Below, one piece after another: positions 1 to 64,000 of a DNA stretch of 64,000 bases (position 1 is its first letter; each line of letters starts with the position of its first letter). Both the position numbers and the translations under genes were made by a program. This stretch comes from Ignavibacteriaceae bacterium (GTDB taxonomy: Bacteria; Bacteroidota; Ignavibacteria; Ignavibacteriales; Ignavibacteriaceae), in contig WBUK01000005.1 in assembly GCA_008933765.1 (NCBI GenBank), positions 97,662 through 161,661 of the forward strand. Reading direction: 5' to 3'. The notes under the pieces are model-generated. The model made no database searches, was not told where the DNA came from, and was given only the letters and a program-made list of their open reading frames with translations.

Positions 1-83
1 AGAAGTTCAAATAATAAGAACCCGGAGTGAATTCGCAAGATAAATTCAACAACGAAATTCAAAAAAGAAAAACAAAGTATTAA

Positions 84-986
84 ATGAAAAAGAAAATATT
101 ATTGCTGTTCCTCTTTGCAGCGTTCGCTGCTTTCCCGCAAAAAAACCGGGAAAAGATGAACGAAACAATTGCAACTCTTTTCGTGCTTGACTTAACCTAT
201 GCGGAACTGCCGTTAGACTTTCTGCCAAGCCTTGAGAAAAGACAAAAGTTAAAAATAAAATCCGTCGAAAAAATCAGCAGCCAAAATTATTCGCTTGATG
301 AGGGTGATGAACCCTTAGAAGGTGTTGAGCCAACAGCAATGGTTTTTGCCTTTGAGTTCGATAACAACGGAAGAGTTTCCAAATTTACTTACACTGATAA
401 GCGTTTTGACAACAAAATTACCGAAAACTTAATTAATTATGACAAGAACGGTTTCTTTTCCGGCTTCACCCGGAAAGTAACCGACCTTTCGGGCGAAGTT
501 CTGAAAACAGCGAATTTCAAACCTCTTTTTGAAGGCAACCGCCTCTCTGAGATCGTCAGGGTTGACGATAAAGCAGCGCCAATTCCTAACTCAACTCTAT
601 ATACTTTTGAGTACAGACCCGATGGTTCGCTCAAAAACGCTCTTTTCAGAGAGACCTCAGCAAATTATTACTTCGACGAGGAGGAAAGAATTTCCAAAAT
701 TCACCGGATTAACCCTATCAACTTCTATTATGATAAATCGGGAAATTTGGTTCAGCAAAAAGGCTGGAGCAATCTTGATGAAGACCATGAACTTTGGAAT
801 TCTGACTACAATTATGATAAAGAGGGCAACCTGTTATCTTCTTCAACAACAAGCCCTTACCTGGAAGAAGAGTATAATTACACACTCGGTGCCAATGGCT
901 TACCTGTAGAAGCCCGATACAAAGTTGTTGCTGAAGACGGCACTGAAGGAATTAATTTCGAGTTCAGATATACTTACCGGAAATAA
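84..986 (+). CDS. Secreted protein with YD-like repeats, function unknown
   Basis: The 300-residue product begins with MKKK and a hydrophobic stretch up to about residue 18, so it is probably exported. The middle and C-terminal parts contain several imperfect repeats of the form Y-Y/N-D-x-x-G-N-L/R (for example FYYDKSGNLVQQ and YNYDKEGNLLSS), which resemble the YD repeats of Rhs/wall-associated proteins but are far fewer than in true Rhs proteins. No catalytic motif was recognised. It stands alone on the plus strand and converges on the desulfhydrase gene 9 bases downstream. Likely a periplasmic or surface protein; the specific role is unknown. Confidence 0.6.
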   Translation: MKKKILLLFLFAAFAAFPQKNREKMNETIATLFVLDLTYAELPLDFLPSLEKRQKLKIKSVEKISSQNYSLDEGDEPLEGVEPTAMVFAFEFDNNGRVSKFTYTDKRFDNKITENLINYDKNGFFSGFTRKVTDLSGEVLKTANFKPLFEGNRLSEIVRVDDKAAPIPNSTLYTFEYRPDGSLKNALFRETSANYYFDEEERISKIHRINPINFYYDKSGNLVQQKGWSNLDEDHELWNSDYNYDKEGNLLSSSTTSPYLEEEYNYTLGANGLPVEARYKVVAEDGTEGINFEFRYTYRK

Positions 987-994
987 CCGACAAA

Positions 995-2023
995 TTACTT
1001 CCGAAGTCTGCGCACTTCGTCAGGTGTTAATTTCGTTATATTCGGATAATCTTCACAGAGCAGCGTGCCCGAAAAAACCTCGGGCATGCCGCCTGTATGT
1101 ATAAAAATAACCGGCACATCTTTCCTCAACGCACCCGTGCGTGCCAAATCGAACAACCCTGCCATCGCTTTTGCTGTATAAACCTGATCGAAAATTAAAC
1201 CTTCCAACCGGGCGCAATCATCGGCTGCTTCCCTTGCAATTTTAACCGGTTTGGCGTACTCTTCAAAATAGTTGTCGTAAAGGTTATATTTTTCGAATAT
1301 GAAAGCCTCACTCACCCCCAGAAGTGCCGCCGCACCCAGCTGCAATTCCTTCGTTATTTCCCTGATTTCATCGTTTTTTCTCGAAACACTTATGCCCGTT
1401 ACCTCTGCGTTCGGAATGAAAAGCGAAGCCCCAAGCGCAACCCCCGCCAGCGTTCCGCACGAACTGACCGGAGTGAAAATGTGCACTCTTTCATTCCCAG
1501 TCTGCCCGGCAAGTTCTTCCATCGCTTTCACATAGCCGAGCGTGCCGTAAGGCGTTGAACCACCCAGCGGCAAAACATAAGGCTTCTTCCCCTGAGCTGC
1601 CAACTCATCGCGCCATGCGTGTTGAAGTGTCGCTAAGTCTTCATCTTCGTTGCTGCCGTTTATGTAGCGTATTTCTGCACCAAACATCGTATCCAAAAGT
1701 AAATTCCCTTTAATTTCCGCAAAATCTTTTCCCCCGAGTACAAGTTTAACATCCAGCCCCAATTTACATGCTGCGGCAGCTGTCATTCGTGCGTGGTTCG
1801 ACTGTTGTGCCCCCACCGTAATAACGGAATCATACCCTCCGGCGATTGCCTGAGCAAGTTCAAACTCCAATTTCCGGGCTTTGTTACCGCCGAAGGCGAG
1901 CCCGGTCAGGTCGTCCCGTTTAATCAGAAGCTTCTCCAAACCGAGGTGAAATGCTAATTTATCAGCAGGCTCCAACGGTGTCGGCAGGTTGGAAAGTTTA
2001 ACTCTTGGTATTTTCGAAAACAT
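995..2023 (-). CDS. dcyD: PLP-dependent D-cysteine desulfhydrase / ACC deaminase family enzyme
   Basis: The 342-residue protein is a fold-type II PLP enzyme. The family motif GGNKARKLEF lies at residues 45-54, with Lys48 as the predicted Schiff-base lysine. It is followed by VGAQQSNHAR, which holds the substrate-loop Ser/Asn/His, and by a late IHTGGMPEVF segment typical of the family. Length matches DcyD and ACC deaminase (about 330-340 aa). DcyD converts D-cysteine to pyruvate, sulfide and ammonia; closely related members open the cyclopropane ring of ACC, and sequence reading alone does not decide which. The gene is monocistronic, convergent with the secreted protein to its left. Confidence 0.8.
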   Translation of the reverse strand: MFSKIPRVKLSNLPTPLEPADKLAFHLGLEKLLIKRDDLTGLAFGGNKARKLEFELAQAIAGGYDSVITVGAQQSNHARMTAAAACKLGLDVKLVLGGKDFAEIKGNLLLDTMFGAEIRYINGSNEDEDLATLQHAWRDELAAQGKKPYVLPLGGSTPYGTLGYVKAMEELAGQTGNERVHIFTPVSSCGTLAGVALGASLFIPNAEVTGISVSRKNDEIREITKELQLGAAALLGVSEAFIFEKYNLYDNYFEEYAKPVKIAREAADDCARLEGLIFDQVYTAKAMAGLFDLARTGALRKDVPVIFIHTGGMPEVFSGTLLCEDYPNITKLTPDEVRRLRK

Positions 2024-2142
2024 TGGGTTTCACTCTTTGTTCGTTGGTAAAATGTGTTGCATACAGTGCAAAAATAACGAAATTTCAGCTCAAAGTGGTT
2101 AACTCAGAAGGAAGTGTAGCAAAGGGTTAGCCCGGCGGCAAT

Positions 2143-2174
2143 AAAAAAGGCACCCGAGAAAACGAGTGCCTTTT
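2143..2174 (-). terminator. Rho-independent terminator after the YceI genes
   Basis: An interrupted stem (GGCACTCG pairing with CGGGTGCC, one mismatch) with a short A/T loop is followed on the minus strand by a run of six T. It lies about 105 bases downstream of the YceI stop codon at 2279. Confidence 0.65.
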
Positions 2175-2278
2175 GCAAAATCCCATACGGGTCTATTCAG
2201 TACAATATTTAACAATTGAAAATATTCAAGCCGGTGGAAAAACTGCTGTTAAAACATTTAACATTAATAAAGTCTTAA

Positions 2279-2815
2279 CTAAGCATCAATCTTCTTAATT
2301 ACAACCTGCACTTCTAACCACACTTCATCGCTCACGAACAACCCGCCGGTTTCTGACTCGGCATTCCAAAGCATACCGAAATCTTTTCTGTTTATCTTTC
2401 CGGTCAGTTTCGCTGCGGCAAGTTCGTTGTTCCATGGGTCAAGTCGCCAGCCGATATATTCAACATCCAGATCGATACTTTGAGTAACATCTTTGATCGT
2501 AAGATCGCCCGTTACAATATACCGATCATCACTGATTTTTTTAATCGCTGTTGAAGAAAATGTAAGATACGGATACTTTTCAACATCAAAAAAATCTGAG
2601 TGTCTTAAGTGTGCATCTCTTTTTTCTTCAGATGTTGAAATTGAAGCAACATCAGCTTTAAAGAAAAACTTCCCTGACTCGAAGTGCTCATCAGCGAACT
2701 CGATCGACATTTCATACTTGGTGAATTTACCGTAAATATCGGTAAACATCATGTGTTTTGCCCTGAACCCTATTCGGGTGTGTGCCGGGTCAGTTGTGCA
2801 TTTAACTACAGACAT
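2279..2815 (-). CDS. YceI family protein (first of a tandem pair)
   Basis: This 178-residue protein matches the YceI family: an N-terminal DPAHTRIGFRAKHMMF segment, the SADFFD-like HSDFFDVEKYPYLTF motif, the GDLTIKDVTQSIDLDVEY strand pair and the C-terminal GKINRKDFGMLWNA. YceI proteins form a lipocalin-like barrel that binds isoprenoid-type lipids. No signal peptide is present, so unlike E. coli YceI this one is predicted cytoplasmic. It lies 54 bases downstream of a close paralog in the same orientation and the two probably form one transcript ending at the terminator near 2143-2174. Confidence 0.85.
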   Translation of the reverse strand: MSVVKCTTDPAHTRIGFRAKHMMFTDIYGKFTKYEMSIEFADEHFESGKFFFKADVASISTSEEKRDAHLRHSDFFDVEKYPYLTFSSTAIKKISDDRYIVTGDLTIKDVTQSIDLDVEYIGWRLDPWNNELAAAKLTGKINRKDFGMLWNAESETGGLFVSDEVWLEVQVVIKKIDA

Positions 2816-2869
2816 ATAACCTTGAAAATTTATTGAACATTTTGTTTACAAAAATAATGTTTAACAGGC

Positions 2870-3406
2870 TTATTCAGCCACCTTGTTAAGTTCCATTTCG
2901 ATGTTAATTTTCACTTCATCACCAACGAGCACGCCGCCTGTTTCCAGTGCTGCGTTCCAGAGGAGACCGTAATCTTTCCTGTTAATTTTACCCGTTAAAG
3001 TAGCGCCGGCTTTCACATTGCCCCATGGGTCTTTTTGCAGACCGCTGTACTCGCACTCTAAATCGATGCTTTTTGTAACATCTTTAATCGTAAAATCGCC
3101 CGTAACGATGAAGTTGTGATCCGAAAGTTTCTTCACGCCTGTGGAAACAAATGTAAGTTTCGGGAATTTCTCCGCATCAAAGAAGTCAGCACTTCTAAGG
3201 TGGTTATCTCTGTCGTTGTTTGCGGTTGTAATCGAGTTAACATCCGCCGAAAAACTTACTTTTGTAGTTTCAAACTTATCATCTTCGTTTTCAATTGTAG
3301 CTTCATATTTTTCAAATTTGCCTGAAAGATTCGTAAACATCATGTGTTTAACTTTGAAACCGATTTCGGTGTGTGAGTAGTCAATCGACCATTTTGAAGT
3401 TGCCAT
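2870..3406 (-). CDS. YceI family protein (second of a tandem pair)
   Basis: Paralog of the neighbouring gene with the same motif order: DYSHTEIGFKVKHMMF, LRSADFFDAEKFPKLTF, GDFTIKDVTKSIDLECEY and GKINRKDYGLLWNA. The start chosen is the ATG at 3406, because a GGAG Shine-Dalgarno sequence sits 6 bases upstream; a longer reading would need a TTG start. The product is 178 residues, has no signal peptide and is predicted to be a cytoplasmic lipocalin-like lipid-binding protein. Tandem duplication of the gene is evident from the near-identical motif spacing in the two copies. Confidence 0.85.
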   Translation of the reverse strand: MATSKWSIDYSHTEIGFKVKHMMFTNLSGKFEKYEATIENEDDKFETTKVSFSADVNSITTANNDRDNHLRSADFFDAEKFPKLTFVSTGVKKLSDHNFIVTGDFTIKDVTKSIDLECEYSGLQKDPWGNVKAGATLTGKINRKDYGLLWNAALETGGVLVGDEVKINIEMELNKVAE

Positions 3407-3443
3407 TGTGTTCTCCAATATTAAATTAATGTAAAGTTAGAAA

Positions 3444-4172
3444 TTACTGATTCATCGGCACTTCCATCAGTAAAATGGAAATGCCGGTAATAGATTTAAA
3501 GTTCACTTTGTTAGTATCCCAAAGCCCAAAGCCATCTCTTGGGTTCAGTTTTTGCCCCTGAACCTCGGCTTCGCCGCTGATTACGAAAACATAAAGCCCG
3601 TTTTGTGGGTTGTTTAGTGTGTAGTCAAGCTCTTTCCCCTTTTCAAGGTCTGCGATATTGAACCATGCATCCTGGTGAATCCAAACGCCGTCGTCGTTTT
3701 TATTTGGTGAAACGATCTGTTGGAATTTATTTTTTCGGTCGGCTATGTTAAGGGTTATTTGATCGTATCTCGGTGTAACATCTCTTCGGTTTGGGTAAAC
3801 CCAAATTTGCAGAAGTTCAACGGGTTGATCGTTGTTTTTGTTATACTCGCTGTGTCTTATCCCGGAGCCTGCGCTCATCACCTGAATATCACCGTGACGG
3901 ATAACTTCAGTGTTCCCCATCGAATCTTTATGCTCAAGGTCTCCAACCAAAGGGATAGTGATTATCTCCATATTATCGTGCGGGTGCATGCCGAAGCCCA
4001 TACCGGGTTCGATGTAATCATCGTTCAGAACGCGCAGTGCGCCGAAGTGCATCCGCGCGGGGTCGTAGTAGTTTGCAAAACTGAAAGTATGTTTTGTTTT
4101 CAGCCAGCCGTGGTCGGCGCCCCCGCGGGAGTCCGCAGTATGCAGAATAGTATTCATCAGTTTGCTTGTCAT
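3444..4172 (-). CDS. Pirin family cupin protein
   Basis: The protein (242 residues from the ATG at 4172, preceded by GGAG) is a bicupin of the pirin/YhhW family. It has HTFSFANYYDPARMHFGALRV near the N-terminus, the metal-binding GMHPHDNMEI motif, and then the second ligand segment SAGSGIRHSEYN. Some bacterial pirins are quercetin 2,3-dioxygenases and others modulate metabolic enzymes; the exact substrate cannot be read from the sequence. It lies 37 bases upstream of the YceI pair in the same direction and may share their transcript. Confidence 0.85.
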   Translation of the reverse strand: MTSKLMNTILHTADSRGGADHGWLKTKHTFSFANYYDPARMHFGALRVLNDDYIEPGMGFGMHPHDNMEIITIPLVGDLEHKDSMGNTEVIRHGDIQVMSAGSGIRHSEYNKNNDQPVELLQIWVYPNRRDVTPRYDQITLNIADRKNKFQQIVSPNKNDDGVWIHQDAWFNIADLEKGKELDYTLNNPQNGLYVFVISGEAEVQGQKLNPRDGFGLWDTNKVNFKSITGISILLMEVPMNQ

Positions 4173-4281
4173 CTTAATCTCCGCATTTTTTGAAATCAAC
4201 TGTACAAATCTACCTCTTAGCGCCGCGCCCCTCCAATAAACAGTATTAAGAAATAACCTTAATGTAGATTAAGAAAAAAGC

Positions 4282-4318
4282 AAAAAAAAACGGCTGCCCT
4301 TCAAAAGAAAGGCAGCCG
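4282..4318 (-). terminator. Rho-independent terminator for the 1219-residue T9SS protein gene
   Basis: An 8-bp perfect stem (CGGCTGCC with GGCAGCCG) and a 12-base loop are followed on the minus strand by nine T. It lies about 235 bases beyond the stop of the large gene to its right; the rest of 4200-4552 is AT-rich and shows no gene. Confidence 0.8.
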
Positions 4319-4552
4319 CATGTATATACTTTGGAGTAAGTATTGAAACCTATTAAGACACAATTAGCAGTTGACTCAATTCGAACCAAATGTAAGGTAT
4401 CTCAAGCGCAATATAACATTTTTATTTCAATGTTGCATGTCTTTTTAATTCCTCTTCAAAATTTTGAGAAATTATCTAAAACATATTGCCATTTCAAAGA
4501 CACTCAAGCTTAATTCTCATCAAATTGATTAGAAATTAAGTAAAACAAAAAC

Positions 4553-7500
4553 TTACTTCAGCAACATTAGCTTTTTGATGTCGCTGTTTTTGCCCTGAAC
4601 AAGTTTGTAGAAATAAATTCCTGAAGGAAGGTTAGCTGCATCGAACCTTACTTCATATTTGCCGGGTTGTTTGTAGTCGTCAACCAAATTGGCGACAACA
4701 TTTCCGAGAATATCGTAAACCACAAGGCTGACCTGACCCGCCTCCTTGATGCTGTAAAGAATCATCGTTGATGGGTTGAACGGGTTCGGATAGTTCTGCC
4801 CGAGGCTGAAATCAAGGTTCATCAGAGCATCCTCAACGCCCACAGGGTTCGAGTTGATGTAGAAGGTATAAACAACCCCTTCAGCCGCTGTGAACTGATA
4901 CGATGTAACCTGCAGCATGTTAACCGGTGCGTTGATTCCTTCGCCCGTCAGGTGGAATTTATAGTTGTTTCTGATATCCTGCGGAATTGCCGCCAAAATA
5001 TCCTCCCAGCTGAGTGTAACAACACCCGCCTTGTTAGAAACCACCTTGAACTCCCACGATTTTGAACCGTTAACTGAGTATGGCTCACGAATATCAGCAC
5101 CATATTTTACTGTGAAATTCGACCACCCCTCGTGGCGGAAGTAACTTTCAACAGCGTTGCTTGCCGGTGCCATCGGTGCTTTTGCTAAGTCAAACACCCC
5201 GTCGTAACCGGAGGTAGCACTTTGGTTTGTTCCAAACACTAAATATTTATCAACGGCGCCGTTAGCGGAGGTTTTAACCGTAACCGCCCAGTCGTCGTTG
5301 GTAGCTTCAGCGGCAATAATTTCCTGTTTCACGGGCGTTGTCTGCTCGGTCTGATAGAGATATTTAATGTTCAGATCGTTATCATTTGCAAAGAACCAGT
5401 TACCGTTCCACGCACTTAGAGTTGTGGTGGTGTCGTACGCACCTGAACCGTTTGAATAGATGTAAATCGGCCGCTGCACATAACCCTGATTAACGGCTTC
5501 TTCGATCGTGTAGAAAGTGCCGTTCTTCTGAATCCTTACATCAGCTTTGGCAGTTCCGTTAACAAACGGCGAGGCAATCATGTTCCAGCCGCCGGCTAAC
5601 GAAAAGGTCTGGTCTGAAGTGATCGGGAGACCCGAAACACTTACGCTGCCCGCCACTTCCGTACCGAGCCAGTAACCGCGCGCCGGCACCAAAACCGTCG
5701 AGGTTACATAGTTGCCGCCTGAATATCCGTAGAGATAGTAAAGCGGGAAGCCGGCGAGGATATCAGAAGCTAAGCTTGAAGTGGGGTTAATCGGAATCGA
5801 CATCAAATTCCACCCGGCGGAAAAATTGTGCGAAACGGAAGAGTAGGTTCCCGTTCCGGTCAGCTGCACATCAGTTGGCGAACTTGGTGCGTTGCTCACA
5901 ATCGAAGCCGTACCCGTTGCCGCTCCCTCAGCCGAAGGCGTAAAAGCAAACGGCAGCGAAACTGAATCACCATAAGGAACCGTAACAGGTAATGCACCCG
6001 TGAAAGTGAAAGGCGATTGCCCGCTTCTTAGTACCGGAACAGAGGATACAACAAGATCAACCGCATCACCACCCGTGTTTTTAACCCATACGGAACCATT
6101 CGCAGTTGTGCCGACTAAAGTGCTGCCGAAATCCAAAGTTGAAGGGCGAACTGTTATACCCGGTGCAGCAAGAACACCGGCACCAAACAGCGGCACCGTT
6201 ACTGTTCCGTGCAGCGGATCGTTACTTGTAACAACCAGCGAGCCGGTGAATGCGGCTACCGAAGAAGGAGCAAATTTCACATGCCTTACAATAGTGTCGT
6301 TTTGGTTCAAAGTTACCTGGGCACCACTTCCCACGAAAGAAAAACCGGCACCTGATACACCCATACTGTTCACCGTTAAGGGAAGCTCGCCTAAATTACT
6401 GATTGTAACCGCAAGTGTGCTTGTGGCATTGGTTTTAACATTGCCAAACTGAAGTGTATCCGGCACGATTGAAATCAAAGGATTTGTCGGCGGAACACCA
6501 ATTGTCAGCTCAAAATTGCGGGTAACTGCGTTGCCGTTTGTGTAGGTGTAGCTGCCGGCGCGCAGATCGGTAACCGTGTTGTTTGTGTTGTCTTTCAGTT
6601 TGATTTCATAGTTTGCCGGAATATCCTCAAACGAAGCCGCAGAAAGCGTGATGTCCCCCGTTTGGTCAGACCTAACCGTCAGCGTCCAGGTTTTGGTTGT
6701 GTTCGAAAGATCAATCAGGCTCTTGAAATCTCTTTCAAATTTTGGACCTAACATCGACTCCCAGTCATCCCTCGGGAAATAAACCGAAAGGTAGTTATTC
6801 GGCGGTGCAACAGCTTTCGGGTGGTCAAGCCCGGCGTCGTAATCGTCCGTTGCATTTCTGAACATCCCCGCCATTGCGGTTGTATCGGCGTAGCCCGTCG
6901 TAGTAGCTTTCAGCCTGAGCGACCAGCCGTGGTTATCCACAGTAAACGCTGAACCGGGTATCATCTTATCGATAAACGAAACATTCAGGAAGTGCGGGTT
7001 GAACGCAATGGCACCCTGTGTTGTGTTATCGGTGAAAAGATTGGAGGGCACGCCGCCGGTGATGGAAGCGGTGTTATCCCAGTCTTCTTCCACATAAGCA
7101 ACTAAGTTAATCTGTTTCGGGTTGCCGAGGTCCGCGCGTTTTATGCTCATTTCCCAGTAGCCCGTGCCGGGATTTTTGAAATTAGCCGTTGTGAAACCGG
7201 CAGGCACCCAAGCCGAGCCGTCGAACTGTTTTCTGTATTCGGTAATATCCGAAGTTTTGAAAGTGTAGTGATAGTTCGCAGAAAACGGAAGTGTTGGCGC
7301 CCATCTCCATGCGTCAGCGGATGTGGTTCCCGTTCCGTCCGTTGGGTTCGGTTTTGGGTCTGTATCGATATAAAGATGAATTGCTCTGTCGTTATCGGTT
7401 AACGAGCCACCCGGTGTGTTCCCGGAATATGCAAAATAGAGGTAGTCAGCATCCCAGGTAATATATGCACTAATCTGCTGTCTTGTAGTGTTGAATTTTT

Positions 7501-8212
7501 CGTTCAGTTCACTGAACCCGTTGTTTCCGTCTATTGCCTCCGTTCTGAAGGTTGTGTAAGTCTGCGCACCACCAACGGGTGATGAGACAACGGAAATGTC
7601 GTCCAAGCGGATTTCCGGTCGTGTACCTGAACCTGAAATACTGTAATATTTCCACCTCAGATATAACTCGGCTTGGTTGTTACATTCTGCCGGAAGTGTA
7701 AGTGGGCCAAAAGCAAGCGAGTGCCCCTGAGTACCGGAAGAGATATACTCAACCGGTCCGGGTACATCCAGCCATGTGCCGTTACCTATCCGGTACTGAA
7801 GGCGCAAACCGTAAGTTCTCGCCCCGACAACTTTGGTTTGAGCGGTGAAATAAACCTTAATATTTTCCCGCCCTGTGGCATTCAGACCAACAGTTGCAGC
7901 ACCAAGGTTGCCTGAGGTGCCTGTGTTTACAAACGAAATACCCTCTGCACCAAGCCCGTTGATTCTTGGCCCCGTTGCCAAATTATACGCCAGTGTATAA
8001 TCACTCGACATTTCGACACCAAGCTCCGGGTCTTGCGTCGAAGTCCGGTGGAATTTCATGTTCGCAGGGTAAGTGCCGGCGGCGTTTGCGGCAGCCCACT
8101 CCGTAAAGGAATATGCCCCCGTGCTCAGGTTAAACAAAGCCGGGTTTGTCTGAGCCAAAAGCGGCAACGCCAACAGCACAATGGTTGAAAGTGTAGCACG
8201 AATTTTAAACAT
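4553..8212 (-). CDS. Large secreted protein with choice-of-anchor-D repeats and type IX sorting domain
   Basis: The 1219-residue protein has a cleavable-looking signal peptide (residues 1-20, ending near LLAQ). A long extracellular part follows; residues of the 590-800 region contain two immunoglobulin-like choice-of-anchor D/ASH-type repeats (PDTLQFGNVKTNATSTLAV and PSTLDFGSTLVGTTANGSV). The C-terminal about 85 residues are a type IX secretion sorting domain with NYPNPFNPSTMI, YDILGNVV, GKYEVRFDA and LPSGIYFYKL. It should therefore be exported by T9SS and anchored or released at the cell surface. No enzymatic motif was recognised. A terminator lies downstream at 4282-4318. Confidence 0.8.
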   Translation of the reverse strand: MFKIRATLSTIVLLALPLLAQTNPALFNLSTGAYSFTEWAAANAAGTYPANMKFHRTSTQDPELGVEMSSDYTLAYNLATGPRINGLGAEGISFVNTGTSGNLGAATVGLNATGRENIKVYFTAQTKVVGARTYGLRLQYRIGNGTWLDVPGPVEYISSGTQGHSLAFGPLTLPAECNNQAELYLRWKYYSISGSGTRPEIRLDDISVVSSPVGGAQTYTTFRTEAIDGNNGFSELNEKFNTTRQQISAYITWDADYLYFAYSGNTPGGSLTDNDRAIHLYIDTDPKPNPTDGTGTTSADAWRWAPTLPFSANYHYTFKTSDITEYRKQFDGSAWVPAGFTTANFKNPGTGYWEMSIKRADLGNPKQINLVAYVEEDWDNTASITGGVPSNLFTDNTTQGAIAFNPHFLNVSFIDKMIPGSAFTVDNHGWSLRLKATTTGYADTTAMAGMFRNATDDYDAGLDHPKAVAPPNNYLSVYFPRDDWESMLGPKFERDFKSLIDLSNTTKTWTLTVRSDQTGDITLSAASFEDIPANYEIKLKDNTNNTVTDLRAGSYTYTNGNAVTRNFELTIGVPPTNPLISIVPDTLQFGNVKTNATSTLAVTISNLGELPLTVNSMGVSGAGFSFVGSGAQVTLNQNDTIVRHVKFAPSSVAAFTGSLVVTSNDPLHGTVTVPLFGAGVLAAPGITVRPSTLDFGSTLVGTTANGSVWVKNTGGDAVDLVVSSVPVLRSGQSPFTFTGALPVTVPYGDSVSLPFAFTPSAEGAATGTASIVSNAPSSPTDVQLTGTGTYSSVSHNFSAGWNLMSIPINPTSSLASDILAGFPLYYLYGYSGGNYVTSTVLVPARGYWLGTEVAGSVSVSGLPITSDQTFSLAGGWNMIASPFVNGTAKADVRIQKNGTFYTIEEAVNQGYVQRPIYIYSNGSGAYDTTTTLSAWNGNWFFANDNDLNIKYLYQTEQTTPVKQEIIAAEATNDDWAVTVKTSANGAVDKYLVFGTNQSATSGYDGVFDLAKAPMAPASNAVESYFRHEGWSNFTVKYGADIREPYSVNGSKSWEFKVVSNKAGVVTLSWEDILAAIPQDIRNNYKFHLTGEGINAPVNMLQVTSYQFTAAEGVVYTFYINSNPVGVEDALMNLDFSLGQNYPNPFNPSTMILYSIKEAGQVSLVVYDILGNVVANLVDDYKQPGKYEVRFDAANLPSGIYFYKLVQGKNSDIKKLMLLK

Positions 8213-8470
8213 ACTTATATGTCCTGTGTTTTAGTTAATCACTGATGATAATTATTAAAAACTCAGCAAAGGCTTATTGCTAAGCCAAAAAATCAGGTTA
8301 AACTTTAAGTAAAAAGTGAATACAGAGAAGACCTCCCGATGGGCACTAACCTAAAAATTAAAAATTAATAACCTGCCGGCAAGTAAGCCAAACCCCGGCT
8401 TACTTATCGCATTTTTCACTCTATGGAATTTACCTAAAACCTAATAAACGAGATGTGCCCAAATATAAAC

Positions 8471-8505
8471 AAAAAAGGGATGTAAAATAGTGTATTTTAC
8501 ATCCC
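8471..8505 (-). terminator. Rho-independent terminator for the rRNA methyltransferase gene
   Basis: A 13-bp perfect inverted repeat (GGGATGTAAAATA and its complement, three-base loop) is followed by six T on the minus strand, 24 bases after the stop codon at 8529. The remaining 8213-8470 stretch contains no recognisable gene. Confidence 0.85.
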
Positions 8506-8528
8506 TCATGGAAAATTTGAGACTTAAA

Positions 8529-9716
8529 TCACTCGTCCCGCGGGTTATCAAATACTCTGAAAACACAGAACTTAAGGTACGATGTTTCAGGAATTGCGGG
8601 TATCACAGGGTGATCCTTAGCTGCGCCGCAGAAATGGACCAACTGCAATATCTTTTCCTCTTTGTACGCCGCCTCTTTCACGATATCCAGGAACTCATCC
8701 TTAGAAATGTGAAAAGAACATGAAGAAGTAACTAAGTATCCGCCGTTGTTAACCAGCCTCAAAGCGCTGCGGTTAAGCTTTTGGTAGCCTTGCTTGGCAG
8801 GAATAATGTTCTTTTTCTGCTTCGCAAACGCAGGGGGGTCAAGTATCACCATGTCGTACGATTTCCCGTCGTCCGAGCAATTTTTAAGATACTCAAACGC
8901 TTCGCTTGTAATGAAGTTGGCATCGCAATCGAAGTTGTTGTGGATGAAGTTTTTTTCGGCGTTTTCTATTTCCAACGGTGAAGAGTCAACAAAGTCAACC
9001 GAGTGAGCCCCGTTAAAAGCACAATGCAGCCCAAAACCTCCCGCAGAACAGAAAGCATCGAGCACAGTCAGCTTATTGGCAATTTCGCCGACAAAGAAGT
9101 GGTTATCGGCCTGGTCGAAATACAGTCCGGTTTTCTGTCCTTCGGTGAAGTTCACAATATAGTTCACTCTGCCGTCGGTTACTTCCTGAGGCCCGTCATT
9201 CCCAAGCAACACTTCATCCGCGAACTCCATCCCTTCAAGCTGCCTGAAATAGGGTGAATTGCGCGTAAAAATGTTCTCAGCGTTCAAATTTCGCTTAAGG
9301 ATATCCACCAGCATATCGAGATTTTTTTCCATCCCGATCGTATTAACCTGAAGCACATAAGTATCGTTATACTTATCAATTATCAAGCCCGGTAAGAAAT
9401 CGCTTTCGCTAAATACCATCCGATAAGCGCTTCGCTCGGGGTAAATCTTTTCACGCAAACCAAGTGCTGAAAAAATCCTCCCGACGAAGAAAGTTCGCAA
9501 ATCTTCAATTGGCTTCCTGCAAAGCAGCCTGACAGCGAAAAGAGAGTTCTTATTATAGAAACCGGTTCCGAGATATTGCCCGCCGGAGTAGAACACCTCC
9601 ACGAGCGCACCGTTCTCGGGGTTACCCTGCACATCCTGGATTTCGTTGCTGAAAACCCATTGATGCCCTGTTTTAAGCCGCCTTTCTTCAATTCTTCTGA
9701 GTAATACTTTTGCCAT
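8529..9716 (-). CDS. rlmI: RlmI-like 23S rRNA (cytosine-C5) methyltransferase with PUA domain
   Basis: The 395-residue protein has an N-terminal PUA-type RNA-binding region (about residues 1-75: LLRRIEERRLKTGHQWVFSNEI) and a C-terminal Rossmann methyltransferase. The SAM-binding motif is DAFCSAGGFGLHCAFNGA, motif IV is MVILDPPAFAK, and the SSCSFHIS segment carries the candidate nucleophilic cysteine region. Length and layout match the RlmI/YccW family that methylates C1962 of E. coli 23S rRNA. It is 18 bases downstream of the beta-helix gene in the same orientation. Confidence 0.85.
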   Translation of the reverse strand: MAKVLLRRIEERRLKTGHQWVFSNEIQDVQGNPENGALVEVFYSGGQYLGTGFYNKNSLFAVRLLCRKPIEDLRTFFVGRIFSALGLREKIYPERSAYRMVFSESDFLPGLIIDKYNDTYVLQVNTIGMEKNLDMLVDILKRNLNAENIFTRNSPYFRQLEGMEFADEVLLGNDGPQEVTDGRVNYIVNFTEGQKTGLYFDQADNHFFVGEIANKLTVLDAFCSAGGFGLHCAFNGAHSVDFVDSSPLEIENAEKNFIHNNFDCDANFITSEAFEYLKNCSDDGKSYDMVILDPPAFAKQKKNIIPAKQGYQKLNRSALRLVNNGGYLVTSSCSFHISKDEFLDIVKEAAYKEEKILQLVHFCGAAKDHPVIPAIPETSYLKFCVFRVFDNPRDE

Positions 9717-9734
9717 TTTTGCTTCCTGCCCGTG

Positions 9735-11558
9735 TTATTTATTGATCACGAGCTTTTTGGTTATAGTTGTTGTGTTAATAGTGATTTCATACAAATAAAC
9801 CCCCGAGCTTAAGCTCAAACCGGCAGAAACGGGGTTAAATTTCACCTCGTAGTTGCCCGGTTGTTGTGTTTCTTCAAGAAGTGTCGCAATCTCAGCCCCG
9901 GTCATGTCATAAATCCTTAGCGCCACTCCGGCAGGTTCATTCCCGCCGACGGTGTATCTTATAACCGTTTCCGGGTTAAATGGGTTGGGGAAGTTTTGGC
10001 TTAAGCCGTGCACCTCCGGCAACCCGGTGAACTCGGCATACACATAGTTCGAAAAGTGGTGCGTGCCGTCGTAGTCTATCTGGCGGAGCCTGTAGGTGTA
10101 GCTTCCCGGTGCAGCCGGTTTATCGGTGAACGAGTAGGAGGTGGGGGTTGTTGAGGTTCCTTTTCCGTTTATGAAAGCAAGTTCATCCCAGTTTTTCAGG
10201 TCTTTGCTCAGTCTTTCCACTTTAAAGCCTGCGTTGTTCAGCTCGGTAGCGGTTTCCCAGTCGAGCACCACCTCTTTTTCGTTTGCGGTAGCCCTGAATG
10301 AGGTGAACTCAACAGGAATGATGCTTGAATCGATAAACGGGTTGAAGAACACCCAGCCGCGCAACGGGTCGTCAACCTTGTGTGTAATGTGCAGTTCGAT
10401 AGCGGAAGAGTCGTAAACGCCCCAGTCGTTGTTCTGTGCCCAGATGTCGTTTGTGCAGTTGTTGAAGAGGTCGTAAACAACGCCACTTTGGTGGTTTCCG
10501 TAAATTTTGTTGTAGCCGTCGTCGGTGGTATCCACATTTGTAAGGTTACCGATCGAAGGCTGTGGCCCCGGCTCGATGTTGGAGCTTTTATAAACCGTGA
10601 TGCCCCACAGGTTGCCGTAGATCGTGTTTCTTGAAACGATCGGTGTGTTCGAAGGCGCCCCGGTGATGCTGATACCACTTCCTGTGGTCAGTGGATCGGG
10701 GTTGATGTTGTTGTTGTAAATCAGGTTATCGTGCACATAGCAGGTGATAGAGCCGCCGCCCATCGTAATGCCGAAACTGTTGTTGTAGATTTCGTTAAAC
10801 GCAATTTCGGAAGAGGAACTGCTGCCGGAAAGAATCGCTGAAATGCCGATTCCGCCCGTCCTGTTGTATGAACCACCGTGTATTTTGTTATAGCGGATCC
10901 TCGGCGAGTTATCGTTCTGCGTGCCGACGGAAATCTGGTTTTTCGGGCTGGTGTTCTGTGCGTTGTTGTTGTAAAGCTCGTTATACTCAATAACGGGTGA
11001 AGAGCCGGTTGTTACATAAATGCCGTATTCGTACGCCTCTTCAATGTAGTTGCGCTGAATTACCGGGTGCGAGGTTGTCTGAACATAAACCGGTCTTCTG
11101 CATTTGTAGAAGCGGGAATCATACACCCTCGGGCTTGAGTTAGAACACCTTACCGGGTAGTAGCCGAAAACAAACGACGCATATTTTATTACGGATGAAG
11201 TATCCGGGTTTGTGTTTTTGAAATAAAAGCCCTGGTATGCGCCCAACGGGTCGTCGGTCGTACCTTTGAAGTAAACCGAATCGTTTGCCGTACCGTTAAC
11301 TTCAACTGCGCCGAAAATTTCGAATCCGGCTGAAGTGGCGGTGAATGTAACCACAGAACCCTGCGGGATGATGAGCCGGTCGCTTACCTTAACGGAACAT
11401 ACTGCCGTTACTGAATAGTTTGGAAACGCACCCGTTACTACGCCGCCTGAATTGGCGACGAGTGAATCCATATTCCAGACTACACCCGTTCCCGGGGTAC
11501 TGTATTGAGCATTGACAAAAGCAACGCCGATGAGAAAAAAGAATAAAATTCTTTTCAT
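9735..11558 (-). CDS. Secreted right-handed beta-helix protein with type IX sorting domain
   Basis: The 607-residue product has a signal peptide (MKRILFFFLIGVAFVNA). A middle part (about residues 115-360) is rich in Asn-containing short repeats such as YNELYNNNAQN, FNEIYNNSFG and VHDNLIYNNN, the hallmark of parallel beta-helix (NosD/pectin-lyase-like) folds. The last 90 residues form a T9SS sorting domain (NFPNPFNPETVIRY, GNYEVKFNP, SSGVYLYEI). An AAGGAG Shine-Dalgarno sequence precedes the ATG. Beta-helix proteins of this kind are often polysaccharide-binding or -cleaving, but no catalytic site could be identified. Confidence 0.8.
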   Translation of the reverse strand: MKRILFFFLIGVAFVNAQYSTPGTGVVWNMDSLVANSGGVVTGAFPNYSVTAVCSVKVSDRLIIPQGSVVTFTATSAGFEIFGAVEVNGTANDSVYFKGTTDDPLGAYQGFYFKNTNPDTSSVIKYASFVFGYYPVRCSNSSPRVYDSRFYKCRRPVYVQTTSHPVIQRNYIEEAYEYGIYVTTGSSPVIEYNELYNNNAQNTSPKNQISVGTQNDNSPRIRYNKIHGGSYNRTGGIGISAILSGSSSSSEIAFNEIYNNSFGITMGGGSITCYVHDNLIYNNNINPDPLTTGSGISITGAPSNTPIVSRNTIYGNLWGITVYKSSNIEPGPQPSIGNLTNVDTTDDGYNKIYGNHQSGVVYDLFNNCTNDIWAQNNDWGVYDSSAIELHITHKVDDPLRGWVFFNPFIDSSIIPVEFTSFRATANEKEVVLDWETATELNNAGFKVERLSKDLKNWDELAFINGKGTSTTPTSYSFTDKPAAPGSYTYRLRQIDYDGTHHFSNYVYAEFTGLPEVHGLSQNFPNPFNPETVIRYTVGGNEPAGVALRIYDMTGAEIATLLEETQQPGNYEVKFNPVSAGLSLSSGVYLYEITINTTTITKKLVINK

Positions 11559-11771
11559 AGGGAACTCCTTATATATTTAAGAGAATTAATTCCCCCTGCG
11601 TTTTAATCATAAAAAAGGGTTTCGGGTTTTGCTGTGGTTTTAGCTTTCCCAAGTAACCCCTTTGATGTTTTTAATCTGTTTTCCGGCAACAGTACTCTGT
11701 TTTGTGCCAACAGCCTGCAAAAAAAGAACTGCAGGTTTGTTTATCCGGAACTGCGTTCTCTCTATTCTGAA

Positions 11772-12383
11772 TTATTCCAAATAGTACTTTTTGAGTATCT
11801 TTCCGTTTTCGAACTCGTAAACCAACGGAACGCCCGTCGGGATGTTAAGTTCCAGCACTTCTTCTTTCGAAAGGTTATCAAGATACATCACGAGCGAACG
11901 GAGCGAGTTACCGTGTGCAACCACCCACAGATTTTTGCCCGCTTTCACCATCGGTTCAATCTTATCGATATAATAGGGGATAGTGCGTGCGGCGGTGTCT
12001 TTCAGGCTTTCACCGTTTGGCGGGTTAACATCGTAGCTGCGCCTCCAAAGGTGAACCTGCTCGTCACCATATTTTTTTGCGGTTTCTGCCTTGTTCAAGC
12101 CCTGCAAGTCACCATAGTGGCGCTCGTTCAGAGCCTGGTCTCTTTCCAACGGGATGTGTTCGTACCCGGCGCTTTCCATCGAAATATCTGCCGTGCGAAT
12201 CGCTCTTTTTAAGACAGAGGTGAATAAAAAGTCGAATTTAAAGTTATTGGCTTTCAGCAGTTCACCTGCATGCCTGGCTTCCTGCTCTCCGAGTTCGGTT
12301 ATGTCAACATCAGTCCATCCGGTGAACCGGTTCTCAAGGTTCCATTGAGATTGCCCGTGCCTTAACAGAACTAAATAATTCAT
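11772..12383 (-). CDS. gpmA: 2,3-bisphosphoglycerate-dependent phosphoglycerate mutase
   Basis: The 203-residue protein begins [23 protein letters not shown], the RHG signature with the phosphohistidine at about residue 10. It continues with [16 protein letters not shown] and [10 protein letters not shown], the second catalytic His, all characteristic of GpmA. The enzyme interconverts 3- and 2-phosphoglycerate in glycolysis. It is about 45 residues shorter than E. coli GpmA, as in many Bacteroidetes/Chlorobi members. A strong AGGAGG lies just upstream of the ATG, supporting the start. Confidence 0.92.
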
Positions 12384-12641
12384 GGGACCTCCTGGTTTTG
12401 CTATGTTTTAATTAATTGAATCATTAATTTACGAAAAGTTGAATTAATTATAAATCGTGTTGTTTCTTTCGTGCAAAATTTATTTCATTTTTAGACGTAA
12501 TTTCACGGAATTGCCGTTGTGTTAACTAAATTTTCAGACCGGGGGAACAATTTTCCGCCTGAAATGTTTTAATTTAGTAAAGATTTTAATTATTATTTTC
12601 TTTTACCCCTGACTTGTTTTCAGAAAATTAACGGTGAAAAA

Positions 12642-13262
12642 ATGCGCAGCTCAACCATAATTGCAACATTGTTTCTCTCGCTTTATCTTTTTGGGTGCTC
12701 ATGCCCGGTCTGCGAAATTACTCAAAACCGCTACCCTAAAATTTTCAAATTGATTGATGTGCCGGAAAGCATGAAAAACCGGGTTGAAAATTACATCGCA
12801 GAGCGAACGGGTGAAGAGTTCTTCGTAAACAACATCCGCCTGAACGAATATTCTTCCTATTTCGATTCCCTCCGCTACTATTGGGTTTACGACATCTCAA
12901 TCCCCGGCAAAGAATGGGCAAACGGAAAAATTGAGCTTTTCACCGATTCTCTCGGCAACCCCGATCCGATGATGGATGTGGTGGGCATTCCCCCCTGCAA
13001 CTCAAACCCAGAGGGGTGCGCATACTCGATAACCCCCGGGCGCGCAAAAGAGATTGCGCTTAACAACGGTATCAAACCCGGCATCAAAGAGCTTTCCGCT
13101 AAGTTTACCTGGAGCGTATCACGAGGTAACTATGTCTGGCAGGTGCTTTCGGTTACTTCCGAGTCGCAGGGGAGTTTCGGCTTCCGTGGCTCGGGGCAGG
13201 AGATGCTTATCGACGCCTCCACCGGCGAGGTTTTATCCCTCAGCGACTGGAATGTCCGTTGA
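12642..13262 (+). CDS. Lipoprotein with PepSY-like C-terminus, function unknown
   Basis: The 206-residue product has a signal peptide and lipobox LFGC with the modified cysteine at about residue 19, followed by a second short Cys motif (CSCPVC). The C-terminal part (about residues 128-206) resembles PepSY-type sequence: GRAKEIALNNG followed by YVWQVLSVT and MLIDASTGEVLSL. Likely an outer- or inner-membrane lipoprotein; no enzymatic role is evident. It stands alone between divergent and convergent neighbours. Confidence 0.6.
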   Translation: MRSSTIIATLFLSLYLFGCSCPVCEITQNRYPKIFKLIDVPESMKNRVENYIAERTGEEFFVNNIRLNEYSSYFDSLRYYWVYDISIPGKEWANGKIELFTDSLGNPDPMMDVVGIPPCNSNPEGCAYSITPGRAKEIALNNGIKPGIKELSAKFTWSVSRGNYVWQVLSVTSESQGSFGFRGSGQEMLIDASTGEVLSLSDWNVR

Positions 13263-13349
13263 GTGCGTCGGTTCTTCTATACTTCCCGGATTTTTTTGGG
13301 ACTACTTAGGTTTTGTTCTCCCCGGAAGACGATTTAACTTATTATAAAA

Positions 13350-13373
13350 AGAGAGGCGCACCACCGCCTCTCT
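13350..13373. terminator. Bidirectional terminator between the lipoprotein and TonB-receptor genes
   Basis: A 9-bp perfect stem (AGAGAGGCG with CGCCTCTCT) and a 6-base loop lie between two convergent genes. The T-rich tail (TTTTTATAA) is on the minus strand, so it best serves the TonB-receptor transcript, though it also follows the lipoprotein gene. Confidence 0.7.
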
Positions 13374-13440
13374 TCTGAACAAAATTCCCTGCTTCCAATC
13401 CCCCGTTTCCTTTCGGCAGGCTGAACAAAATGCCAAACCC

Positions 13441-13557
13441 GCTACCTCACCTCAAACGAAAACCGGAAAACCCTGCCCCACTTCCGTTTTTTGGTTTATA
13501 CTGATCAAACAACCCCACTGCTACCTCACCTCAAACGAAAGCCGGAAAACCCTGCCC
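13441..13557. repeat. 38-bp direct repeat of the TonB-receptor 3' end
   Basis: Bases 13441-13478 and 13520-13557 are identical except for one base (begin GCTACCTCACCTCAAACGAA). The second copy is the final coding segment and stop codon of the TonB receptor gene; the first copy, 79 bases away, is noncoding duplication of it. Confidence 0.85.
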
Positions 13558-15377
13558 GGATCGTAAACCTTTGTGCCGGCACGGAACGGGTCCCGCGAGT
13601 ATGAAAGGTGCGTCCCGTAGTTCGCATTGGTAAGGTTTTCAATTTCAAAAATCACCTTAAGCCCGCCGAACTCACCGGTCAGCCCCAAATCCAGCTTATT
13701 CCATGCAGCGGTAACGGTTTCGTTCACAAAAGGGTCAATCCGGGTTTGCGCATCCGACCAGGTGTGCCGCACGAAAGCCCGCACATTCATCCACTCCGGC
13801 GAGGTAAGTTTCGTCGTAAGTTTCAGCGGCTGAATCTCGCTGAGCGGTTCATCGTCACTTTGGTTGTTCCCCCAAGTGTATGAAGCGATAAAATCGATGT
13901 ATTTATACTCCAGAACAAAATTCACCCCCGCCAACAAGGCGTTAATGTTTCTGTAGGTTACATAGTTAGTGCTGCCAACCTTCATGCTCGCTAAGTTCAC
14001 ATAGTTTGAAATGTAGTTGGTATAAAGCTCCAACCGGGTGAACCTCCCGAGCAGCGAAGCGCGCACGCCCGACTTAAACGGCTGATCCAAGCCGGCGTTT
14101 CCCACCCACGAAGCGCCCGTTGCCGGCCTCCTCACCGCAACAAAAAGAGCCTCGGTTTCCGGCAATTCCGCCGCCACTTCACCCGTTATGCCGTATGCAA
14201 AATCGGGGCTGATCGCTCCGGAATAAGTTAAATTCAGCCCAAAAACCGGGTAAAATGCGGTGGTTTTCGGGTCGCTCCATACCTTTGCGTAGTAGCTTTT
14301 CACCTCTTCGTTATCGATGTTGAAGTAAGAGACACCCGCTTTGCCGTTCAGCGTTAACTCGCCAAATTTAACCCCGTGCGAAACCGCCGCAAAATATTGG
14401 TTAACACCCGGCATCATCTTGTTTTCTATCTTCATCGCCGGGGATACAATTTGGTTATCTGAGTGCCACTTCCTGAAAAACAGCTCGTAGAAATCACCCA
14501 CTGCGCCGATCGTAAGGTTGCGGGCGTCGGTTTCCATCTTCATCATGCTGTTTCGCAGGTCGTTGTTCATCAGGTGGTTCGTGTAGTTTGCGTAAATTTT
14601 GTGCCCTTTGAACGAGAGGCTTGCGCTGAAAAACCGGTTGAACCGCTCATCCATCTGAAGGTAGGGGAATGTGATATTCTCCGTGTAAGAGAATGCGGCG
14701 CCGTACTTCCAGTCACCCTTTTCACCCCGGAAAGAGACCTCGCCGAGCGTGTAGTTATAGTTCTCTTTGAACCCGTAAAGCTCCGTAAATTCTTTGTTTT
14801 CGCCGTTTTTATAAGGTGTTCCGGAAACGAAGTGCAGCGAAAGCCCCTGCCCGCTTCCACCTCCGGTAAGCGAAAAATCGAGGGCAGAGTATGCACCCGC
14901 AGCACTGCCGAGGCTCGCACTGATAAAGGGCTTTTCACCTGCGGGCTTGCGATGAAGTGAAACAACACCGCCAATTCCTGATCCAAGCGTCCCGGAGCCT
15001 TTCAGCATTTCAAGGGACTCGATCTCCAACGGATTAATCCGGGTGACGGGGGCGTCCATCCTGTTTGCACATGCCGGGTGGTACCTTTCGCCGTCGATAA
15101 TTATGTTGATATCCCCCTTCCTGAACCCGTCGGAATAGATATCCTGAGCGAACGAAACCCCCTTTTTAATCAGCGAAACGCCGCCGTATGCCAGCAGGTT
15201 TTCAAGGTTATCCTTTTGTAGTGAGAGTGAATAGTCATAAAGATTCATTTTCTTACCGACAATATCCACGGGGTCAAGCCGGTAATACAACAGGCTGTCG
15301 CTTCCCTGCCCGAGAATAACTGTGGGCAAAATAAGCGAAAGCAGAAGATAGATGTTATTCTTGCTGAACATCTGCAT
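13521..15377 (-). CDS. TonB-dependent outer-membrane receptor
   Basis: The 618-residue protein has a signal peptide (residues about 1-23, ending ILGQ) and then a plug domain. In the plug, DIYSDGFRKGDINIIIDGERYHPACANRMDAP is followed by IESLEMLKGSGTLGSGIGGVV, typical of TonB-receptor plugs. The remainder is a beta-barrel ending in aromatic-rich strands (DPGRVFRLSFEVR). There is no N-terminal carboxypeptidase-like domain and no T9SS tail. The His/Cys/Met-bearing plug segment and the Cys-rich protein encoded just upstream suggest metal (possibly copper) uptake or sensing; this is inference. Confidence 0.8.
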   Translation of the reverse strand: MQMFSKNNIYLLLSLILPTVILGQGSDSLLYYRLDPVDIVGKKMNLYDYSLSLQKDNLENLLAYGGVSLIKKGVSFAQDIYSDGFRKGDINIIIDGERYHPACANRMDAPVTRINPLEIESLEMLKGSGTLGSGIGGVVSLHRKPAGEKPFISASLGSAAGAYSALDFSLTGGGSGQGLSLHFVSGTPYKNGENKEFTELYGFKENYNYTLGEVSFRGEKGDWKYGAAFSYTENITFPYLQMDERFNRFFSASLSFKGHKIYANYTNHLMNNDLRNSMMKMETDARNLTIGAVGDFYELFFRKWHSDNQIVSPAMKIENKMMPGVNQYFAAVSHGVKFGELTLNGKAGVSYFNIDNEEVKSYYAKVWSDPKTTAFYPVFGLNLTYSGAISPDFAYGITGEVAAELPETEALFVAVRRPATGASWVGNAGLDQPFKSGVRASLLGRFTRLELYTNYISNYVNLASMKVGSTNYVTYRNINALLAGVNFVLEYKYIDFIASYTWGNNQSDDEPLSEIQPLKLTTKLTSPEWMNVRAFVRHTWSDAQTRIDPFVNETVTAAWNKLDLGLTGEFGGLKVIFEIENLTNANYGTHLSYSRDPFRAGTKVYDPGRVFRLSFEVR

Positions 15378-15419
15378 CCTTTCGTTAAACTTGAAAAAAA
15401 GTGTAAACTTGCGAAAGGG

Positions 15420-15815
15420 TCAGACTCGGGGCGGGGGCAGCAGCGGCTCTTTTCCCCCGAATGCGGGCGGAAACTCGTTTGTTTGTGTGTAAATTTGCTC
15501 CGTTTCCGCAAAAGGTGCGGCAGAATGATGGTATTGAAGTGTCGGGAGTTGTTCCTCCAACCGATCCCTCAGGTTGTTTGGCGGAAGGTTCTCTTTCTTT
15601 TCGTGCTCCGGCTCGTTAACTATTTTTTCAACATTATCGTTAAGCACGCAGCTGCCGCAGCAATCGTTCACCTCTTCATCTTTCTGAACGCAAAGCTCGG
15701 AGACGATGTAATCGTAGTTCACCATATAATCGAAAAACGGGCCGACTATCCTGATGTAGTTGAACAATACTACCGGAAGCAGAATCACTGCAACGGTCTT
15801 GTTGAAAAAATTCAT
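15420..15815 (-). CDS. Small membrane protein with Cys-rich CxxDxxxNDCCGSC motif
   Basis: The 131-residue product has one N-terminal membrane segment (about residues 5-24) and then a motif LCVQKDEEVNDCCGSCVL at residues 42-59, followed by a charged tail and a His-His patch (YHHSAAP). Small proteins of this shape, with an LC-x-N/K-K-x(n)-C-x-G-x-C-x-L core, often precede TonB receptors in Bacteroidetes. Here the receptor starts 42 bases downstream in the same direction, so the pair likely forms an operon linked to metal handling. The specific function is not established. Confidence 0.55.
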   Translation of the reverse strand: MNFFNKTVAVILLPVVLFNYIRIVGPFFDYMVNYDYIVSELCVQKDEEVNDCCGSCVLNDNVEKIVNEPEHEKKENLPPNNLRDRLEEQLPTLQYHHSAAPFAETEQIYTQTNEFPPAFGGKEPLLPPPRV

Positions 15816-16043
15816 TATTGGGGTTTTGTTACCAATTTATTAAAAGCGAAACTCAGAAACGGCTTTGCTGAGAAAATTCCTTTAACGGAAATTTTAAAAA
15901 GGATAAAATTGTCCGCTTCAAAAATACCCGATTCTTTCAATCAAAAAAGAACCATTCTCCCAATTTTTCAGATATGCAAAAAACTTTCTTGTGGAAGTGT
16001 TTGGGATTTGGGCTTTCTTCCGGCAGCGTGCTCGTAAAAAATT

Positions 16044-16190
16044 TTCGCTCGGATGCTCGCCCGCTCCGCTTTGGCTGCGCATCCTCGCTATGTGGCGTCC
16101 CCGAAGGGGACAAGTGTTTCATCGCCTTCTGCGAAGGCGGCAAAAGGTAAAAATGCCAAAGGTAAAAATCTAATCATCTTGTCCTGGCGA
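16044..16190. repeat. Triple-hairpin 3' cassette, copy A
   Basis: This segment lies directly downstream (in gene sense) of the kinase-SUMF1 stop at 16174 and overlaps its last codons. It contains three inverted repeats: GGATGC at 16051-16056 with GCATCC at 16079-16084, GTCCCC with GGGGAC (16097-16111, loop GAA) and CGCCTTC with GAAGGCG (16123-16139). Near-identical copies occur at 18362 and 50311, each next to a variable-region gene. The rest of 15816-16043 is AT-rich with no gene. Confidence 0.85.
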
Positions 16191-18120
16191 GCCGGAAGCC
16201 GCTGCTACTGTCCCTGTTGCCGGGCATGATGTAGTAACGAACCGCCACACGGCAGTTCCGCGCGGAGTAGCCCCAACTCCCGCCGCGAAGCACTCGAGAT
16301 GTGCCCGATGAGGGTCCCTTAGGATTCGTTTGCCTTGGGGATGTGTAATCTCCTTTCCAGTCCCAACACCACTCATATACATTGCCGCTCATATCATAGA
16401 TTCCTATTTCGTTCGGTTGCTTTAATCCAACTTCGTGCGTTGTTCTGCCTGAATTATCCCGGTACCAGGCTACTGCTCCTGTGTTGTTGCTGCCGCTGTA
16501 TTTGTAGTTCTTTGTTTGTTTCCCGCCTCTTGCCGCATATTCCCACTCTGCTTCTGTGGGTAACCTGTAACCATTTGAACTGAAATTACAGGTGATGTTA
16601 TCCCCGCTTCCGCTGTAGGCTCGCTGCAATCCCTCTCTGTCACTTAACCAGTTACAGAAGGATACCGCATCATTCCAACTGACATGGATGACCGGATGAT
16701 TATTCTCACTCTCAGGTCTTCTCTTACCATTTACATCACAACGCCAGTTGACGCCCGCTGTCTCTTTCAATTCACTGCCCGTCCAAATCAAGCTGCCTCC
16801 ATCCTTATCCGCATCTGTTTTGTAACCGGTTGCTTCTATAAATTCAGAAAACATTCCTACTGTTACTTCATATTTACCTATATAAAAATTATTAACAATG
16901 ACCTGATGAGTGGGCTTTTCATTATACCAACAATCATCACCTTGCTCCGAGGTGCAGCCCATTGTGAAGGTGCCGCCTTGAACAAATACCATCCCGGGAA
17001 GAACCGGTGCATCTTGTTTAAGCACTGTATCAAGCGCAACCCCGGTTGATTCCGGTTCTTCAACAGGTACTTCCGCCTTTTTACCGTCTTTTCCCAATTG
17101 CACTAATAAAATTATCAGGGTGATAACTGATAAAACTATAATACTGTTCCTGAAAAACTTTGAGGGTTTATTATTCTCAGATTTCGAAATATTTTCAGAA
17201 TTAATATCAATATTGGTTATTTTTGATTCTTCTTCGGTTTTAATATTGTCCCCGGCAAATTCATTTTTCGATGTTCTTTCTTCTGCCCCTCCGGATGCCT
17301 CAATTCTCTTCAGTTCTTCCAGCATTTCAAGGGCGTCTGAAAACCTTTTCTCTCTGTCAGGGTGGATTGCATTCATCACATAGGCGGTAAGCTCATCGGA
17401 TATGCCGGGATAAAATTTTGTGGGTAGTGGGATTCCGTTTTTAATAATTTCTGAGTAAACAGCGGCGGGGGTTGTCGTTTTTTCTCCGCTGAATGGGGTT
17501 TTGGCACAGAGCATCTCGTAAAAGGTCATCCCGAGTGAATATACATCGGTACGAATATCTACTGAACCCGGATCAATCAATGCTTCCGGACTCATATAAG
17601 TGGGTGTGCCCTTCATTACCGTGCTGGCGGCAGAGCCTATATCCAACACCTTCGCTATTCCGAAATCAGTGATTTTTACCGTGTCATCTTTGGTTACAAG
17701 GATGTTTAACGGCTTAAGGTCACGGTGGATTATCGGCGGGTTCTGTTGGTGGATGTATGCCATCCCCTCCAACATCTGCCTGAAGAGTTTAATTGCACGA
17801 TCACGACGGATGGGCCCCACTTCCCTTTGAATTATTTCAGAAAGCGTGCGCCCCTCTACGAACTCCATTACGATGTAGTAGTTACCCTCGGCTTCAAAAA
17901 TATCGGTAACATTCACGATGTTAGGATGATGAAGAGACCTGAGAAGTTTCGCCTCGTTCAGAAAAAGTTTAAGCACCGCAGGGTCGCTGCCGAACTGTTG
18001 CCACAACATCTTTACGGCATACACCTCATTAAAATGGATGTGACGCGCTTTATAGACTACACCCATCCCACCCTGACCAAGCTTCTCTGTCAGCTCATAA
18101 CTTTGTACCGTTTTTGCCAT
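16174..18120 (-). CDS. Membrane Ser/Thr protein kinase fused to SUMF1 domain with variable region VR1
   Basis: The 648-residue protein has a PknB-like kinase domain at residues about 8-275: P-loop GQGGMGVVY, catalytic lysine AVK at residue 37, HRDLKPLN and DFGIAK. One membrane helix follows at about 324-342 (IIVLSVITLIILLVQLG), then a SUMF1/FGE-sulfatase domain from about 377 to the end. The SUMF1 part has a C-type-lectin-like fold in known relatives. The Cys pair used by formylglycine-generating enzymes is not conserved in the GGSW...NCRVAVR region, so it is probably a binding rather than a catalytic module. The last 34 variable codons form VR1. Predicted topology is cytoplasmic kinase and periplasmic sensor. 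Confidence 0.85.
   Translation of the reverse strand: MAKTVQSYELTEKLGQGGMGVVYKARHIHFNEVYAVKMLWQQFGSDPAVLKLFLNEAKLLRSLHHPNIVNVTDIFEAEGNYYIVMEFVEGRTLSEIIQREVGPIRRDRAIKLFRQMLEGMAYIHQQNPPIIHRDLKPLNILVTKDDTVKITDFGIAKVLDIGSAASTVMKGTPTYMSPEALIDPGSVDIRTDVYSLGMTFYEMLCAKTPFSGEKTTTPAAVYSEIIKNGIPLPTKFYPGISDELTAYVMNAIHPDREKRFSDALEMLEELKRIEASGGAEERTSKNEFAGDNIKTEEESKITNIDINSENISKSENNKPSKFFRNSIIVLSVITLIILLVQLGKDGKKAEVPVEEPESTGVALDTVLKQDAPVLPGMVFVQGGTFTMGCTSEQGDDCWYNEKPTHQVIVNNFYIGKYEVTVGMFSEFIEATGYKTDADKDGGSLIWTGSELKETAGVNWRCDVNGKRRPESENNHPVIHVSWNDAVSFCNWLSDREGLQRAYSGSGDNITCNFSSNGYRLPTEAEWEYAARGGKQTKNYKYSGSNNTGAVAWYRDNSGRTTHEVGLKQPNEIGIYDMSGNVYEWCWDWKGDYTSPRQTNPKGPSSGTSRVLRGGSWGYSARNCRVAVRYYIMPGNRDSSSGFRLARTR
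16201..16302 (-). other. DGR-like variable region VR1
   Basis: This 102-bp segment aligns without gaps to four others in the window. Framework codons (GTG CTT CGC GGC GGG; TGC CGT GTG GCG; ATG CCC) are the same in all five. The variable codons are GGC TAC TCC, AAC, GTT, TAC TAC ATC, GGC AAC and GAC AGT AGC AGC. With one exception (AGT) all AAC-type positions end in C, as expected if an AAC template codon is mutated at its adenines. Confidence 0.85.
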
Positions 18121-18361
18121 GCTATATTATAAATGATGTTGGAAAAATAGAAATTGAAATTTTCTCAGGCTAAAATATTAAAACTTCTTCTAATATTTCT
18201 GTCATTAAAGATTAATATCCGGAAGTTTGTGCTTTTTACACAAACTTTTTTGTTTTTTTTGTTTTCAGCTTGGTACTTTTCCCTGAAGCGGGGTGCTTTG
18301 TTGGAGTCTGCGTTTTTCACAACTTTTCTCCCCCATGTATCCCCCCTCTTTACTCGCAATC

Positions 18362-18507
18362 TTCGCTCGGATGCTCGCCCGCTCCGCTTTGGCTGCGCAT
18401 CCTCGCTATGTGGCGTCCCCGAAGGGGACAGGTTTTCATCGCCTTCTGCGAAGGCGGCAAAAGGTAAAAATGCCAAAGGTAAAAAGGTAATTATCTTGTC
18501 CTGGCGA
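18362..18507. repeat. Triple-hairpin 3' cassette, copy B
   Basis: Near-identical to copy A, with the same three stems: GGATGC/GCATCC, GTCCCC/GGGGAC at 18415-18429 and CGCCTTC/GAAGGCG. It abuts the 3' end of the SUMF1 lipoprotein gene. The adjoining 18121-18361 stretch is AT-rich and gene-free; a 142-codon reading frame through the cassette is judged spurious. Confidence 0.85.
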
Positions 18508-19525
18508 GCCGGAAGCCGTTGCTGCTGCTCCTGCCGTCGGGCATGCCGCTGACACGAAGCGCCACACGGCAGTACCGCGCGTATATGATCCAACCCCCGC
18601 CGCGAAGCACTCGATATTCGCCCGATGAGGGTCCCTTAGGATTCGTTTGGCTTGGGGATGTGTAATCTCCATACCAATCCCAACACCACTCCCATACATT
18701 GCCGCTCATATCATAGATTCCTATTTCGTTCGGTTGCTTTAATCCCACTGCGTGCGTGTTATAGCCTGAATTACCATCGTACCAGGCTACTGCTCCTGTG
18801 TTGTCGCTACCGCTGTATTTGTAGTTCCTTGTTTGTTTCCCGCCTCTTGCTGCATATTCCCACTCTGCTTCTGTGGGTAACCTGTAACCGTTTGCGTTGA
18901 AATCACAGGTGATGTTTGCCCCGCTTCCGCTGTAGGCTCGCTGTAATCCCTCTTTATCACTTAATCTGTTGCAAAATTCTACCGCTTCGTACCAGCTTAC
19001 AGATTCCACAGGGCGTTTGGAACCCTTAAAATATGACGGATTACTGCCCATTACACTCTCCCATAATTCCTGAGTTACTTCATATTTACCGATATAAAAA
19101 TCACTCAAGGTTACCTGATGAGAAGGCTTTTCATCAGAATAACAGTCATTACCTTGCTCCGAGGTGCAGCCCATTGTGAAGGTGCCGCCCTGTACGAAAA
19201 CAAGATCAGTTGGGGGAGATAATGAAATGTTCTCCCCGGCTGTTAATAAGAATGTTTCTTCCCAGTAGATAAAATTACTTTTGGTAACTTTCAAACGATA
19301 TATTCCCCAGATCAATCCATCAATTCGTTTTGGACCTGACCACTCCAATATTTTTGTATCCCCAAAAAAGAGACTGCACATTTCATCCGAATTAACATTA
19401 ACAGTCAAAGAGCATTGATTGGGCAATTCAAAAGGCGCTTCGATCATCGAACACCCCGAAAGCAGGGAGGTTATTACAATTACAATGTAAAGTTTAACCA
19501 ATAACTTCTTGAACGGTGTCTCCAT
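18491..19525 (-). CDS. SUMF1-domain lipoprotein with variable region VR2
   Basis: The 344-residue product has a signal peptide and lipobox LLSGC (Cys at about residue 25). A short beta-rich segment resembling a PEGA-type domain follows (residues about 35-100: CSLTVNVNSDEMCSLFFGDTK), then a SUMF1 domain (FVQGGTFTMGCTSEQG through GFRLARTR). It has no kinase domain. Its 3' end is VR2 and is followed by the hairpin cassette. It would display a variable lectin-type domain on a lipid anchor. It lies about 370 bases upstream of the kinase gene on the same strand and may be coexpressed. Confidence 0.85.
   Translation of the reverse strand: METPFKKLLVKLYIVIVITSLLSGCSMIEAPFELPNQCSLTVNVNSDEMCSLFFGDTKILEWSGPKRIDGLIWGIYRLKVTKSNFIYWEETFLLTAGENISLSPPTDLVFVQGGTFTMGCTSEQGNDCYSDEKPSHQVTLSDFYIGKYEVTQELWESVMGSNPSYFKGSKRPVESVSWYEAVEFCNRLSDKEGLQRAYSGSGANITCDFNANGYRLPTEAEWEYAARGGKQTRNYKYSGSDNTGAVAWYDGNSGYNTHAVGLKQPNEIGIYDMSGNVWEWCWDWYGDYTSPSQTNPKGPSSGEYRVLRGGGWIIYARYCRVALRVSGMPDGRSSSNGFRLARTR
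18519..18620 (-). other. DGR-like variable region VR2
   Basis: A 102-bp segment aligned to VR1. Variable codons are GAA TAT, GGT, ATC ATA TAC, TAC, CTT, GTC AGC GGC, GAC GGC and AGC AGC AGC AAC. The only AAC-type column not ending in C is ATA. Framework synonymous positions match the other four copies. Confidence 0.85.
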
Positions 19526-19903
19526 AAAAAATAAAACTATTTTATTGATTTGCAGAATGATTTATAAATAAAAATTTTTCCGATTACAACCGGCAAAATA
19601 TAAGAAAAAATGATTAATCAAAAAGCCTTTATTTCAAATATTCTTTATTTTTGTAAAATATCCGGCAACGAGATAATATTCATATCGATGTCTTCCGACT
19701 ACCCGAATATTAATACCAAAATTTCTCACCCTCTTAATTCGGTGTGCTGAAGATAACAGAAGGGTAAAAAAATGCTTCTGAGGCAAGGAAGTTATACCCG
19801 ATTAAAAAGAAAAAGCAGGCGAAAAACCAAAAAACTTGTCTCTTTATCATAAAATTAGTAATTTGTCTTTCAGGAAATTTAATATCCGTAAAGAAGCAAA
19901 ATT
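19526..19903. other. AT-rich divergent intergenic region
   Basis: The 378 bases between the divergent SUMF1 lipoprotein and PEGA-protein genes hold the two promoters by position. I see no open reading frame, hairpin terminator or repeat here, and no template-repeat-like sequence. Confidence 0.5.
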
Positions 19904-21910
19904 ATGATTCGTCAGTTACTCAAGATATCTCTTTTTTTTCTTTTATTAACTTCTTTAATATTCCCGCAACTGAAAGAGTTAACGGTTAAACCCACTGAAA
20001 ACAGAGGTGGAATAATCATATTCAGAAATTATCCTGATAAAGCGGGAATAGTTTTCTACACACAGTTTGATAACCTTATTTTCCATTCAACATACGGCAT
20101 AACAAAAATAACCGGTGACCCTGAAGGTGGGAAATATATCCTCGTTCTTGAACCCACCCGCCAAACGATAGAAGTTCGTGCACCGGGCTATAAAACAGAA
20201 ATGATAAGAATAAACTCCTTAGAGCCAAGGGAGGTTCTTTACTATGAAGTTCTGCCTAAAAAAGAAGAAATGACGGGTGTAACTGAGGTTGGAATAACCG
20301 TTCAGGCAACACCACCGGATGCGACAATTCTTTTGGATGGTTCATCCATTTCGAACAACACGAACACGAAGGTATCCATCGGCACCCACAATTTAACGGT
20401 TGAGAAAAGCGGTTATGCCCCTTTCGTTCGTGAGATTGATGTAACCCCGGAGAATACCCTTTTCCAAATCACTCTTGAGAGAGTACAGCTTTCACCCGTA
20501 ACTATAAAATCAAACCCGGCAAACGCAACCGTTTATGTAAATAACGAGCATAAAGGAACAACAGAAGTGGGGTTTTTTCTCTTTCCCGGAGTTTATGACT
20601 TAAGAATAGAACTGCGGGATTATCTTCCGGTTGAAGAAAAGATAACCGTCCGTGCATCCGAAGATAACAGTGTTAACACTTTTAGTTATAATTTATTAAA
20701 AAACACCGGCGTTTTAGAACTCTCGGTAACGCCCTCAAATGCCACTATTACACTGAACGGAAACAATATAACGCCGGGTAATCACGAACTTAATCCCGGG
20801 AAATATCAACTTAGTGTTAAAGCTAACTTATACTCAAATCACTCGGAGGAGATTGAAATTAAAAGAGGGGAGAGGATAAAAAAGGATGTGATTCTTTCTA
20901 AAACTACGGGAATATTGAAGTTATCTGTAACACCGGCAGATGCTTCAATAAATATAAACAAAGAGAGAAAATACGGAAATGAGATTGAACTGATTGAAGG
21001 AATATATGAAGTTGAAATAAGTGCTGATACCTATTATCCGGAAACCTTTACGGTACAAATAGAAAAGGGTAAAACGGTAAACAAGTCGATTTCATTAAGA
21101 CAAAAAACGGGGTCTTTACAATTTACCGTTAAGCCGCCTTCAGCGGAAGTGGTACTAAATCAAAATGGGGTTGAACGATACAGATGGAACGGCTTAAAAA
21201 TTATTAATCAAATACCTGCAGGCATATATAATCTAACCGCCAAAGCCCCCGGTTACCAAACTTACACCGGAACAATTTCCGTTAAAGAAAATGAAACTAC
21301 CATAACAGAAATAGAACTGAAACAGATAACAGCTGTGGAAGTGAAAAATGATAAAACAGAAGAAAAGCAAAATTTCGTAACACCAAAACCGAACTGGGTA
21401 ATTGGCATTGACATATTAAAATCACCCACTACATCTTATTTGGGCGAAGAATATACTCTTAATCCGGGCATAAGCGCCGCAGTTAACATTTTCCTCGGAA
21501 ACCCAAGCCGTTTGGTACTTGAAGCAACCGTGAATTATACCGACCGAAAATATAAATCAAATATTTTCGAAATCACCAATTCTCAAACAACCTTCGGTGG
21601 AGGGATTGGTTACAAATATCTGATAAATCCATCTCTCTATTTCAGCATAATGGCAAATGCCTTCTCGGTTGCCGAATCCCGATCAACAAAAATGGTAAAC
21701 GGAGTTGAAGTGAAGAATGCAGGCAATGAAAGTGAAACATATTTTTCCTACGGACCGGGTTTAAATATTGGTTACCTTTTATATCTTTCCGACTCTTTTG
21801 GATTCGATATTTCAGCAAGATATAACATACTTTTTAACCCTCAGAATCCGTTTGTTAATAATCCGAACACTTTGCAGTCCTTTGGTGCTCGCATTGGGAT
21901 GTTTTTTTGA
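19904..21910 (+). CDS. PEGA-repeat outer-membrane beta-barrel protein
   Basis: The 668-residue protein has a signal peptide (residues about 1-21, IFPQ). About five PEGA-type repeats occupy residues 125-480, each with a pattern such as VQATPPDATILLDG...TVSIGTHNLTVEKSGY. A C-terminal part of about 170 residues, ending in alternating hydrophobic strands and terminal Phe (FGARIGMFF), looks like an outer-membrane barrel. PEGA domains are surface or periplasmic beta-sandwiches thought to bind envelope components. It is divergent from the SUMF1 lipoprotein gene, which also has a PEGA-like segment, so a functional link is possible but not shown. Confidence 0.7.
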   Translation: MIRQLLKISLFFLLLTSLIFPQLKELTVKPTENRGGIIIFRNYPDKAGIVFYTQFDNLIFHSTYGITKITGDPEGGKYILVLEPTRQTIEVRAPGYKTEMIRINSLEPREVLYYEVLPKKEEMTGVTEVGITVQATPPDATILLDGSSISNNTNTKVSIGTHNLTVEKSGYAPFVREIDVTPENTLFQITLERVQLSPVTIKSNPANATVYVNNEHKGTTEVGFFLFPGVYDLRIELRDYLPVEEKITVRASEDNSVNTFSYNLLKNTGVLELSVTPSNATITLNGNNITPGNHELNPGKYQLSVKANLYSNHSEEIEIKRGERIKKDVILSKTTGILKLSVTPADASININKERKYGNEIELIEGIYEVEISADTYYPETFTVQIEKGKTVNKSISLRQKTGSLQFTVKPPSAEVVLNQNGVERYRWNGLKIINQIPAGIYNLTAKAPGYQTYTGTISVKENETTITEIELKQITAVEVKNDKTEEKQNFVTPKPNWVIGIDILKSPTTSYLGEEYTLNPGISAAVNIFLGNPSRLVLEATVNYTDRKYKSNIFEITNSQTTFGGGIGYKYLINPSLYFSIMANAFSVAESRSTKMVNGVEVKNAGNESETYFSYGPGLNIGYLLYLSDSFGFDISARYNILFNPQNPFVNNPNTLQSFGARIGMFF

Positions 21911-22058
21911 GAACCTGAGGAGTGGATGATTAAGCCGATCACCAAAAGCAAAATTTCAATCCACCCCTTTTACACTTTATTGGGCACTAAGTTGGGGTAA
22001 TAAAGCCAACCATTTATCACTTCTAACCCAAAAAACACTGCACAAAACTAACACAATC

Positions 22059-22340
22059 TCACAAGCGGAAATGCCACAGTTCCTGTGTTACTTCATATTT
22101 GCCGATATAAAAATCACTCACTGTTACCTGATGCGCCGGCTTTTCTTCATAATCACAATCTTTACCCTGTTCCGAAGTGCAGCCCATTATGAATGAACCG
22201 CCCTGCACGAAAATCATTTCCGGCTGAGTTCTCGCTGATTGTTTAACCGGCACTTCAACCCCGGCAAAACCCGCAATGAAGACGCTCACTACAATTAATA
22301 AGGGAAATTTAACGGTATATTTATATAATTTAGTTTTCAT
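22059..22340 (-). pseudogene. 5' fragment of a SUMF1-domain gene, truncated
   Basis: The 93-codon frame starts with a signal peptide and enters the SUMF1 domain normally (MIFVQGGSFIMGCTSEQGKDC ... FYIGKYEVTQELW). It then loses all similarity at about 22074 and stops after HFRL. Full-length relatives in the window continue for about 200 more residues. The break lies about 0.5 kb from the phage remnant, so truncation may have accompanied its insertion or later deletion. No variable region remains. Confidence 0.8.
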
Positions 22341-22613
22341 ATTCTTAGCCGGTCTGTATGTTAAAAAAATGATTTATAAATACTTCTTTAATTACAGGTA
22401 AGCCGAAATAATGAAATATTTTATAAAAACAAAATACTTTGTAGTGCTTCGCTCGATCTTTACGGATTTGGTACTCTTTACAGTCTCATTTTTAGAAAGA
22501 GACCATTCGCCTGCGAATAACCTTACTTAAATCTCTACACCGGTAACCTTTTTCGGTTTTTTCTGTTTCTTTCAGATTAAACACTTTTGCGCTTGCTTCC
22601 AAAACTTAGGTCC

Positions 22614-23399
22614 CTACTCTAAAAGCCTTTTTCGGTTTTTTTCCTTCAGGGTTTGGTAGTCTTTAAGTGAGATTTTGCCTTCTTTGTAGAGTTTAAGCAG
22701 CTTTTCTTCATACTCAATCGGGTCGAGTGCGGTTTTTACGGGTGGCGGCATTTCCAGATCGTGGAAAACCTTGCTGCCGTCTTCATAGAGATAGACCCTT
22801 CTTGGTTTGCCGTCTTTATACTCGTTGAACCTATCAACAATTTTCGGTTTCCAGAAGTTATTTTTGATTTTTTCGCCGTTGCCGTCGGTAAGCCAGGTTC
22901 GGTTCCCCTCGTTATCAGTGTAATAGATGTATTGCTCGTCAAATTTCAGCGTTTTGCGTTTTGCTTCTTTCTGTTTTTCATAAAGCTTAAACACCGCGGG
23001 TGAAAGCGCCGCAAGGAGTGCCTTTTTTTTCAGTTGCGCCGCAGTTTCCGGGGCTGAGTTTACGCCGGTTACCGGATTCTGCAACGCAGCACCCAAATCC
23101 TGTAAACCGGAAACGGAAGTGTTGCCGCCGGAGCCGTTTCCCGAAGATGTACCCCCGCCCGATGAAACACCCGCACCCGGAGATGTAGCACCACCGCCCG
23201 ATGAAAGAGGTGCTCCCCCCTCAGAAGCACCATCTTTCGCTGTTTCCCCTTCATTAATCAGTTCAGCGAAAAGACCGGCAATTTCATCCAGCCTGCCGGT
23301 TTTCTCTCTTCTCGCTAACCGTCGTACCCTGCCTCTTTCCCCGAGACCCAAACCTTGCGCAAACCCCTTAATGAAGTTCTCGTAAAAATCTTCCGCCAT
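22614..23399 (-). CDS. Phage-remnant protein with Gly/Ser linker, unknown function
   Basis: The 261-residue protein has a charged N-terminus (FAQGLGLGERGRVRRLARREK). A Gly/Ser-rich low-complexity linker (about residues 60-100) and a basic middle part follow. The SHOCT-like C-terminus (YEEKLLKLYKEGKISLKDYQ) is a short helical motif seen in many unrelated proteins. Its ATG directly follows the upstream gene's TAG (TAGATG), so translation is probably coupled. By position after the portal gene it may be a head-assembly accessory protein, but that is only positional inference. Confidence 0.5.
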   Translation of the reverse strand: MAEDFYENFIKGFAQGLGLGERGRVRRLARREKTGRLDEIAGLFAELINEGETAKDGASEGGAPLSSGGGATSPGAGVSSGGGTSSGNGSGGNTSVSGLQDLGAALQNPVTGVNSAPETAAQLKKKALLAALSPAVFKLYEKQKEAKRKTLKFDEQYIYYTDNEGNRTWLTDGNGEKIKNNFWKPKIVDRFNEYKDGKPRRVYLYEDGSKVFHDLEMPPPVKTALDPIEYEEKLLKLYKEGKISLKDYQTLKEKNRKRLLE

Positions 23400-24305
23400 C
23401 TACCAACCCGTTTCTTCAAGTATCCTCGAGACCAGACTTTTGCTTCCGCCATTTCCTTCCATATCCAAAATGAATTGCGGGTGAACACCTCCCTCCGGTA
23501 CCCCCGCCGGGGCTTGTGCACCGGTGTTAATGTTTGGTTGGATGCCTGCGCCTGCTGCTGTGCCTGCGCTCATGTTCGCACCTGCAACCGCTCCGGCGCC
23601 CGCACCTGTACCGGCACCCATGTCCACATCCGCACCTTTGCCCGAACCTGCGCCCGGCGAAAATCCCTCCTGATTGCCCGTTCCAGAAACGCTTCCGCCC
23701 TGTGCCCCTTTCAAAAAGGGATCGAAATATTTCCTGATCTCCTCCATCAGTTCGCTTTTAAGTCTCTCATACAACTCGTTGTTTGCACTGTTATACAGAG
23801 GGTTGGATTTTTCTTCATCACCTTGGTTTTCAACTGCCCCGTTTTCGTTGTTTTTCGTGTCTTCCGGTGCGGAAGCGGGGTTTTGCCCCGGAGTAGTCCC
23901 ACCGCCAACGGGTATGTTTGGCACACCGTCCACTGCACCCACTGTTCCGCCGGATGCGGAGTTTTGCCCCAAATCTTCCGACGGAACTGTATCTTTCACT
24001 TCAACACCCGAGGGAACAGCACCATTCACCTCACCGCCGGATTGAACCGTAGCATTTGCCTCATCCTCTGTCGCAACCGGCTTTTTCGCTCCCACAGGTA
24101 CTGCACTCGCGTTTGCAGAAGTACCCCCAAGGGGCACACTTCCGGCTCCTGTCGTATTTTCACTTCCGGCACCCACAACATCTGCACCCTCGGCTGCCAC
24201 GGCGGTTGCATCACCCGTTTCAGAAGCACCCCCGGCACCCAAACTTACACCCGGCAGCACTTCCCCGCTCTGAATATTAACAGTTTCATTCAATTTTGTT
24301 TCCAT
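23400..24305 (-). CDS. Ala/Gly-rich phage-remnant protein, possible scaffold-like
   Basis: The 301-residue protein is strikingly low in complexity: Ala/Gly/Val/Thr-rich at both ends (GAGTGAGAGAVAGANMSAG), flanking a short helical segment around residues 175-200 (NNELYERLKSELMEEIRKYF). Its start overlaps the 3' end of the portal gene by 20 bases, so it belongs to the same operon. A gene after a portal gene often encodes a scaffold, but composition alone does not prove this. Confidence 0.5.
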   Translation of the reverse strand: METKLNETVNIQSGEVLPGVSLGAGGASETGDATAVAAEGADVVGAGSENTTGAGSVPLGGTSANASAVPVGAKKPVATEDEANATVQSGGEVNGAVPSGVEVKDTVPSEDLGQNSASGGTVGAVDGVPNIPVGGGTTPGQNPASAPEDTKNNENGAVENQGDEEKSNPLYNSANNELYERLKSELMEEIRKYFDPFLKGAQGGSVSGTGNQEGFSPGAGSGKGADVDMGAGTGAGAGAVAGANMSAGTAAGAGIQPNINTGAQAPAGVPEGGVHPQFILDMEGNGGSKSLVSRILEETGW

Positions 24306-25784
24306 CTCGTTGATCCTTTAAGTTATTGTAATTAAATATTATACGGTCCCGCTCTTCCCTGTCTAAGTTCATATTATCCAACATCACCTCAAGAGGGACG
24401 GCGCCGGGAAAAATGTTGTTCACCGAAATCAGCTGCTCCAATTTCTCCGCTTTTTCATCCCCGCTGAGCGGTGCGTCGGTAACCACAATCTCCCTGTCCA
24501 TCAGCGCAATCTCTTCTGCAGTTGGGAGGCGCCCCCCGTTAAACGCCTCCTGATCCAACTGCTGCGCTGCCATGGCAACCGCGCTTTCCCCCTCATAATG
24601 AAGTGTCGCCTCAAGCAGTTTTTCCCCCAGCGAGCACTTCCACCTCCTTAGATTATCCAAAACCATCCCTGCTGCAAGCATCCCCTGCTTCTGCTTCGCA
24701 AGAATAGCCTTCCCCGACTCGTTGCTGTACTCCGCCATCCCGTGAAAGCTTCTTCCGCCGGCAAGATCCTCAATGAACCCCTGCATAATCGCTGCAATCT
24801 GAAAATATTGCGGGTTCACGCCCGACACCTTAATCGGCCTGAATACTTCTTCGCCGGTTCTTGTCCAGATTATCCCGCCCGTTTTCTCCGCCTTGCGCAG
24901 CGCCGAGTCGGGCGTTTCCGAGTCAGCAAGAGCGTGCAGATTCCCCTGATAGACATTTTTTACATCCCGCCCGAAGCTGTAGTCAATCTGCATGAAAACC
25001 CTGTCCAAAAAAATCTGCGGTTCAATCAGCAGATCGGCAAGCGACCAAAACCTGTTCTCAAACTGAAAAGGTCTGAATACCGCCACCGGGTTACCCGTCA
25101 GCTGCAGCTCGATCACATCCACAATCTCGCCGCCGGTTACCACATATTTTGTTATCGCTTCTGCGTCATAAGGTATAATTTCACCCATGGGAAGTGGTGC
25201 ATCCTGAGCGAGATATGCCGAGTTCAGCTCCCGGAGCTTTGCATCGGCTGCACTTCTTTGCGCAAATTTTCCGATGAATACATCTTCACCGTGCTCCGTC
25301 AGGCGCTTGTAGTCGTTGAACAGCAAAATATACTCGCGGATTGGCTCTTTTGCGTAGTGGTTAACCAAGCGCACCGTCTCTTTGCCCCCTGTGAAGAGCG
25401 AGCCGCCGGCGTCGCGGTAGAATCTGTGCCCGAAAAGGGGGTCGCCGTAGTTGGATATTTTGCCGTATTTGCGCTCGACGCTCTCGCGTGTGAAGGTTTC
25501 ACCGACGGCTGTGAAAAGTGCGTCTGAAAGGTTGAAATCCTTGGCGGTGCAGTCCCAGAAGACATCAAGGTAGTCCCGTTTTTTTATCGTAACTTTCACC
25601 TCACCGGCAGATACCGCGGGCACCACTTCCGCAGCTCCGTAACAGACCGAGATCCCGGAGTCGAATATGTCGCTTTCGATTTGCGGCAGGTCTTCGGTTT
25701 TTTCTTTCGTTTTAAGGATTTTGGTGGCAAGCTCCGAAAGCGGCGCGAATTGCTCGTCGGATACCACTTTGATCGAAGTGCGTG
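24286..25784 (-). pseudogene. 3' portion of a P22-like portal protein gene, split by the Mu-like element
   Basis: The 3' fragment encodes 499 residues resembling the C-terminal majority of P22/T7-type portal proteins, including RTSIKVVSDEQFAPLSELA at the junction and FLDRVFMQIDYSFGRDVKN. The 76-codon 5' part is at 49978-50205. Removing the element and one copy of the 5-bp duplication joins ...IISTQRGAR to TSIKVVSDEQ in frame, giving a 573-codon portal gene. The apparent TTG start at 25797 lies in prophage DNA and is not the real start. Confidence 0.88.
25780..25784. repeat. Target-site duplication, left copy (GCGTG)
   Basis: The five bases GCGTG flank the prophage here and recur at 49978-49982. 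Mu-type transposition makes 5-bp duplications, and both copies fall at the break in the portal gene. Confidence 0.88.
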
Positions 25785-26034
25785 TAATAACGGACAAAAA
25801 GTTTGAGAATTTTGGACAAAAAGTTTGAGAATTTTTTTGAGGGGCAATTTAATACTTATTTTCTTACCTAACTACCCACCTTTTTACCTCTGTTTAAGGG
25901 GTTCTTAAACGGCTTTTAAGGGGTGTTTACAGGACTGTATTTGTTGATTCTGATAGCGTCTATTGAGGTGGTTCCGTCGTGCCAGTTCTTGGATATTTTG
26001 GTTACTAATAACGGACAAAAAGTTTGAGAACTTT
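25785..26034. repeat. Left-end transposase-binding-like repeats
   Basis: A 22-bp unit starting GGACAAAAAGTTTGAGAA occurs in tandem at 25792-25813 and 25814-25835 and again at 26013-26034. The first and third copies are preceded by TAATAAC. Number, length and subterminal location resemble the MuA-binding sites at Mu ends. The rest of 25836-26103 has no gene. Confidence 0.75.
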
Positions 26035-26103
26035 TTAACCGCAAAACAATATTTTTAAATGGTAGTTAAAACCCAGTTAAAGGGTATTTTAACAGGGCTT
26101 TTT

Positions 26104-27402
26104 TTACAGGTAAATAGCCCTTACAGATGTTGTGTTTTTGGTGATATTTCTGGTGATTTCACAGGGCTGAAAATACTCTCCTTCATATAATATTTGCCGT
26201 GTCAAATCCAAATCTATCCCATTAATTTCAAAGGTGACTTCAAATTGTTGTTTTGTGCGGAAGAAGTAGGCAGACCAATAGTTTGATAAAAAACTTTCTT
26301 TAACTAATTGGTAGGCTTCTGAAGCGGGAAGATAATAGTTAATATTCCAGTATTTTCCTGAATTAGTCAACCGGTAAATGTTTGCATATATACGATATTC
26401 TAAATACTTAGATTGGATACTTGTTGGAGTACCTACTTCTGCAAATATCGTTGAATCAGCAACTAATTTAAGGTACTGCAGTTTGGGTCTTGTGATCATT
26501 TTTTCGTGATCAATTAGTTGGTCTTGGGATATTTCGAAAATCCTGGAGTTGCCTATTTCTGAAAATTGTAAAAATACTGCTCTGCCTTCGCTTAAGTAAC
26601 CTGCAAAACAACCAAAATCAAAAGCCAGTGCTTTTATAATTTGCCCGTAATTTGTGTATTCATTAGGTACCCAAACACCGGCTCCGTCATATCTTCCAAA
26701 TAAATAGCGGTTAAGTACATATAAGTCTGAAAAATTTTTTTGAATTGTGGTTGGGGGTGATCCGCCTATAACAGTCTTATACTTCCAGTTCTGCTCAATT
26801 TCAACGGTTACACCTGACACGATATCCGGCGGTAAAGGTGGGATGTTAAATATTCGGGTTATTACATCTGAGACAAGGTTATAGTCGTTATCGGGATCTG
26901 CGTGATCATTAAAGTTATAATCTATATCAAAGTCGGGGCCTAAAGGTGTTGTGTTAATCAAGTCAGCAATATAGGTATCAGTTTCATTCAGATAATGGCT
27001 ACGGGGTCTGAAATCAAATTTAACTAAACGACCCAGTGGTTTACAATCGACAGAAGACGGATCGAGAAAGCCTCGATACAGCAGAGTAGTATCCTGATAA
27101 ATTGAAATATAAATTGTATCGAGATCAGTTAAGTTTGAATGTAGAATAGTTGTTAACTCTCCATTACTGTCAATCAATGTTAGCGATGCTTCACCCTGGG
27201 CAAGCCAAAATTCATTAAGCTCAAATTTTTCAGTAATAACGATGTCCCCTTGCAGATATATTCCGTAATCTGCACCTGATATTGTTGTCCAAGCTGAACC
27301 GATTGTGTTATTATAATCAACAGAAAGCACAACTTTCGTATTAACATCCCTGTGAAGTGGTGTATCAAGAATCTTGATATGATATTTATTTTTATCAAGC
27401 AT
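26104..27402 (-). CDS. Phage tail-tip/baseplate-like protein
   Basis: The 432-residue product lies directly downstream of the tape measure gene (one base between them) and is the last gene before the left end. It is beta-rich with no recognisable catalytic motif (for example YIADLINTTPLGPDFDIDYNFND). Distal tail or tail-tip proteins occupy this position in siphophages, which is the basis for the call. No separate tail-fibre gene follows, so host-recognition function might lie here. Confidence 0.5.
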   Translation of the reverse strand: MLDKNKYHIKILDTPLHRDVNTKVVLSVDYNNTIGSAWTTISGADYGIYLQGDIVITEKFELNEFWLAQGEASLTLIDSNGELTTILHSNLTDLDTIYISIYQDTTLLYRGFLDPSSVDCKPLGRLVKFDFRPRSHYLNETDTYIADLINTTPLGPDFDIDYNFNDHADPDNDYNLVSDVITRIFNIPPLPPDIVSGVTVEIEQNWKYKTVIGGSPPTTIQKNFSDLYVLNRYLFGRYDGAGVWVPNEYTNYGQIIKALAFDFGCFAGYLSEGRAVFLQFSEIGNSRIFEISQDQLIDHEKMITRPKLQYLKLVADSTIFAEVGTPTSIQSKYLEYRIYANIYRLTNSGKYWNINYYLPASEAYQLVKESFLSNYWSAYFFRTKQQFEVTFEINGIDLDLTRQILYEGEYFQPCEITRNITKNTTSVRAIYL

Positions 27403-27403
27403 A

Positions 27404-29209
27404 TTATCTTTCGTAAGCTATCTTTTGGTTAACTTTTTGAACAACTGCACGAAGATCATACCCGGATTGTTTGAACTCAACCGGTGCCAGCTCTACGCTT
27501 ATTTTCCTGTTAGCAATCATCTCTGTTGCGGACAAGCCGGTTCCTGTTGTATTCCGGGCCTCCGGTAACAGAAAAGATAAAAATGGTATATTTCCGCCCA
27601 AAAATGAAAAGGCAGTTCGCATAATCGAAAGAGACATTGCCTGTGCAGCAGCTCTGACGAGATTATTGATAAAAATCTCCAAAAGCGAATTTGCTTCTTT
27701 GAAGACAACGGCATTATCGGCGATATTTTTAGTAACCGCATCACCGGCAGCTTCAAAACCCTTCTTTAGACTGCCGGTAAGGTCAACCGTGGTAACAATT
27801 GATTTTATTAACTTCTGGAAAAAATTATCCAGTTTTATCACACTGATTTCAATTTTGCTAAATGCCGTGCCAAACGGGTCGGAGGCCGGGTTATAATCAT
27901 CAAGCGAAGTGTCACGGTTTTTGGAGGGGGGATAATAAAACGGGTCTTTATACCGATATTCGGGGGAGGCTCGTCTTTCGTTTGCGCGTGCTATTTTCTC
28001 TGCATAAATTTTGTTTAACCGGTCAGGACGGGCTGCTAAACTCTCCTTAATTAATTCCAAAAGAGGGTCTTTCTTCTCTTTGGTTTCTTCTTTGCTGGGT
28101 TTCGAACTTCCGGATGAAGATGCAGTTGGTTTGGGTGTTGCATCAGGACTTGTTTCCCCGAACTGGAAATTAGACCCCGCAGTTAGTTTGGTTATTTCTT
28201 TAATTCCGCTTTCGTAAATAACACCCATGTTATCTATTTCGGTAAGGTTTTTTCTGATTTTTGTTAAAAGGTCATCTGCTGTACTCAGCCACGGTTTCGA
28301 ATCATACTGAGATGGAACGCCACCTTGTGAAATTGCTGACTGGGCCATTTGCTTCTTTTGGTTGATTGCATTACGAATATCTGCATCAGAAAGACCATAT
28401 TTATCTCGGAGAGCATTATATTCTTTCGTTATCCCCTCGGTTTGCGTCCTTAATTCTAATATTTTCGTCATCTGAACTGCTAAAGCATCTGCCATTTTAA
28501 CCAGTACTTTCTCCATAATCATATTGTTAAGTTTCGTGGCTAATTGTATATTTACATTATTAAGGGCTATTGAGAGGTTATCTTCGTCAACCTTATGGTT
28601 TTTTAACTGTCCCAGATAAGGTTTATATTCATTGTTAAGCTTGTTAATCCAATATTTTTTACTTTGTACTTCAAGAGTGCCGGCTGCCAAAGCGGCGGAA
28701 ACAGCTTGAATTTGGATTTGCTGCATAATAAGTTTTTTAATATCAGCATCCTCGGCAAATGTTTTCTCAACTACAGCGGCTTTCATTTTTTTTAATTTAC
28801 CTGTAGTTTCATCAGTTTCCCCCGAAACTTTTTTCAGGATTCCGGGTAACAGTTGAAAAACCATCACCGCCGCGTTAACTGCGAACAGCACGCCCGTCGG
28901 GCCTGAAAGCATACCAAGCATTGCCTTAAAAGCACCCCCCACAGAACCTGTTTCACCCTTGAGTTTTTGAAATGAAGAAACAAGCGGGTCGATATTGTTT
29001 GCAATTCCTATGAACCCGTAAGGCAGATCTTGAAGAACTCTGTTAAAATTTGTTAATGCAAAGGCAGCAGAGTTAGAACCTGATCCATCTGCTGCCATTT
29101 TGGATAATTTTTCATCAGCATGCTCAGCTGATTTTGAAACACGATCCAGGCTTTCCGCGCTTGTTCCGGTATCGACACCAATACGATACTTCACTGTATA
29201 TTCACTCAT
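27404..29209 (-). CDS. Tail tape measure protein
   Basis: The 601-residue protein starts YTVKYRIGVDTGTSAESLDRVSKSA and contains LTNFNRVLQDLPYGFIGIANNIDPLVSSFQ, both typical of tape measure proteins in Bacteroidetes phages. A hydrophobic segment near residues 95-125 (MLGMLSGPTGVLFAVNAAVMVFQLLP) and long helical, charged stretches follow. It is encoded right after the two frameshift-overlapping chaperone frames, the classic position. At 601 residues it predicts a short tail of roughly 90 nm by the usual one-residue-per-0.15-nm rule. Confidence 0.85.
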   Translation of the reverse strand: MSEYTVKYRIGVDTGTSAESLDRVSKSAEHADEKLSKMAADGSGSNSAAFALTNFNRVLQDLPYGFIGIANNIDPLVSSFQKLKGETGSVGGAFKAMLGMLSGPTGVLFAVNAAVMVFQLLPGILKKVSGETDETTGKLKKMKAAVVEKTFAEDADIKKLIMQQIQIQAVSAALAAGTLEVQSKKYWINKLNNEYKPYLGQLKNHKVDEDNLSIALNNVNIQLATKLNNMIMEKVLVKMADALAVQMTKILELRTQTEGITKEYNALRDKYGLSDADIRNAINQKKQMAQSAISQGGVPSQYDSKPWLSTADDLLTKIRKNLTEIDNMGVIYESGIKEITKLTAGSNFQFGETSPDATPKPTASSSGSSKPSKEETKEKKDPLLELIKESLAARPDRLNKIYAEKIARANERRASPEYRYKDPFYYPPSKNRDTSLDDYNPASDPFGTAFSKIEISVIKLDNFFQKLIKSIVTTVDLTGSLKKGFEAAGDAVTKNIADNAVVFKEANSLLEIFINNLVRAAAQAMSLSIMRTAFSFLGGNIPFLSFLLPEARNTTGTGLSATEMIANRKISVELAPVEFKQSGYDLRAVVQKVNQKIAYER

Positions 29210-29482
29210 TCATTCCTCCGTTGGCAAATTAGCAATTGCCTGGTTAATCTCCTCAACTTTTCTAATATAAAAATACTCCAGACAAACTTTGTATGGAGTA
29301 TCAAGTATTGAATTTCGGCGAGAGAGGTCGCCTTGAGAGAGAAAATAGATAAAACCCTCGATTTCAGATGTTTCAGCTGTTAGATATCGTTTTCTTCTTT
29401 TAGTGATTCGGAAAAGTTCTGATTCGAGCCATTCTGTTCGTTCACTGAGAGGGCGCATTTTTTGATGATACTCAGACTCCAA
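29210..29482 (-). CDS. Tail assembly chaperone, downstream (T-like) frame
   Basis: This 90-residue frame overlaps the upstream chaperone by about 100 bases and begins only with a TTG immediately after an A10 run. In phages with gpG/gpGT chaperones the second frame is made only by -1 frameshifting. Here the upstream frame passes through the A10 run at 29483-29492 and a -1 slip enters this frame as KKKLESEYHQKMRPLSERTEW. It is therefore most likely the C-terminal extension of a fusion product rather than an independent gene. Confidence 0.7.
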   Translation of the reverse strand: MESEYHQKMRPLSERTEWLESELFRITKRRKRYLTAETSEIEGFIYFLSQGDLSRRNSILDTPYKVCLEYFYIRKVEEINQAIANLPTEE

Positions 29483-29730
29483 TTTTTTTTTTGAGCGAAA
29501 TATTCAGCAATTATTTCAGTGAACTGGCTCTCGGTAACATCCAAATAATCAACCGGTTTATCTGCTTTTAAGAGTATTTGTAGAAGGCGTTCTGCGTCCT
29601 CTAATTCCAAACCATTTGACTGAGATCGTACCATCATTTCATCGATTTCCTTCACTTCTCTTAGCGTCTGGTCAAAATTAACCCTGCAGTTCACCCCGGC
29701 TATTACAAATATCTTTTCATCTTCCATCAA
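29380..29730 (-). CDS. Tail assembly chaperone, upstream (G-like) frame
   Basis: The 116-residue acidic protein lies between the tail-tube region and the tape measure gene, where tail assembly chaperones are found. Its final 40 codons overlap the next frame, and it passes through the A10 run before ending at NDI. In lambda-type systems the short form and the frameshifted long form are both needed at a set ratio to load the tape measure protein. It was recognised by position and frame arrangement, not by sequence identity. Confidence 0.7.
   Translation of the reverse strand: MMEDEKIFVIAGVNCRVNFDQTLREVKEIDEMMVRSQSNGLELEDAERLLQILLKADKPVDYLDVTESQFTEIIAEYFAQKKNWSLSIIKKCALSVNEQNGSNQNFSESLKEENDI
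29483..29492 (-). promoter_or_regulatory. A10 slippery site for -1 ribosomal frameshifting
   Basis: On the coding strand the run CTC followed by ten A and then TTGG is read as CAA AAA AAA AAT in the upstream chaperone frame. Slipping by -1 gives AAA TTG GAG TCT and continues into the downstream open frame without a stop. Confidence 0.7.
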
Positions 29731-30377
29731 AGCACCGTATAGATAATTGTAATGTCAACCCCACCGGAAGCGGGCCAAGCCGAACAATCCACCGCCACCT
29801 TCCCGGAAGTGGTGAAATAAGTTCCGACGGCATCGGGTTCGTAAAACAAAACTCTATTATCGGGGAGCGTTTCTTCCGTAAGCACATTGTTGGCATCTGG
29901 GTTCTCTAAGGTTATGGTGCCGGATAAGGTTACTACGGTTTTTGCCACAACGCCCAGGATCACAGTACCTATCGGGAATGTGAAAGGAAATTGCCCATCG
30001 TCAGTGAGAATCTGTCGAACTTTCATAAGTTGGATTGCAGAAGACTGAAGTGGAGGTAAAATTGCACCCCCTAAAACTGTTACTGAACCCTGATATAAAA
30101 GTTCATAGTTACCCGTACCGCCATTATTAAAATAAAGCCGGTACCAACAGAGTGACGGCCAGGACAGTACCTCATTACTGTCAGGGTCAAAAGAGATATA
30201 TCCGCCCGAAACATCAAGTTCGGTTTCGGAAAAACTTCTGAATGGTTCCTGAAAAGAAGAGTCTTTATAGATATGAATAAATACCTTGTCACCGGTGCCC
30301 GCTCCCGCTACAGAAAATGAGTGGGTCGGGGCGTATGTTTCAGGCTGAAAGCTAAGGTTTTGGGTTGTGACTGACAT
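29727..30377 (-). CDS. Phage tail protein, unknown
   Basis: The 216-residue product is beta-rich with a Gly-rich N-terminus (FSVAGAGTGDKVFIHIYKDS) and no recognised domain. It is encoded between the probable tail-tube gene and the chaperone frames, overlapping the latter by 4 bases. Likely a minor tail or tail-completion protein by position only. Confidence 0.5.
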   Translation of the reverse strand: MSVTTQNLSFQPETYAPTHSFSVAGAGTGDKVFIHIYKDSSFQEPFRSFSETELDVSGGYISFDPDSNEVLSWPSLCWYRLYFNNGGTGNYELLYQGSVTVLGGAILPPLQSSAIQLMKVRQILTDDGQFPFTFPIGTVILGVVAKTVVTLSGTITLENPDANNVLTEETLPDNRVLFYEPDAVGTYFTTSGKVAVDCSAWPASGGVDITIIYTVL

Positions 30378-30386
30378 GTTTCAATC

Positions 30387-31331
30387 CTATTTTGTGTAGT
30401 TAAAAGTAAAGTTGTCGGCGACCACAGATGAGGTGATCAGATGTGGATTAACAGAGCCGGTAAATTTAAGTTTCAAGAATCGTGTGGTGTGATTCCAATC
30501 GATCTCTTTAGTACGGGTTAAGACACCTGCAGCAAATTTGTGTTCTTCTGTCTTACCGGCGTCAGAATAGGCAACTTTATAGTTTATGGCAGGTGAGATA
30601 CCATTGGTCCGTTTATCATTACCATCTCCGAAAGCCTTAAGATCTGTGATTGAGGCCTTGTCCAGCGTAACAGAAAGTTCGATGAGTATTCGTCGCGGAA
30701 TAGATTTCTTAAGGTAATTTTCACCCGAGTCAGATTTCAACCCGAAGGATAAATCCACTATCTCTTCGCCGGTGAAAAGAGCGGGTGTGCTTCCCCATGA
30801 AAAAGAGATAAACTCCTGAAAACTTCTCTGGTCCATAACATTAGAACCGGGTTCATAAAGCGGCGGTGTGTTTCCGAAATGAATATAATCATCAGTCACA
30901 GCGTTGCTGATTATCGACTCGTAAATTCTTTCGGGAAATCTTCTAAGCAAAGAAACAGTGTAAAAGCGCTTAAGCGCAGACCACCCATACTCAAAGTTCA
31001 AGCCCAGACAATTACTCCCGACGAATTTCAGAACCCCATCATGTACGCCGTTTTTTACTTCGCCAAGAAATTCTGCTGATACCCCACCATCCTTGTAAAA
31101 CGCTAAGAGTGGGATAAGTGGGACATAGCCACCGGCACCATTTGAAAGGACGGTTGCATTGAACGCCACTTCTGTCATGTCAGAGATCACTCTTTCTTCA
31201 TAATCTTTAACATCCTCAACATCTTTTACTTTCAAGGAGCGCTCTTCGCTAAAGAAGAGAGGCAAAACCGGGTTTTTTGTACCGGCGCGATCAAAGAGCA
31301 TTACTCGTCTAAAATTGGATATTGTATTCAT
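30387..31331 (-). CDS. Probable major tail tube protein
   Basis: The 314-residue product precedes the tail chaperones and tape measure, the usual place of the major tail (tube) protein. It begins MNTISNFRRVMLFDRAGTKNPV and is composed of alternating beta-strand-like segments with no transmembrane or catalytic motif. The call rests on gene order; a sheath protein is not seen, which fits a non-contractile tail. Confidence 0.55.
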   Translation of the reverse strand: MNTISNFRRVMLFDRAGTKNPVLPLFFSEERSLKVKDVEDVKDYEERVISDMTEVAFNATVLSNGAGGYVPLIPLLAFYKDGGVSAEFLGEVKNGVHDGVLKFVGSNCLGLNFEYGWSALKRFYTVSLLRRFPERIYESIISNAVTDDYIHFGNTPPLYEPGSNVMDQRSFQEFISFSWGSTPALFTGEEIVDLSFGLKSDSGENYLKKSIPRRILIELSVTLDKASITDLKAFGDGNDKRTNGISPAINYKVAYSDAGKTEEHKFAAGVLTRTKEIDWNHTTRFLKLKFTGSVNPHLITSSVVADNFTFNYTK

Positions 31332-31437
31332 ACATTCTTCCTTTATAAGTGAATTTTCAAACCTTTTTTGCTATCAGTTCCGTATCCAATGCAGGACAAT
31401 TGTAATAGTGCCTTAAATTTAAGGGTAAATCTAAACA

Positions 31438-31953
31438 TTACTTTATTGCGCCGGAAGTGAAAACTAAACCCAGAACCACCGCTGTGCATGTCGCAACACC
31501 TACCCAGAAACGATCATACCAAGGGACTTCAACCCCCTCAATTCTGCTTTGTATTTTAAGCGTGTCAACCGTTGTTATCTTAATTGTATCTGTTCCTGAA
31601 ATTTCCGGATATTTAATTATAGAAGCGACTTCGAGCCTCAGGCTGTCTATAGCCGGAAATGTTGTGCCCGTTACCCGAATCTGATTATTATCGTCTGTAA
31701 TTGTGGTATCAAACCGGGAAGAATCGTTGTTAAATCTGATAATTTTTTCCTCTTTAATTCTGATAATTTCCCTGGTTTTTGTTTCTTTCCAAACAGTATC
31801 CACAATGCTAATCCTGATCGTGTCGGGCGACCCGGATTTTAACACTATCTGCTGTTGCAATCTTTGGTTGGGGTTGATAAAGAAGTAAAACACAACAAAT
31901 CCTGCAATAACTGCAAAAAGAATTATGTAGATTACGCCGTTATTAATACTCAT
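31438..31953 (-). CDS. Membrane-anchored spanin-like lysis protein
   Basis: The 171-residue product has an N-terminal membrane segment (about residues 6-27), a charged periplasmic-type middle rich in Ile/Thr/Asp, and a C-terminal hydrophobic stretch (about 150-167). It lies beside the holin-like and amidase genes and overlaps the holin by 11 bases. i-spanins (Rz) are single-span proteins beside endolysins; the second hydrophobic segment makes assignment uncertain. Its internal segment at 31526-31558 is repeated exactly at 49214-49246. Confidence 0.45.
   Translation of the reverse strand: MSINNGVIYIILFAVIAGFVVFYFFINPNQRLQQQIVLKSGSPDTIRISIVDTVWKETKTREIIRIKEEKIIRFNNDSSRFDTTITDDNNQIRVTGTTFPAIDSLRLEVASIIKYPEISGTDTIKITTVDTLKIQSRIEGVEVPWYDRFWVGVATCTAVVLGLVFTSGAIK
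31526..31558. repeat. 33-bp exact repeat shared with 49214-49246 (copy 1)
   Basis: Copy 1, beginning ACTTCAACCCCCTCAATTCT, lies in the spanin-like gene. Copy 2 is in the noncoding stretch right of the frameshifted gene. The flanking bases differ, so copy 2 looks like a stray fragment of the lysis gene. Confidence 0.85.
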
Positions 31954-32173
31954 TTGCGCCCGATTTGAATCTTTTTGCTAAGGCATTTCCGCCATAATAT
32001 ACACCTGTTACCGCCGAAATCCCCATGCCAAGCTGAAAAGCAAACGCAGGGATTTCTGTTGAATTAATGAAGCGAAATACCAAAACAAGTATAAATAAGA
32101 CCGCATATGTGGCTAAACTAAACAGAAACGCTGAATATTTCCTCCATCCAATACTTATCTTCATGGCTTCCAC
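31943..32173 (-). CDS. Holin-like two-helix membrane protein
   Basis: The 76-residue product has two hydrophobic segments (about 12-34 and 42-64) separated by a short polar turn and ends in a basic tail (AKRFKSGANEY). Size, topology and location between amidase and spanin-like genes match phage holins. Class II topology is likely. It overlaps both neighbours, indicating one lysis operon. Confidence 0.6.
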   Translation of the reverse strand: MEAMKISIGWRKYSAFLFSLATYAVLFILVLVFRFINSTEIPAFAFQLGMGISAVTGVYYGGNALAKRFKSGANEY

Positions 32174-32769
32174 ACCTCATAAAAACAGTTAGATTTAAGG
32201 ATTCCGGCGTCTTTCAGCCAGTCGGAGACGGAAAAACCGGGGCACAGAGTATTCTGCCTTTTGTTCCAGTTCTCATAGTCCGGGAATTCACGATGCCCGC
32301 CAATTAAGATATTTGGAATTTGCCGGATAAGTTCCCTGAAAAGTTCCAAAAGCAGTCTTTCCTGTGTTGAAGACATCTTGTATCCAACGATTGTTTCAAA
32401 ACATATGTGCAGGGCTTTGATTCCGATGTACTCTTCATTGCTTGGAAATTTCGACCATCGATTCCACCATGATCTTCCGGAGGCTCTACAACCATTTGCT
32501 CTTGTTCCAATCGGCTCAAGTTCTTCAATTATTCCGTCGTGGTTTAGAAAAAGATGATATCCATCGGCTTTCCAACCAAGCGTATTTTTATGATACCGGG
32601 TAATTGCTTCACCTGATGTGTCTGCATTTGCCACACCGACATAATGAAGCGGGAGGTAACGAATACCTTTTCCTTTTGCTTCTTTTGCGATTCTTACTAT
32701 TGCCTCATGTGTTAAAAAATAAGCCTTAGGCTTAACAAACATTCTTCTTAAAAAGCTGTTTATTTTCAT
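32161..32769 (-). CDS. N-acetylmuramoyl-L-alanine amidase endolysin
   Basis: The 202-residue protein matches the Amidase_2/T7-lysozyme-like family: LHYVGVANAD at the N-terminal zinc His region, YHLFLNHDGIIEE, the ALHICFE and GGHREFP segments, and LCPGFSVSDW with the late Cys ligand. It should cleave the amide bond between muramic acid and L-alanine in peptidoglycan. No signal peptide is present, so release depends on a holin, encoded next. Length is close to typical phage amidases. Confidence 0.8.
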   Translation of the reverse strand: MKINSFLRRMFVKPKAYFLTHEAIVRIAKEAKGKGIRYLPLHYVGVANADTSGEAITRYHKNTLGWKADGYHLFLNHDGIIEELEPIGTRANGCRASGRSWWNRWSKFPSNEEYIGIKALHICFETIVGYKMSSTQERLLLELFRELIRQIPNILIGGHREFPDYENWNKRQNTLCPGFSVSDWLKDAGILKSNCFYEVWKP

Positions 32770-32811
32770 TTTCTACCTTTCACTTGTTATCCGGCTTTGA
32801 TTAAGGGATTA

Positions 32812-33180
32812 TCATTTAATCCAAAACCAATTGTAGCCGAAAATGTGCCCGAGTGAGAATGACATGTAGTACCCGGGGATAAAAAGCAGGCTCCATGGTG
32901 TTTCACCCAAGGAACCTGCATGAGCTACTGAGATGTAAGTGATTAAACCTGACATTAATACCATAAAAGTTTTCAGCAGGTGCCAACCATCTGCAAGAAA
33001 TACCAAAATATGTTTTTTAAGCCGGGTTCGTTTGCCCGGCGAATAAGCACCTTTTGATAACCAGTAATCTGTTTGAAAGATGAAGTCAGACACCTTAAAC
33101 TTTATTGCATCCATTCCGGCATTGAAAACTCCCTGAAGAAACGCACAATAAATGATGAGGATAATGCCGTTAAAGATCAT
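32812..33180 (-). CDS. Phage membrane protein, unknown
   Basis: The start is placed at the ATG at 33180, which overlaps the gp37-like stop as ATGA; this gives 122 residues. The product has a strong N-terminal hydrophobic segment (MIFNGIILIIYCAFLQGVF) and another in the second half (TFMVLMSGLITYISVAHAG). It is encoded between gp37-like and amidase genes; it could be part of the lysis cassette (alternative holin) but this is positional. Confidence 0.5.
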   Translation of the reverse strand: MIFNGIILIIYCAFLQGVFNAGMDAIKFKVSDFIFQTDYWLSKGAYSPGKRTRLKKHILVFLADGWHLLKTFMVLMSGLITYISVAHAGSLGETPWSLLFIPGYYMSFSLGHIFGYNWFWIK

Positions 33181-33632
33181 ATAGTACCACCTGAAAAGAT
33201 TGTGGCGGGCACAGATACCTCGAGTATGTATCGCCACCTGCCATTATTTTCCCCCATTAGTTCATCAGAAGAAACAGTGATTCGTTTGCCGGGCTGGCGC
33301 CAGCTGACTGTCATTTCATAATTTATGAGCCCTGAAATAATTGCATCAAGATAATCTTCGGGTAACATTCTCCCCGGCACACTCAGGCTTTCAATGGTTA
33401 CCGAGATAGTTATTTCACGATTTTGATTTACTGCATAAGAAACTTTGTTATCACTATACCGGGAGCCTTTATACAGCACCAGAATGTGCCCCCCATCATC
33501 CAAATCATCATAATTTTCAAGGTTTGCCGGGAGATAAATTTTTAACTTATCCGCAGGTGAAACTAACCCCGCCATAACATTCTCAATTATATCAGCTACA
33601 ATAGCCTTCGCTTCTGATGTCATTCCGGGCAT
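33177..33632 (-). CDS. Mu gp37-like tail/head-completion protein
   Basis: The 151-residue product resembles the Mu gp37 family (DUF1834/Gp37): an N-terminal helix, a YLPANLENYDDLDDGGHILVLY strand region, then REITISVTIESLS and RWRYILEVSVPATI. It follows the gp36-like gene directly, as in Mu-like phages, and is thought to act at the head-tail junction. Confidence 0.6.
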   Translation of the reverse strand: MPGMTSEAKAIVADIIENVMAGLVSPADKLKIYLPANLENYDDLDDGGHILVLYKGSRYSDNKVSYAVNQNREITISVTIESLSVPGRMLPEDYLDAIISGLINYEMTVSWRQPGKRITVSSDELMGENNGRWRYILEVSVPATIFSGGTI

Positions 33633-34076
33633 TTATAAATATCCCTCCAGATTATAAGTTTTATCTGCATTCGTTTTGTTTACCGCCATCCCTCCGCCCG
33701 GTGAATTTTCTTCAGATGTGTTAACATTTAGTATGCGATTTCCTTTTGCAATTTCGTTTAACTCCTTTTTTGCATCGTCGTATTGTTTTACGATCAGTTC
33801 AGGGATATCCCGAAAACGCCGCTTAAACAAATTATAAACAGAGATATCCACACAGATATCCACAATTCGTGCAGGTATTGGAGATAAGGGAACAGTGTAT
33901 CTCCCGGCACAGGCGAAATCAATTTCAGTACCGGCAGAAATGATTGCAGCTTCAACCAGAAGCCTTCCTGCATCAGATGTGTCTTCAAAGTCGGGTTCAC
34001 TGCCCGAATCGGAAACAAGTCTGATAATCTCCTGTACGGATATTCTTTTCTGCAAGTCAGCAAGGGAGCAGTACAT
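33633..34076 (-). CDS. Mu gp36-like (DUF1320) protein
   Basis: The 147-residue protein begins with YCSLADLQKRISVQEIIRLVSDSG, matching the DUF1320 (Mu gp36) family, with the later segment SAGTEIDFACAGRYTVPLSPIPARIVDICVDISVYNLFKRR also typical. Its stop is adjacent to the start of the gp37-like gene. Probably a head-tail connector component. Confidence 0.75.
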   Translation of the reverse strand: MYCSLADLQKRISVQEIIRLVSDSGSEPDFEDTSDAGRLLVEAAIISAGTEIDFACAGRYTVPLSPIPARIVDICVDISVYNLFKRRFRDIPELIVKQYDDAKKELNEIAKGNRILNVNTSEENSPGGGMAVNKTNADKTYNLEGYL

Positions 34077-34109
34077 TAATGTTTCACTTTCGCCGGATAC
34101 TCAAAATCG

Positions 34110-34571
34110 TTAATTACCTCTAAAACGCGCCAATATTTTAACTTTAATGTTAACAGCCTTTCCGTTGCCTGCAGTGCCGATGAACACAAGCCTGGAATAC
34201 AACGGCATTTTCATCGTATCGTAATATACGGAAGAAACATTTGCACTGTCATTTTCACAAATGAATCGATTCAGGAATCTCCAAGTACCCGGTAACCAAT
34301 TTTCTTCTCTGAACGCAGTAATACTTACGGAATCAGAATTTTGGGTGAACCGTCTGAATATCCTAAAATTATTGTCACAGTAAGAAAGATTAAAAGGAGC
34401 GGAGATAAGAGTATCAGTACCGCTGAGAGTACCCTCATACCTTATAACCTTCCAGCCGTTTTCATGCGTAACTTTTCCGTTTAACCCGGGCAACCAGGCA
34501 GTTTGACCGACTATTTCATGCGAGAAAAAGAGGGGCAGGCAAACTAAAATAGTTAAAAATATTTTTTTCAA
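34110..34571 (-). CDS. Exported small protein within the capsid module
   Basis: The 153-residue product has a clear Sec signal peptide (MKKIFLTILVCLPLFFSHEIVGQ). A beta-rich domain with paired Cys (SYCDNNFRIF and RFICENDSA) follows. It is encoded between capsid and gp36-like genes. Exported proteins are unusual in a virion structural module, so it may be a lysogen-expressed cargo gene (for example surface modification or superinfection exclusion), which is inference. No family was recognised. Confidence 0.55.
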   Translation of the reverse strand: MKKIFLTILVCLPLFFSHEIVGQTAWLPGLNGKVTHENGWKVIRYEGTLSGTDTLISAPFNLSYCDNNFRIFRRFTQNSDSVSITAFREENWLPGTWRFLNRFICENDSANVSSVYYDTMKMPLYSRLVFIGTAGNGKAVNIKVKILARFRGN

Positions 34572-34664
34572 TTTTGTCTTCCTTTTTTTATAATAGTTAC
34601 TTAAAAAAAATCGGGGCGGGTTGTTATAACAACTTCCGCCACCGAGAGGGGAACAGAGATAATG

Positions 34665-35582
34665 TTAAATTATTTCTATTCCTGCAAGTTGTCCTACTGC
34701 CTTATCGTTAACCAGAACCAGATCAGCATCAAGTTCAACACTGTGATTATAGTGTACACCAATCAACCCCAAATCAAGCACTTCCAACCCCTTGTTGGTT
34801 GCAATGGTAAGATCATCTGAGGTGCCGAACGAAGCCGCGTATATTGAAGTTGTTGCCGAATTGTTACCACAAACTTCGTTTGCCGGTAGAATCTCACCGC
34901 CTGAAGCATTATATCCCGGGTTAATCAATGGGACGCCGTCGAAAGAAGGTATCAGCACTCCAAACTCGTTTGGCGTCCTTTCTATATGTCCTTCAGCAAT
35001 TGTCGTTAGCCTGGCGATAACAGATCCGTTCATAAAAAGCGCACCGGCACCGCCGTCAAGCAAACTTATGAGGTAATGGATGTACTCCAGAAAAGCCTGC
35101 TGGCTCTTACGCGCCGTATTATCACTGCCGGCGAGCACTTGAAAACCATCGTTAAGGGGAACAAATTTTTGGCCTGCCGGCATAATTGCCTTAAGCCCGT
35201 TAAAAGAAGTTGCTGAGATAACCCCGTTGAAAAACTTATCATTAAAGTTTTTTGCCAGATTCTTCACGAAATTCATCAATTCTGTTGCTCGGACAGACCC
35301 GATATCAGCACCTCTTCGCTCGTGAGCTCTGTCCACCTGCACCAGACCACCAAATATTTTCAGTGCCACGGAAGCAAACTGAGGGGTGATATGATTATCG
35401 GCATAATTGCTGTCTAACGCCCTGAACTCGCCTCCGGTGGCAGTGGCTGCTTTTCTTTTGTTATCTGCATTGCCGGTCATCGAATAGAATTCAGCTAACT
35501 GCAAAAGAGCCGATTTTTTCATCAGCTCTTCTAATGCCGAGAGAGTTAAAGTGTCATTGTTGCTTATTTCCCTAAGCTTCAT
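34665..35582 (-). CDS. Major capsid protein, Mu gpT-like HK97 fold
   Basis: The start is the ATG at 35582, preceded by GGAG and overlapping the protease/scaffold stop by 11 bases; the product is about 305 residues. Segments such as SALLQLAEFYSMTGNADNKRKAATATGGEFRALDS, VALKIFGGLVQVDRAHERRG and SFDGVPLINPGYN match major capsid proteins of Mu-like and related Bacteroidetes phages. It follows the I-like gene, the order found in Mu (I then T). Confidence 0.75.
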   Translation of the reverse strand: MKLREISNNDTLTLSALEELMKKSALLQLAEFYSMTGNADNKRKAATATGGEFRALDSNYADNHITPQFASVALKIFGGLVQVDRAHERRGADIGSVRATELMNFVKNLAKNFNDKFFNGVISATSFNGLKAIMPAGQKFVPLNDGFQVLAGSDNTARKSQQAFLEYIHYLISLLDGGAGALFMNGSVIARLTTIAEGHIERTPNEFGVLIPSFDGVPLINPGYNASGGEILPANEVCGNNSATTSIYAASFGTSDDLTIATNKGLEVLDLGLIGVHYNHSVELDADLVLVNDKAVGQLAGIEII

Positions 35583-36471
35583 CGTAGTTCTCCATAGATT
35601 TTTTAATAAATTGCGCCAATTCTTTTCCGGCAAGCGGTTTTGCTTCATCAGTAGGCTGGTCTCCGGCGGCAAATTGCAGTCCCGGGATTCTTCCCGGAGT
35701 TACAATACTTGGAAGTGATTTTATCAACTCCCTAAATATTTTTGAGGCTTCAGGCTCAGCTTCTGCAAAGTTTAAGGCGCCATCAGTGCCAACTGAATTC
35801 AAATGCATCAGCACATTAATAACTTTTCCTTTAGCATCAGGTTTGATTCTTCCCTCGGCCACCTGTGCATCTGCGAAAGCAGCGAACTCGGTTTGCTTTT
35901 CAGCTTTTATTTTTTCCAGAAGTTGTTTTTCCAATTGAGCCACCTTATTTTCTGCTGCAGTAACCCTCCTTAAAAGTTCCTCAGACGCACTGCATTCAGG
36001 GGTTGAACTCTCTTCTTCTTCTTCTTTCTTGGTTTTTTCTTTCTTGCTGTCGCTTTCCACCGGTGCTGGAATAATATCCCCAACTGCGTATTCAGCCGCT
36101 TCTGCATCATTAGAGAACTCAACCGGTTTCAATCCGGTTACTGCCGGCGGTACAGCACCCAAAAACCCGATATGACGAACGCTACCATCCTTGTTAATTG
36201 AGATTGATATGTTTTTGTATCTGCCGGCTTTTACCAGCTCTTCGAAGCCGGGATCGACCTGGTCGAGTTGTGCAAAAAGGGATTCGCCCTCTCTTTCGAT
36301 GACTTTAGCCCAACCGTAAGCCGGGTCAGCCAACTTAGGGTGCCCTATTACAGCCGGTATTTCTTTCCCTGCACTTGCTGCTACAATTGAATCCAGATCA
36401 GCCACTGTAAAGGTTCGAGCCTCCCCTTGCATAGGTTTATGCACCCCCGTCTTAAAAATTTCTATCCGCAA
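35572..36471 (-). CDS. Mu gpI-like prohead protease/scaffold
   Basis: The 299-residue protein has an N-terminal protease-like region (MRIEIFKTGVHKPMQGEARTFTVADLDSIVAAS followed by PAVIGHPKLADPAYGWAKVI and VHIGFLGAVPPAVTGLKP-type sequence). A long coiled coil (about residues 165-205: LLRRVTAAENKVAQLEKQLLEKIKAEKQ) of scaffold type follows. Mu gpI gives both protease and internal scaffold. It lies immediately upstream of the capsid gene on the same strand and opens the divergent capsid-tail operon. Confidence 0.75.
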   Translation of the reverse strand: MRIEIFKTGVHKPMQGEARTFTVADLDSIVAASAGKEIPAVIGHPKLADPAYGWAKVIEREGESLFAQLDQVDPGFEELVKAGRYKNISISINKDGSVRHIGFLGAVPPAVTGLKPVEFSNDAEAAEYAVGDIIPAPVESDSKKEKTKKEEEEESSTPECSASEELLRRVTAAENKVAQLEKQLLEKIKAEKQTEFAAFADAQVAEGRIKPDAKGKVINVLMHLNSVGTDGALNFAEAEPEASKIFRELIKSLPSIVTPGRIPGLQFAAGDQPTDEAKPLAGKELAQFIKKSMENYDEA

Positions 36472-36495
36472 AGCGAAATCCTTTCCTTTTTGACT

Positions 36496-36575
36496 GCAAC
36501 TTAAGATTACCCGGATACCGTGAAAAGTGCAACATGCAATTTCTGACCCGCCCGGTAAAGATTAGATTAAGTTGC
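36496..36575. promoter_or_regulatory. Divergent late-promoter region with inverted GCAACTTAA/TTAAGTTGC boxes
   Basis: The 129 bases between the divergent gpI-like gene (minus) and the head module (plus) contain a 9-bp inverted repeat, GCAACTTAA at 36496-36504 and TTAAGTTGC at 36567-36575, 62 bases apart. It may be where the activator (for example the Mor-like protein) switches on both late operons. Position and symmetry only. Confidence 0.45.
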
Positions 36576-36600
36576 GTTTTCTCAATTTTATGGAACAAAT

Positions 36601-36915
36601 ATGGCTCAACTCTCATTCTTTCCGGAACTGCTTAAGAACGGATCACCCATCGTTGTGGTTGCCGGAATACTTTTTGCAATTTGGTTATACTCTTCAAAGG
36701 CTTATCTGCAACTGTATAAGTCACAGATGAAACAAATGAACGATAATTTGTTAAACATGATGGAATATCACACTGAAAGCAATAAACAGATATTGGTTGA
36801 GTTAACCAGATATATCCATGAAGATCATAAAATAAAACTAATGATCAATGAAACCCTCAGCAGGATGGAGGTTAAAATTGATAATCTTAAGGACATAGTG
36901 AAAAATGAACGGTAG
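36601..36915 (+). CDS. Small membrane-anchored coiled-coil phage protein
   Basis: The 104-residue protein has a membrane segment at about residues 15-30 (IVVVAGILFAIWLY) and then a long amphipathic helix to the C-terminus. It opens the plus-strand head operon and overlaps the next gene by 11 bases. Small membrane proteins with this layout occur before terminase genes in some phages; function unknown. Confidence 0.55.
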   Translation: MAQLSFFPELLKNGSPIVVVAGILFAIWLYSSKAYLQLYKSQMKQMNDNLLNMMEYHTESNKQILVELTRYIHEDHKIKLMINETLSRMEVKIDNLKDIVKNER

Positions 36916-37156
36916 AAGAACCCTAATAATTGGCAAATATCAGGAACTTAAATCCTCTCTCAGGAAAAAATCGTTAACCGTAACCACTTTTAGACAGAGA
37001 CTTGCAGAGGAAATCGACCCATTGTTCAGGGAGTTCGAGCAAATAGATTTTGAGAAAGTAGAAAACTTTGTGAGCACTCTAAAAACCTTACAGCAGGATA
37101 TTATTGAAATCAAAGAGAAAATGGACGAGATTGATGAAACCTACAAAATTGAATAA
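36905..37156 (+). CDS. Small coiled-coil phage protein
   Basis: The 83-residue, charged, helix-rich product starts with a basic region (MNGRRTLIIGKYQELKSSLRKK) and ends in an acidic helix. It overlaps its neighbours on both sides (11 and 23 bases). It is in the position of Mu gp26/gp27-type proteins; no domain was recognised. Confidence 0.5.
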   Translation: MNGRRTLIIGKYQELKSSLRKKSLTVTTFRQRLAEEIDPLFREFEQIDFEKVENFVSTLKTLQQDIIEIKEKMDEIDETYKIE

Positions 37157-37565
37157 AGAGCAGGTAAAAGCAGAAGCTTTTGAGTACTATGTCAAAAAAG
37201 GAATGTCAATCGACACTATATTCAGAATACTCCCGGAGGGTTGTGTAAGTCGGAAAACTTTATTTAATTGGAAAGAAAGGGGGGAATGGGATCAGGCAAA
37301 AGTAAAATTTTTTAACCGTGCCAAGGGCTTTGATGAAACACTTTGGGGGTTGGCCGAAATCTACGCCGAAGCGGCCAGGGAGAACCCAGACCCGCAACTG
37401 GCTTATTCTATCTCATCTTTGGTAACTGCACTGATGAATAATAAAAAACTAAAATCTGCAATTTCAGATGAACTTAAAGAGAGTGAAGGTGAACAGAAAA
37501 AGAGTTCAAATATCTCCAAGGAAACTCTTGCGAAGATTCACGAACTACTCGGTTTGAAATCGTAA
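37134..37565 (+). CDS. Terminase small-subunit-like protein
   Basis: The start is taken as the ATG at 37134, giving 143 residues. The N-terminal half resembles a DNA-binding domain of phage small terminase/DUF1804 type (AFEYYVKKGMSIDTIFRILPEGCVSRKTLFNWKERGEWDQAK), a helix-turn-helix followed by WKERGEW. A helical oligomerisation-like part follows. It lies about 110 bases upstream of the large terminase gene. Role inferred: DNA recognition for packaging. Confidence 0.65.
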   Translation: MKPTKLNKEQVKAEAFEYYVKKGMSIDTIFRILPEGCVSRKTLFNWKERGEWDQAKVKFFNRAKGFDETLWGLAEIYAEAARENPDPQLAYSISSLVTALMNNKKLKSAISDELKESEGEQKKSSNISKETLAKIHELLGLKS

Positions 37566-37673
37566 AAATCCATTCTAAGCGACGATCTTTTCAGAATGAT
37601 AAGATTATATGGCTTTAAAATAGTTAAACGATTTTAAACGGGTGTGAAACGTTTTTAAATGGGTATAGGCTAT

Positions 37674-39086
37674 ATGACCAAGATAAAAAAACAGTCCGCA
37701 GAGAGCGGAAACAAGCAACCTCCCTATTTTCTCCCTTATCAGGTTGAATGGCTAAAAAACAGAGACAGAGTAAAAATTTGGGAGAAATCCCGGAGAATTG
37801 GGGCAACTTATGTCCAAGCCTATGAAGATGTCGAAGATTGTATTACCAAAAAAGTGCCCTCCGTTTGGTTTTCCAGTGCTGATGAATCAGCCGCAAGAGA
37901 ATATATTTATTATTGTGCTATGTGGGCAAAACTATTTCAAGTCGTGGCACAAGACGCGGGGGAAGAAGCGCTTGATGGAGAAAAGGATATAAAAGTGTTC
38001 TTTATTCAGTTTGCCAACGGAACGCGCATTAATGCCCTTTCATCAAATCCCAAGGCGTTTCGCTCAAAGGGGGGGAAAGTAATTTTAGATGAGTTCGCCT
38101 TTCACAAAAATGCAAGGGAACTATGGTCAGCTGCAAAACCTGCAACAACCTGGGGGTTTCCTTTACGCATTTTATCAACCCATAATGGCAAAAACTGCCT
38201 TTACTATGAATTTGTGCACGCCGCCAAAAGGAACGGATGGTGGAAGCAAACTACTACCATCCAAACTGCCGTAAGTCAAGGGCTTGCTGATAAGATTCTG
38301 GGAAGAAGTCTTTCTGATAAGGAAAGACTTGAGTGGATTGATCAAGAGGAAAAAAATTGCTCTGATATACATACCTGGAATCAGGAATATTGTTGTATAG
38401 CGATAGATGAGACCACTGCTTTTCTGCCTTATGACCTCATTGCGGCTTGTGAAAATGAGAGTTGCGGGCACTCTTTGAGTGCTACGCCGGAAACTATTGC
38501 ACAGCTTACTAATAAATCGGACTCACTTTTCATCGGGATGGATATAGGAAGAAAAAAAGACCTTTCAGTTATCTGGGTTGGTCAGGATGTTGCAGGCTTT
38601 ATCATTACACTTGGCGTCTGGGTAATGGAGAGAACGCCGTTTCACATCCAAAAGTCTCTACTGTTTAGCCTGTTAAACCTCCCACAAGTCAGAAGAGTAT
38701 GTATCGACGAAACAGGAATAGGCATCCAGATTGCCGAGGAAGCCCGATTTGCCTTTGGGTCTAAAGTCGAACCGGTCTGGTTCACCGGCAGAGCAAAGGA
38801 GGAGATAGCATTTCAGTTGCTGCGAAAATTTGAGGATCGGCATATAGCAATTCCTGCCAATGATGACATCAGAAATGATTTACACAGCATACAAAAAATC
38901 ACCACCGCTGCGGGTAACATAAGATTCGATCAGGCAGCCGGTAATAATGTGGTAGGACATGCTGACAGATTTTGGGCGCTTGGGCTGATGGTTCATGCTG
39001 CCTGCTCCACACCGGCAGCATTTTTCCCGATCACCGGAAAAAAAAGAGAGTCAAAACAACTTCTAAAAGGATACTTCAATGGCTAA
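37674..39086 (+). CDS. Terminase large subunit (Mu gp28-like)
   Basis: The ATG at 37674 gives 470 residues. The N-terminal ATPase has a Walker A-like segment KSRRIGATYVQAY (about residue 40) and Walker B KVILDEFAFH (about 135). The C-terminal nuclease begins FIGMDIGRKKDLSVIW, with acidic metal ligands, and ends in the VVGHADRFWALGLMVHA region. It packages phage DNA into procapsids in Mu-like phages by headful cutting. It overlaps the portal gene by 8 bases. Confidence 0.85.
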   Translation: MTKIKKQSAESGNKQPPYFLPYQVEWLKNRDRVKIWEKSRRIGATYVQAYEDVEDCITKKVPSVWFSSADESAAREYIYYCAMWAKLFQVVAQDAGEEALDGEKDIKVFFIQFANGTRINALSSNPKAFRSKGGKVILDEFAFHKNARELWSAAKPATTWGFPLRILSTHNGKNCLYYEFVHAAKRNGWWKQTTTIQTAVSQGLADKILGRSLSDKERLEWIDQEEKNCSDIHTWNQEYCCIAIDETTAFLPYDLIAACENESCGHSLSATPETIAQLTNKSDSLFIGMDIGRKKDLSVIWVGQDVAGFIITLGVWVMERTPFHIQKSLLFSLLNLPQVRRVCIDETGIGIQIAEEARFAFGSKVEPVWFTGRAKEEIAFQLLRKFEDRHIAIPANDDIRNDLHSIQKITTAAGNIRFDQAAGNNVVGHADRFWALGLMVHAACSTPAAFFPITGKKRESKQLLKGYFNG

Positions 39087-40479
39087 GAACTTAGAAAAAC
39101 ATATCGCTCAGATGTCTTACTCACAAATACAGAAACTTTTGCCAGACCCCGATAAGATTCTGCAGAGAGCGGGAAAAGGTTTAGAAGCCTATCGCGACCT
39201 AATGGTTGACGAACATCTTTATAGCGTACGGCAGCAGAGGGAGTTAAAGCTCCAAAGCATGCAATGGGAGCTTTACCGTTCGGAGGCAGCGGATGCCGTT
39301 TATAATCTGGTTAACGACTGTTTAAAGAATCTTAAAATTTACGAGTTAATAAAATACATTCTGGACGCCAGGTTTATGGGTACCGCGATTATTGAGATAA
39401 TTTGGGGGCAAAAAAAAGGGTATTGGGTGCCTGTGCAACTTGAGCCAAAACCAATTGAGTGGTTTAAATTAAAACCTGATCTGTCATGGCGGATGTATCT
39501 TCCTCAAAATGGTGCCCAGAATTTTAATGGAGAGGGTGAATCACTGCCTGATTATAAATTTCTTATAATCCAAAATTCAGCCGATCCACTATCACCCTAT
39601 GGTGAAAAAATATTAAAAAGATGTTTCTGGCCCGTAACATTAAAAAGAGGAGGGCTGAAGTTTTGGGCAAAATATACTGAAAAATACGGGATGCCCCAAT
39701 GGATTGGAAAACTCCCCCCGGGTACCCCACAAGAAAGCATTGACAAATTAGGAGATGTCCTTGAATTGCTTTTTGATGACGGTGTGGCTGTGATCCCGGC
39801 AGATGGTTCTGTTGAGCCAATGAATCCAAACGCCTCAGCAAACTCCGAAAACTATGAAAAGTACCTTTCTCACCTTGAAAATGCAATTTCCAAAGCAGTT
39901 TTGACGCAAACTTTGACAACGCAGCTCGGTGATACCGGAAGCTATAGCGCAACCCAATCGCACGCTAACACCCTTGAAGATATCGCAAAAGCTGATGCGC
40001 AATTTGTCAGCGAAGCAATTGGCACCCTTATCAGATATATCGTTGAACTGAATTTCTCAGATATTCCCGATGATTTACCCAAATTTGTTATGTTTTTTGA
40101 GGACGAGGTAGATAAGGTAATAGCTGATCGTGATAAGATTCTCACTGAGATGGGGCTAAAGCTTAATAAGGCTTACTTTGCCAGGACATACAACCTTCAA
40201 GAGGATGAGTTTGAAATTGAGCCGGTAAAAAGTGCATCTGCAGAGTTTGCGGAAGGCTCACCCGGGAGCGCATTTACACCACCGGCGCCACTTAATGATT
40301 TGTCGGCTACGCTTATCAACGCCGCAGTCGCGAAAATTCAGGAGTTTTCCTCTTTTGATGAATTGCTTGAAAATCTCGACAAGTTGTATTCTGCGTTGGA
40401 TGTTGTGAAAATCAGAGAAGCACTCGCAAAAGAAAGTTTGGCAGCGCAAATAAAAGGCTCAGCAGATGCTAACGGATGA
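39079..40479 (+). CDS. Mu gp29-like portal protein (DUF935)
   Basis: The 466-residue protein matches DUF935 portal proteins: FMGTAIIEIIWGQKKGYWVPVQLEPKPIEWF, FLIIQNSADPLSPYGEKILKRCFWPVTLKRGGLKFWAKYTEKYGMPQW and GKLPPGTPQ. It forms the dodecameric DNA channel at the capsid vertex. It sits between terminase and F-like genes with short overlaps on both sides, as in Mu. Confidence 0.88.
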   Translation: MAKNLEKHIAQMSYSQIQKLLPDPDKILQRAGKGLEAYRDLMVDEHLYSVRQQRELKLQSMQWELYRSEAADAVYNLVNDCLKNLKIYELIKYILDARFMGTAIIEIIWGQKKGYWVPVQLEPKPIEWFKLKPDLSWRMYLPQNGAQNFNGEGESLPDYKFLIIQNSADPLSPYGEKILKRCFWPVTLKRGGLKFWAKYTEKYGMPQWIGKLPPGTPQESIDKLGDVLELLFDDGVAVIPADGSVEPMNPNASANSENYEKYLSHLENAISKAVLTQTLTTQLGDTGSYSATQSHANTLEDIAKADAQFVSEAIGTLIRYIVELNFSDIPDDLPKFVMFFEDEVDKVIADRDKILTEMGLKLNKAYFARTYNLQEDEFEIEPVKSASAEFAEGSPGSAFTPPAPLNDLSATLINAAVAKIQEFSSFDELLENLDKLYSALDVVKIREALAKESLAAQIKGSADANG

Positions 40480-41716
40480 TATCTTTAATTTTAGTTTTGA
40501 CCTTGAACCTGAAGAGGTGGTAAAATATTTAAAAGATAAAGGAATCCAAACCTCTTACAATTGGTATGAACTGTGGCAGTCTGCCAACAACCATTCTTTT
40601 ACAGTTGCGAAGGTGCTTCAAACAGATCTGCTTGCCCAGATTCAAAACAGCATGGTTAAAGCAATCAGTTCAGGTCAAACTATAGAAGAGTGGAAAAGAC
40701 AGATTCGTCCTGAGTTGATTCAGAACGGCTGGTGGGGCGAGGTAAAGGCTTCAGATATACCCGGATTCGACCAAAGCAAATACCCAAATATCGATCCAAA
40801 TAAAACAGTGCAATTAGGATCGAATAAAAGACTAAAAACTATCTTTTACACAAACCGGACTGTTGCGTATTCACAGGCAAGATATAAAACACTCATCGAT
40901 AACTCAAAAAACCGCCCTTTCTGGCAGTATATAGCCGTTGAAGATTCAAGAACCAGAGACTCCCACATGGCTCTCTCGGGCAAGGTTTGGCGCTTTGATG
41001 ATCCTGTTTGGGATGTAATATTTCCCCCGAATGACTGGGGGTGCAGATGTACAGTGAGAGCACTTTCGCAGGCTCAATTAAATGAGGAAAATCTTTCACT
41101 TGCCTCACCACCATCTCAAAATGAAATTTCTGCAAGCGTTAAGCAGGAATGGGCGTACAATAGTGGCTCCACTAATCTTGGCTTAGCGGGTGCCTTCTGG
41201 GATGCTTATCGAAATTTGGCAGGCGAAGCACTTAAGGAAACCGCTCTGAAAATGTTGGTTAATTCAACTCAGTGGAAAGAAATGTTAAGAGAGTACACCG
41301 AAAGGGCGCTTAACCCCAAAATTATCAACGGTAAACCTTACATCGATAATAGCCAATTTGCTGTCGGTTTCCTGTCAGATACCCAAATAAAGAAAATGGA
41401 ATCAGTCGGTGTCTATCCTAAAACCGGAATATTAACTGTTTCCGTTAAGGAGATTATTCACTCGATTAAACCGGATCAGGGCAAGCGGGTATCGTTAACA
41501 GTTGAACAATTTTTGGAGGAACTGAAGGTACTTCAGAATGAGACATTTTTATTTGACAGTCAAAATAACAGGTTTATTTTATTCAACAGTGAAACAAATA
41601 CGAAGTTCATCCTGGCGATTAATTATGCTAAAAAAGGCAGGTTTTACAACCAGATACTGACATTTTATAAAAAGGAATTGTATGACACAAGCAGAAAAAG
41701 TGTTATTGTATTATAA
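40466..41716 (+). CDS. Mu F-like minor head protein with PBECR-like C-terminal domain
   Basis: The first about 280 residues resemble Mu gpF/gp30: RTVAYSQARYKTLID, WQYIAVEDSRTRDSHMALSGKVW and VIFPPNDWGCRCTVRALS. The remaining about 120 residues (from NGKPYIDNSQFAVG) are additional; VGVYPKTGILTVSVKEIIHSIK and RFYNQILTFYKKELYD resemble the PBECR nuclease-like domains described as C-terminal fusions of phage F proteins. Catalytic residues cannot be assigned with confidence. If real, it could be injected with the DNA to act on incoming competitors. Confidence 0.75.
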   Translation: MLTDDIFNFSFDLEPEEVVKYLKDKGIQTSYNWYELWQSANNHSFTVAKVLQTDLLAQIQNSMVKAISSGQTIEEWKRQIRPELIQNGWWGEVKASDIPGFDQSKYPNIDPNKTVQLGSNKRLKTIFYTNRTVAYSQARYKTLIDNSKNRPFWQYIAVEDSRTRDSHMALSGKVWRFDDPVWDVIFPPNDWGCRCTVRALSQAQLNEENLSLASPPSQNEISASVKQEWAYNSGSTNLGLAGAFWDAYRNLAGEALKETALKMLVNSTQWKEMLREYTERALNPKIINGKPYIDNSQFAVGFLSDTQIKKMESVGVYPKTGILTVSVKEIIHSIKPDQGKRVSLTVEQFLEELKVLQNETFLFDSQNNRFILFNSETNTKFILAINYAKKGRFYNQILTFYKKELYDTSRKSVIVL

Positions 41717-41837
41717 TATAGTTGCGATATGGGAGGCCGGCAGTCCCTCCATACAGAGCCTTACATCCCGATACATCGGGAGACTCCCGGCAAGCGACGC
41801 CGAAAATTTCTTGCTGTCACATCGCAAAACCGAGTAA
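41682..41837 (+). CDS. Small phage protein of 51 residues
   Basis: This 51-codon frame (MTQAEKVLLYYNIVAIWEAG and onward) starts inside the end of the F-like gene and ends 5 bases before the G-like start. It has an N-terminal helix, no known domain, and its overlap with the neighbour suggests coupled translation. Confidence 0.5.
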   Translation: MTQAEKVLLYYNIVAIWEAGSPSIQSLTSRYIGRLPASDAENFLLSHRKTE

Positions 41838-41842
41838 TTAAG

Positions 41843-42409
41843 TTGCAAGATAATAAATTTATTGAAATCATCAAGAACATGAAAGATAAAACCGGCGATC
41901 TTACATCGCTGCATCAACTTATTGCCGGTGAAATGGACGATGCAGTGCACAGAAACTTCCGCCGCGAACAAGCCGGAGATGAAGGAGAAAAGTGGAAACC
42001 GCTTGCTAAATCTACCCTGCAAAACCGTAAAACAAAACGCATAAAGATACTCCAAAGAAGAGGAGCCGGAGGAGGTCTTTTAGGCTCGATTATAACAACA
42101 TACAACAAGGACTATGCAGAGATAGGAACGAATCTTCAATATGCCGCTATCCATCAGTTCGGTGGTGTAATCAATAAAGCTGCGAAGTCCGAAACCTTCA
42201 TACGAAAAAGATGGAAAAAGGACAAATTTAACAAAAAGGGGGATTTAATTCACAAAAAAGGTCAGTTCCGAAGAGGCACTTCAGGAGGCAAAGGATTTAC
42301 TTTCAGAGCACATTCAATAATTATCCCTGCAAGACCCTATATTGCGCTAACTGAGAAAAACCACAGAATAATTGTTTCCGAAATAGCACGCTTCATTGGT
42401 GGATTATAA
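41843..42409 (+). CDS. Mu G-like virion morphogenesis protein
   Basis: A TTG start at 41843 gives about 188 residues; longer in-frame sequence upstream overlaps the small gene and is judged untranslated. The region GDEGEKWKPLAKSTLQNRKTKRIKILQRRGAGGGLLGSIITTYNKDYAEIGTNLQYAAIHQFGG is diagnostic of phage virion morphogenesis (gpG/tail completion) proteins. It acts in joining or completing heads and tails. It is the last gene of the head operon, followed by the terminator at 42416. Confidence 0.8.
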   Translation: MQDNKFIEIIKNMKDKTGDLTSLHQLIAGEMDDAVHRNFRREQAGDEGEKWKPLAKSTLQNRKTKRIKILQRRGAGGGLLGSIITTYNKDYAEIGTNLQYAAIHQFGGVINKAAKSETFIRKRWKKDKFNKKGDLIHKKGQFRRGTSGGKGFTFRAHSIIIPARPYIALTEKNHRIIVSEIARFIGGL

Positions 42410-42415
42410 ATAAAA

Positions 42416-42440
42416 GAGGCTGCTCATTTGAGACAGCCTC
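42416..42440. terminator. Terminator between convergent head and early operons
   Basis: A GAGGCTG/CAGCCTC stem with an internally paired CTCATTTGAG loop lies between two convergent stops at 42409 and 42468. TTTTATTT follows on the minus strand. It could serve both directions. Confidence 0.6.
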
Positions 42441-42467
42441 CGGCAGGGTTTGAAATGTAAAAAAAGT

Positions 42468-42755
42468 TTAATCGAATAAAGTCGGGCCCTTTTTCTCTTT
42501 CAGGGTAGCATACACAAATCTTTGAGATACTTCAAGCACGCGTGCTATGTGAGAAGGGGTGTATTTGTGACGGTTCATTCTGATCCACCACTTTTTTGCC
42601 GAGTACAAAGGCGCATTGGAAAAAAGAACGCTGGTCTTCCGAAAACGGTCGTATAATTCAATAGCTTTCTCTTTCCCGACAATCTGAGCGATTTCCTTAA
42701 AATCCTCTCCAAACTCATTCAAAGGTACTTCTTCATACCAGCGTTCATTTTTCAT
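42468..42755 (-). CDS. Mor/C-like transcription activator
   Basis: The 95-residue protein fits the Mor family: an N-terminal dimerisation part (FKEIAQIVGKEKAIELYDRFRKTSVLFSNAP) and a C-terminal helix-turn-helix (YTPSHIARVLEVSQRFVYATLKEKK). Mor activates the middle/late promoters of Mu-like phages. It overlaps the Gam-GemA gene by 4 bases and is the last gene of the early operon, the expected place for the switch protein. A candidate target is the divergent late-promoter region near 36496-36575. Confidence 0.6.
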   Translation of the reverse strand: MKNERWYEEVPLNEFGEDFKEIAQIVGKEKAIELYDRFRKTSVLFSNAPLYSAKKWWIRMNRHKYTPSHIARVLEVSQRFVYATLKEKKGPTLFD

Positions 42756-43381
42756 AAAGCTTCAATTGCCTTCTTTAGTTTTCGTATCTGATACACTGTT
42801 AACCATTCTATCCTGTCAACTCCTGTAATCCGTTTTGTAAATGCCGAAAGTGCCTGCCGGGTCTTCACACGGGCTTTTGTCATCCATAACCCTTCGATCA
42901 TCCTGAGTTGTGCAGTTGTTGCATGGTTACCGGTTCCGCTGTCGTTCCCGCGTAAACGGTTATCTTTAAGCTTCCACCCCAACTTCTCCAGTCCTTTCAT
43001 TAAGGTGGAAAACTGGCGGGCGCTTAGGTCTTTTGCTGTTTGCACGCCGTATTGGCTTAACAGCTCCCTGTATTCATCCTCAGTAAAACCAAGCCGGGAA
43101 GTGGCGGTGCGGAAACCCACCACACCGGAGGGGAACTCTAAACTCTTTTTCTTCTGGAACTCTGCCTTGTTGGCAAGGCAAAAGGCTTCTATCTCTTTTT
43201 GCAGGTTCTCGATTTTCCCGCGATGTTCGGCGGTATCCTGCTCGAAATTCTCGCGCAAGGATGTTATCCTTAAGTTTAGCGTCGCTTCTTTCTTTTGGAT
43301 TTCCGCGGTATAAAACGCTAAGTCAGTTAGGGCGCTTTCCAAGCTGTATGCCTGGCTTCCTGTTAGCCGTTTAATTTTCAT
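42752..43381 (-). CDS. Gam-like / GemA-like fusion protein
   Basis: Residues about 1-95 resemble the coiled-coil part of Mu Gam (ALTDLAFYTAEIQKKEATLNLRI through IENLQKEIEAFCLANKAEF and FPSGVVGFRTATS). Residues from about 95 on match GemA/DUF1018 (LGFTEDEYRELLSQYGV, then TTAQLRMIEGLWM and AFTKRITGVDRIEWLTVYQIRKLKKAIEAL). Gam binds DNA ends and blocks host nucleases; GemA modulates host gene expression. In Mu these are separate genes, so this looks like a natural fusion. Confidence 0.65.
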   Translation of the reverse strand: MKIKRLTGSQAYSLESALTDLAFYTAEIQKKEATLNLRITSLRENFEQDTAEHRGKIENLQKEIEAFCLANKAEFQKKKSLEFPSGVVGFRTATSRLGFTEDEYRELLSQYGVQTAKDLSARQFSTLMKGLEKLGWKLKDNRLRGNDSGTGNHATTAQLRMIEGLWMTKARVKTRQALSAFTKRITGVDRIEWLTVYQIRKLKKAIEAL

Positions 43382-43541
43382 TGTAGTCCTCGGGGGTTTT
43401 GGGTTTATAGATTTGTATTAATTTGCTTCGTAAAACACAGTTTTCTATCATTATGTCGTGCCACTTTGCAGCGCTTAAGACAGAGGAGATAAAAATGCCC
43501 AAAATAACTCCAATGCACATAGCTACTATTGTCCAAAACAT
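43371..43541 (-). CDS. Small single-span membrane protein, 56 residues
   Basis: The 56-residue product MFWTIVAMCIGVILGIFISS (N-terminus, a clear membrane helix), followed by a soluble tail, is not predicted by frame length alone. Its ATG overlaps the stop of the upstream gene as TGATG, and its stop overlaps the start of the fusion gene by 11 bases. Such tight coupling supports a real early gene; function unknown. Confidence 0.6.
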   Translation of the reverse strand: MFWTIVAMCIGVILGIFISSVLSAAKWHDIMIENCVLRSKLIQIYKPKTPEDYNEN

Positions 43542-43813
43542 CACACACCTCTCATTTCTGCGGTTGCTAATTTATTGGCAAAATATTCCGCCATTTCTTT
43601 TACTTCTTCATACTCCGCCCTTTCCCGGGTGGTGGCCTGTCCCGATTGCTCACGGCGCAGGATTTCGCGCCTAATAGTTAGCCTGTATTCTTCCACTGCC
43701 TGCCACACATTCTCAGCCTCATGGAACGCTTCAATACAAGCCTTCCCGAGCGCTTCAAATTTTGCTATTCGCCATTTTTCGGCATCAGCGATTATATTCT
43801 GGGTCATGTTCAA
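43541..43813 (-). CDS. Early phage protein, helix-rich, unknown
   Basis: The 90-residue charged, alpha-helical product (FEALGKACIEAFHEAENVWQAVEEYR) has no recognised domain. It overlaps the upstream gene by 29 bases and the small membrane gene downstream by one base. It belongs to the early operon that follows transposition genes. Confidence 0.5.
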   Translation of the reverse strand: MNMTQNIIADAEKWRIAKFEALGKACIEAFHEAENVWQAVEEYRLTIRREILRREQSGQATTRERAEYEEVKEMAEYFANKLATAEMRGV

Positions 43814-44540
43814 TCCTCCATGTTAAACTTTTTAATTCCTTCTCTAATTCACTTAGCTTCGCCCGGATCGCGTGTATCTTCTCCGGCTCTTCACGCAAGT
43901 TTGGGCATGCCAGCAACTGCTCAAATTTCGCCCGCATAAATCTGGCTTGCGTCAAGATAGAGCGGCTTTCGCGCATAAGGTCAAAGCCCGGTTCTTCATC
44001 ATCGGGTAAAGCAATCTTTGTTTCGCCCTCTAAAATCCGGGTTGCAAGTGCGTCGTACGACATATATCGCATTTCCTGTATTGTCATACTGCCTTTTTCT
44101 AAGATAAGCACGCCGGTATCGGTAAGCATTTTCATGCGTTCCGCCGGAATTTTGGATACAAGCAGGTATAGCTTTTTTATCCCAATATCCCACAACTCCG
44201 TAATGTACTCCCGTGTACTTTGTAACACCGGTGTTACATCTTCGGGCTTTCCGGTTAAAAGAAATACCCGGAAAGTGCTGTTAAGGTCTATGTTCATTGT
44301 CTGAACAAACACATCGGCAACACGCACATATCTGTAGGCCTGCATACGGTTAAACGGAAGGTATTTATTTATGTACTCGCTCTGGGTTTTACACCCAAGC
44401 TCAAGGTACAACTCCTCGTCGAAAATTCGTTTTAAGGCAAGAGCGGAAATAAACATCCCATTTACGGCGTAAGAGTGCAGCTTTTGAGCGGTTTCTGATA
44501 CCTTTCTTTGCGCTTCAACTAAAATATTCTCTTCATCCAT
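43785..44540 (-). CDS. Early phage protein, unknown
   Basis: The start at 44540 is chosen because it follows the MuB-like stop by 7 bases; further in-frame upstream sequence overlaps that gene. The 251-residue product carries a segment LGCKTQSEYINKYLPFNRMQAYRYVRVADVF that resembles a DNA-binding-type sequence in phage early proteins, plus many charged helices. It lies between the MuB-like ATPase gene and the short early genes. No precise function can be assigned. Confidence 0.55.
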   Translation of the reverse strand: MDEENILVEAQRKVSETAQKLHSYAVNGMFISALALKRIFDEELYLELGCKTQSEYINKYLPFNRMQAYRYVRVADVFVQTMNIDLNSTFRVFLLTGKPEDVTPVLQSTREYITELWDIGIKKLYLLVSKIPAERMKMLTDTGVLILEKGSMTIQEMRYMSYDALATRILEGETKIALPDDEEPGFDLMRESRSILTQARFMRAKFEQLLACPNLREEPEKIHAIRAKLSELEKELKSLTWRIEHDPEYNR

Positions 44541-44547
44541 TTCACAC

Positions 44548-45471
44548 CTATAATAATATAGCGTTGGCTGAAGCGATCGTCTTCTCGTCAAGGAATAAGG
44601 AATCTGTAACGCCAACCCGGCTTTGCTGGTTTAGTTGCACATTTTTTATCAATAAAGTTAACCTTCGGGTGTTACCCTTACAGCTGGTATAGAAAAGCTG
44701 TCGTAAATCCTCATCTTCAAGTTCAGGGAAGTGCGCCGTTACTATCTTATCCACATCTGCTTCAGGCAAAGCCTCAAGATTAGCATAAGCGCCAACCCGG
44801 GTGAGAATTTGTTCGTTTACGCCCTTTGTACCATAAAGGTTTTGGTAGAGGCGGTGCATTCCGGCTAACAAAATACCAACATTCGCCTGGTCATGGACGG
44901 TGCGAAGAAGGTCAAGTGCGCGCTCATTAAGATACTCCGCCTGGTCAACTATTATCATGCGCCCCGAGTCCTTCAAACGGTTTATAACGGCTATTTTAAG
45001 CTCATTTATAGAGCCCTTAAAATCTCCGCCAAGTGTCTTTAAGATGGCTTTCATCAACTCGCGGGGACTAAATGCTGTGTCCACTTCTAAATAAATCACA
45101 TCAGGGTTCTCTTTGGCATACCGCTTTAGGGCTTCGGTTTTGCCAACACCTGCCCGGCCCGTTACAACTCCAAAAGACACATGCACATGCACCCGCTGGC
45201 AGATTGCCAGAACCGTGTTGCTGTTTTGTGTGTCCACCCATACTTTACGCGTGGTGTTGGTTATCTGCCGGGTAAGCAGCAGATTAATATACTTCTCAAG
45301 GCTTCGCTCTACGCTGTCGATGTCGCCCATATACTTACCCGCAAAATACTGGCTCAATGCCGTTGCTGAAAGCCCCAGTGCTTTCGCCGCTGTGTTCTGG
45401 CTTTTTATCACACCCTGTGCTTTCAGCCGGTCGTAGTTTGCGATTATCCAATCGCGTTTTGATACATTCAT
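44548..45471 (-). CDS. MuB-like target-selection ATPase
   Basis: The 307-residue protein has an N-terminal helix-turn-helix (about residues 20-45: NTAAKALGLSATALSQYFAG). An AAA+ ATPase follows, with Walker A GRAGVGKTEALK (about residue 107) and a Walker B-like MIIVDQAEYL, where the usual Glu is replaced by Gln-Ala. MuB activates MuA and selects target DNA. Its ATG is preceded by GGAG and it follows the transposase gene by one base. Confidence 0.85.
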   Translation of the reverse strand: MNVSKRDWIIANYDRLKAQGVIKSQNTAAKALGLSATALSQYFAGKYMGDIDSVERSLEKYINLLLTRQITNTTRKVWVDTQNSNTVLAICQRVHVHVSFGVVTGRAGVGKTEALKRYAKENPDVIYLEVDTAFSPRELMKAILKTLGGDFKGSINELKIAVINRLKDSGRMIIVDQAEYLNERALDLLRTVHDQANVGILLAGMHRLYQNLYGTKGVNEQILTRVGAYANLEALPEADVDKIVTAHFPELEDEDLRQLFYTSCKGNTRRLTLLIKNVQLNQQSRVGVTDSLFLDEKTIASANAILL

Positions 45472-45472
45472 T

Positions 45473-47461
45473 TTAGCTCCTGTTTTTTAGTTGTTCTTTA
45501 AGCTCCTCACCGGGCAGAAGGTGCTCCGCCCAGTCAAAAACGCCCGCCGTTTTAGGCGGTTCTAAAACTCTCTTTTCTCTGTTGTTTTTCTGCTTCCTTT
45601 TAGCATGCAGCTTCAGTTTTGTTGCCGTCGCCCCGCGGGAAGACTGGGATATATCCACCGGCACTAAAAGCCCGCTTAATTTCTCCGTAGCCTCCCTTTC
45701 GGCGGCAGAAACTAATGCCTGTTGTTGCTTAAGCGCTGCTTCCAATTTCGGGCGGTCTTCGTCTGTGCCGAGCAACCTCGCCGCCGGATGTTGCATCTCC
45801 GGCTCCATCGCTTCGCATACAAAACCTTTCTTATCATAGACCCAAATTCTCGTCGGGTCAATCAAGTCATACCGAATCATAAACCTGTGCTTTCCTTCAC
45901 CCCTTTCGAGTCGGAAGAAAACATCGTTCCAGTAGTATCTTCCCCGGAAACGAATGCCGTTTCTGTACAGTGTCCGCACCTCTTCACGGGTCATAAGCTC
46001 GTCTAATTCCAACCGGGTTGCTACCCGGGTTTGGTACTCTTCCGAGCCGTAAATTTTATTAACACCTTCTGTAAATAATTCTCCTCTGGTGCGTCCCTTA
46101 TTCCGCCCCGAAGTGATCTCTCTTTTGGCGTATTCATTTACCCAAATTGCAATAGAAATAATAGCCTGCTCTATTGTAATTCCCCCGCCCATATACTCCA
46201 ATTTCTCCGCGTATAGTGCTCTGTGCAGCTTCTCATTCCTCAATAGCCGGGCAGGTTTCCTGTCTATAGAGTTCCCTGTATATGTGGGCATCTGTTTCTC
46301 GAACTCTAAGAAATCGGAGAAGAACCTCTCAACTACTTTTGCCTGTGCATTATATGGTTTGGCGAATATCGTCGCGATACCAATTCTTTCAAGGATGCCG
46401 CGTCCGATACTAAGATCGTCAGCGCGGTACCAGTCAGTTTGGTTTTTGGTCTGTTTCCCAACCGAGCGGTTCGCTCTGCCGTTATCTAACAGTATCACTT
46501 TCGGCTTAAATTTAAGTGTAAGTATCGCCCGTCTGATTGCGGAAGTGATTGCGTAAACATTCTCGGTGGGCATAATCTCAAAACCTACGGGCAAGCCGGT
46601 TTTTGCCTCAACCACCATTAATAGTGTCATTCTTTGCGGCTTACCCGTGGCAGGATTCAGTATCTCAAAATTTGTTGTGTGCCCGTCGAGAACCAGCATA
46701 TCACCCACATCAATCCGGGCGTGATCCCGGGAAAGCGCGGGCACTGTGTTGTCAATCATTGCCTTTCGTCCGCGCCTGCACATCATTACTGTGCTGTAGT
46801 TAAGTTTCGTGTATTCAGTAAGGTGTCTCTGGTATGTTTTGCTGCTTTTTATGTCGGTAAATCCTTGCTCTTGCAGGGCTTTTATAGTGTATCTTATACA
46901 GGCTTCTTTGCTGTGGCACTCAGGCATAAGCCAGAAGCGCTCAAGCAGTTGTTTTTCCGTCTGGCTTAGTGTATCCCCAAGTTTTCTCCCCATTAAAGCG
47001 GGTCTTATTTCACCGGTTTGATACAGGCTTAGCCATCTGTAAAGCGTCGGTATGCTTACTTCCCCAAGTATTGCATACTCCGCCGGATACATTTTAAGCT
47101 CGTTAAAGTGTAGTATAAAATTCTCATCTGCCACCGCATAAGTTGTACCCGCTTTCTTAGCCGATTCTCTAAATTTTACCCACTCTTTTACTGTATTTTT
47201 GCGGGCAATCTCCTCCCGCGTGATCTTCTCAAGCTGAACTCTCTCCGGTTGCGGTTGCTGCAACGCCTGTGGTGCCTTAATCCCCACAAAACGGATTACC
47301 TTTTTCCGGTCACTATAACTGTAAACTTCATATCCTTCAGGAAGTTTGTTCCGCTGTGCCATCTTCTTGATAGCTTCGTATGTTAAGCCTCTCGTTTCTG
47401 CAAACTCAGCAAAACTCCATTCCATTTTGGCGGCGAATACCGGGTATCTGTCCTCACGCAT
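45473..47461 (-). CDS. MuA-like DDE transposase
   Basis: The 662-residue protein has N-terminal DNA-binding repeats (EWSFAEFAETRGLTYEAIKKMAQRNKLPEGYE). Its RNase H-like core has acidic residues in MLVLDGHTTNFEI (about residue 254), VILLDNGRANRS (about 325) and KVVERFFSDFLEF (about 373). This DDE arrangement is that of MuA-type transposases, which cut at the ends and join strands to target DNA. Its start overlaps the stop of the CII-like gene as TAATG. Confidence 0.9.
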   Translation of the reverse strand: MREDRYPVFAAKMEWSFAEFAETRGLTYEAIKKMAQRNKLPEGYEVYSYSDRKKVIRFVGIKAPQALQQPQPERVQLEKITREEIARKNTVKEWVKFRESAKKAGTTYAVADENFILHFNELKMYPAEYAILGEVSIPTLYRWLSLYQTGEIRPALMGRKLGDTLSQTEKQLLERFWLMPECHSKEACIRYTIKALQEQGFTDIKSSKTYQRHLTEYTKLNYSTVMMCRRGRKAMIDNTVPALSRDHARIDVGDMLVLDGHTTNFEILNPATGKPQRMTLLMVVEAKTGLPVGFEIMPTENVYAITSAIRRAILTLKFKPKVILLDNGRANRSVGKQTKNQTDWYRADDLSIGRGILERIGIATIFAKPYNAQAKVVERFFSDFLEFEKQMPTYTGNSIDRKPARLLRNEKLHRALYAEKLEYMGGGITIEQAIISIAIWVNEYAKREITSGRNKGRTRGELFTEGVNKIYGSEEYQTRVATRLELDELMTREEVRTLYRNGIRFRGRYYWNDVFFRLERGEGKHRFMIRYDLIDPTRIWVYDKKGFVCEAMEPEMQHPAARLLGTDEDRPKLEAALKQQQALVSAAEREATEKLSGLLVPVDISQSSRGATATKLKLHAKRKQKNNREKRVLEPPKTAGVFDWAEHLLPGEELKEQLKNRS

Positions 47462-47916
47462 TAGAAAAGTTCCGGTGTACTTCCGTAAAACTTATCACAA
47501 TACTTCTTTGCCGTTTGGCTCTCTTCCAATACTTTCATCAGTGCCTCATCAACAGAATCTTTATTTGCTTTGCTCGGATCCGAAAAGAAAATCTTCAGCG
47601 CATTCAATGCTACAGCTGAAGCTTTCTGATAATCGTCATATATATCGATCGATTCCCCTCTCTTTGCCTTAAATCTGGGAATCTTTACAAGTATAAAACC
47701 ACAAAGATTTGCAAGATGTGAAAGAATCGAGAAATCTTCTGCCGCTTTCATCAATGGGATCAGATTCTCTACAGGGAACTTTACCCCGGATTGATCCAGC
47801 GGCATGCACGCACGGTATAAGTAGTTTTCGCTTATGCCGGTTTCGTCTGCAAGCTGTTTTAGCGACTTGCGGTTACGGTGAGCTGTGCGATAGAGTAGTT
47901 CTTTAATGTTGTACAT
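47461..47916 (-). CDS. CII/CP76-like phage regulatory protein
   Basis: The 151-residue product starts MYNIKELLYRTAHRNRKSLKQLADETGISENYLYRACMP, an N-terminal helix-turn-helix typical of phage CII (CP76)-type regulators. A helical tail follows. It lies between the transposase and the repressor region and its transcript runs into the transposase gene. It may control the early operon. Confidence 0.65.
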   Translation of the reverse strand: MYNIKELLYRTAHRNRKSLKQLADETGISENYLYRACMPLDQSGVKFPVENLIPLMKAAEDFSILSHLANLCGFILVKIPRFKAKRGESIDIYDDYQKASAVALNALKIFFSDPSKANKDSVDEALMKVLEESQTAKKYCDKFYGSTPELF

Positions 47917-47995
47917 ATTTGTTACTAAAATCTTTTTTAATTATTTTAATGGTTTGCTTTTGGCTTAATGCGTATATTAATATTGATAATTGGTT

Positions 47996-48166
47996 TTAGG
48001 CTGCTGTATCTTTTGCGATTGCCTCTATCTTTTTAAGCCAATATTCAGCCCTGGGACCCGATTTCTTCCCCGCTAAAAGCATGTGGATGTACGGCTGGCT
48101 GATCCCAAGGCGTCTGGCAATTTCAGCTTTATTTACAAGCTTGTAATCAATTTTAACTTTTTTCAT
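47996..48166 (-). CDS. Cro-like helix-turn-helix protein, 56 residues
   Basis: The 56-residue product has helix-turn-helix core NKAEIARRLGISQPYIHMLLAG and basic flanks, the size of Cro/Ner proteins. It is divergent from the repressor gene, separated by the operator region. Ner-like proteins shut off repressor and early transcription during lytic growth; the assignment is by size, motif and place. Confidence 0.75.
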   Translation of the reverse strand: MKKVKIDYKLVNKAEIARRLGISQPYIHMLLAGKKSGPRAEYWLKKIEAIAKDTAA

Positions 48167-48280
48167 TATTTGTTCAATGGGTTGTTAAACACTTTAAGTA
48201 ATTTTTTAATAACTAAATGTAAAACTAAACAATTATTTGGCTAAAGTCAATACTTCACTAAATAATTATTTGTATTTTTT
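48167..48280. promoter_or_regulatory. Divergent immunity promoter/operator region
   Basis: These 114 bases separate the Cro-like gene and the repressor gene. Four CTAAA boxes occur at 48213, 48225, 48241 and 48258, and AATTATTTG is repeated at 48231-48239 and 48264-48272. They are candidate repressor or Cro operators; the motifs were read by eye. Confidence 0.5.
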
Positions 48281-48916
48281 ATGGAAATAGATAAAAAAAG
48301 TGTGGCTCAGCGCCTAAAAAGCTTCCTAATTACTCGTTTTGGGTCTGTAAAAGTTGCCGCAGAGGCTTTAGGAAAGACGCCGGACAACTTATATAATGGG
48401 TATCTAAATGGTAGAAGCATTCCCGGCGGGGAATTATTGGGGTTGCTTACAACATTTGGCTGCGATATTGACTGGCTTTTAACCGGCAAGATAAAGGAAA
48501 AGCCTTCTAAGTTAATTAAAGAGTTCCCATTAGTCAGCATGGTTGGTGCCGGCTCGGTTATTCCCTTTGATGACCAAACCCCACAAATGATCCCTTTCCC
48601 CTTTAAGGGTGAAGCCGTTGTTCTTAGAGTTGTGGGGGACAGTATGGCAAGCCTGATCAGTGATGGTGATCTGGTGTTGGTTGATATAATAAACCGTCCA
48701 AAGCTGGGTAATATTGTAGCTGTCAGAACAAAAGAAGAAGAGCAGTTTGTTAAATATTTTGGTGCTTATAACGAAGACACGGTTATGTTCTACTCACATA
48801 ACGCCTATTATAGTCCTGTAACATTTAAAAAGAAGGAGATTATTACTATAAAGAAAGTAGTTTTCATTCTTAAAGATGTTGACTGGCCGGATACAATTAA
48901 TAGTGGTGGAAAATGA
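48281..48916 (+). CDS. S24/LexA-like phage repressor
   Basis: The 211-residue protein has an N-terminal helix-turn-helix (KVAAEALGKTPDNLYNGYLNGR). Its C-terminal S24 domain has VGDSMASLISDGDLVLVD (Ser nucleophile at about 120) and KEEEQFVKYF (Lys at about 157), the residues used in RecA-stimulated self-cleavage. It should maintain lysogeny and be inactivated by DNA damage. It is the only gene of its operon apart from a small frame overlapping its stop. Confidence 0.85.
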   Translation: MEIDKKSVAQRLKSFLITRFGSVKVAAEALGKTPDNLYNGYLNGRSIPGGELLGLLTTFGCDIDWLLTGKIKEKPSKLIKEFPLVSMVGAGSVIPFDDQTPQMIPFPFKGEAVVLRVVGDSMASLISDGDLVLVDIINRPKLGNIVAVRTKEEEQFVKYFGAYNEDTVMFYSHNAYYSPVTFKKKEIITIKKVVFILKDVDWPDTINSGGK

Positions 48917-49196
48917 CGATATTTGCTTTTATTTGTCTTATCTCCCTTGGTTTAAATGCTCAGGAAGTTTCTTTAGGTGTTTCTGTGTATCCGGTATATC
49001 TTACTGGGGTGCAGGAGTCGAAGTTTTCATCATACCCGACACTTCTTTTATACTTATTACAGGCTTAGTCTTCTCCCAAGAGTACGGGGAACACGAAGTA
49101 CCGGAATCTATGCCGGGAGCCCGCCAGCACCTCATAATTGGTGGGTATTTCGCAGCTTTCACCAACCCAAAAATACCCTTATTAAACGGCATTTAA
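48913..49196 (+). pseudogene. Frameshifted secreted-protein gene
   Basis: A frame starting at 48913 (ATGA overlap with the repressor stop) encodes a signal-peptide-like MTIFAFICLISLGLNAQEVS and then stops at 49068. Beyond a GGGG run near 49005, the +1/-1 neighbouring frame continues sensibly (AGVEVFIIPDTSFILITG through PKIPLLNGI, ending 49196). Joining the two frames gives a protein of about 95 residues. Probably an inactivated gene; a sequencing error cannot be excluded. Confidence 0.45.
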
Positions 49197-49213
49197 TTGG
49201 TTTTTTTATATCC

Positions 49214-49246
49214 ACTTCAACCCCCTCAATTCTGCTTTGTATTTTA
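49214..49246. repeat. 33-bp exact repeat shared with 31526-31558 (copy 2)
   Basis: Identical to 31526-31558 and in the same plus-strand orientation; it is noncoding here, just upstream of the gene at 49287. Confidence 0.85.
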
Positions 49247-49286
49247 CTAATAATATTCCTAATTTTGCACAATTAAGGAGCGCAAA

Positions 49287-49604
49287 ATGAAACAATCGGA
49301 ACTCAAAAAACAGAAGGAATTTCTATCTCAATTTGGCGCAGATTTTACGCGTCAGTACGAGAATTATAAGGATGGTAGCATTGTCTTTTCAGTGCTGTTT
49401 TTCCTCCTTGCAGCAACGATATTTTTAATCGGAATAGATAAGAAACAAGATGTATATTTATTCGCCTCACTTACTGCCGGTGCTTTTGGTATTTTATTTA
49501 TATTTATTGCCGGCTTATTCAAGTTCATTCTGCAGATTAAGCACTTTAATTACCAGTTGTTAAAACAGCTGTCTAAGCTAAAAGAAGATAATCAACAGCT
49601 GTAA
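49287..49604 (+). CDS. Two-span membrane protein in the immunity region
   Basis: The 105-residue product has two hydrophobic segments (about residues 31-48 and 58-82) between a charged N-terminus and a Lys-rich C-terminus. It is the rightmost gene of the element and lies beside the repressor operon. Superinfection-exclusion proteins of prophages often look like this, but nothing in the sequence proves it. An AAGGAG precedes the ATG. Confidence 0.55.
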   Translation: MKQSELKKQKEFLSQFGADFTRQYENYKDGSIVFSVLFFLLAATIFLIGIDKKQDVYLFASLTAGAFGILFIFIAGLFKFILQIKHFNYQLLKQLSKLKEDNQQL

Positions 49605-49832
49605 CCCCTTTATTAAACAGAATTTAAACAGTGTTACGGCTTTTTTGGCGGTCTTCGCCCTCTTGTCCCGATAATTCAGGAAATTGGCGGAAATTTAGCG
49701 AGTTGTCCCGATATTGTCCCGTTATTTCCCAATTAACGGGACAAACTAATCAGAAAAAACCTTCGTGGAAGTCATAGGTTTTAAGGCTTAATTCGCTGTA
49801 ACTCTTTTATTAAACAGTATTTAAACGCTGTT
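49599..49832. repeat. Subterminal repeats near the right end
   Basis: A 37-bp imperfect repeat (CTGTAACNC then TTTATTAAACAGNATTTAAAC) occurs at 49599-49635 and 49796-49832. Between them a perfect 11-bp inverted repeat, TTGTCCCGTTA (49714-49724) with TAACGGGACAA (49734-49744), and further TTGTCCCG copies are present. These could be binding sites for transposase or an enhancer-like element. Confidence 0.6.
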
Positions 49833-49877
49833 CAATCAATATGTAATAAAGTGTAATAATGTGTAAAAGTTGGACAC

Positions 49878-49977
49878 AATTCTCACGCTCAAAAACATCT
49901 ACTAACTCATTGGAATACAAACACTTATGCGAAATTTATGCTCACGGGCAATTTCTCATACCCCCTGTCTTGTCATA
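49878..49977. repeat. Right end of the element with inverted terminal motif
   Basis: Reading inward from 49977 gives TATGACAAGACAGGGGG then TATGAGAAATT, which is in register with the left terminus at GACA, GT-T and TGAGAA. A second degenerate copy (GAGCGTGAGAATT inward) is at 49878-49899. The last 36 bases also form the tail of a shadow reading frame that begins in the portal fragment. Confidence 0.8.
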
Positions 49978-49982
49978 GCGTG
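49978..49982. repeat. Target-site duplication, right copy (GCGTG)
   Basis: Matches 25780-25784; on the portal coding strand it reads CACGC and encodes the end of ...GAR at the junction. Confidence 0.88.
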
Positions 49983-50205
49983 CACCCCGCTGCGTGGAAA
50001 TTATGTTGTTGATTTTGTGGTTCATCAGCGAGATTGAGTAGGGATGACGGTTCAGCGCCCTGATCTCACGCATTTCATCATCCGTCCAGTGAACCCCGAA
50101 CTTGTAGCGCTCGTTTCTGCGACCCCGCTTCCATGCCTCTTCAAAAAAATTGAGGGATTCTAAGTGAAGCTCGCTGATCTCGGTGTGTGTTAAGTAGTTG
50201 CCCAT
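49978..50205 (-). pseudogene. 5' portion of the split portal gene
   Basis: Seventy-six codons start at ATG 50205 and encode an N-terminal portal segment (ESLNFFEEAWKRGRRNERYKFG, HWTDDEMREIRALNRHPYSI and NHKINNIISTQRGAR) before the element begins. The frame then runs a further 36 bases into the element, ending at 49942. Its continuation is at 24286-25784. No terminase gene precedes it, so the older phage is incomplete. Confidence 0.85.
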
Positions 50206-50310
50206 TTTTCGCTTTTTTTAATGCAAATTTCGGGCTTACTGCCGGCCCCTTACAAGTGTAGCTTTTTAACCGTGTAAGGGTTTAACAGTTTTTTAGGGGA
50301 GGATACCGGC

Positions 50311-50455
50311 GCTCGGTTGCTTGCCCGCTTCGCTTTGGCTGTGCAACCTCGCTATGTGGTGTCCCCTCTGGGGACGGGTTTTCATCGCCTTCTCCGAAGG
50401 CGGCAAAAGGTAATAATGCCAAAGGTAAAAATCTAATCATCTTGTCCTGGCGAGC
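50311..50455. repeat. Triple-hairpin 3' cassette, copy C
   Basis: Third copy beside a variable-region gene. Stem 1 is GGTTGC at 50315-50320 with GCAACC at 50343-50348, a two-sided change from GGATGC/GCATCC in copies A and B that keeps pairing. Stem 2 keeps GTCCCC/GGGGAC with loop TCT instead of GAA. Stem 3 has loop TCC rather than TGC. Confidence 0.85.
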
Positions 50456-52275
50456 CGGGCGCCGCGGTCGCTGCCCCTGAGGTCGGGCATGCTGTCGTCA
50501 CGAAGCGCCACACGGCAGTTCCGCGCGAAGCTGTACCAACTCCCGCCGCGAAGCACACGACGGGTGCCCGATGAGGGTCCCTTAGGATTCGTTTGGCCTG
50601 ACGGTGCGTAGTAATTGCTCCAATACCAATCCCAACACCACTCCCCTACATTGCCGCTCATATCATAGATTCCTATTTCGTTCGGTTGCTTTAATCCAAC
50701 TGCGTGAGTTTTATTGCCTGAATTATCCCCGTACCAGGCTACTTCTCCTGTGTTGTCGCTCCCGCTGTATTTATAATTCCTTGTCCGGTTCCCACCCCTT
50801 GCCGCATATTCCCATTCCGCCTCAGTTGGTAACCTGTAGCCGTTGGAATTTCCGGAACATTCAACTACAATTTCCGTTGAACCCATTAACGATTTCCAAA
50901 ATCCGGTTGCCTTAGTTTCCCTAATAATATAGTATGGGTCAAGCCCTTCTAATTCACTTAATCTGTTGCAAAACTCAACCGCATCATACCACCTTATATT
51001 CTCAACAGGGAGTTTGGAACCTTTGAACCATGACGGATTTCTACCCATTACACTCTCCCACTGTGCCTGTGTAACCGGGTATTTACCAATTAAAAAACTA
51101 TCCAATGTAACTTCGTGAACAGGTTGCTCATCTGAGTCACCTTCATCACTACCCATCCTAAATGTGCCGCCTTCAACTGAAACAAGTTCCATTCCGGTTT
51201 TGGTTTTTATCTCGTTCCCCGATTTTGCATCAGTTTGGAATTGTGAGTTTGCCATTTCCCGCTTAAGTGCATCTCTTCCGGCGTTTGATATGTTACCGCC
51301 ACCCGATCCGGCGTTTGCAGGTATTCCAAACTTTGGCAGACCAAAATCAGAAGAGAAAGTACCGGCGAACCCTGAAGAATCACCCATTTCCTTAAAACCT
51401 GCCACTCCATGACCCGCACCAACATCACTTCCGTAAACGGTGGCACCGTCTTTTTCTAATTCTTCCAGTGCGTAGTACATCTCCATCGCACTTGAAAACC
51501 TTTTCTCTCTGTCCGGGTGAATTGCCTTCATCACATAGGCGGTAAGCTCATCTGAAATGCCGGGATAGAACTCTGTCGGTGGGGGAAGCTCACCGCTTAT
51601 TATTCGGGCGTAAACTGCGGTGGGGGTGATGGTATCATCACCGGTGAAGGGAGTTTTGGCGCAGAGCATCTCGTAAAAGGTCATTCCGAGTGAATATACA
51701 TCGGTACGAATATCTACGGATGAAGGATTAATTATTGATTCGGGACTCATATAAACCGGAGTACCTTTTACAACGGTTGATGCCCCCTGACCCGCCTCCA
51801 AAACTTTGGCTATTCCGAAATCTGCAATTTTAACCCGGTCATCCGATGTAATAAGGATGTTCGGCGGCTTCAAATCACGGTGAATAATCGGAGGATTATG
51901 TGAGTGGATGTAAGCCATTCCTTCCAACATCTGCTTAAAGAGATTAACCGCCCGGGAACGACGGATAGGCCCCACTTCTTTTTTGATTATCTCAGAAAGC
52001 GTTCGCCCCTCAACGAACTCCATAACGATGTAGTAGTTACCCTCATAATCAAAAATATCGGAAACGCCAACGATGTTCGGATGGCTGAGCGTTCTTAGCA
52101 GCTTCGCTTCGTTCAGAAAAAGCTTAAGCACTGTCGGGTTACTTCCGAACTGCTGCCACAACATCTTTACGGCATAAATTTCATCGAAATGCCGGTGGCG
52201 CGCTTTATACACAACACCCATTCCACCCTGCCCAAGTTGTTCAATCAGTTCGTAAACATGTACTGTTTTTGCCAT
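50437..52275 (-). CDS. Soluble Ser/Thr kinase fused to SUMF1 domain with variable region VR3
   Basis: The 612-residue protein has a PknB-type kinase at residues about 8-272 (GQGGMGVVY, AVK, HRDLKPPN, DFGIAK). A Gly/Ala-rich linker (about 280-355) without any membrane helix follows, then a SUMF1 domain from about 363 (SVEGGTFRMGSDEGDSDE). It is thus predicted cytoplasmic, unlike the membrane kinases in the window. The 3' end is VR3, followed by hairpin cassette C. The kinase half is repeated exactly at 53716-55548, whereas the C-terminal end differs. The TATAATAT-like sequence just upstream of the ATG is shared with that copy. Confidence 0.87.
   Translation of the reverse strand: MAKTVHVYELIEQLGQGGMGVVYKARHRHFDEIYAVKMLWQQFGSNPTVLKLFLNEAKLLRTLSHPNIVGVSDIFDYEGNYYIVMEFVEGRTLSEIIKKEVGPIRRSRAVNLFKQMLEGMAYIHSHNPPIIHRDLKPPNILITSDDRVKIADFGIAKVLEAGQGASTVVKGTPVYMSPESIINPSSVDIRTDVYSLGMTFYEMLCAKTPFTGDDTITPTAVYARIISGELPPPTEFYPGISDELTAYVMKAIHPDREKRFSSAMEMYYALEELEKDGATVYGSDVGAGHGVAGFKEMGDSSGFAGTFSSDFGLPKFGIPANAGSGGGNISNAGRDALKREMANSQFQTDAKSGNEIKTKTGMELVSVEGGTFRMGSDEGDSDEQPVHEVTLDSFLIGKYPVTQAQWESVMGRNPSWFKGSKLPVENIRWYDAVEFCNRLSELEGLDPYYIIRETKATGFWKSLMGSTEIVVECSGNSNGYRLPTEAEWEYAARGGNRTRNYKYSGSDNTGEVAWYGDNSGNKTHAVGLKQPNEIGIYDMSGNVGEWCWDWYWSNYYAPSGQTNPKGPSSGTRRVLRGGSWYSFARNCRVALRDDSMPDLRGSDRGARLARTR
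50464..50565 (-). other. DGR-like variable region VR3
   Basis: 102 bp with variable codons ACC CGT, TAC AGC TTC, AAC, CTT, GAC GAC AGC, GAC CTC and GGC AGC GAC CGC, all ending in C where an AAC template is expected. One framework deviation, TTC to GCC (near the end), is not explained by adenine change. Confidence 0.85.
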
Positions 52276-52469
52276 TTTATATTATTTATGATTCCCAAAA
52301 AAGAAGTTTAATCCTTTATGCAAAATATCGATTTTTCCTTAAGAAACTGACCTGCAGGATTATTTTCATTATGCCCATTAAAACTTTGTACCAAAAGCAT
52401 AAAAATATCCGTCCCAAAAGCCGGCTTCAGAATTTTCCAACTACAAACAACCACTACAGTTTTGTTCTC
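50745..52469. repeat. 1,725-bp segmental duplication, copy 1
   Basis: Matches 54018-55742 at a constant offset of 3,273 bases with no indel. Every stretch compared is identical, including six-frame shadow reading frames. It covers the kinase half of the gene, its upstream region and the last 16 bases of the neighbouring gene, and ends abruptly. Confidence 0.9.
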
Positions 52470-53491
52470 ACAAGGCGGAAGCCTAAATTATTTCTGCCAT
52501 AGACGGGCCAATGGTCCCCCCGATTAGAAACACGGGCATACTGTGCGGCGAAAAACCAACTGCCACCGCGCAACGCTTTTTGATCTCCGGTAATACCCCC
52601 AATAGGGTTGGTCTGACGGCGGCTACTATAGCCCACTTTCCAGTCCCAGCACCATTCCCACACATTTCCGGTCATGTCATAAATGCCAAGCTCGTTCGGA
52701 AGTTTAGTCCCCACATCATGCGGTCTGTATCCGGAGTTGCCTGCATACCAGGCAATAAGATCGATATTATTGCTTCCGCTGTATTTGAAATTTTTCGATT
52801 TTCGCCCTCCCCGTGCTGCGTACTCCCACTCGGCTTCAGTAGGTAACCTGTAACCGTTGGCGTAAAAATTGCAGGTAATATTTGTTCCTGTGCCGCTGTA
52901 TGCAGGTTTTAACCCCTCTTTCTCGCTAAGTTTGTTGCAAAATTCGATTGCATCGTACCACGAAATTAATTCAACAGGAAGAGAAGCCCCCCTGTAGAAA
53001 GAAGGGTTTACCGGCATGATGCTATCCCATTGCGCCTGCGTTACTTCATATTTTGAGATGTAAAAATCGCTCAATGTAACCTCGTGCGCCGGATATTCGT
53101 CCTGCCAGCAATCGTAACCCTGTTCTGAAGTGCAGCCCATTAAAAATGTGCCCCCTTCAACGAAAACATACCCCTCCGGAACTTCTTCCTTTTTAACCGG
53201 AGCGGCCGCAGGTTTTTGAGCAGTTTCCTCAGAACTTAATTCCCGTATCAACATATAAACGGTTACACTGAATAAAACCACTCCTAAAATTATAACAACA
53301 AAGCCAAATATTTTGCCGACCGTTATTTTTCCTTTTGGATTCGGCGGAGGGAATGAAGCGTAGCCACTTCCGAAGTTGTGGCCGCTTCCGGATGAGCCGT
53401 TTGTGAGATCAGTTTTCAGAAGATTAAAATGCACCGGAAGTGATACCGATCCTTCATTTTGCACATTGATATTTTGCAGATTAACCGACAT
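52454..53491 (-). CDS. Membrane-anchored SUMF1-domain protein without kinase
   Basis: The ATG at 53491 gives 345 residues. A cytoplasmic N-terminus, one membrane helix (about residues 58-80: IFGFVVIILGVVLFSVTVYML) and a periplasmic SUMF1 domain (from about 110, FVEGGTFLMGCTSEQG) are seen. The C-terminal GGSWFFAAQYARVSNRGDHWPVYGRNNLGFRLVRTKL has the shape of the others, but its DNA does not match the framework of VR1-5, so it is not a recent homing target. Its final 16 bases are shared with the duplication. Confidence 0.8.
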   Translation of the reverse strand: MSVNLQNINVQNEGSVSLPVHFNLLKTDLTNGSSGSGHNFGSGYASFPPPNPKGKITVGKIFGFVVIILGVVLFSVTVYMLIRELSSEETAQKPAAAPVKKEEVPEGYVFVEGGTFLMGCTSEQGYDCWQDEYPAHEVTLSDFYISKYEVTQAQWDSIMPVNPSFYRGASLPVELISWYDAIEFCNKLSEKEGLKPAYSGTGTNITCNFYANGYRLPTEAEWEYAARGGRKSKNFKYSGSNNIDLIAWYAGNSGYRPHDVGTKLPNELGIYDMTGNVWEWCWDWKVGYSSRRQTNPIGGITGDQKALRGGSWFFAAQYARVSNRGDHWPVYGRNNLGFRLVRTKL

Positions 53492-53620
53492 GTTACACAA
53501 CTACTATTATGAAAGAAAAGAGAAATAAATTAACCACCAAAATATGAAATTTTTCGTGTGATACAACCCTTTTGCACTCAGGTTATTAAAAAATCTTTAA
53601 CTTTTTAACACCCGGCATCA

Positions 53621-53711
53621 TTTACGGGCTTTTTCACTTCCGTTGCCTGTCTGAACAGATTGCCGGTTTCCCTGAGTTAAACAAAACTTCAAATTTACGG
53701 GCTTTTTCACT
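53621..53711. repeat. 18-bp direct repeat downstream of the second kinase copy
   Basis: TTTACGGGCTTTTTCACT occurs at 53621-53638 and 53694-53711. It replaces the hairpin cassette seen at other variable-region genes. Confidence 0.75.
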
Positions 53712-53715
53712 CCGG

Positions 53716-55548
53716 TTACTTATTCCGTGCGAGCCGGAAGCCGAGGCTGCTGTTCCTGAAGCCGGGCATGCTGCTGCCACGATTCGCCACACGGCAGTTC
53801 CGCGCGACGCTGTACCAACACCCGCCGCGAAGCACTCGATATTCGCCCGATGAGGGTCCCTTAGGATTCGTTTGGCTTGGGGATGTGTAATCTCCTTTCC
53901 AATCCCAACACCACTCATATACATTGCCGCTCATATCATAGATTCCTATTTCGTTCGGTTGCTTTAATCCAACTTCGTGTGTTTTAATGCCTGAATTACC
54001 ATCGTACCAGGCTACTGCTCCTGTGTTGTCGCTCCCGCTGTATTTATAATTCCTTGTCCGGTTCCCACCCCTTGCCGCATATTCCCATTCCGCCTCAGTT
54101 GGTAACCTGTAGCCGTTGGAATTTCCGGAACATTCAACTACAATTTCCGTTGAACCCATTAACGATTTCCAAAATCCGGTTGCCTTAGTTTCCCTAATAA
54201 TATAGTATGGGTCAAGCCCTTCTAATTCACTTAATCTGTTGCAAAACTCAACCGCATCATACCACCTTATATTCTCAACAGGGAGTTTGGAACCTTTGAA
54301 CCATGACGGATTTCTACCCATTACACTCTCCCACTGTGCCTGTGTAACCGGGTATTTACCAATTAAAAAACTATCCAATGTAACTTCGTGAACAGGTTGC
54401 TCATCTGAGTCACCTTCATCACTACCCATCCTAAATGTGCCGCCTTCAACTGAAACAAGTTCCATTCCGGTTTTGGTTTTTATCTCGTTCCCCGATTTTG
54501 CATCAGTTTGGAATTGTGAGTTTGCCATTTCCCGCTTAAGTGCATCTCTTCCGGCGTTTGATATGTTACCGCCACCCGATCCGGCGTTTGCAGGTATTCC
54601 AAACTTTGGCAGACCAAAATCAGAAGAGAAAGTACCGGCGAACCCTGAAGAATCACCCATTTCCTTAAAACCTGCCACTCCATGACCCGCACCAACATCA
54701 CTTCCGTAAACGGTGGCACCGTCTTTTTCTAATTCTTCCAGTGCGTAGTACATCTCCATCGCACTTGAAAACCTTTTCTCTCTGTCCGGGTGAATTGCCT
54801 TCATCACATAGGCGGTAAGCTCATCTGAAATGCCGGGATAGAACTCTGTCGGTGGGGGAAGCTCACCGCTTATTATTCGGGCGTAAACTGCGGTGGGGGT
54901 GATGGTATCATCACCGGTGAAGGGAGTTTTGGCGCAGAGCATCTCGTAAAAGGTCATTCCGAGTGAATATACATCGGTACGAATATCTACGGATGAAGGA
55001 TTAATTATTGATTCGGGACTCATATAAACCGGAGTACCTTTTACAACGGTTGATGCCCCCTGACCCGCCTCCAAAACTTTGGCTATTCCGAAATCTGCAA
55101 TTTTAACCCGGTCATCCGATGTAATAAGGATGTTCGGCGGCTTCAAATCACGGTGAATAATCGGAGGATTATGTGAGTGGATGTAAGCCATTCCTTCCAA
55201 CATCTGCTTAAAGAGATTAACCGCCCGGGAACGACGGATAGGCCCCACTTCTTTTTTGATTATCTCAGAAAGCGTTCGCCCCTCAACGAACTCCATAACG
55301 ATGTAGTAGTTACCCTCATAATCAAAAATATCGGAAACGCCAACGATGTTCGGATGGCTGAGCGTTCTTAGCAGCTTCGCTTCGTTCAGAAAAAGCTTAA
55401 GCACTGTCGGGTTACTTCCGAACTGCTGCCACAACATCTTTACGGCATAAATTTCATCGAAATGCCGGTGGCGCGCTTTATACACAACACCCATTCCACC
55501 CTGCCCAAGTTGTTCAATCAGTTCGTAAACATGTACTGTTTTTGCCAT
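53716..55548 (-). CDS. Soluble Ser/Thr kinase fused to SUMF1 domain with variable region VR4
   Basis: The 610-residue protein is identical to the 50437 product from the N-terminus through the shared block and then differs only in the last third of the SUMF1 domain (from about DNTG) and the variable region. Kinase motifs are GQGGMGVVY, AVK, HRDLKPPN and DFGIAK; no membrane helix. The 3' end reads FRLARNK with codons distinct from the LARTR class, and no hairpin cassette follows. This makes a natural comparison pair: same kinase and linker, different predicted ligand face. Confidence 0.87.
   Translation of the reverse strand: MAKTVHVYELIEQLGQGGMGVVYKARHRHFDEIYAVKMLWQQFGSNPTVLKLFLNEAKLLRTLSHPNIVGVSDIFDYEGNYYIVMEFVEGRTLSEIIKKEVGPIRRSRAVNLFKQMLEGMAYIHSHNPPIIHRDLKPPNILITSDDRVKIADFGIAKVLEAGQGASTVVKGTPVYMSPESIINPSSVDIRTDVYSLGMTFYEMLCAKTPFTGDDTITPTAVYARIISGELPPPTEFYPGISDELTAYVMKAIHPDREKRFSSAMEMYYALEELEKDGATVYGSDVGAGHGVAGFKEMGDSSGFAGTFSSDFGLPKFGIPANAGSGGGNISNAGRDALKREMANSQFQTDAKSGNEIKTKTGMELVSVEGGTFRMGSDEGDSDEQPVHEVTLDSFLIGKYPVTQAQWESVMGRNPSWFKGSKLPVENIRWYDAVEFCNRLSELEGLDPYYIIRETKATGFWKSLMGSTEIVVECSGNSNGYRLPTEAEWEYAARGGNRTRNYKYSGSDNTGAVAWYDGNSGIKTHEVGLKQPNEIGIYDMSGNVYEWCWDWKGDYTSPSQTNPKGPSSGEYRVLRGGCWYSVARNCRVANRGSSMPGFRNSSLGFRLARNK
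53743..53844 (-). other. DGR-like variable region VR4
   Basis: 102 bp with variable codons GAA TAT, TGT, TAC AGC GTC, AAC, AAT, GGC AGC AGC, GGC TTC and AAC AGC AGC CTC. All AAC-type positions end in C. The bases beyond the VR differ from VR1-3. Confidence 0.85.
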
Positions 55549-55742
55549 TTTATATTATTTATGATTCCCAAAAAAGAAGTTTAATCCTTTATGCAAAATA
55601 TCGATTTTTCCTTAAGAAACTGACCTGCAGGATTATTTTCATTATGCCCATTAAAACTTTGTACCAAAAGCATAAAAATATCCGTCCCAAAAGCCGGCTT
55701 CAGAATTTTCCAACTACAAACAACCACTACAGTTTTGTTCTC
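54018..55742. repeat. 1,725-bp segmental duplication, copy 2
   Basis: Second copy of the block at 50745-52469. The right limit lies 16 bases inside the 3' end of the next SUMF1 gene (55727-56644). Confidence 0.9.
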
Positions 55743-56644
55743 GCTAACCTGAAACCAAGGCTGCTGTACCTGAAATCGGGCTTATTGCAATCACGATTTG
55801 CTACTCTGCAGTTTTGCGGATCATGAAGCCAACTTCCGCCGCGATACACCCGATACTTGCCGGTTGAAGCCCCCTTGGGATTCGTTTTGCCGGAAGATGT
55901 GTAGTAATTTCGTGAGTACCAATCCCAACACCACTCCCAAACATTGCCGGTCATATCATAAAGCCCTAATTCGTTCGGTTGCTTCTTTCCTGTTTGGTGA
56001 GTTTTGCTCCCTAAATTATCTTCGTACCAGGCAACTTCATCGATGATGTTGCTTCCGCTGTATTTGTAATTCTTTGTCAGGTTTCCTCCCCTTGCTGCAT
56101 ATTCCCACTCTGCCTCTGTGGGTAACCGGTAACCATTTGAATTAAAATTGCAAACAATATTTTTCCCGCTTCCACTGTAAGCTCTTTGCAACCCCTCTCT
56201 GTCACTCAACTTATTGCAAAACTCTACAGCATCATTCCAGCTTACATTTTCAACCGGGAGATTTGAACCTTTAAATTCAGCGGGATTACTACCCAACACA
56301 CTATCCCATAATTCCTGCGTAACTTCATACTTGCCGATATAAAAATCACTCAGGGTAACTTTGTGCTTCGGTTTTTCGTCATTTAAGCACTCACCATCCC
56401 GATCGGGTGTGCACCCCATTGTAAATGTGCCGCCCTCAACAAACACCATTTCGGAAGTTTTGGCTGTTATTTTGTTTTCACCCGAAATTTCCCCCTCTTT
56501 CTTATCAGCCCCGGATGTTTCAGCCGATTTTTCCTTATCCGTTGAAACATCATCGTCTCCGGGCTTCTTAGGTTTTTCACACGCAGACAGAAATATCACA
56601 AAAAGGAGAAATACCGCGCCGGTTATTGTTTTAAGTGCTTTCAT
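55727..56644 (-). CDS. SUMF1-domain lipoprotein, non-variable class
   Basis: The 305-residue product has a signal peptide and lipobox LSAC (Cys at about 22). A charged linker (about 25-65) and a SUMF1 domain (FVEGGTFTMGCTPDRDG through GFRLARTKL) follow. At protein level the C-terminus (GGSWLHDPQNCRVANRDCNKPDFRYSSLGFRLARTKL) looks like the DGR targets, but codons differ throughout (for example AACTGCAGAGTAGCA instead of AACTGCCGTGTGGCG), so this is an ancestral or static paralog. Confidence 0.82.
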   Translation of the reverse strand: MKALKTITGAVFLLFVIFLSACEKPKKPGDDDVSTDKEKSAETSGADKKEGEISGENKITAKTSEMVFVEGGTFTMGCTPDRDGECLNDEKPKHKVTLSDFYIGKYEVTQELWDSVLGSNPAEFKGSNLPVENVSWNDAVEFCNKLSDREGLQRAYSGSGKNIVCNFNSNGYRLPTEAEWEYAARGGNLTKNYKYSGSNIIDEVAWYEDNLGSKTHQTGKKQPNELGLYDMTGNVWEWCWDWYSRNYYTSSGKTNPKGASTGKYRVYRGGSWLHDPQNCRVANRDCNKPDFRYSSLGFRLARTKL

Positions 56645-56700
56645 AACTTGTTCGCTGCTTCCATATTTTGATTATTCAAATTCTCTCTGAAAAAAAATCA

Positions 56701-57702
56701 CTACATCCTTGATCTTGCCACCCGAAACCCGGTATTATTATACCCATAATTGCCGGAAATAATGCCTCGTGCCCCCACACGGCCATAACTCGGGTTTTCA
56801 GACCAACTGCCACCTCGCAATGTTCGGTATTGCCCCCATTGCGGTCCCGTAGGGTTTACTTGACTTACGGCAGAATAATCCCCCTTCCAATCCCAACACC
56901 AATCCCAGACATTACCGCTCATATCAAAAAGCCCAAGCTCGTTCGGCAGCTTTTTGCCCACTTCGTGTGTTCTGCCCCATGAGTTACCATCATACCATGC
57001 AACCTCCCCTAAGATATTGCTGCCGCAATATTTATAGCTTTTCGATTTTCTGCCACCCCGTGCGGCGTACTCCCACTCCGCCTCAGTTGGAAGGCGATAC
57101 CCGTTAGCATTGAAATCGCAGGAAACAGAGTTTCCGGCACCGCTGTAAGCCCTTTCCAACCCTTCTTTATCGCTTAACCAGTTGCAGTACGCCACTGCGT
57201 CTGCCCAGCTTACATAGATAACCGGGTGATTCCTCTCGGAGTTGCTTCTAATCTTTGCGTTGACATCAAAGCGCCAGTTCACGCCGGAGAAAACCCTCCA
57301 CGAATCTCCGTACCGGAGATAGCAAATGCCTGATTTTTCGGCATCTGTTTTGTAGCCGGTCTCCTCAATAAACCTGGAAAACTGCCCAAAAGTAACCTCA
57401 AATTTATTTATATAGAAACTATTTAATGTAACCTGATGAGCGGGTTTTTCATAATTGTAGCAATCGCCCCCTTGTTCAGAAGTGCAGCCCATCATAAATG
57501 TTCCGCCTTCAACTAACACCATTTCCGGTGAATTACGATTTGCCGTATCTGCGGTAGAAGAAGTGTTAAGCTCGCCGGCGGCGTCTGATTTTTCGAATAT
57601 TACGAACGCCACTACCAGAGTGATCAGTAAAGTAGCCACTACGCCCAGAAGCAAAAAAAACAGCGAAGAATTGCGTAACTTTTGTTTGTTATTTGTAACC
57701 AT
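56701..57702 (-). CDS. Membrane-anchored SUMF1-domain protein, non-variable
   Basis: The 333-residue protein has an N-terminal membrane helix (about residues 13-35: LFFLLLGVVATLLITLVVAFVIF) and a SUMF1 domain starting at about 62 (LVEGGTFMMGCTSEQG). It includes the insert seen in the 16174 kinase (IEETGYKTDAEKSG), which the shorter SUMF1 proteins lack. The C-terminus GGSWSENPSYGRVGARGIISGNYGYNNTGFRVARSRM is divergent in DNA from VR1-5. No kinase is attached. Confidence 0.8.
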   Translation of the reverse strand: MVTNNKQKLRNSSLFFLLLGVVATLLITLVVAFVIFEKSDAAGELNTSSTADTANRNSPEMVLVEGGTFMMGCTSEQGGDCYNYEKPAHQVTLNSFYINKFEVTFGQFSRFIEETGYKTDAEKSGICYLRYGDSWRVFSGVNWRFDVNAKIRSNSERNHPVIYVSWADAVAYCNWLSDKEGLERAYSGAGNSVSCDFNANGYRLPTEAEWEYAARGGRKSKSYKYCGSNILGEVAWYDGNSWGRTHEVGKKLPNELGLFDMSGNVWDWCWDWKGDYSAVSQVNPTGPQWGQYRTLRGGSWSENPSYGRVGARGIISGNYGYNNTGFRVARSRM

Positions 57703-58103
57703 ATTTCCGGCCCAACTATTTTTAATTTAAATTGGTAACATTGTTTAACGCCGGGGCAGCACACACTGCCCTGTTTGAACGAAAAGCCTTTGTAAATCCG
57801 GTATTTTAGCCATAAACCATAAAAACCTGACTGATGAAAGAAAACGAAATGTGAGATAACGAAAATATTCAAACTTTCCGTAATATTTCAATATTTACGG
57901 GCAATTATTGAATTTACCGGCGAAAAAATTTGTATGCCCGTCTTCGGTTGATTCGCACAGACCACCACGCAGACATCTGAATGACCTCTTCTGAAAAATC
58001 AAACACTTTTTCTGCTTCACCTGATTCGAGCACACCACCTCTATCGGAACTCCCCGAACCAACACCCTCCCCGGGAACAACCATCACTTCGCCAAAATCA
58101 CTA
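57703..58103. other. Gene-free 401-base intergenic region
   Basis: Between two same-strand genes. A 61-codon frame here has no support. I see no repeat, terminator or template-repeat-like sequence; the upstream promoter of the SUMF1 membrane gene must lie here. Confidence 0.45.
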
Positions 58104-59912
58104 CTATTTTGATCTCACAAGCCGAAAGCCGATATTGGTGCCTTTAGAAGTATAATGATTGCAACCACGCGCAGAAACCCGGCAATCACTCCCCTGTCGG
58201 GACCAATCACCCCCACGAAGCGCCCGATAATTCAGAATCCACGCTAATTGTGAATTATTATTTGTGTCACTTGTTTTTGAACCTAAATCCATACAATTAT
58301 CCCAGCACCACTCCCAAATGTTACCACTCATATCGTAAAGCCCAAGTTCGTTCGGCAGCATTCTTCCCACCGGGTGGGAAACCTTGTTAGAATTCTTCTT
58401 ATACCAGGCAATTTTCTCAATATCGCTGCTGCCACTGTACTTATAATTTCCCGAACGCAAACCACCCCGTGCGGCGTATTCCCACTCCGCCTCGGTGGGC
58501 AACCTGTAACCGTTTGCCTGAAAATTGCACGAAATATTCATACTCCCACCGCTGTAAGCCCTTTCCAACCCTTCTTTATCGCTTAACCAGTTGCAAAATT
58601 CAACTGCATAGAGCCAGCTGACTCCTTCGACCGGCAGATTTTTACCCTCATATTTGGAAGGGTTAAAATCCATAACACTTTCCCAAAGCTCCTGCGTAAC
58701 TTCGTATTTGGAGATATAAAAGTCGTTAACGGAAACTGTTTTCGCCGGGTTAGTGCTTTCGTTACATTCGGGTTCCTGATCGGGCGTACAACCCATCAAA
58801 TAAGTACCCCCTTTCACAAAGACCATCTCGTGCAGAATCTCACCGGAAGTTAAACTTTTGATTAAAAAAAATGCAACCAGCAACAAACCCGCGAGAAGAG
58901 AAAACTTAACAATATTTGCAGCTCTGTGTAGCCTGCTTCCTGCCCCTTTTTTCCGGGGGCGGATTAGTTGGTTCAAAAAATTTTTGAATTTAAGCGATAG
59001 AATACGCCGGGTTTTAATTTTGGTTTTATTCATAACAACGGCGAGAGAAATCTTCCCCTTGATTGATTCTACCACTGTTGCACCCATTTCTTCCAATTTA
59101 TTTAGCTCTTCCAGCATCTCCTGTGCACCGGCGAACCGGCTCTCCCGATCGGGGTGGAGTGCTTTCATCACAAAATCGGAAAGCTGATCAGATATGCCGG
59201 GATAATAAGCCGTTGGCGGAGGGATTTTATTCTTCATCACCCGTTCATATATTAAAATCGGGGAGGTATCAATCGCCGGATCAAAGGGAAGGCGACCGCA
59301 AAGCATTACATAAAACGACATCCCCAAAGAATAGATATCCGCACGAATATCAATTTTGCCCGGTTCCCGTATCTGTTCCGGGCTCATATAGTTTGGTGTA
59401 CCCTTCATCACGGTGCTTGTCTGTGAACCGACCTCCAACGCTTTTGCCAGCCCAAAATCGGTTATTTTAACTACATCATCTTTAGTTACGAGAATGTTCA
59501 GCGGTTTGAGATCGCGGTGGAGTACGGGCGGATTTTGTGATTGGATATATGCCATCCCTTCCAACATCTGCTTGAAGAGATTGATCGCCCGGGTGTGCTG
59601 AATGGGCCCCACTTCCTTCTGAATAATTTCCGCCAGGGTACGCCCCTCGACGAACTCCATCACGATATAGTGGTTGTTTTCAAACTCAAAAATATCGGAA
59701 ACCTTAACGATATTTGGGTGACTGAGCTTTCTGAGAAGTTTTGCCTCGTTCAAAAACAGCCGGATCATCGCCTGATCGCTGCCGAATTGTTGCCACAACA
59801 TCTTCATGGCGTAGATTTCATTAAAATGGATGTGCCGTACCTTATAAACAACACCCATTCCCCCTTGCCCTAATTGCTCAATTAACTGATAGCTTTTTAC
59901 AGTCTTTGACAT
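58104..59912 (-). CDS. Membrane Ser/Thr kinase fused to SUMF1 domain, non-variable
   Basis: The 602-residue protein has a kinase domain (about 8-270: GQGGMGVVYKVRH, AMK, HRDLKPLN, DFGLAK), a membrane helix at about 333-352 (VKFSLLAGLLLVAFFLIK) and a SUMF1 domain from about 365 (FVKGGTYLMGCTPDQE). The end, RALRGGDWSRQGSDCRVSARGCNHYTSKGTNIGFRLVRSK, differs in length and DNA from VR1-5. It represents the static version of the same receptor-kinase architecture. Confidence 0.82.
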   Translation of the reverse strand: MSKTVKSYQLIEQLGQGGMGVVYKVRHIHFNEIYAMKMLWQQFGSDQAMIRLFLNEAKLLRKLSHPNIVKVSDIFEFENNHYIVMEFVEGRTLAEIIQKEVGPIQHTRAINLFKQMLEGMAYIQSQNPPVLHRDLKPLNILVTKDDVVKITDFGLAKALEVGSQTSTVMKGTPNYMSPEQIREPGKIDIRADIYSLGMSFYVMLCGRLPFDPAIDTSPILIYERVMKNKIPPPTAYYPGISDQLSDFVMKALHPDRESRFAGAQEMLEELNKLEEMGATVVESIKGKISLAVVMNKTKIKTRRILSLKFKNFLNQLIRPRKKGAGSRLHRAANIVKFSLLAGLLLVAFFLIKSLTSGEILHEMVFVKGGTYLMGCTPDQEPECNESTNPAKTVSVNDFYISKYEVTQELWESVMDFNPSKYEGKNLPVEGVSWLYAVEFCNWLSDKEGLERAYSGGSMNISCNFQANGYRLPTEAEWEYAARGGLRSGNYKYSGSSDIEKIAWYKKNSNKVSHPVGRMLPNELGLYDMSGNIWEWCWDNCMDLGSKTSDTNNNSQLAWILNYRALRGGDWSRQGSDCRVSARGCNHYTSKGTNIGFRLVRSK

Positions 59913-59950
59913 TTTTGCCCCGATCGATTGGATTTATTTTAATTTAATAT

Positions 59951-61876
59951 TTACTTTGATTTAACAAGTCTTAAGCCAAAGACACTACTTCTGGTATTCG
60001 GCTCTGCTTTGAATTGTTTCGATAATGTTAAATCTTCCAACGGGGAAGCCCAACAGCCTCCGCGAAGCACTCGTTCAGTGCCCGATTCGGATCCGTTTGG
60101 GTTTTCCTCAAAGGGAAAATAGTAATTTTCATACAAATCCCAACACCACTCCAGCACATTACCGATAAAATCATAAAGCCCTATCCCGTTGGGTAGTTTT
60201 TTCCCACCCGGATGGGTATTAAAATCTGAATTATCCTGATACCAGCCAAATTCTGAACGGAGTATCCCGTCGAAATATTGTACATCTCCGTACTTTTCTC
60301 CCGAGTAAGAATCATAATCGTCTGAATCATCATCATACTGCCCGTCTTCATTGCGTTTCTCATTAATTAAGTTTGAGTTACCTGTTGCGGCATATTCCCA
60401 TTCAGATTCTGTCGGCAGGCGGTAGCCGTTTGCGTTAAAGTCGCATTTAACCATTGTATCCCGGATTTCATAAGCCCGTTGTAAACCATAAATATCACTC
60501 AGCCGATTGCAAAATTCAACAGCTTCGAACCACGAAATATTTTCCACCGGCAGGTTATCACCTCTATTCATTGAGCGGTTGCTTCCCATTACTTCTTCCC
60601 ACAATTTCTGCGTAACTTCATATTTCCCTATGTAAAAACCGGGTATAATTAGGTAACTATGGTTTGAAGATCCGGGCTCATCTCTATCTGCTCCGGAACT
60701 TGACGAAGCAAGCTTTCTTCCTTTAACAAATACCATTTCAAGCCCTTTGCCGGTCGGTATAGAATCTTTTAATAAGAATTGAAACAGAAGTATTAAGCAT
60801 ACGAGGGAAACGCTGACTGCGGCAAAAATGATGTTGAATTTTTTGCTTCTGAATGGTTTAATTTTCCTTAGCAGGTTTCTACTAAACCTGCTTTTGCTTA
60901 GCCGGATAAGATTTTTCAGCCGGTTTTCCCTGATGTGTTGGGAAGTGTCTCCGCTTGCGGATTTGTGCCGGTGTTCATTATCGTGCCGGCCTTCATTATC
61001 AGGGAAAGTGCTAAGCCGTGGCGGTTTGTAATCCATTATAGTTTCCCCTCTGTCTTCCAGCAGTTCCAACTTATCCAACATCTGCTGTGCGCTTGAAAAC
61101 CGGCGCTTCCGGTTCGGGTGGATTGCCTTCATCACATAGGCTGCCAAGCTCTCGGTTATGCCCGAGTAATATTCAGTGGGTGGGGGGATTTGTTTGTTCA
61201 CCACTTTCTCGTAGATCAACATAGGTGTGTTATCCGTCGCCGGATCAAACGGCAAACGCCCGCAGAGCATAACATAGAGCGACATCCCTAAGGAATATAC
61301 ATCGGTTCTGACATCAATATTGCCCGGTTCCCGTATCTGTTCCGGACTCATGTAGTGTGGCGTCCCTTTCATAACCGTGCTTTGCGCTGCGCTCAAATCC
61401 AAAACTTTTGCCAGCCCAAAATCTGTTATTTTAACAACATCATCTTTTGTTACAATGATGTTCAGCGGTTTGAGGTCGCGGTGAATAATCGGAGGATTTT
61501 GCGAGTGGATATACGCCATCCCCTCTAACATCTGTTTGAAGAGATTGATCGCTCTGACCTGTTGGATGGGGCCCACTTCCTTTTGAATGATTTCCGCCAG
61601 GGTGCGCCCCTCGACGAATTCCATAACAATGAAGTTTTCGCTGTTGTAACTTACCATGTCAGTTACATTTACAATGTTCGGATGATGAAGCTTCCGGAGG
61701 AGCTTCGCCTCGTTGACGAAAAGCTGAAGTACGGTGGGGTCGCTGCCGAATTGTTGCCACAACATCTTCATGGCGTAGATTTCGTTAAAATGGATGTGCC
61801 GGGCTTTATACACCACTCCCATCCCACCTTGACCAAGTTGCTCCATCAGTTCATAATTTTGTACAATTTTTGCCAT
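59951..61876 (-). CDS. Membrane Ser/Thr kinase fused to divergent SUMF1 domain
   Basis: The 641-residue protein has a kinase domain (GQGGMGVVY, AMK, HRDLKPLN, DFGLAK) and a basic linker with an N-terminal-side membrane helix (about 350-370: FNIIFAAVSVSLVCLILLFQFLL). The SUMF1 domain is divergent, begins around 375 and lacks the first Gly-rich motif. It has an acidic insertion (about 540-560: RNEDGQYDDDSDDYDSY). The C-terminus WASPLEDLTLSKQFKAEPNTR departs furthest from the others, suggesting drift of this copy. Confidence 0.78.
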   Translation of the reverse strand: MAKIVQNYELMEQLGQGGMGVVYKARHIHFNEIYAMKMLWQQFGSDPTVLQLFVNEAKLLRKLHHPNIVNVTDMVSYNSENFIVMEFVEGRTLAEIIQKEVGPIQQVRAINLFKQMLEGMAYIHSQNPPIIHRDLKPLNIIVTKDDVVKITDFGLAKVLDLSAAQSTVMKGTPHYMSPEQIREPGNIDVRTDVYSLGMSLYVMLCGRLPFDPATDNTPMLIYEKVVNKQIPPPTEYYSGITESLAAYVMKAIHPNRKRRFSSAQQMLDKLELLEDRGETIMDYKPPRLSTFPDNEGRHDNEHRHKSASGDTSQHIRENRLKNLIRLSKSRFSRNLLRKIKPFRSKKFNIIFAAVSVSLVCLILLFQFLLKDSIPTGKGLEMVFVKGRKLASSSSGADRDEPGSSNHSYLIIPGFYIGKYEVTQKLWEEVMGSNRSMNRGDNLPVENISWFEAVEFCNRLSDIYGLQRAYEIRDTMVKCDFNANGYRLPTESEWEYAATGNSNLINEKRNEDGQYDDDSDDYDSYSGEKYGDVQYFDGILRSEFGWYQDNSDFNTHPGGKKLPNGIGLYDFIGNVLEWCWDLYENYYFPFEENPNGSESGTERVLRGGCWASPLEDLTLSKQFKAEPNTRSSVFGLRLVKSK

Positions 61877-61910
61877 GTTATCCCACTTACGAAATTGTTC
61901 TGTAATTATG

Positions 61911-62987
61911 CTATTTCGGCACTTCTTTTAAGATACTGTTAATTATCAGCAACAGAAAAATCAGGGAAACGGCAATCATCATCACAATTACTATTATCTC
62001 CGTTCTCTGCCTGTTTTTTTTCTTTCTGCCGAGAAGAATCTGCTCCCTCTCCGCCGGCGATTTAACAAATGCCCCCGTGCCGCCCCCATGCGTTGGGTGT
62101 GAGCCATCCGCCGGTGCCAAAGCCGACCAAAGCGGAGCGGAGCTGACCATCGTTTCGCCCATTTCTTCAATAATTTTCAACTCCTGCAACATCTCATACG
62201 CGCTTGGGAACCGCCACTCTCTTTCTTTATTTATTGCTTTCATTACGAAATCGGAGAGTCTTTCGGAAATGCCGGGATAGAACGCAGTCGGCGGGGGTAT
62301 ATTCCCCTGCATTATCTGAGTGTAAACCGCTATGGGAGTTGTCGCTCTTGTATCAGTGAATGGTGTTTTGGCGCAAAGCATCTCGTAGAAAGTCATCCCG
62401 AGCGAATAAACATCGCTTCGGGTATCAACCGATGAGGGGTTCATAAGTGCTTCGGGGCTCATATTTGTCGGGGTGCCTTTCATTACGGTGCTTGCGGAGG
62501 CTTCTGCTTCCAGCACTTTTGCGATGCCAAAATCGGTTATTTTAACTACATCATCTTTAGTTACGAGAATGTTCAGCGGTTTGAGGTCGCGGTGAATAAT
62601 CGGAGGGTTTTGCGAGTGGATATACGCCATCCCCTCTAACATCTGTTTGAGGAGGTGAACCGCCCGCTCCCGCCGGATGGGCCCCACTTCTTTCCTGATA
62701 ATTTCCGAAAGTGTCCGCCCCTCAACGAACTCCATAACGATATAGTTTTCATTTTCGTAACTTAATACCTCATTTACAGTTACGATGTTCGGATGGTGCA
62801 GTTTTCTGAGAAGTTTTGCCTCGTTAAGGAAGAGATTAAGTACGGCAGGATTGTTTCTGAATTGTTGCCACAACATTTTAACCGCGAAAATTTCGCCGAA
62901 GTGGATGTGCCGGGCTTTATACACCACCCCCATCCCCCCTTGCCCAATCTGTTCTATCAACTCATAATTCTGTACTGTTTTTGCCAT
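61911..62987 (-). CDS. Ser/Thr kinase with C-terminal membrane anchor and no SUMF1 domain
   Basis: The ATG at 62987 gives 358 residues: a kinase domain (about 8-270: GQGGMGVVY, AVKML, HRDLKPLN, DFGIAK, TNMSPEAL) and a linker ending in a hydrophobic tail (about 330-352: EIIVIVMMIAVSLIFLLLIINS). It lies 34 bases upstream of the kinase-SUMF1 gene at 61876 and may be cotranscribed. It could be a coupling partner for SUMF1 proteins without kinases, or a remnant of a fusion that lost its C-terminus. Confidence 0.75.
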   Translation of the reverse strand: MAKTVQNYELIEQIGQGGMGVVYKARHIHFGEIFAVKMLWQQFRNNPAVLNLFLNEAKLLRKLHHPNIVTVNEVLSYENENYIVMEFVEGRTLSEIIRKEVGPIRRERAVHLLKQMLEGMAYIHSQNPPIIHRDLKPLNILVTKDDVVKITDFGIAKVLEAEASASTVMKGTPTNMSPEALMNPSSVDTRSDVYSLGMTFYEMLCAKTPFTDTRATTPIAVYTQIMQGNIPPPTAFYPGISERLSDFVMKAINKEREWRFPSAYEMLQELKIIEEMGETMVSSAPLWSALAPADGSHPTHGGGTGAFVKSPAEREQILLGRKKKNRQRTEIIVIVMMIAVSLIFLLLIINSILKEVPK

Positions 62988-63104
62988 CTTTAACAAAAAA
63001 TGATATTAAAAGGAAAGTGAAATAAATTCATAATTAAAATATGAAATTTTTCCCACTATTCAACCTTTTTTTCCCGCTAGAGGTGGAATGTACCATTAAC
63101 TTCT

Positions 63105-64000
63105 TTACTTATTTCGTGCAATGCGGAAGCCGTAGTAGCTGTGCCTGTAGTCGGGCATGCTGTAGTCACGATTCGCCACACGGCAGTACCGCGCGTAGTT
63201 GCGACAACTCCCGCCGCGAAGCACACGACCTATGCCCGATGAGGGTCCCTTAGGATTCGTTTGCCTTGGGGATGTGTAATTTCCTTTACAATCCCAACAC
63301 CACTCCCATACATTGCCGCTCATATCATAGATTCCTATTTCGTTCGGTTGCTTTAATCCAACTGCGTAGGTTTTACCGCCTGAATTACCCCCGTACCAGG
63401 CTACTTTATCAATGTTGTTGCTGCCACTGTATATATAGTTTTTTGATCGATTTCCGCCTCTTGCGGCATATTCCCACTCCGCTTCAGTGGGTAACCTGTA
63501 ACCGTTGGAATTTCCGGAACATTCAATTACAATTTCCGTTGAATCAATTAATGATTTCCAAAATCCGGTTGCTTCTCTTTCCCTAATAATATAGTATGGG
63601 TCAAGCCCTTCTAATTCACTTAATCTGTTGCAAAACTCAACCGCATCATACCACCTTATATTCTCAACAGGGAGTTTGGAACCCTTAAAATACGACGGAT
63701 TTTTACCCATTACACTCTCCCACTGTTCTTGTGTAACCGGATACTTACCAATTAAAAAGCTATCCAATGTAACTTCGTGAATTGGCTTCTCATCAGAGTC
63801 ACCTTCATCACTACCCATCCTAAATGTGCCGCCTTCAACTGAAACAAGTTCCATTCCGGTTTTGGTTTTAATGGAGGGTGGTAGTTCTGCCTCTTTTTTA
63901 GAACCGCTCTCAAACCGTAAATTAGCACCCGGATAATGTGCCCTCTCTTTTCCTTGGCTTGCTCCGCCGGAAGAGGTTGCGCCAATGCCCATTCCCTCTC
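63105..64000 (-). CDS. SUMF1-domain protein with variable region VR5, 5' end outside the window
   Basis: The frame is open to the window edge; the first Met seen (63992) is internal in style and followed by a Gly/Ser-rich linker (GIGATSSGGASQGK) as in the 50437 kinase. The visible SUMF1 domain starts ELVSVEGGTFRMGSDEGDSDE and ends GFRIARNK. By similarity to the 50437/53716 proteins it is probably the C-terminal third of another soluble kinase-SUMF1 fusion. It carries VR5 near its stop and has no hairpin cassette. Confidence 0.78.
   Translation of the reverse strand, partial: EGMGIGATSSGGASQGKERAHYPGANLRFESGSKKEAELPPSIKTKTGMELVSVEGGTFRMGSDEGDSDEKPIHEVTLDSFLIGKYPVTQEQWESVMGKNPSYFKGSKLPVENIRWYDAVEFCNRLSELEGLDPYYIIREREATGFWKSLIDSTEIVIECSGNSNGYRLPTEAEWEYAARGGNRSKNYIYSGSNNIDKVAWYGGNSGGKTYAVGLKQPNEIGIYDMSGNVWEWCWDCKGNYTSPRQTNPKGPSSGIGRVLRGGSCRNYARYCRVANRDYSMPDYRHSYYGFRIARNK
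63132..63233 (-). other. DGR-like variable region VR5
   Basis: 102 bp with variable codons ATA GGT, CGC AAC TAC, TAC, AAT, GAC TAC AGC, GAC TAC and CAC AGC TAC TAC, all C-ending in AAC columns. One framework exception is TGT in place of TGG, a G-to-T change that adenine mutagenesis does not explain. Confidence 0.85.

What the first reader, a model, noticed from the sequence alone, without database searches (positions are those of the whole stretch)
16201..63233. Five SUMF1 genes carry DGR-type variable regions with adenine-template signature
Five 102-bp segments (16201-16302, 18519-18620, 50464-50565, 53743-53844, 63132-63233) align without gaps. Framework codons are identical even at synonymous positions. 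Variation is confined almost wholly to 13 columns of NNC codons, one NNT column (GTT/CTT/AAT) and two upstream columns of AAA/AAT type. Of 65 codons in the NNC columns, 63 end in C; exceptions are ATA in VR2 and AGT in VR1. The pattern is what adenine-specific mutagenic homing from a template rich in AAC codons produces. Exceptions outside it are a TGT in VR5 and a GCC in VR3. No reverse transcriptase or template repeat is seen in the window, so the system would act in trans. SUMF1/C-type-lectin domains are established DGR target folds.
Basis: partly seen in the sequence, partly recalled or inferred. Interest (0 to 1): 0.95.

Follow-up and report, generated by a model that had tools for sequence, protein, structure and literature searches.

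The report
Orphan hypermutated sensor-gene repertoire
Eight genes in this bacterium's draft genome, five of them in this window, for protein kinases or for proteins predicted to be exported, end in a short stretch that varies in the pattern left by adenine-targeting retroelements, so they were likely hypermutated by such an element, whose enzyme and template are missing from the draft; similar sets of target genes are already known in other bacteria.

Summary
In detail: five 102-bp minus-strand segments at the 3' ends of SUMF1/FGE-domain genes share one framework and vary at NNC codons (VR2 is one base off). The draft genome holds three more copies. Over 8 copies, 95 of 96 codons in 12 variable columns end in C; codon usage predicts about 35, and 11 other SUMF1 paralogs give 44 of 132. 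An independent test supports a DGR origin: a family relative (G014) has RT, Avd-like protein and template, four of its eight compared SUMF1 loci differ from that template only at adenines (58 of 58), and the template's adenines predict our variable columns. The closest solved protein is the Treponema denticola variable protein. No DGR-type reverse transcriptase, Avd-like gene or template is in the 90%-complete draft, but contigs break near these genes. The variable region is identical in three near-identical protein pairs, so recent turnover is not seen. Variation also extends about 200 bp upstream in a different pattern that fits gene conversion. Best reading: remote targets of one DGR, acting from an assembly gap (0.55) or recently lost (0.33). 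Remote kinase targets (cyanobacteria) and orphan targets (Treponema) are known: a new member of a known kind.

The parts
16174..18120 (-). Gene W1: Ser/Thr kinase, hydrophobic segment at residue 322, C-terminal SUMF1 domain
   Evidence: PF00069 and PF03781; hydropathy
16201..16302 (-). VR1
   Evidence: Alignment columns 328-361
16123..16139 (-). 7-bp inverted repeat 34 nt after the stop of W1 (loop GCA)
   Evidence: present in 6 of 8 cassette copies
18491..19525 (-). Gene W2: probable lipoprotein with SUMF1 domain
   Evidence: PF03781; N-terminal LLSGC read by eye; hydropathy
18518..18619 (-). VR2 (coordinates corrected by one base)
18440..18456 (-). 7-bp inverted repeat 34 nt after the stop of W2
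50437..52275 (-). Gene W3: kinase with SUMF1 domain, twin of W4
   Evidence: identical to W4 from 193 bp before the start codon to CDS position 1531
50464..50565 (-). VR3
50386..50402 (-). 7-bp inverted repeat 34 nt after the stop of W3 (loop GGA)
53716..55548 (-). Gene W4: kinase with SUMF1 domain
53743..53844 (-). VR4
53845..54015 (-). Shared upstream tract of W4 (alignment columns 267-327), read as gene conversion
63105..63998 (-). Gene W5: SUMF1 part of a gene cut by the contig end; equals the last 297 residues of P0002, a 600-aa kinase-SUMF1 protein
63132..63233 (-). VR5
63234..63404 (-). Shared upstream tract of W5 (alignment columns 267-327)

Best explanation
The five segments, with three more elsewhere in the draft genome, are likely the variable regions of at least eight remote target genes of one diversity-generating retroelement, whose reverse transcriptase and template would act in trans and are not in the draft assembly. 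Inferred mechanism: a template RNA rich in AAC codons is reverse transcribed with errors at adenines. The cDNA replaces the 3' end of SUMF1 (C-type-lectin-type) domains, which rewrites about a dozen presumably ligand-facing positions and leaves the framework and the third codon base intact. The targets are Ser/Thr kinases, a probable lipoprotein and proteins with signal-peptide-like starts, so the element would diversify what a set of sensors binds. Recombination between the paralogs additionally moves longer 3' tracts from gene to gene. Shown: the pattern, the eight copies, the absence of RT, Avd-like gene and template from the draft, and the match to the template of a relative's DGR. Inferred: that a DGR made the pattern (about 0.9), that its machinery sits in an assembly gap, and the sensing role.
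For: 95 of 96 C-ending codons in 12 variable columns against 44 of 132 in 11 other paralogs; 23 of 39 variable nucleotide columns of the VR have 3-4 states. G014 of the same family has RT, bAvd-like gene and template beside a SUMF1 target; four of eight compared G014 SUMF1 loci differ from its template at adenines only, 58 of 58, and its adenines predict our variable columns, 25 of 34 against 5 of 62. Base spectrum at 26 sites that I chose as putative adenines: A 101, G 50, T 41, C 16 of 208; G014: A 82, T 35, G 17, C 6 of 140, and 0 of 292 mismatches elsewhere. The best solved match of W2 is the T. denticola variable protein 2y3c, E 2.9e-55, against 1.9e-23 for FGE. Draft 90% complete; W5 runs into the end of C28 and the other copies lie at base 844 of C29 and bases 2064 and 5156 of C6; three of the four clean G014 targets are likewise on contigs that end about 120 bp from the match.
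Against: No template, no DGR-type RT and no bAvd in the draft. The variable region is identical in three near-identical protein pairs, two of which differ elsewhere. Exceptions to the adenine rule inside the VR: ATA, AGT, TGT, GCC, TGG (column 329). W4 and W5 lack the downstream inverted repeat. Nine template-adenine columns of G014 do not vary here. The upstream tract also contains A in 27 of its 41 variable columns, not far below the VR's 31 of 39, so presence of A alone does not discriminate.
Confidence: 0.55

Rival explanations
1. A DGR made these regions but has since been lost. The eight genes are orphan targets with frozen variable regions, as in T. denticola isolates that lack RT and template.
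For: RT, bAvd-like gene and template are absent from the draft; three near-identical protein pairs have identical VRs; the precedent is described in PMC4891356 (passages).
Against: The signature is almost intact, 95 of 96 C-ending codons, whereas 18 comparable SUMF1 C-termini of the three same-genus genomes, where no DGR-size RT was found, give 106 of 216 (2 to 11 of 12 each, RT searches). Contigs break near the cassette genes.
Confidence: 0.33
2. No DGR was involved: gene conversion homogenised the framework and diversifying selection changed the binding residues.
For: Tract exchange is visible: W3 and W4 are identical over 1,724 bp and then diverge abruptly; tract ends are ragged in W3, W4 and W5; P0007 differs from W1 only at residues 545-563, upstream of the VR.
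Against: Selection on amino acids does not lock the third base to C nor exclude K, E, Q, M and W (0 of 96 here, 14 of 132 in the other paralogs). The upstream tract has 35 of 41 variable columns with two states and 18 of 41 on the third base, against 16 of 39 and 6 of 39 in the VR. The G014 template predicts the columns.
Confidence: 0.07

Closest known systems
DGR of family relative G014 (L054: RT 7911-9008, bAvd-like 8956-9312, template about 7800-7907, target gene 9469-10341)
   Same: SUMF1 targets, template codons aligned ungapped with our variable columns, several targets on other contigs
   Different: RT and template are present there; framework DNA differs
Treponema denticola variable protein DGR (2y3c)
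   Same: Closest solved protein; isolates without RT and template keep target genes (PMC4891356, passages)
   Different: 62% of the targets identified there have lipoprotein signals; here kinases prevail
Cyanobacterial remote variable proteins
   Same: C-terminal CLec domain on Ser/Thr kinases dispersed in the genome (PMC7517822, passages)
   Different: RT known there; other phylum
Thiohalocapsa PB-PSB1 DGRs
   Same: Incomplete loci and remote targets, some best explained by action in trans (PMC10907252, abstract and section 8)
   Different: There population reads show diversification; here no reads could be examined

Membership tests
Diversity-generating retroelement (complete element) | DGR-type reverse transcriptase | tested here: not met
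   The draft's two RVT_1 matches are an RT-Cas1 fusion and a retron type VI RT; the G014 RT finds only the former. The draft is 90% complete.
Diversity-generating retroelement (complete element) | Template repeat matching the VR at non-adenine bases | tested here: not met
   8 framework matches in the draft, all VRs; BLAST finds the same 8 plus one 49-bp piece
Diversity-generating retroelement (complete element) | Accessory Avd-like gene (common, not universal; recalled) | tested here: not met
   PF22296: no match in the draft; above its cut-off in 4 of 8 genomes searched, the four with DGR-type RTs
Diversity-generating retroelement (complete element) | Ongoing diversification in the population | tested here: inconclusive
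   No reads on hand; three near-identical protein pairs have identical VRs
DGR target gene (variable region) | Variation at template adenines only | tested here: inconclusive
   Own template unknown. Columns predicted by the G014 template vary in 25 of 34 cases against 5 of 62 others
DGR target gene (variable region) | Variable region at the 3' end of a C-type-lectin/FGE-type domain | tested here: met
   PF03781 in 5 of 5 window genes; best solved match 2y3c (W2 only)
DGR target gene (variable region) | Inverted repeat downstream of the VR (7-10 bp stem, GRNA loop, 4-34 bp away in phage DGRs, PMC3240598 passages) | tested here: inconclusive
   7-bp stem with a 3-nt loop 34 nt after the stop in 6 of 8 copies; none in W4 and W5

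The most novel reading that the evidence does not exclude
The retroelement is gone, and the genome keeps a repertoire of at least eight DGR-made binding regions that is now reshuffled by gene conversion between sensor kinases, lipoproteins and exported proteins: retroelement-made diversity maintained by recombination.
Probability: 0.2. Interest if true: 0.62.

Novelty: new member of a known kind. Interest (0 to 1): 0.45.

Why it matters
It would give a bacterial set of sensor kinases whose binding regions are, or were, rewritten by reverse transcription, with natural twins (W3 and W4) that share 1,724 identical base pairs and differ only towards the 3' end, including the binding region. Such twins allow a direct test of what the variable region does to kinase signalling. 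It also shows how draft assemblies can hide DGRs: contigs break near the targets, so RT-based surveys could miss such systems, while the NNC signature finds them from targets alone.

Tried and rejected
Template or RT in the draft: searched and not found (gapless VR scan of the two RT loci). The two RTs that exist were rejected as DGR RTs because the best PADLOC models are Cas1_IIIb and RT_VI. Own TR/VR scan: it found template/target pairs on all five relative stretches with DGR-type RTs and none in the 58 loci. A longer template covering the upstream tract was considered and rejected: that tract has indels, mostly two-state columns and frequent third-base changes, although A is present in 27 of its 41 variable columns. 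Exact framework patterns in IMG/VR and GTDB contigs, and BLAST of phage records: nothing; these tools say that records very near the window's genome may be left out. Framework with up to 3 mismatches: 0 of 96 relatives; with a shorter pattern 1 of 394 other genomes of the phylum, a kinase-SUMF1 gene of G003 with 3 mismatches and 8 of 12 C-ending codons. Protein searches: one search gave three useful pairs; (best 120 rows each) showed no entry without a source, so no own-species RT. Structure prediction was not run.

Full report
Observation. The five segments are on the minus strand, in one codon register, and end 8 codons before the stop of five SUMF1/FGE-sulfatase genes. VR2 is one base off in the finding. 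Genes W1, W3 and W4 are Hanks-type kinases with a C-terminal SUMF1 domain; HRDLKP and DFG are visible in the translations (motif names recalled). W2 looks like a lipoprotein (by eye). W5 is cut by the contig end and equals the C-terminal 297 residues of P0002, a 600-aa kinase-SUMF1 protein.

Genome context. The window is the right end of contig C28 of a 3.36-Mb draft (37 contigs, completeness 90.07). The framework occurs eight times in the draft: five here, at bases 2064 and 5156 of C6 and at base 844 of C29. The three extra genes start with hydrophobic segments that look like signal peptides. The draft has 25 SUMF1 matches; 8 carry the cassette. Of the others my motif recovered 12 C-termini, of which 11 were used and 1 was dropped for a gap; 5 matches were not recovered.

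Signature. In 12 variable NNC columns, 95 of 96 codons end in C; the codon usage of 27 chosen window ORFs predicts 35.3 (P 1e-43, nominal only, since the copies are related). The 11 other paralogs give 44 of 132. In the VR, 23 of 39 variable nucleotide columns have 3 or 4 states; in the tract just upstream, 6 of 41. Columns with one amino acid vary in codon in 2 of 17 cases inside the VR and in 14 of 20 further upstream. Between the twins W3 and W4, 14 of 14 substitutions in alignment columns 336-361 fall on codon positions 1 or 2 (counted).

Independent template. The RT of phage BPP-1 (L019), searched in 96 relatives, gave strong matches (E 6e-35 or better) with open frames of 341-369 aa in four: G006 (two), G014, G017, G020. 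On the five stretches fetched from them a template/target pair is present, with 14 of 16, 16 of 16, 10 of 11, 9 of 11 and 15 of 15 mismatches at template adenines. In G014 the RT, a bAvd-like protein (PF22296) and a SUMF1 target lie beside the template. Of eight G014 SUMF1 loci compared, out of 15 matches in that genome, four differ from the template at adenines only (16, 15, 12 and 15 mismatches); the other four are not clean (17 of 26, 18 of 26, 20 of 42 and 16 of 59 mismatches at A). This template aligns ungapped with the window's VRs and its adenines predict the variable columns: 25 of 34 against 5 of 62. The nine that do not vary are where our framework has GCG, CGG, ATG, AGG and AGC codons. 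Base spectra at the sites are alike, A most frequent and C rarest in both (the 26 sites here were chosen after seeing the data).

What is missing. PF00078 finds two RTs in the draft: an RT-Cas1 fusion and a type VI retron RT. The G014 RT finds only the former. PF22296 finds nothing, while it scores above its cut-off in the four genomes with DGR-type RTs. The template is absent. W5 runs into the end of C28, the C29 and C6 copies lie near contig starts, and C10 begins 28 bases before another SUMF1 match. In G014 three of the four clean targets are on contigs that end about 120 bp from the match. I take a gap as somewhat more likely than loss.

Activity. Three proteins that the search lists without a source, as it does the window's own, are near-identical to W1, W4 and W5. 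W1/P0007 differ at 6 residues, all between 545 and 563, upstream of the VR. W4/P0001 differ at 5 residues, none in the VR. W5/P0002 do not differ over 297 residues. The VR is identical in all three, so change elsewhere is visible and VR turnover is not. In the three same-genus genomes, where no RT of DGR size was found (G001 is only 82% complete), 18 comparable SUMF1 C-termini have 106 of 216 C-ending codons, 2 to 11 of 12 each. The one with 11 of 12, in G001, may be another, separate variable region.

Upstream tract. From alignment column 267 the eight genes share one framework although the genes upstream belong to two families. The tract ends are ragged by eye: W5 from column 267 to about 364, W4 from about 257 to 366, W3 through the 3' flank. 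Variation there is mostly two-state and includes third bases and indels; A occurs in 27 of 41 variable columns, so an adenine share alone does not separate it from the VR (31 of 39). Where P0007 differs from W1 it has the residues of the first C6 copy (by eye). I read this as gene conversion between paralogs (inference).

3' flank. Six of eight copies carry a 7-bp inverted repeat 34 nt after the stop; W4 and W5 have none. Two of four G014 targets have one at +31, and the other two a shorter one at that place by eye. Phage DGRs need such a repeat (PMC3240598, passages), but loop and distance differ here, so this is only suggestive.

Relation to the known. The T. denticola variable protein (2y3c; TvpA, name recalled) is the closest solved protein. 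Kinase-CLec remote targets are known in cyanobacteria (PMC7517822, passages), targets in isolates without RT and template in T. denticola (PMC4891356, passages), and trans action and incomplete loci in Thiohalocapsa (PMC10907252, abstract and section 8). DGRs are reported as more common in the FCB group, which includes Chlorobi (PMC8144416, passages). The finding is a new member of this kind. It is not filed as a complete DGR, because RT and template were tested and not met in the draft; it works like a set of DGR targets.

Noticed in passing
window 42752-48916: Genes of a Mu-like prophage between the two groups of SUMF1 genes: GemA/Gam, Mu transposase C-terminal domain, CII-like regulator, S24 peptidase. 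Its ends were not mapped.
   Followed up: no
window 50437-63998: Row of nine minus-strand genes: eight with SUMF1 domains, of which W3, W4 and two others also have a kinase domain in the window, and one kinase without SUMF1 (61911-62996). Five of the SUMF1 genes lack the cassette and have eroded or different 3' ends.
   Followed up: partly
window 19904-21910 (+): Protein with several PEGA domains next to W2.
   Followed up: no
L001 1291-3620 (draft contig C36): RT-Cas1 fusion, best PADLOC model Cas1_IIIb.
   Followed up: no
L002 1324-2548 (draft contig C37): Type VI-like retron RT with a small helix-turn-helix-like ORF before it (by eye).
   Followed up: no
L091 (same-genus genome G001): A SUMF1 C-terminus with 11 of 12 C-ending codons at the variable columns and another framework, perhaps a separate DGR target.
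   Followed up: no
3' flanks of W1, W2, W3 and of the C6 and C29 copies: A conserved stretch of about 130 nt after the stop with two short inverted repeats; a query including it matched only the cassette copies and one 49-bp piece in the draft.
   Followed up: partly
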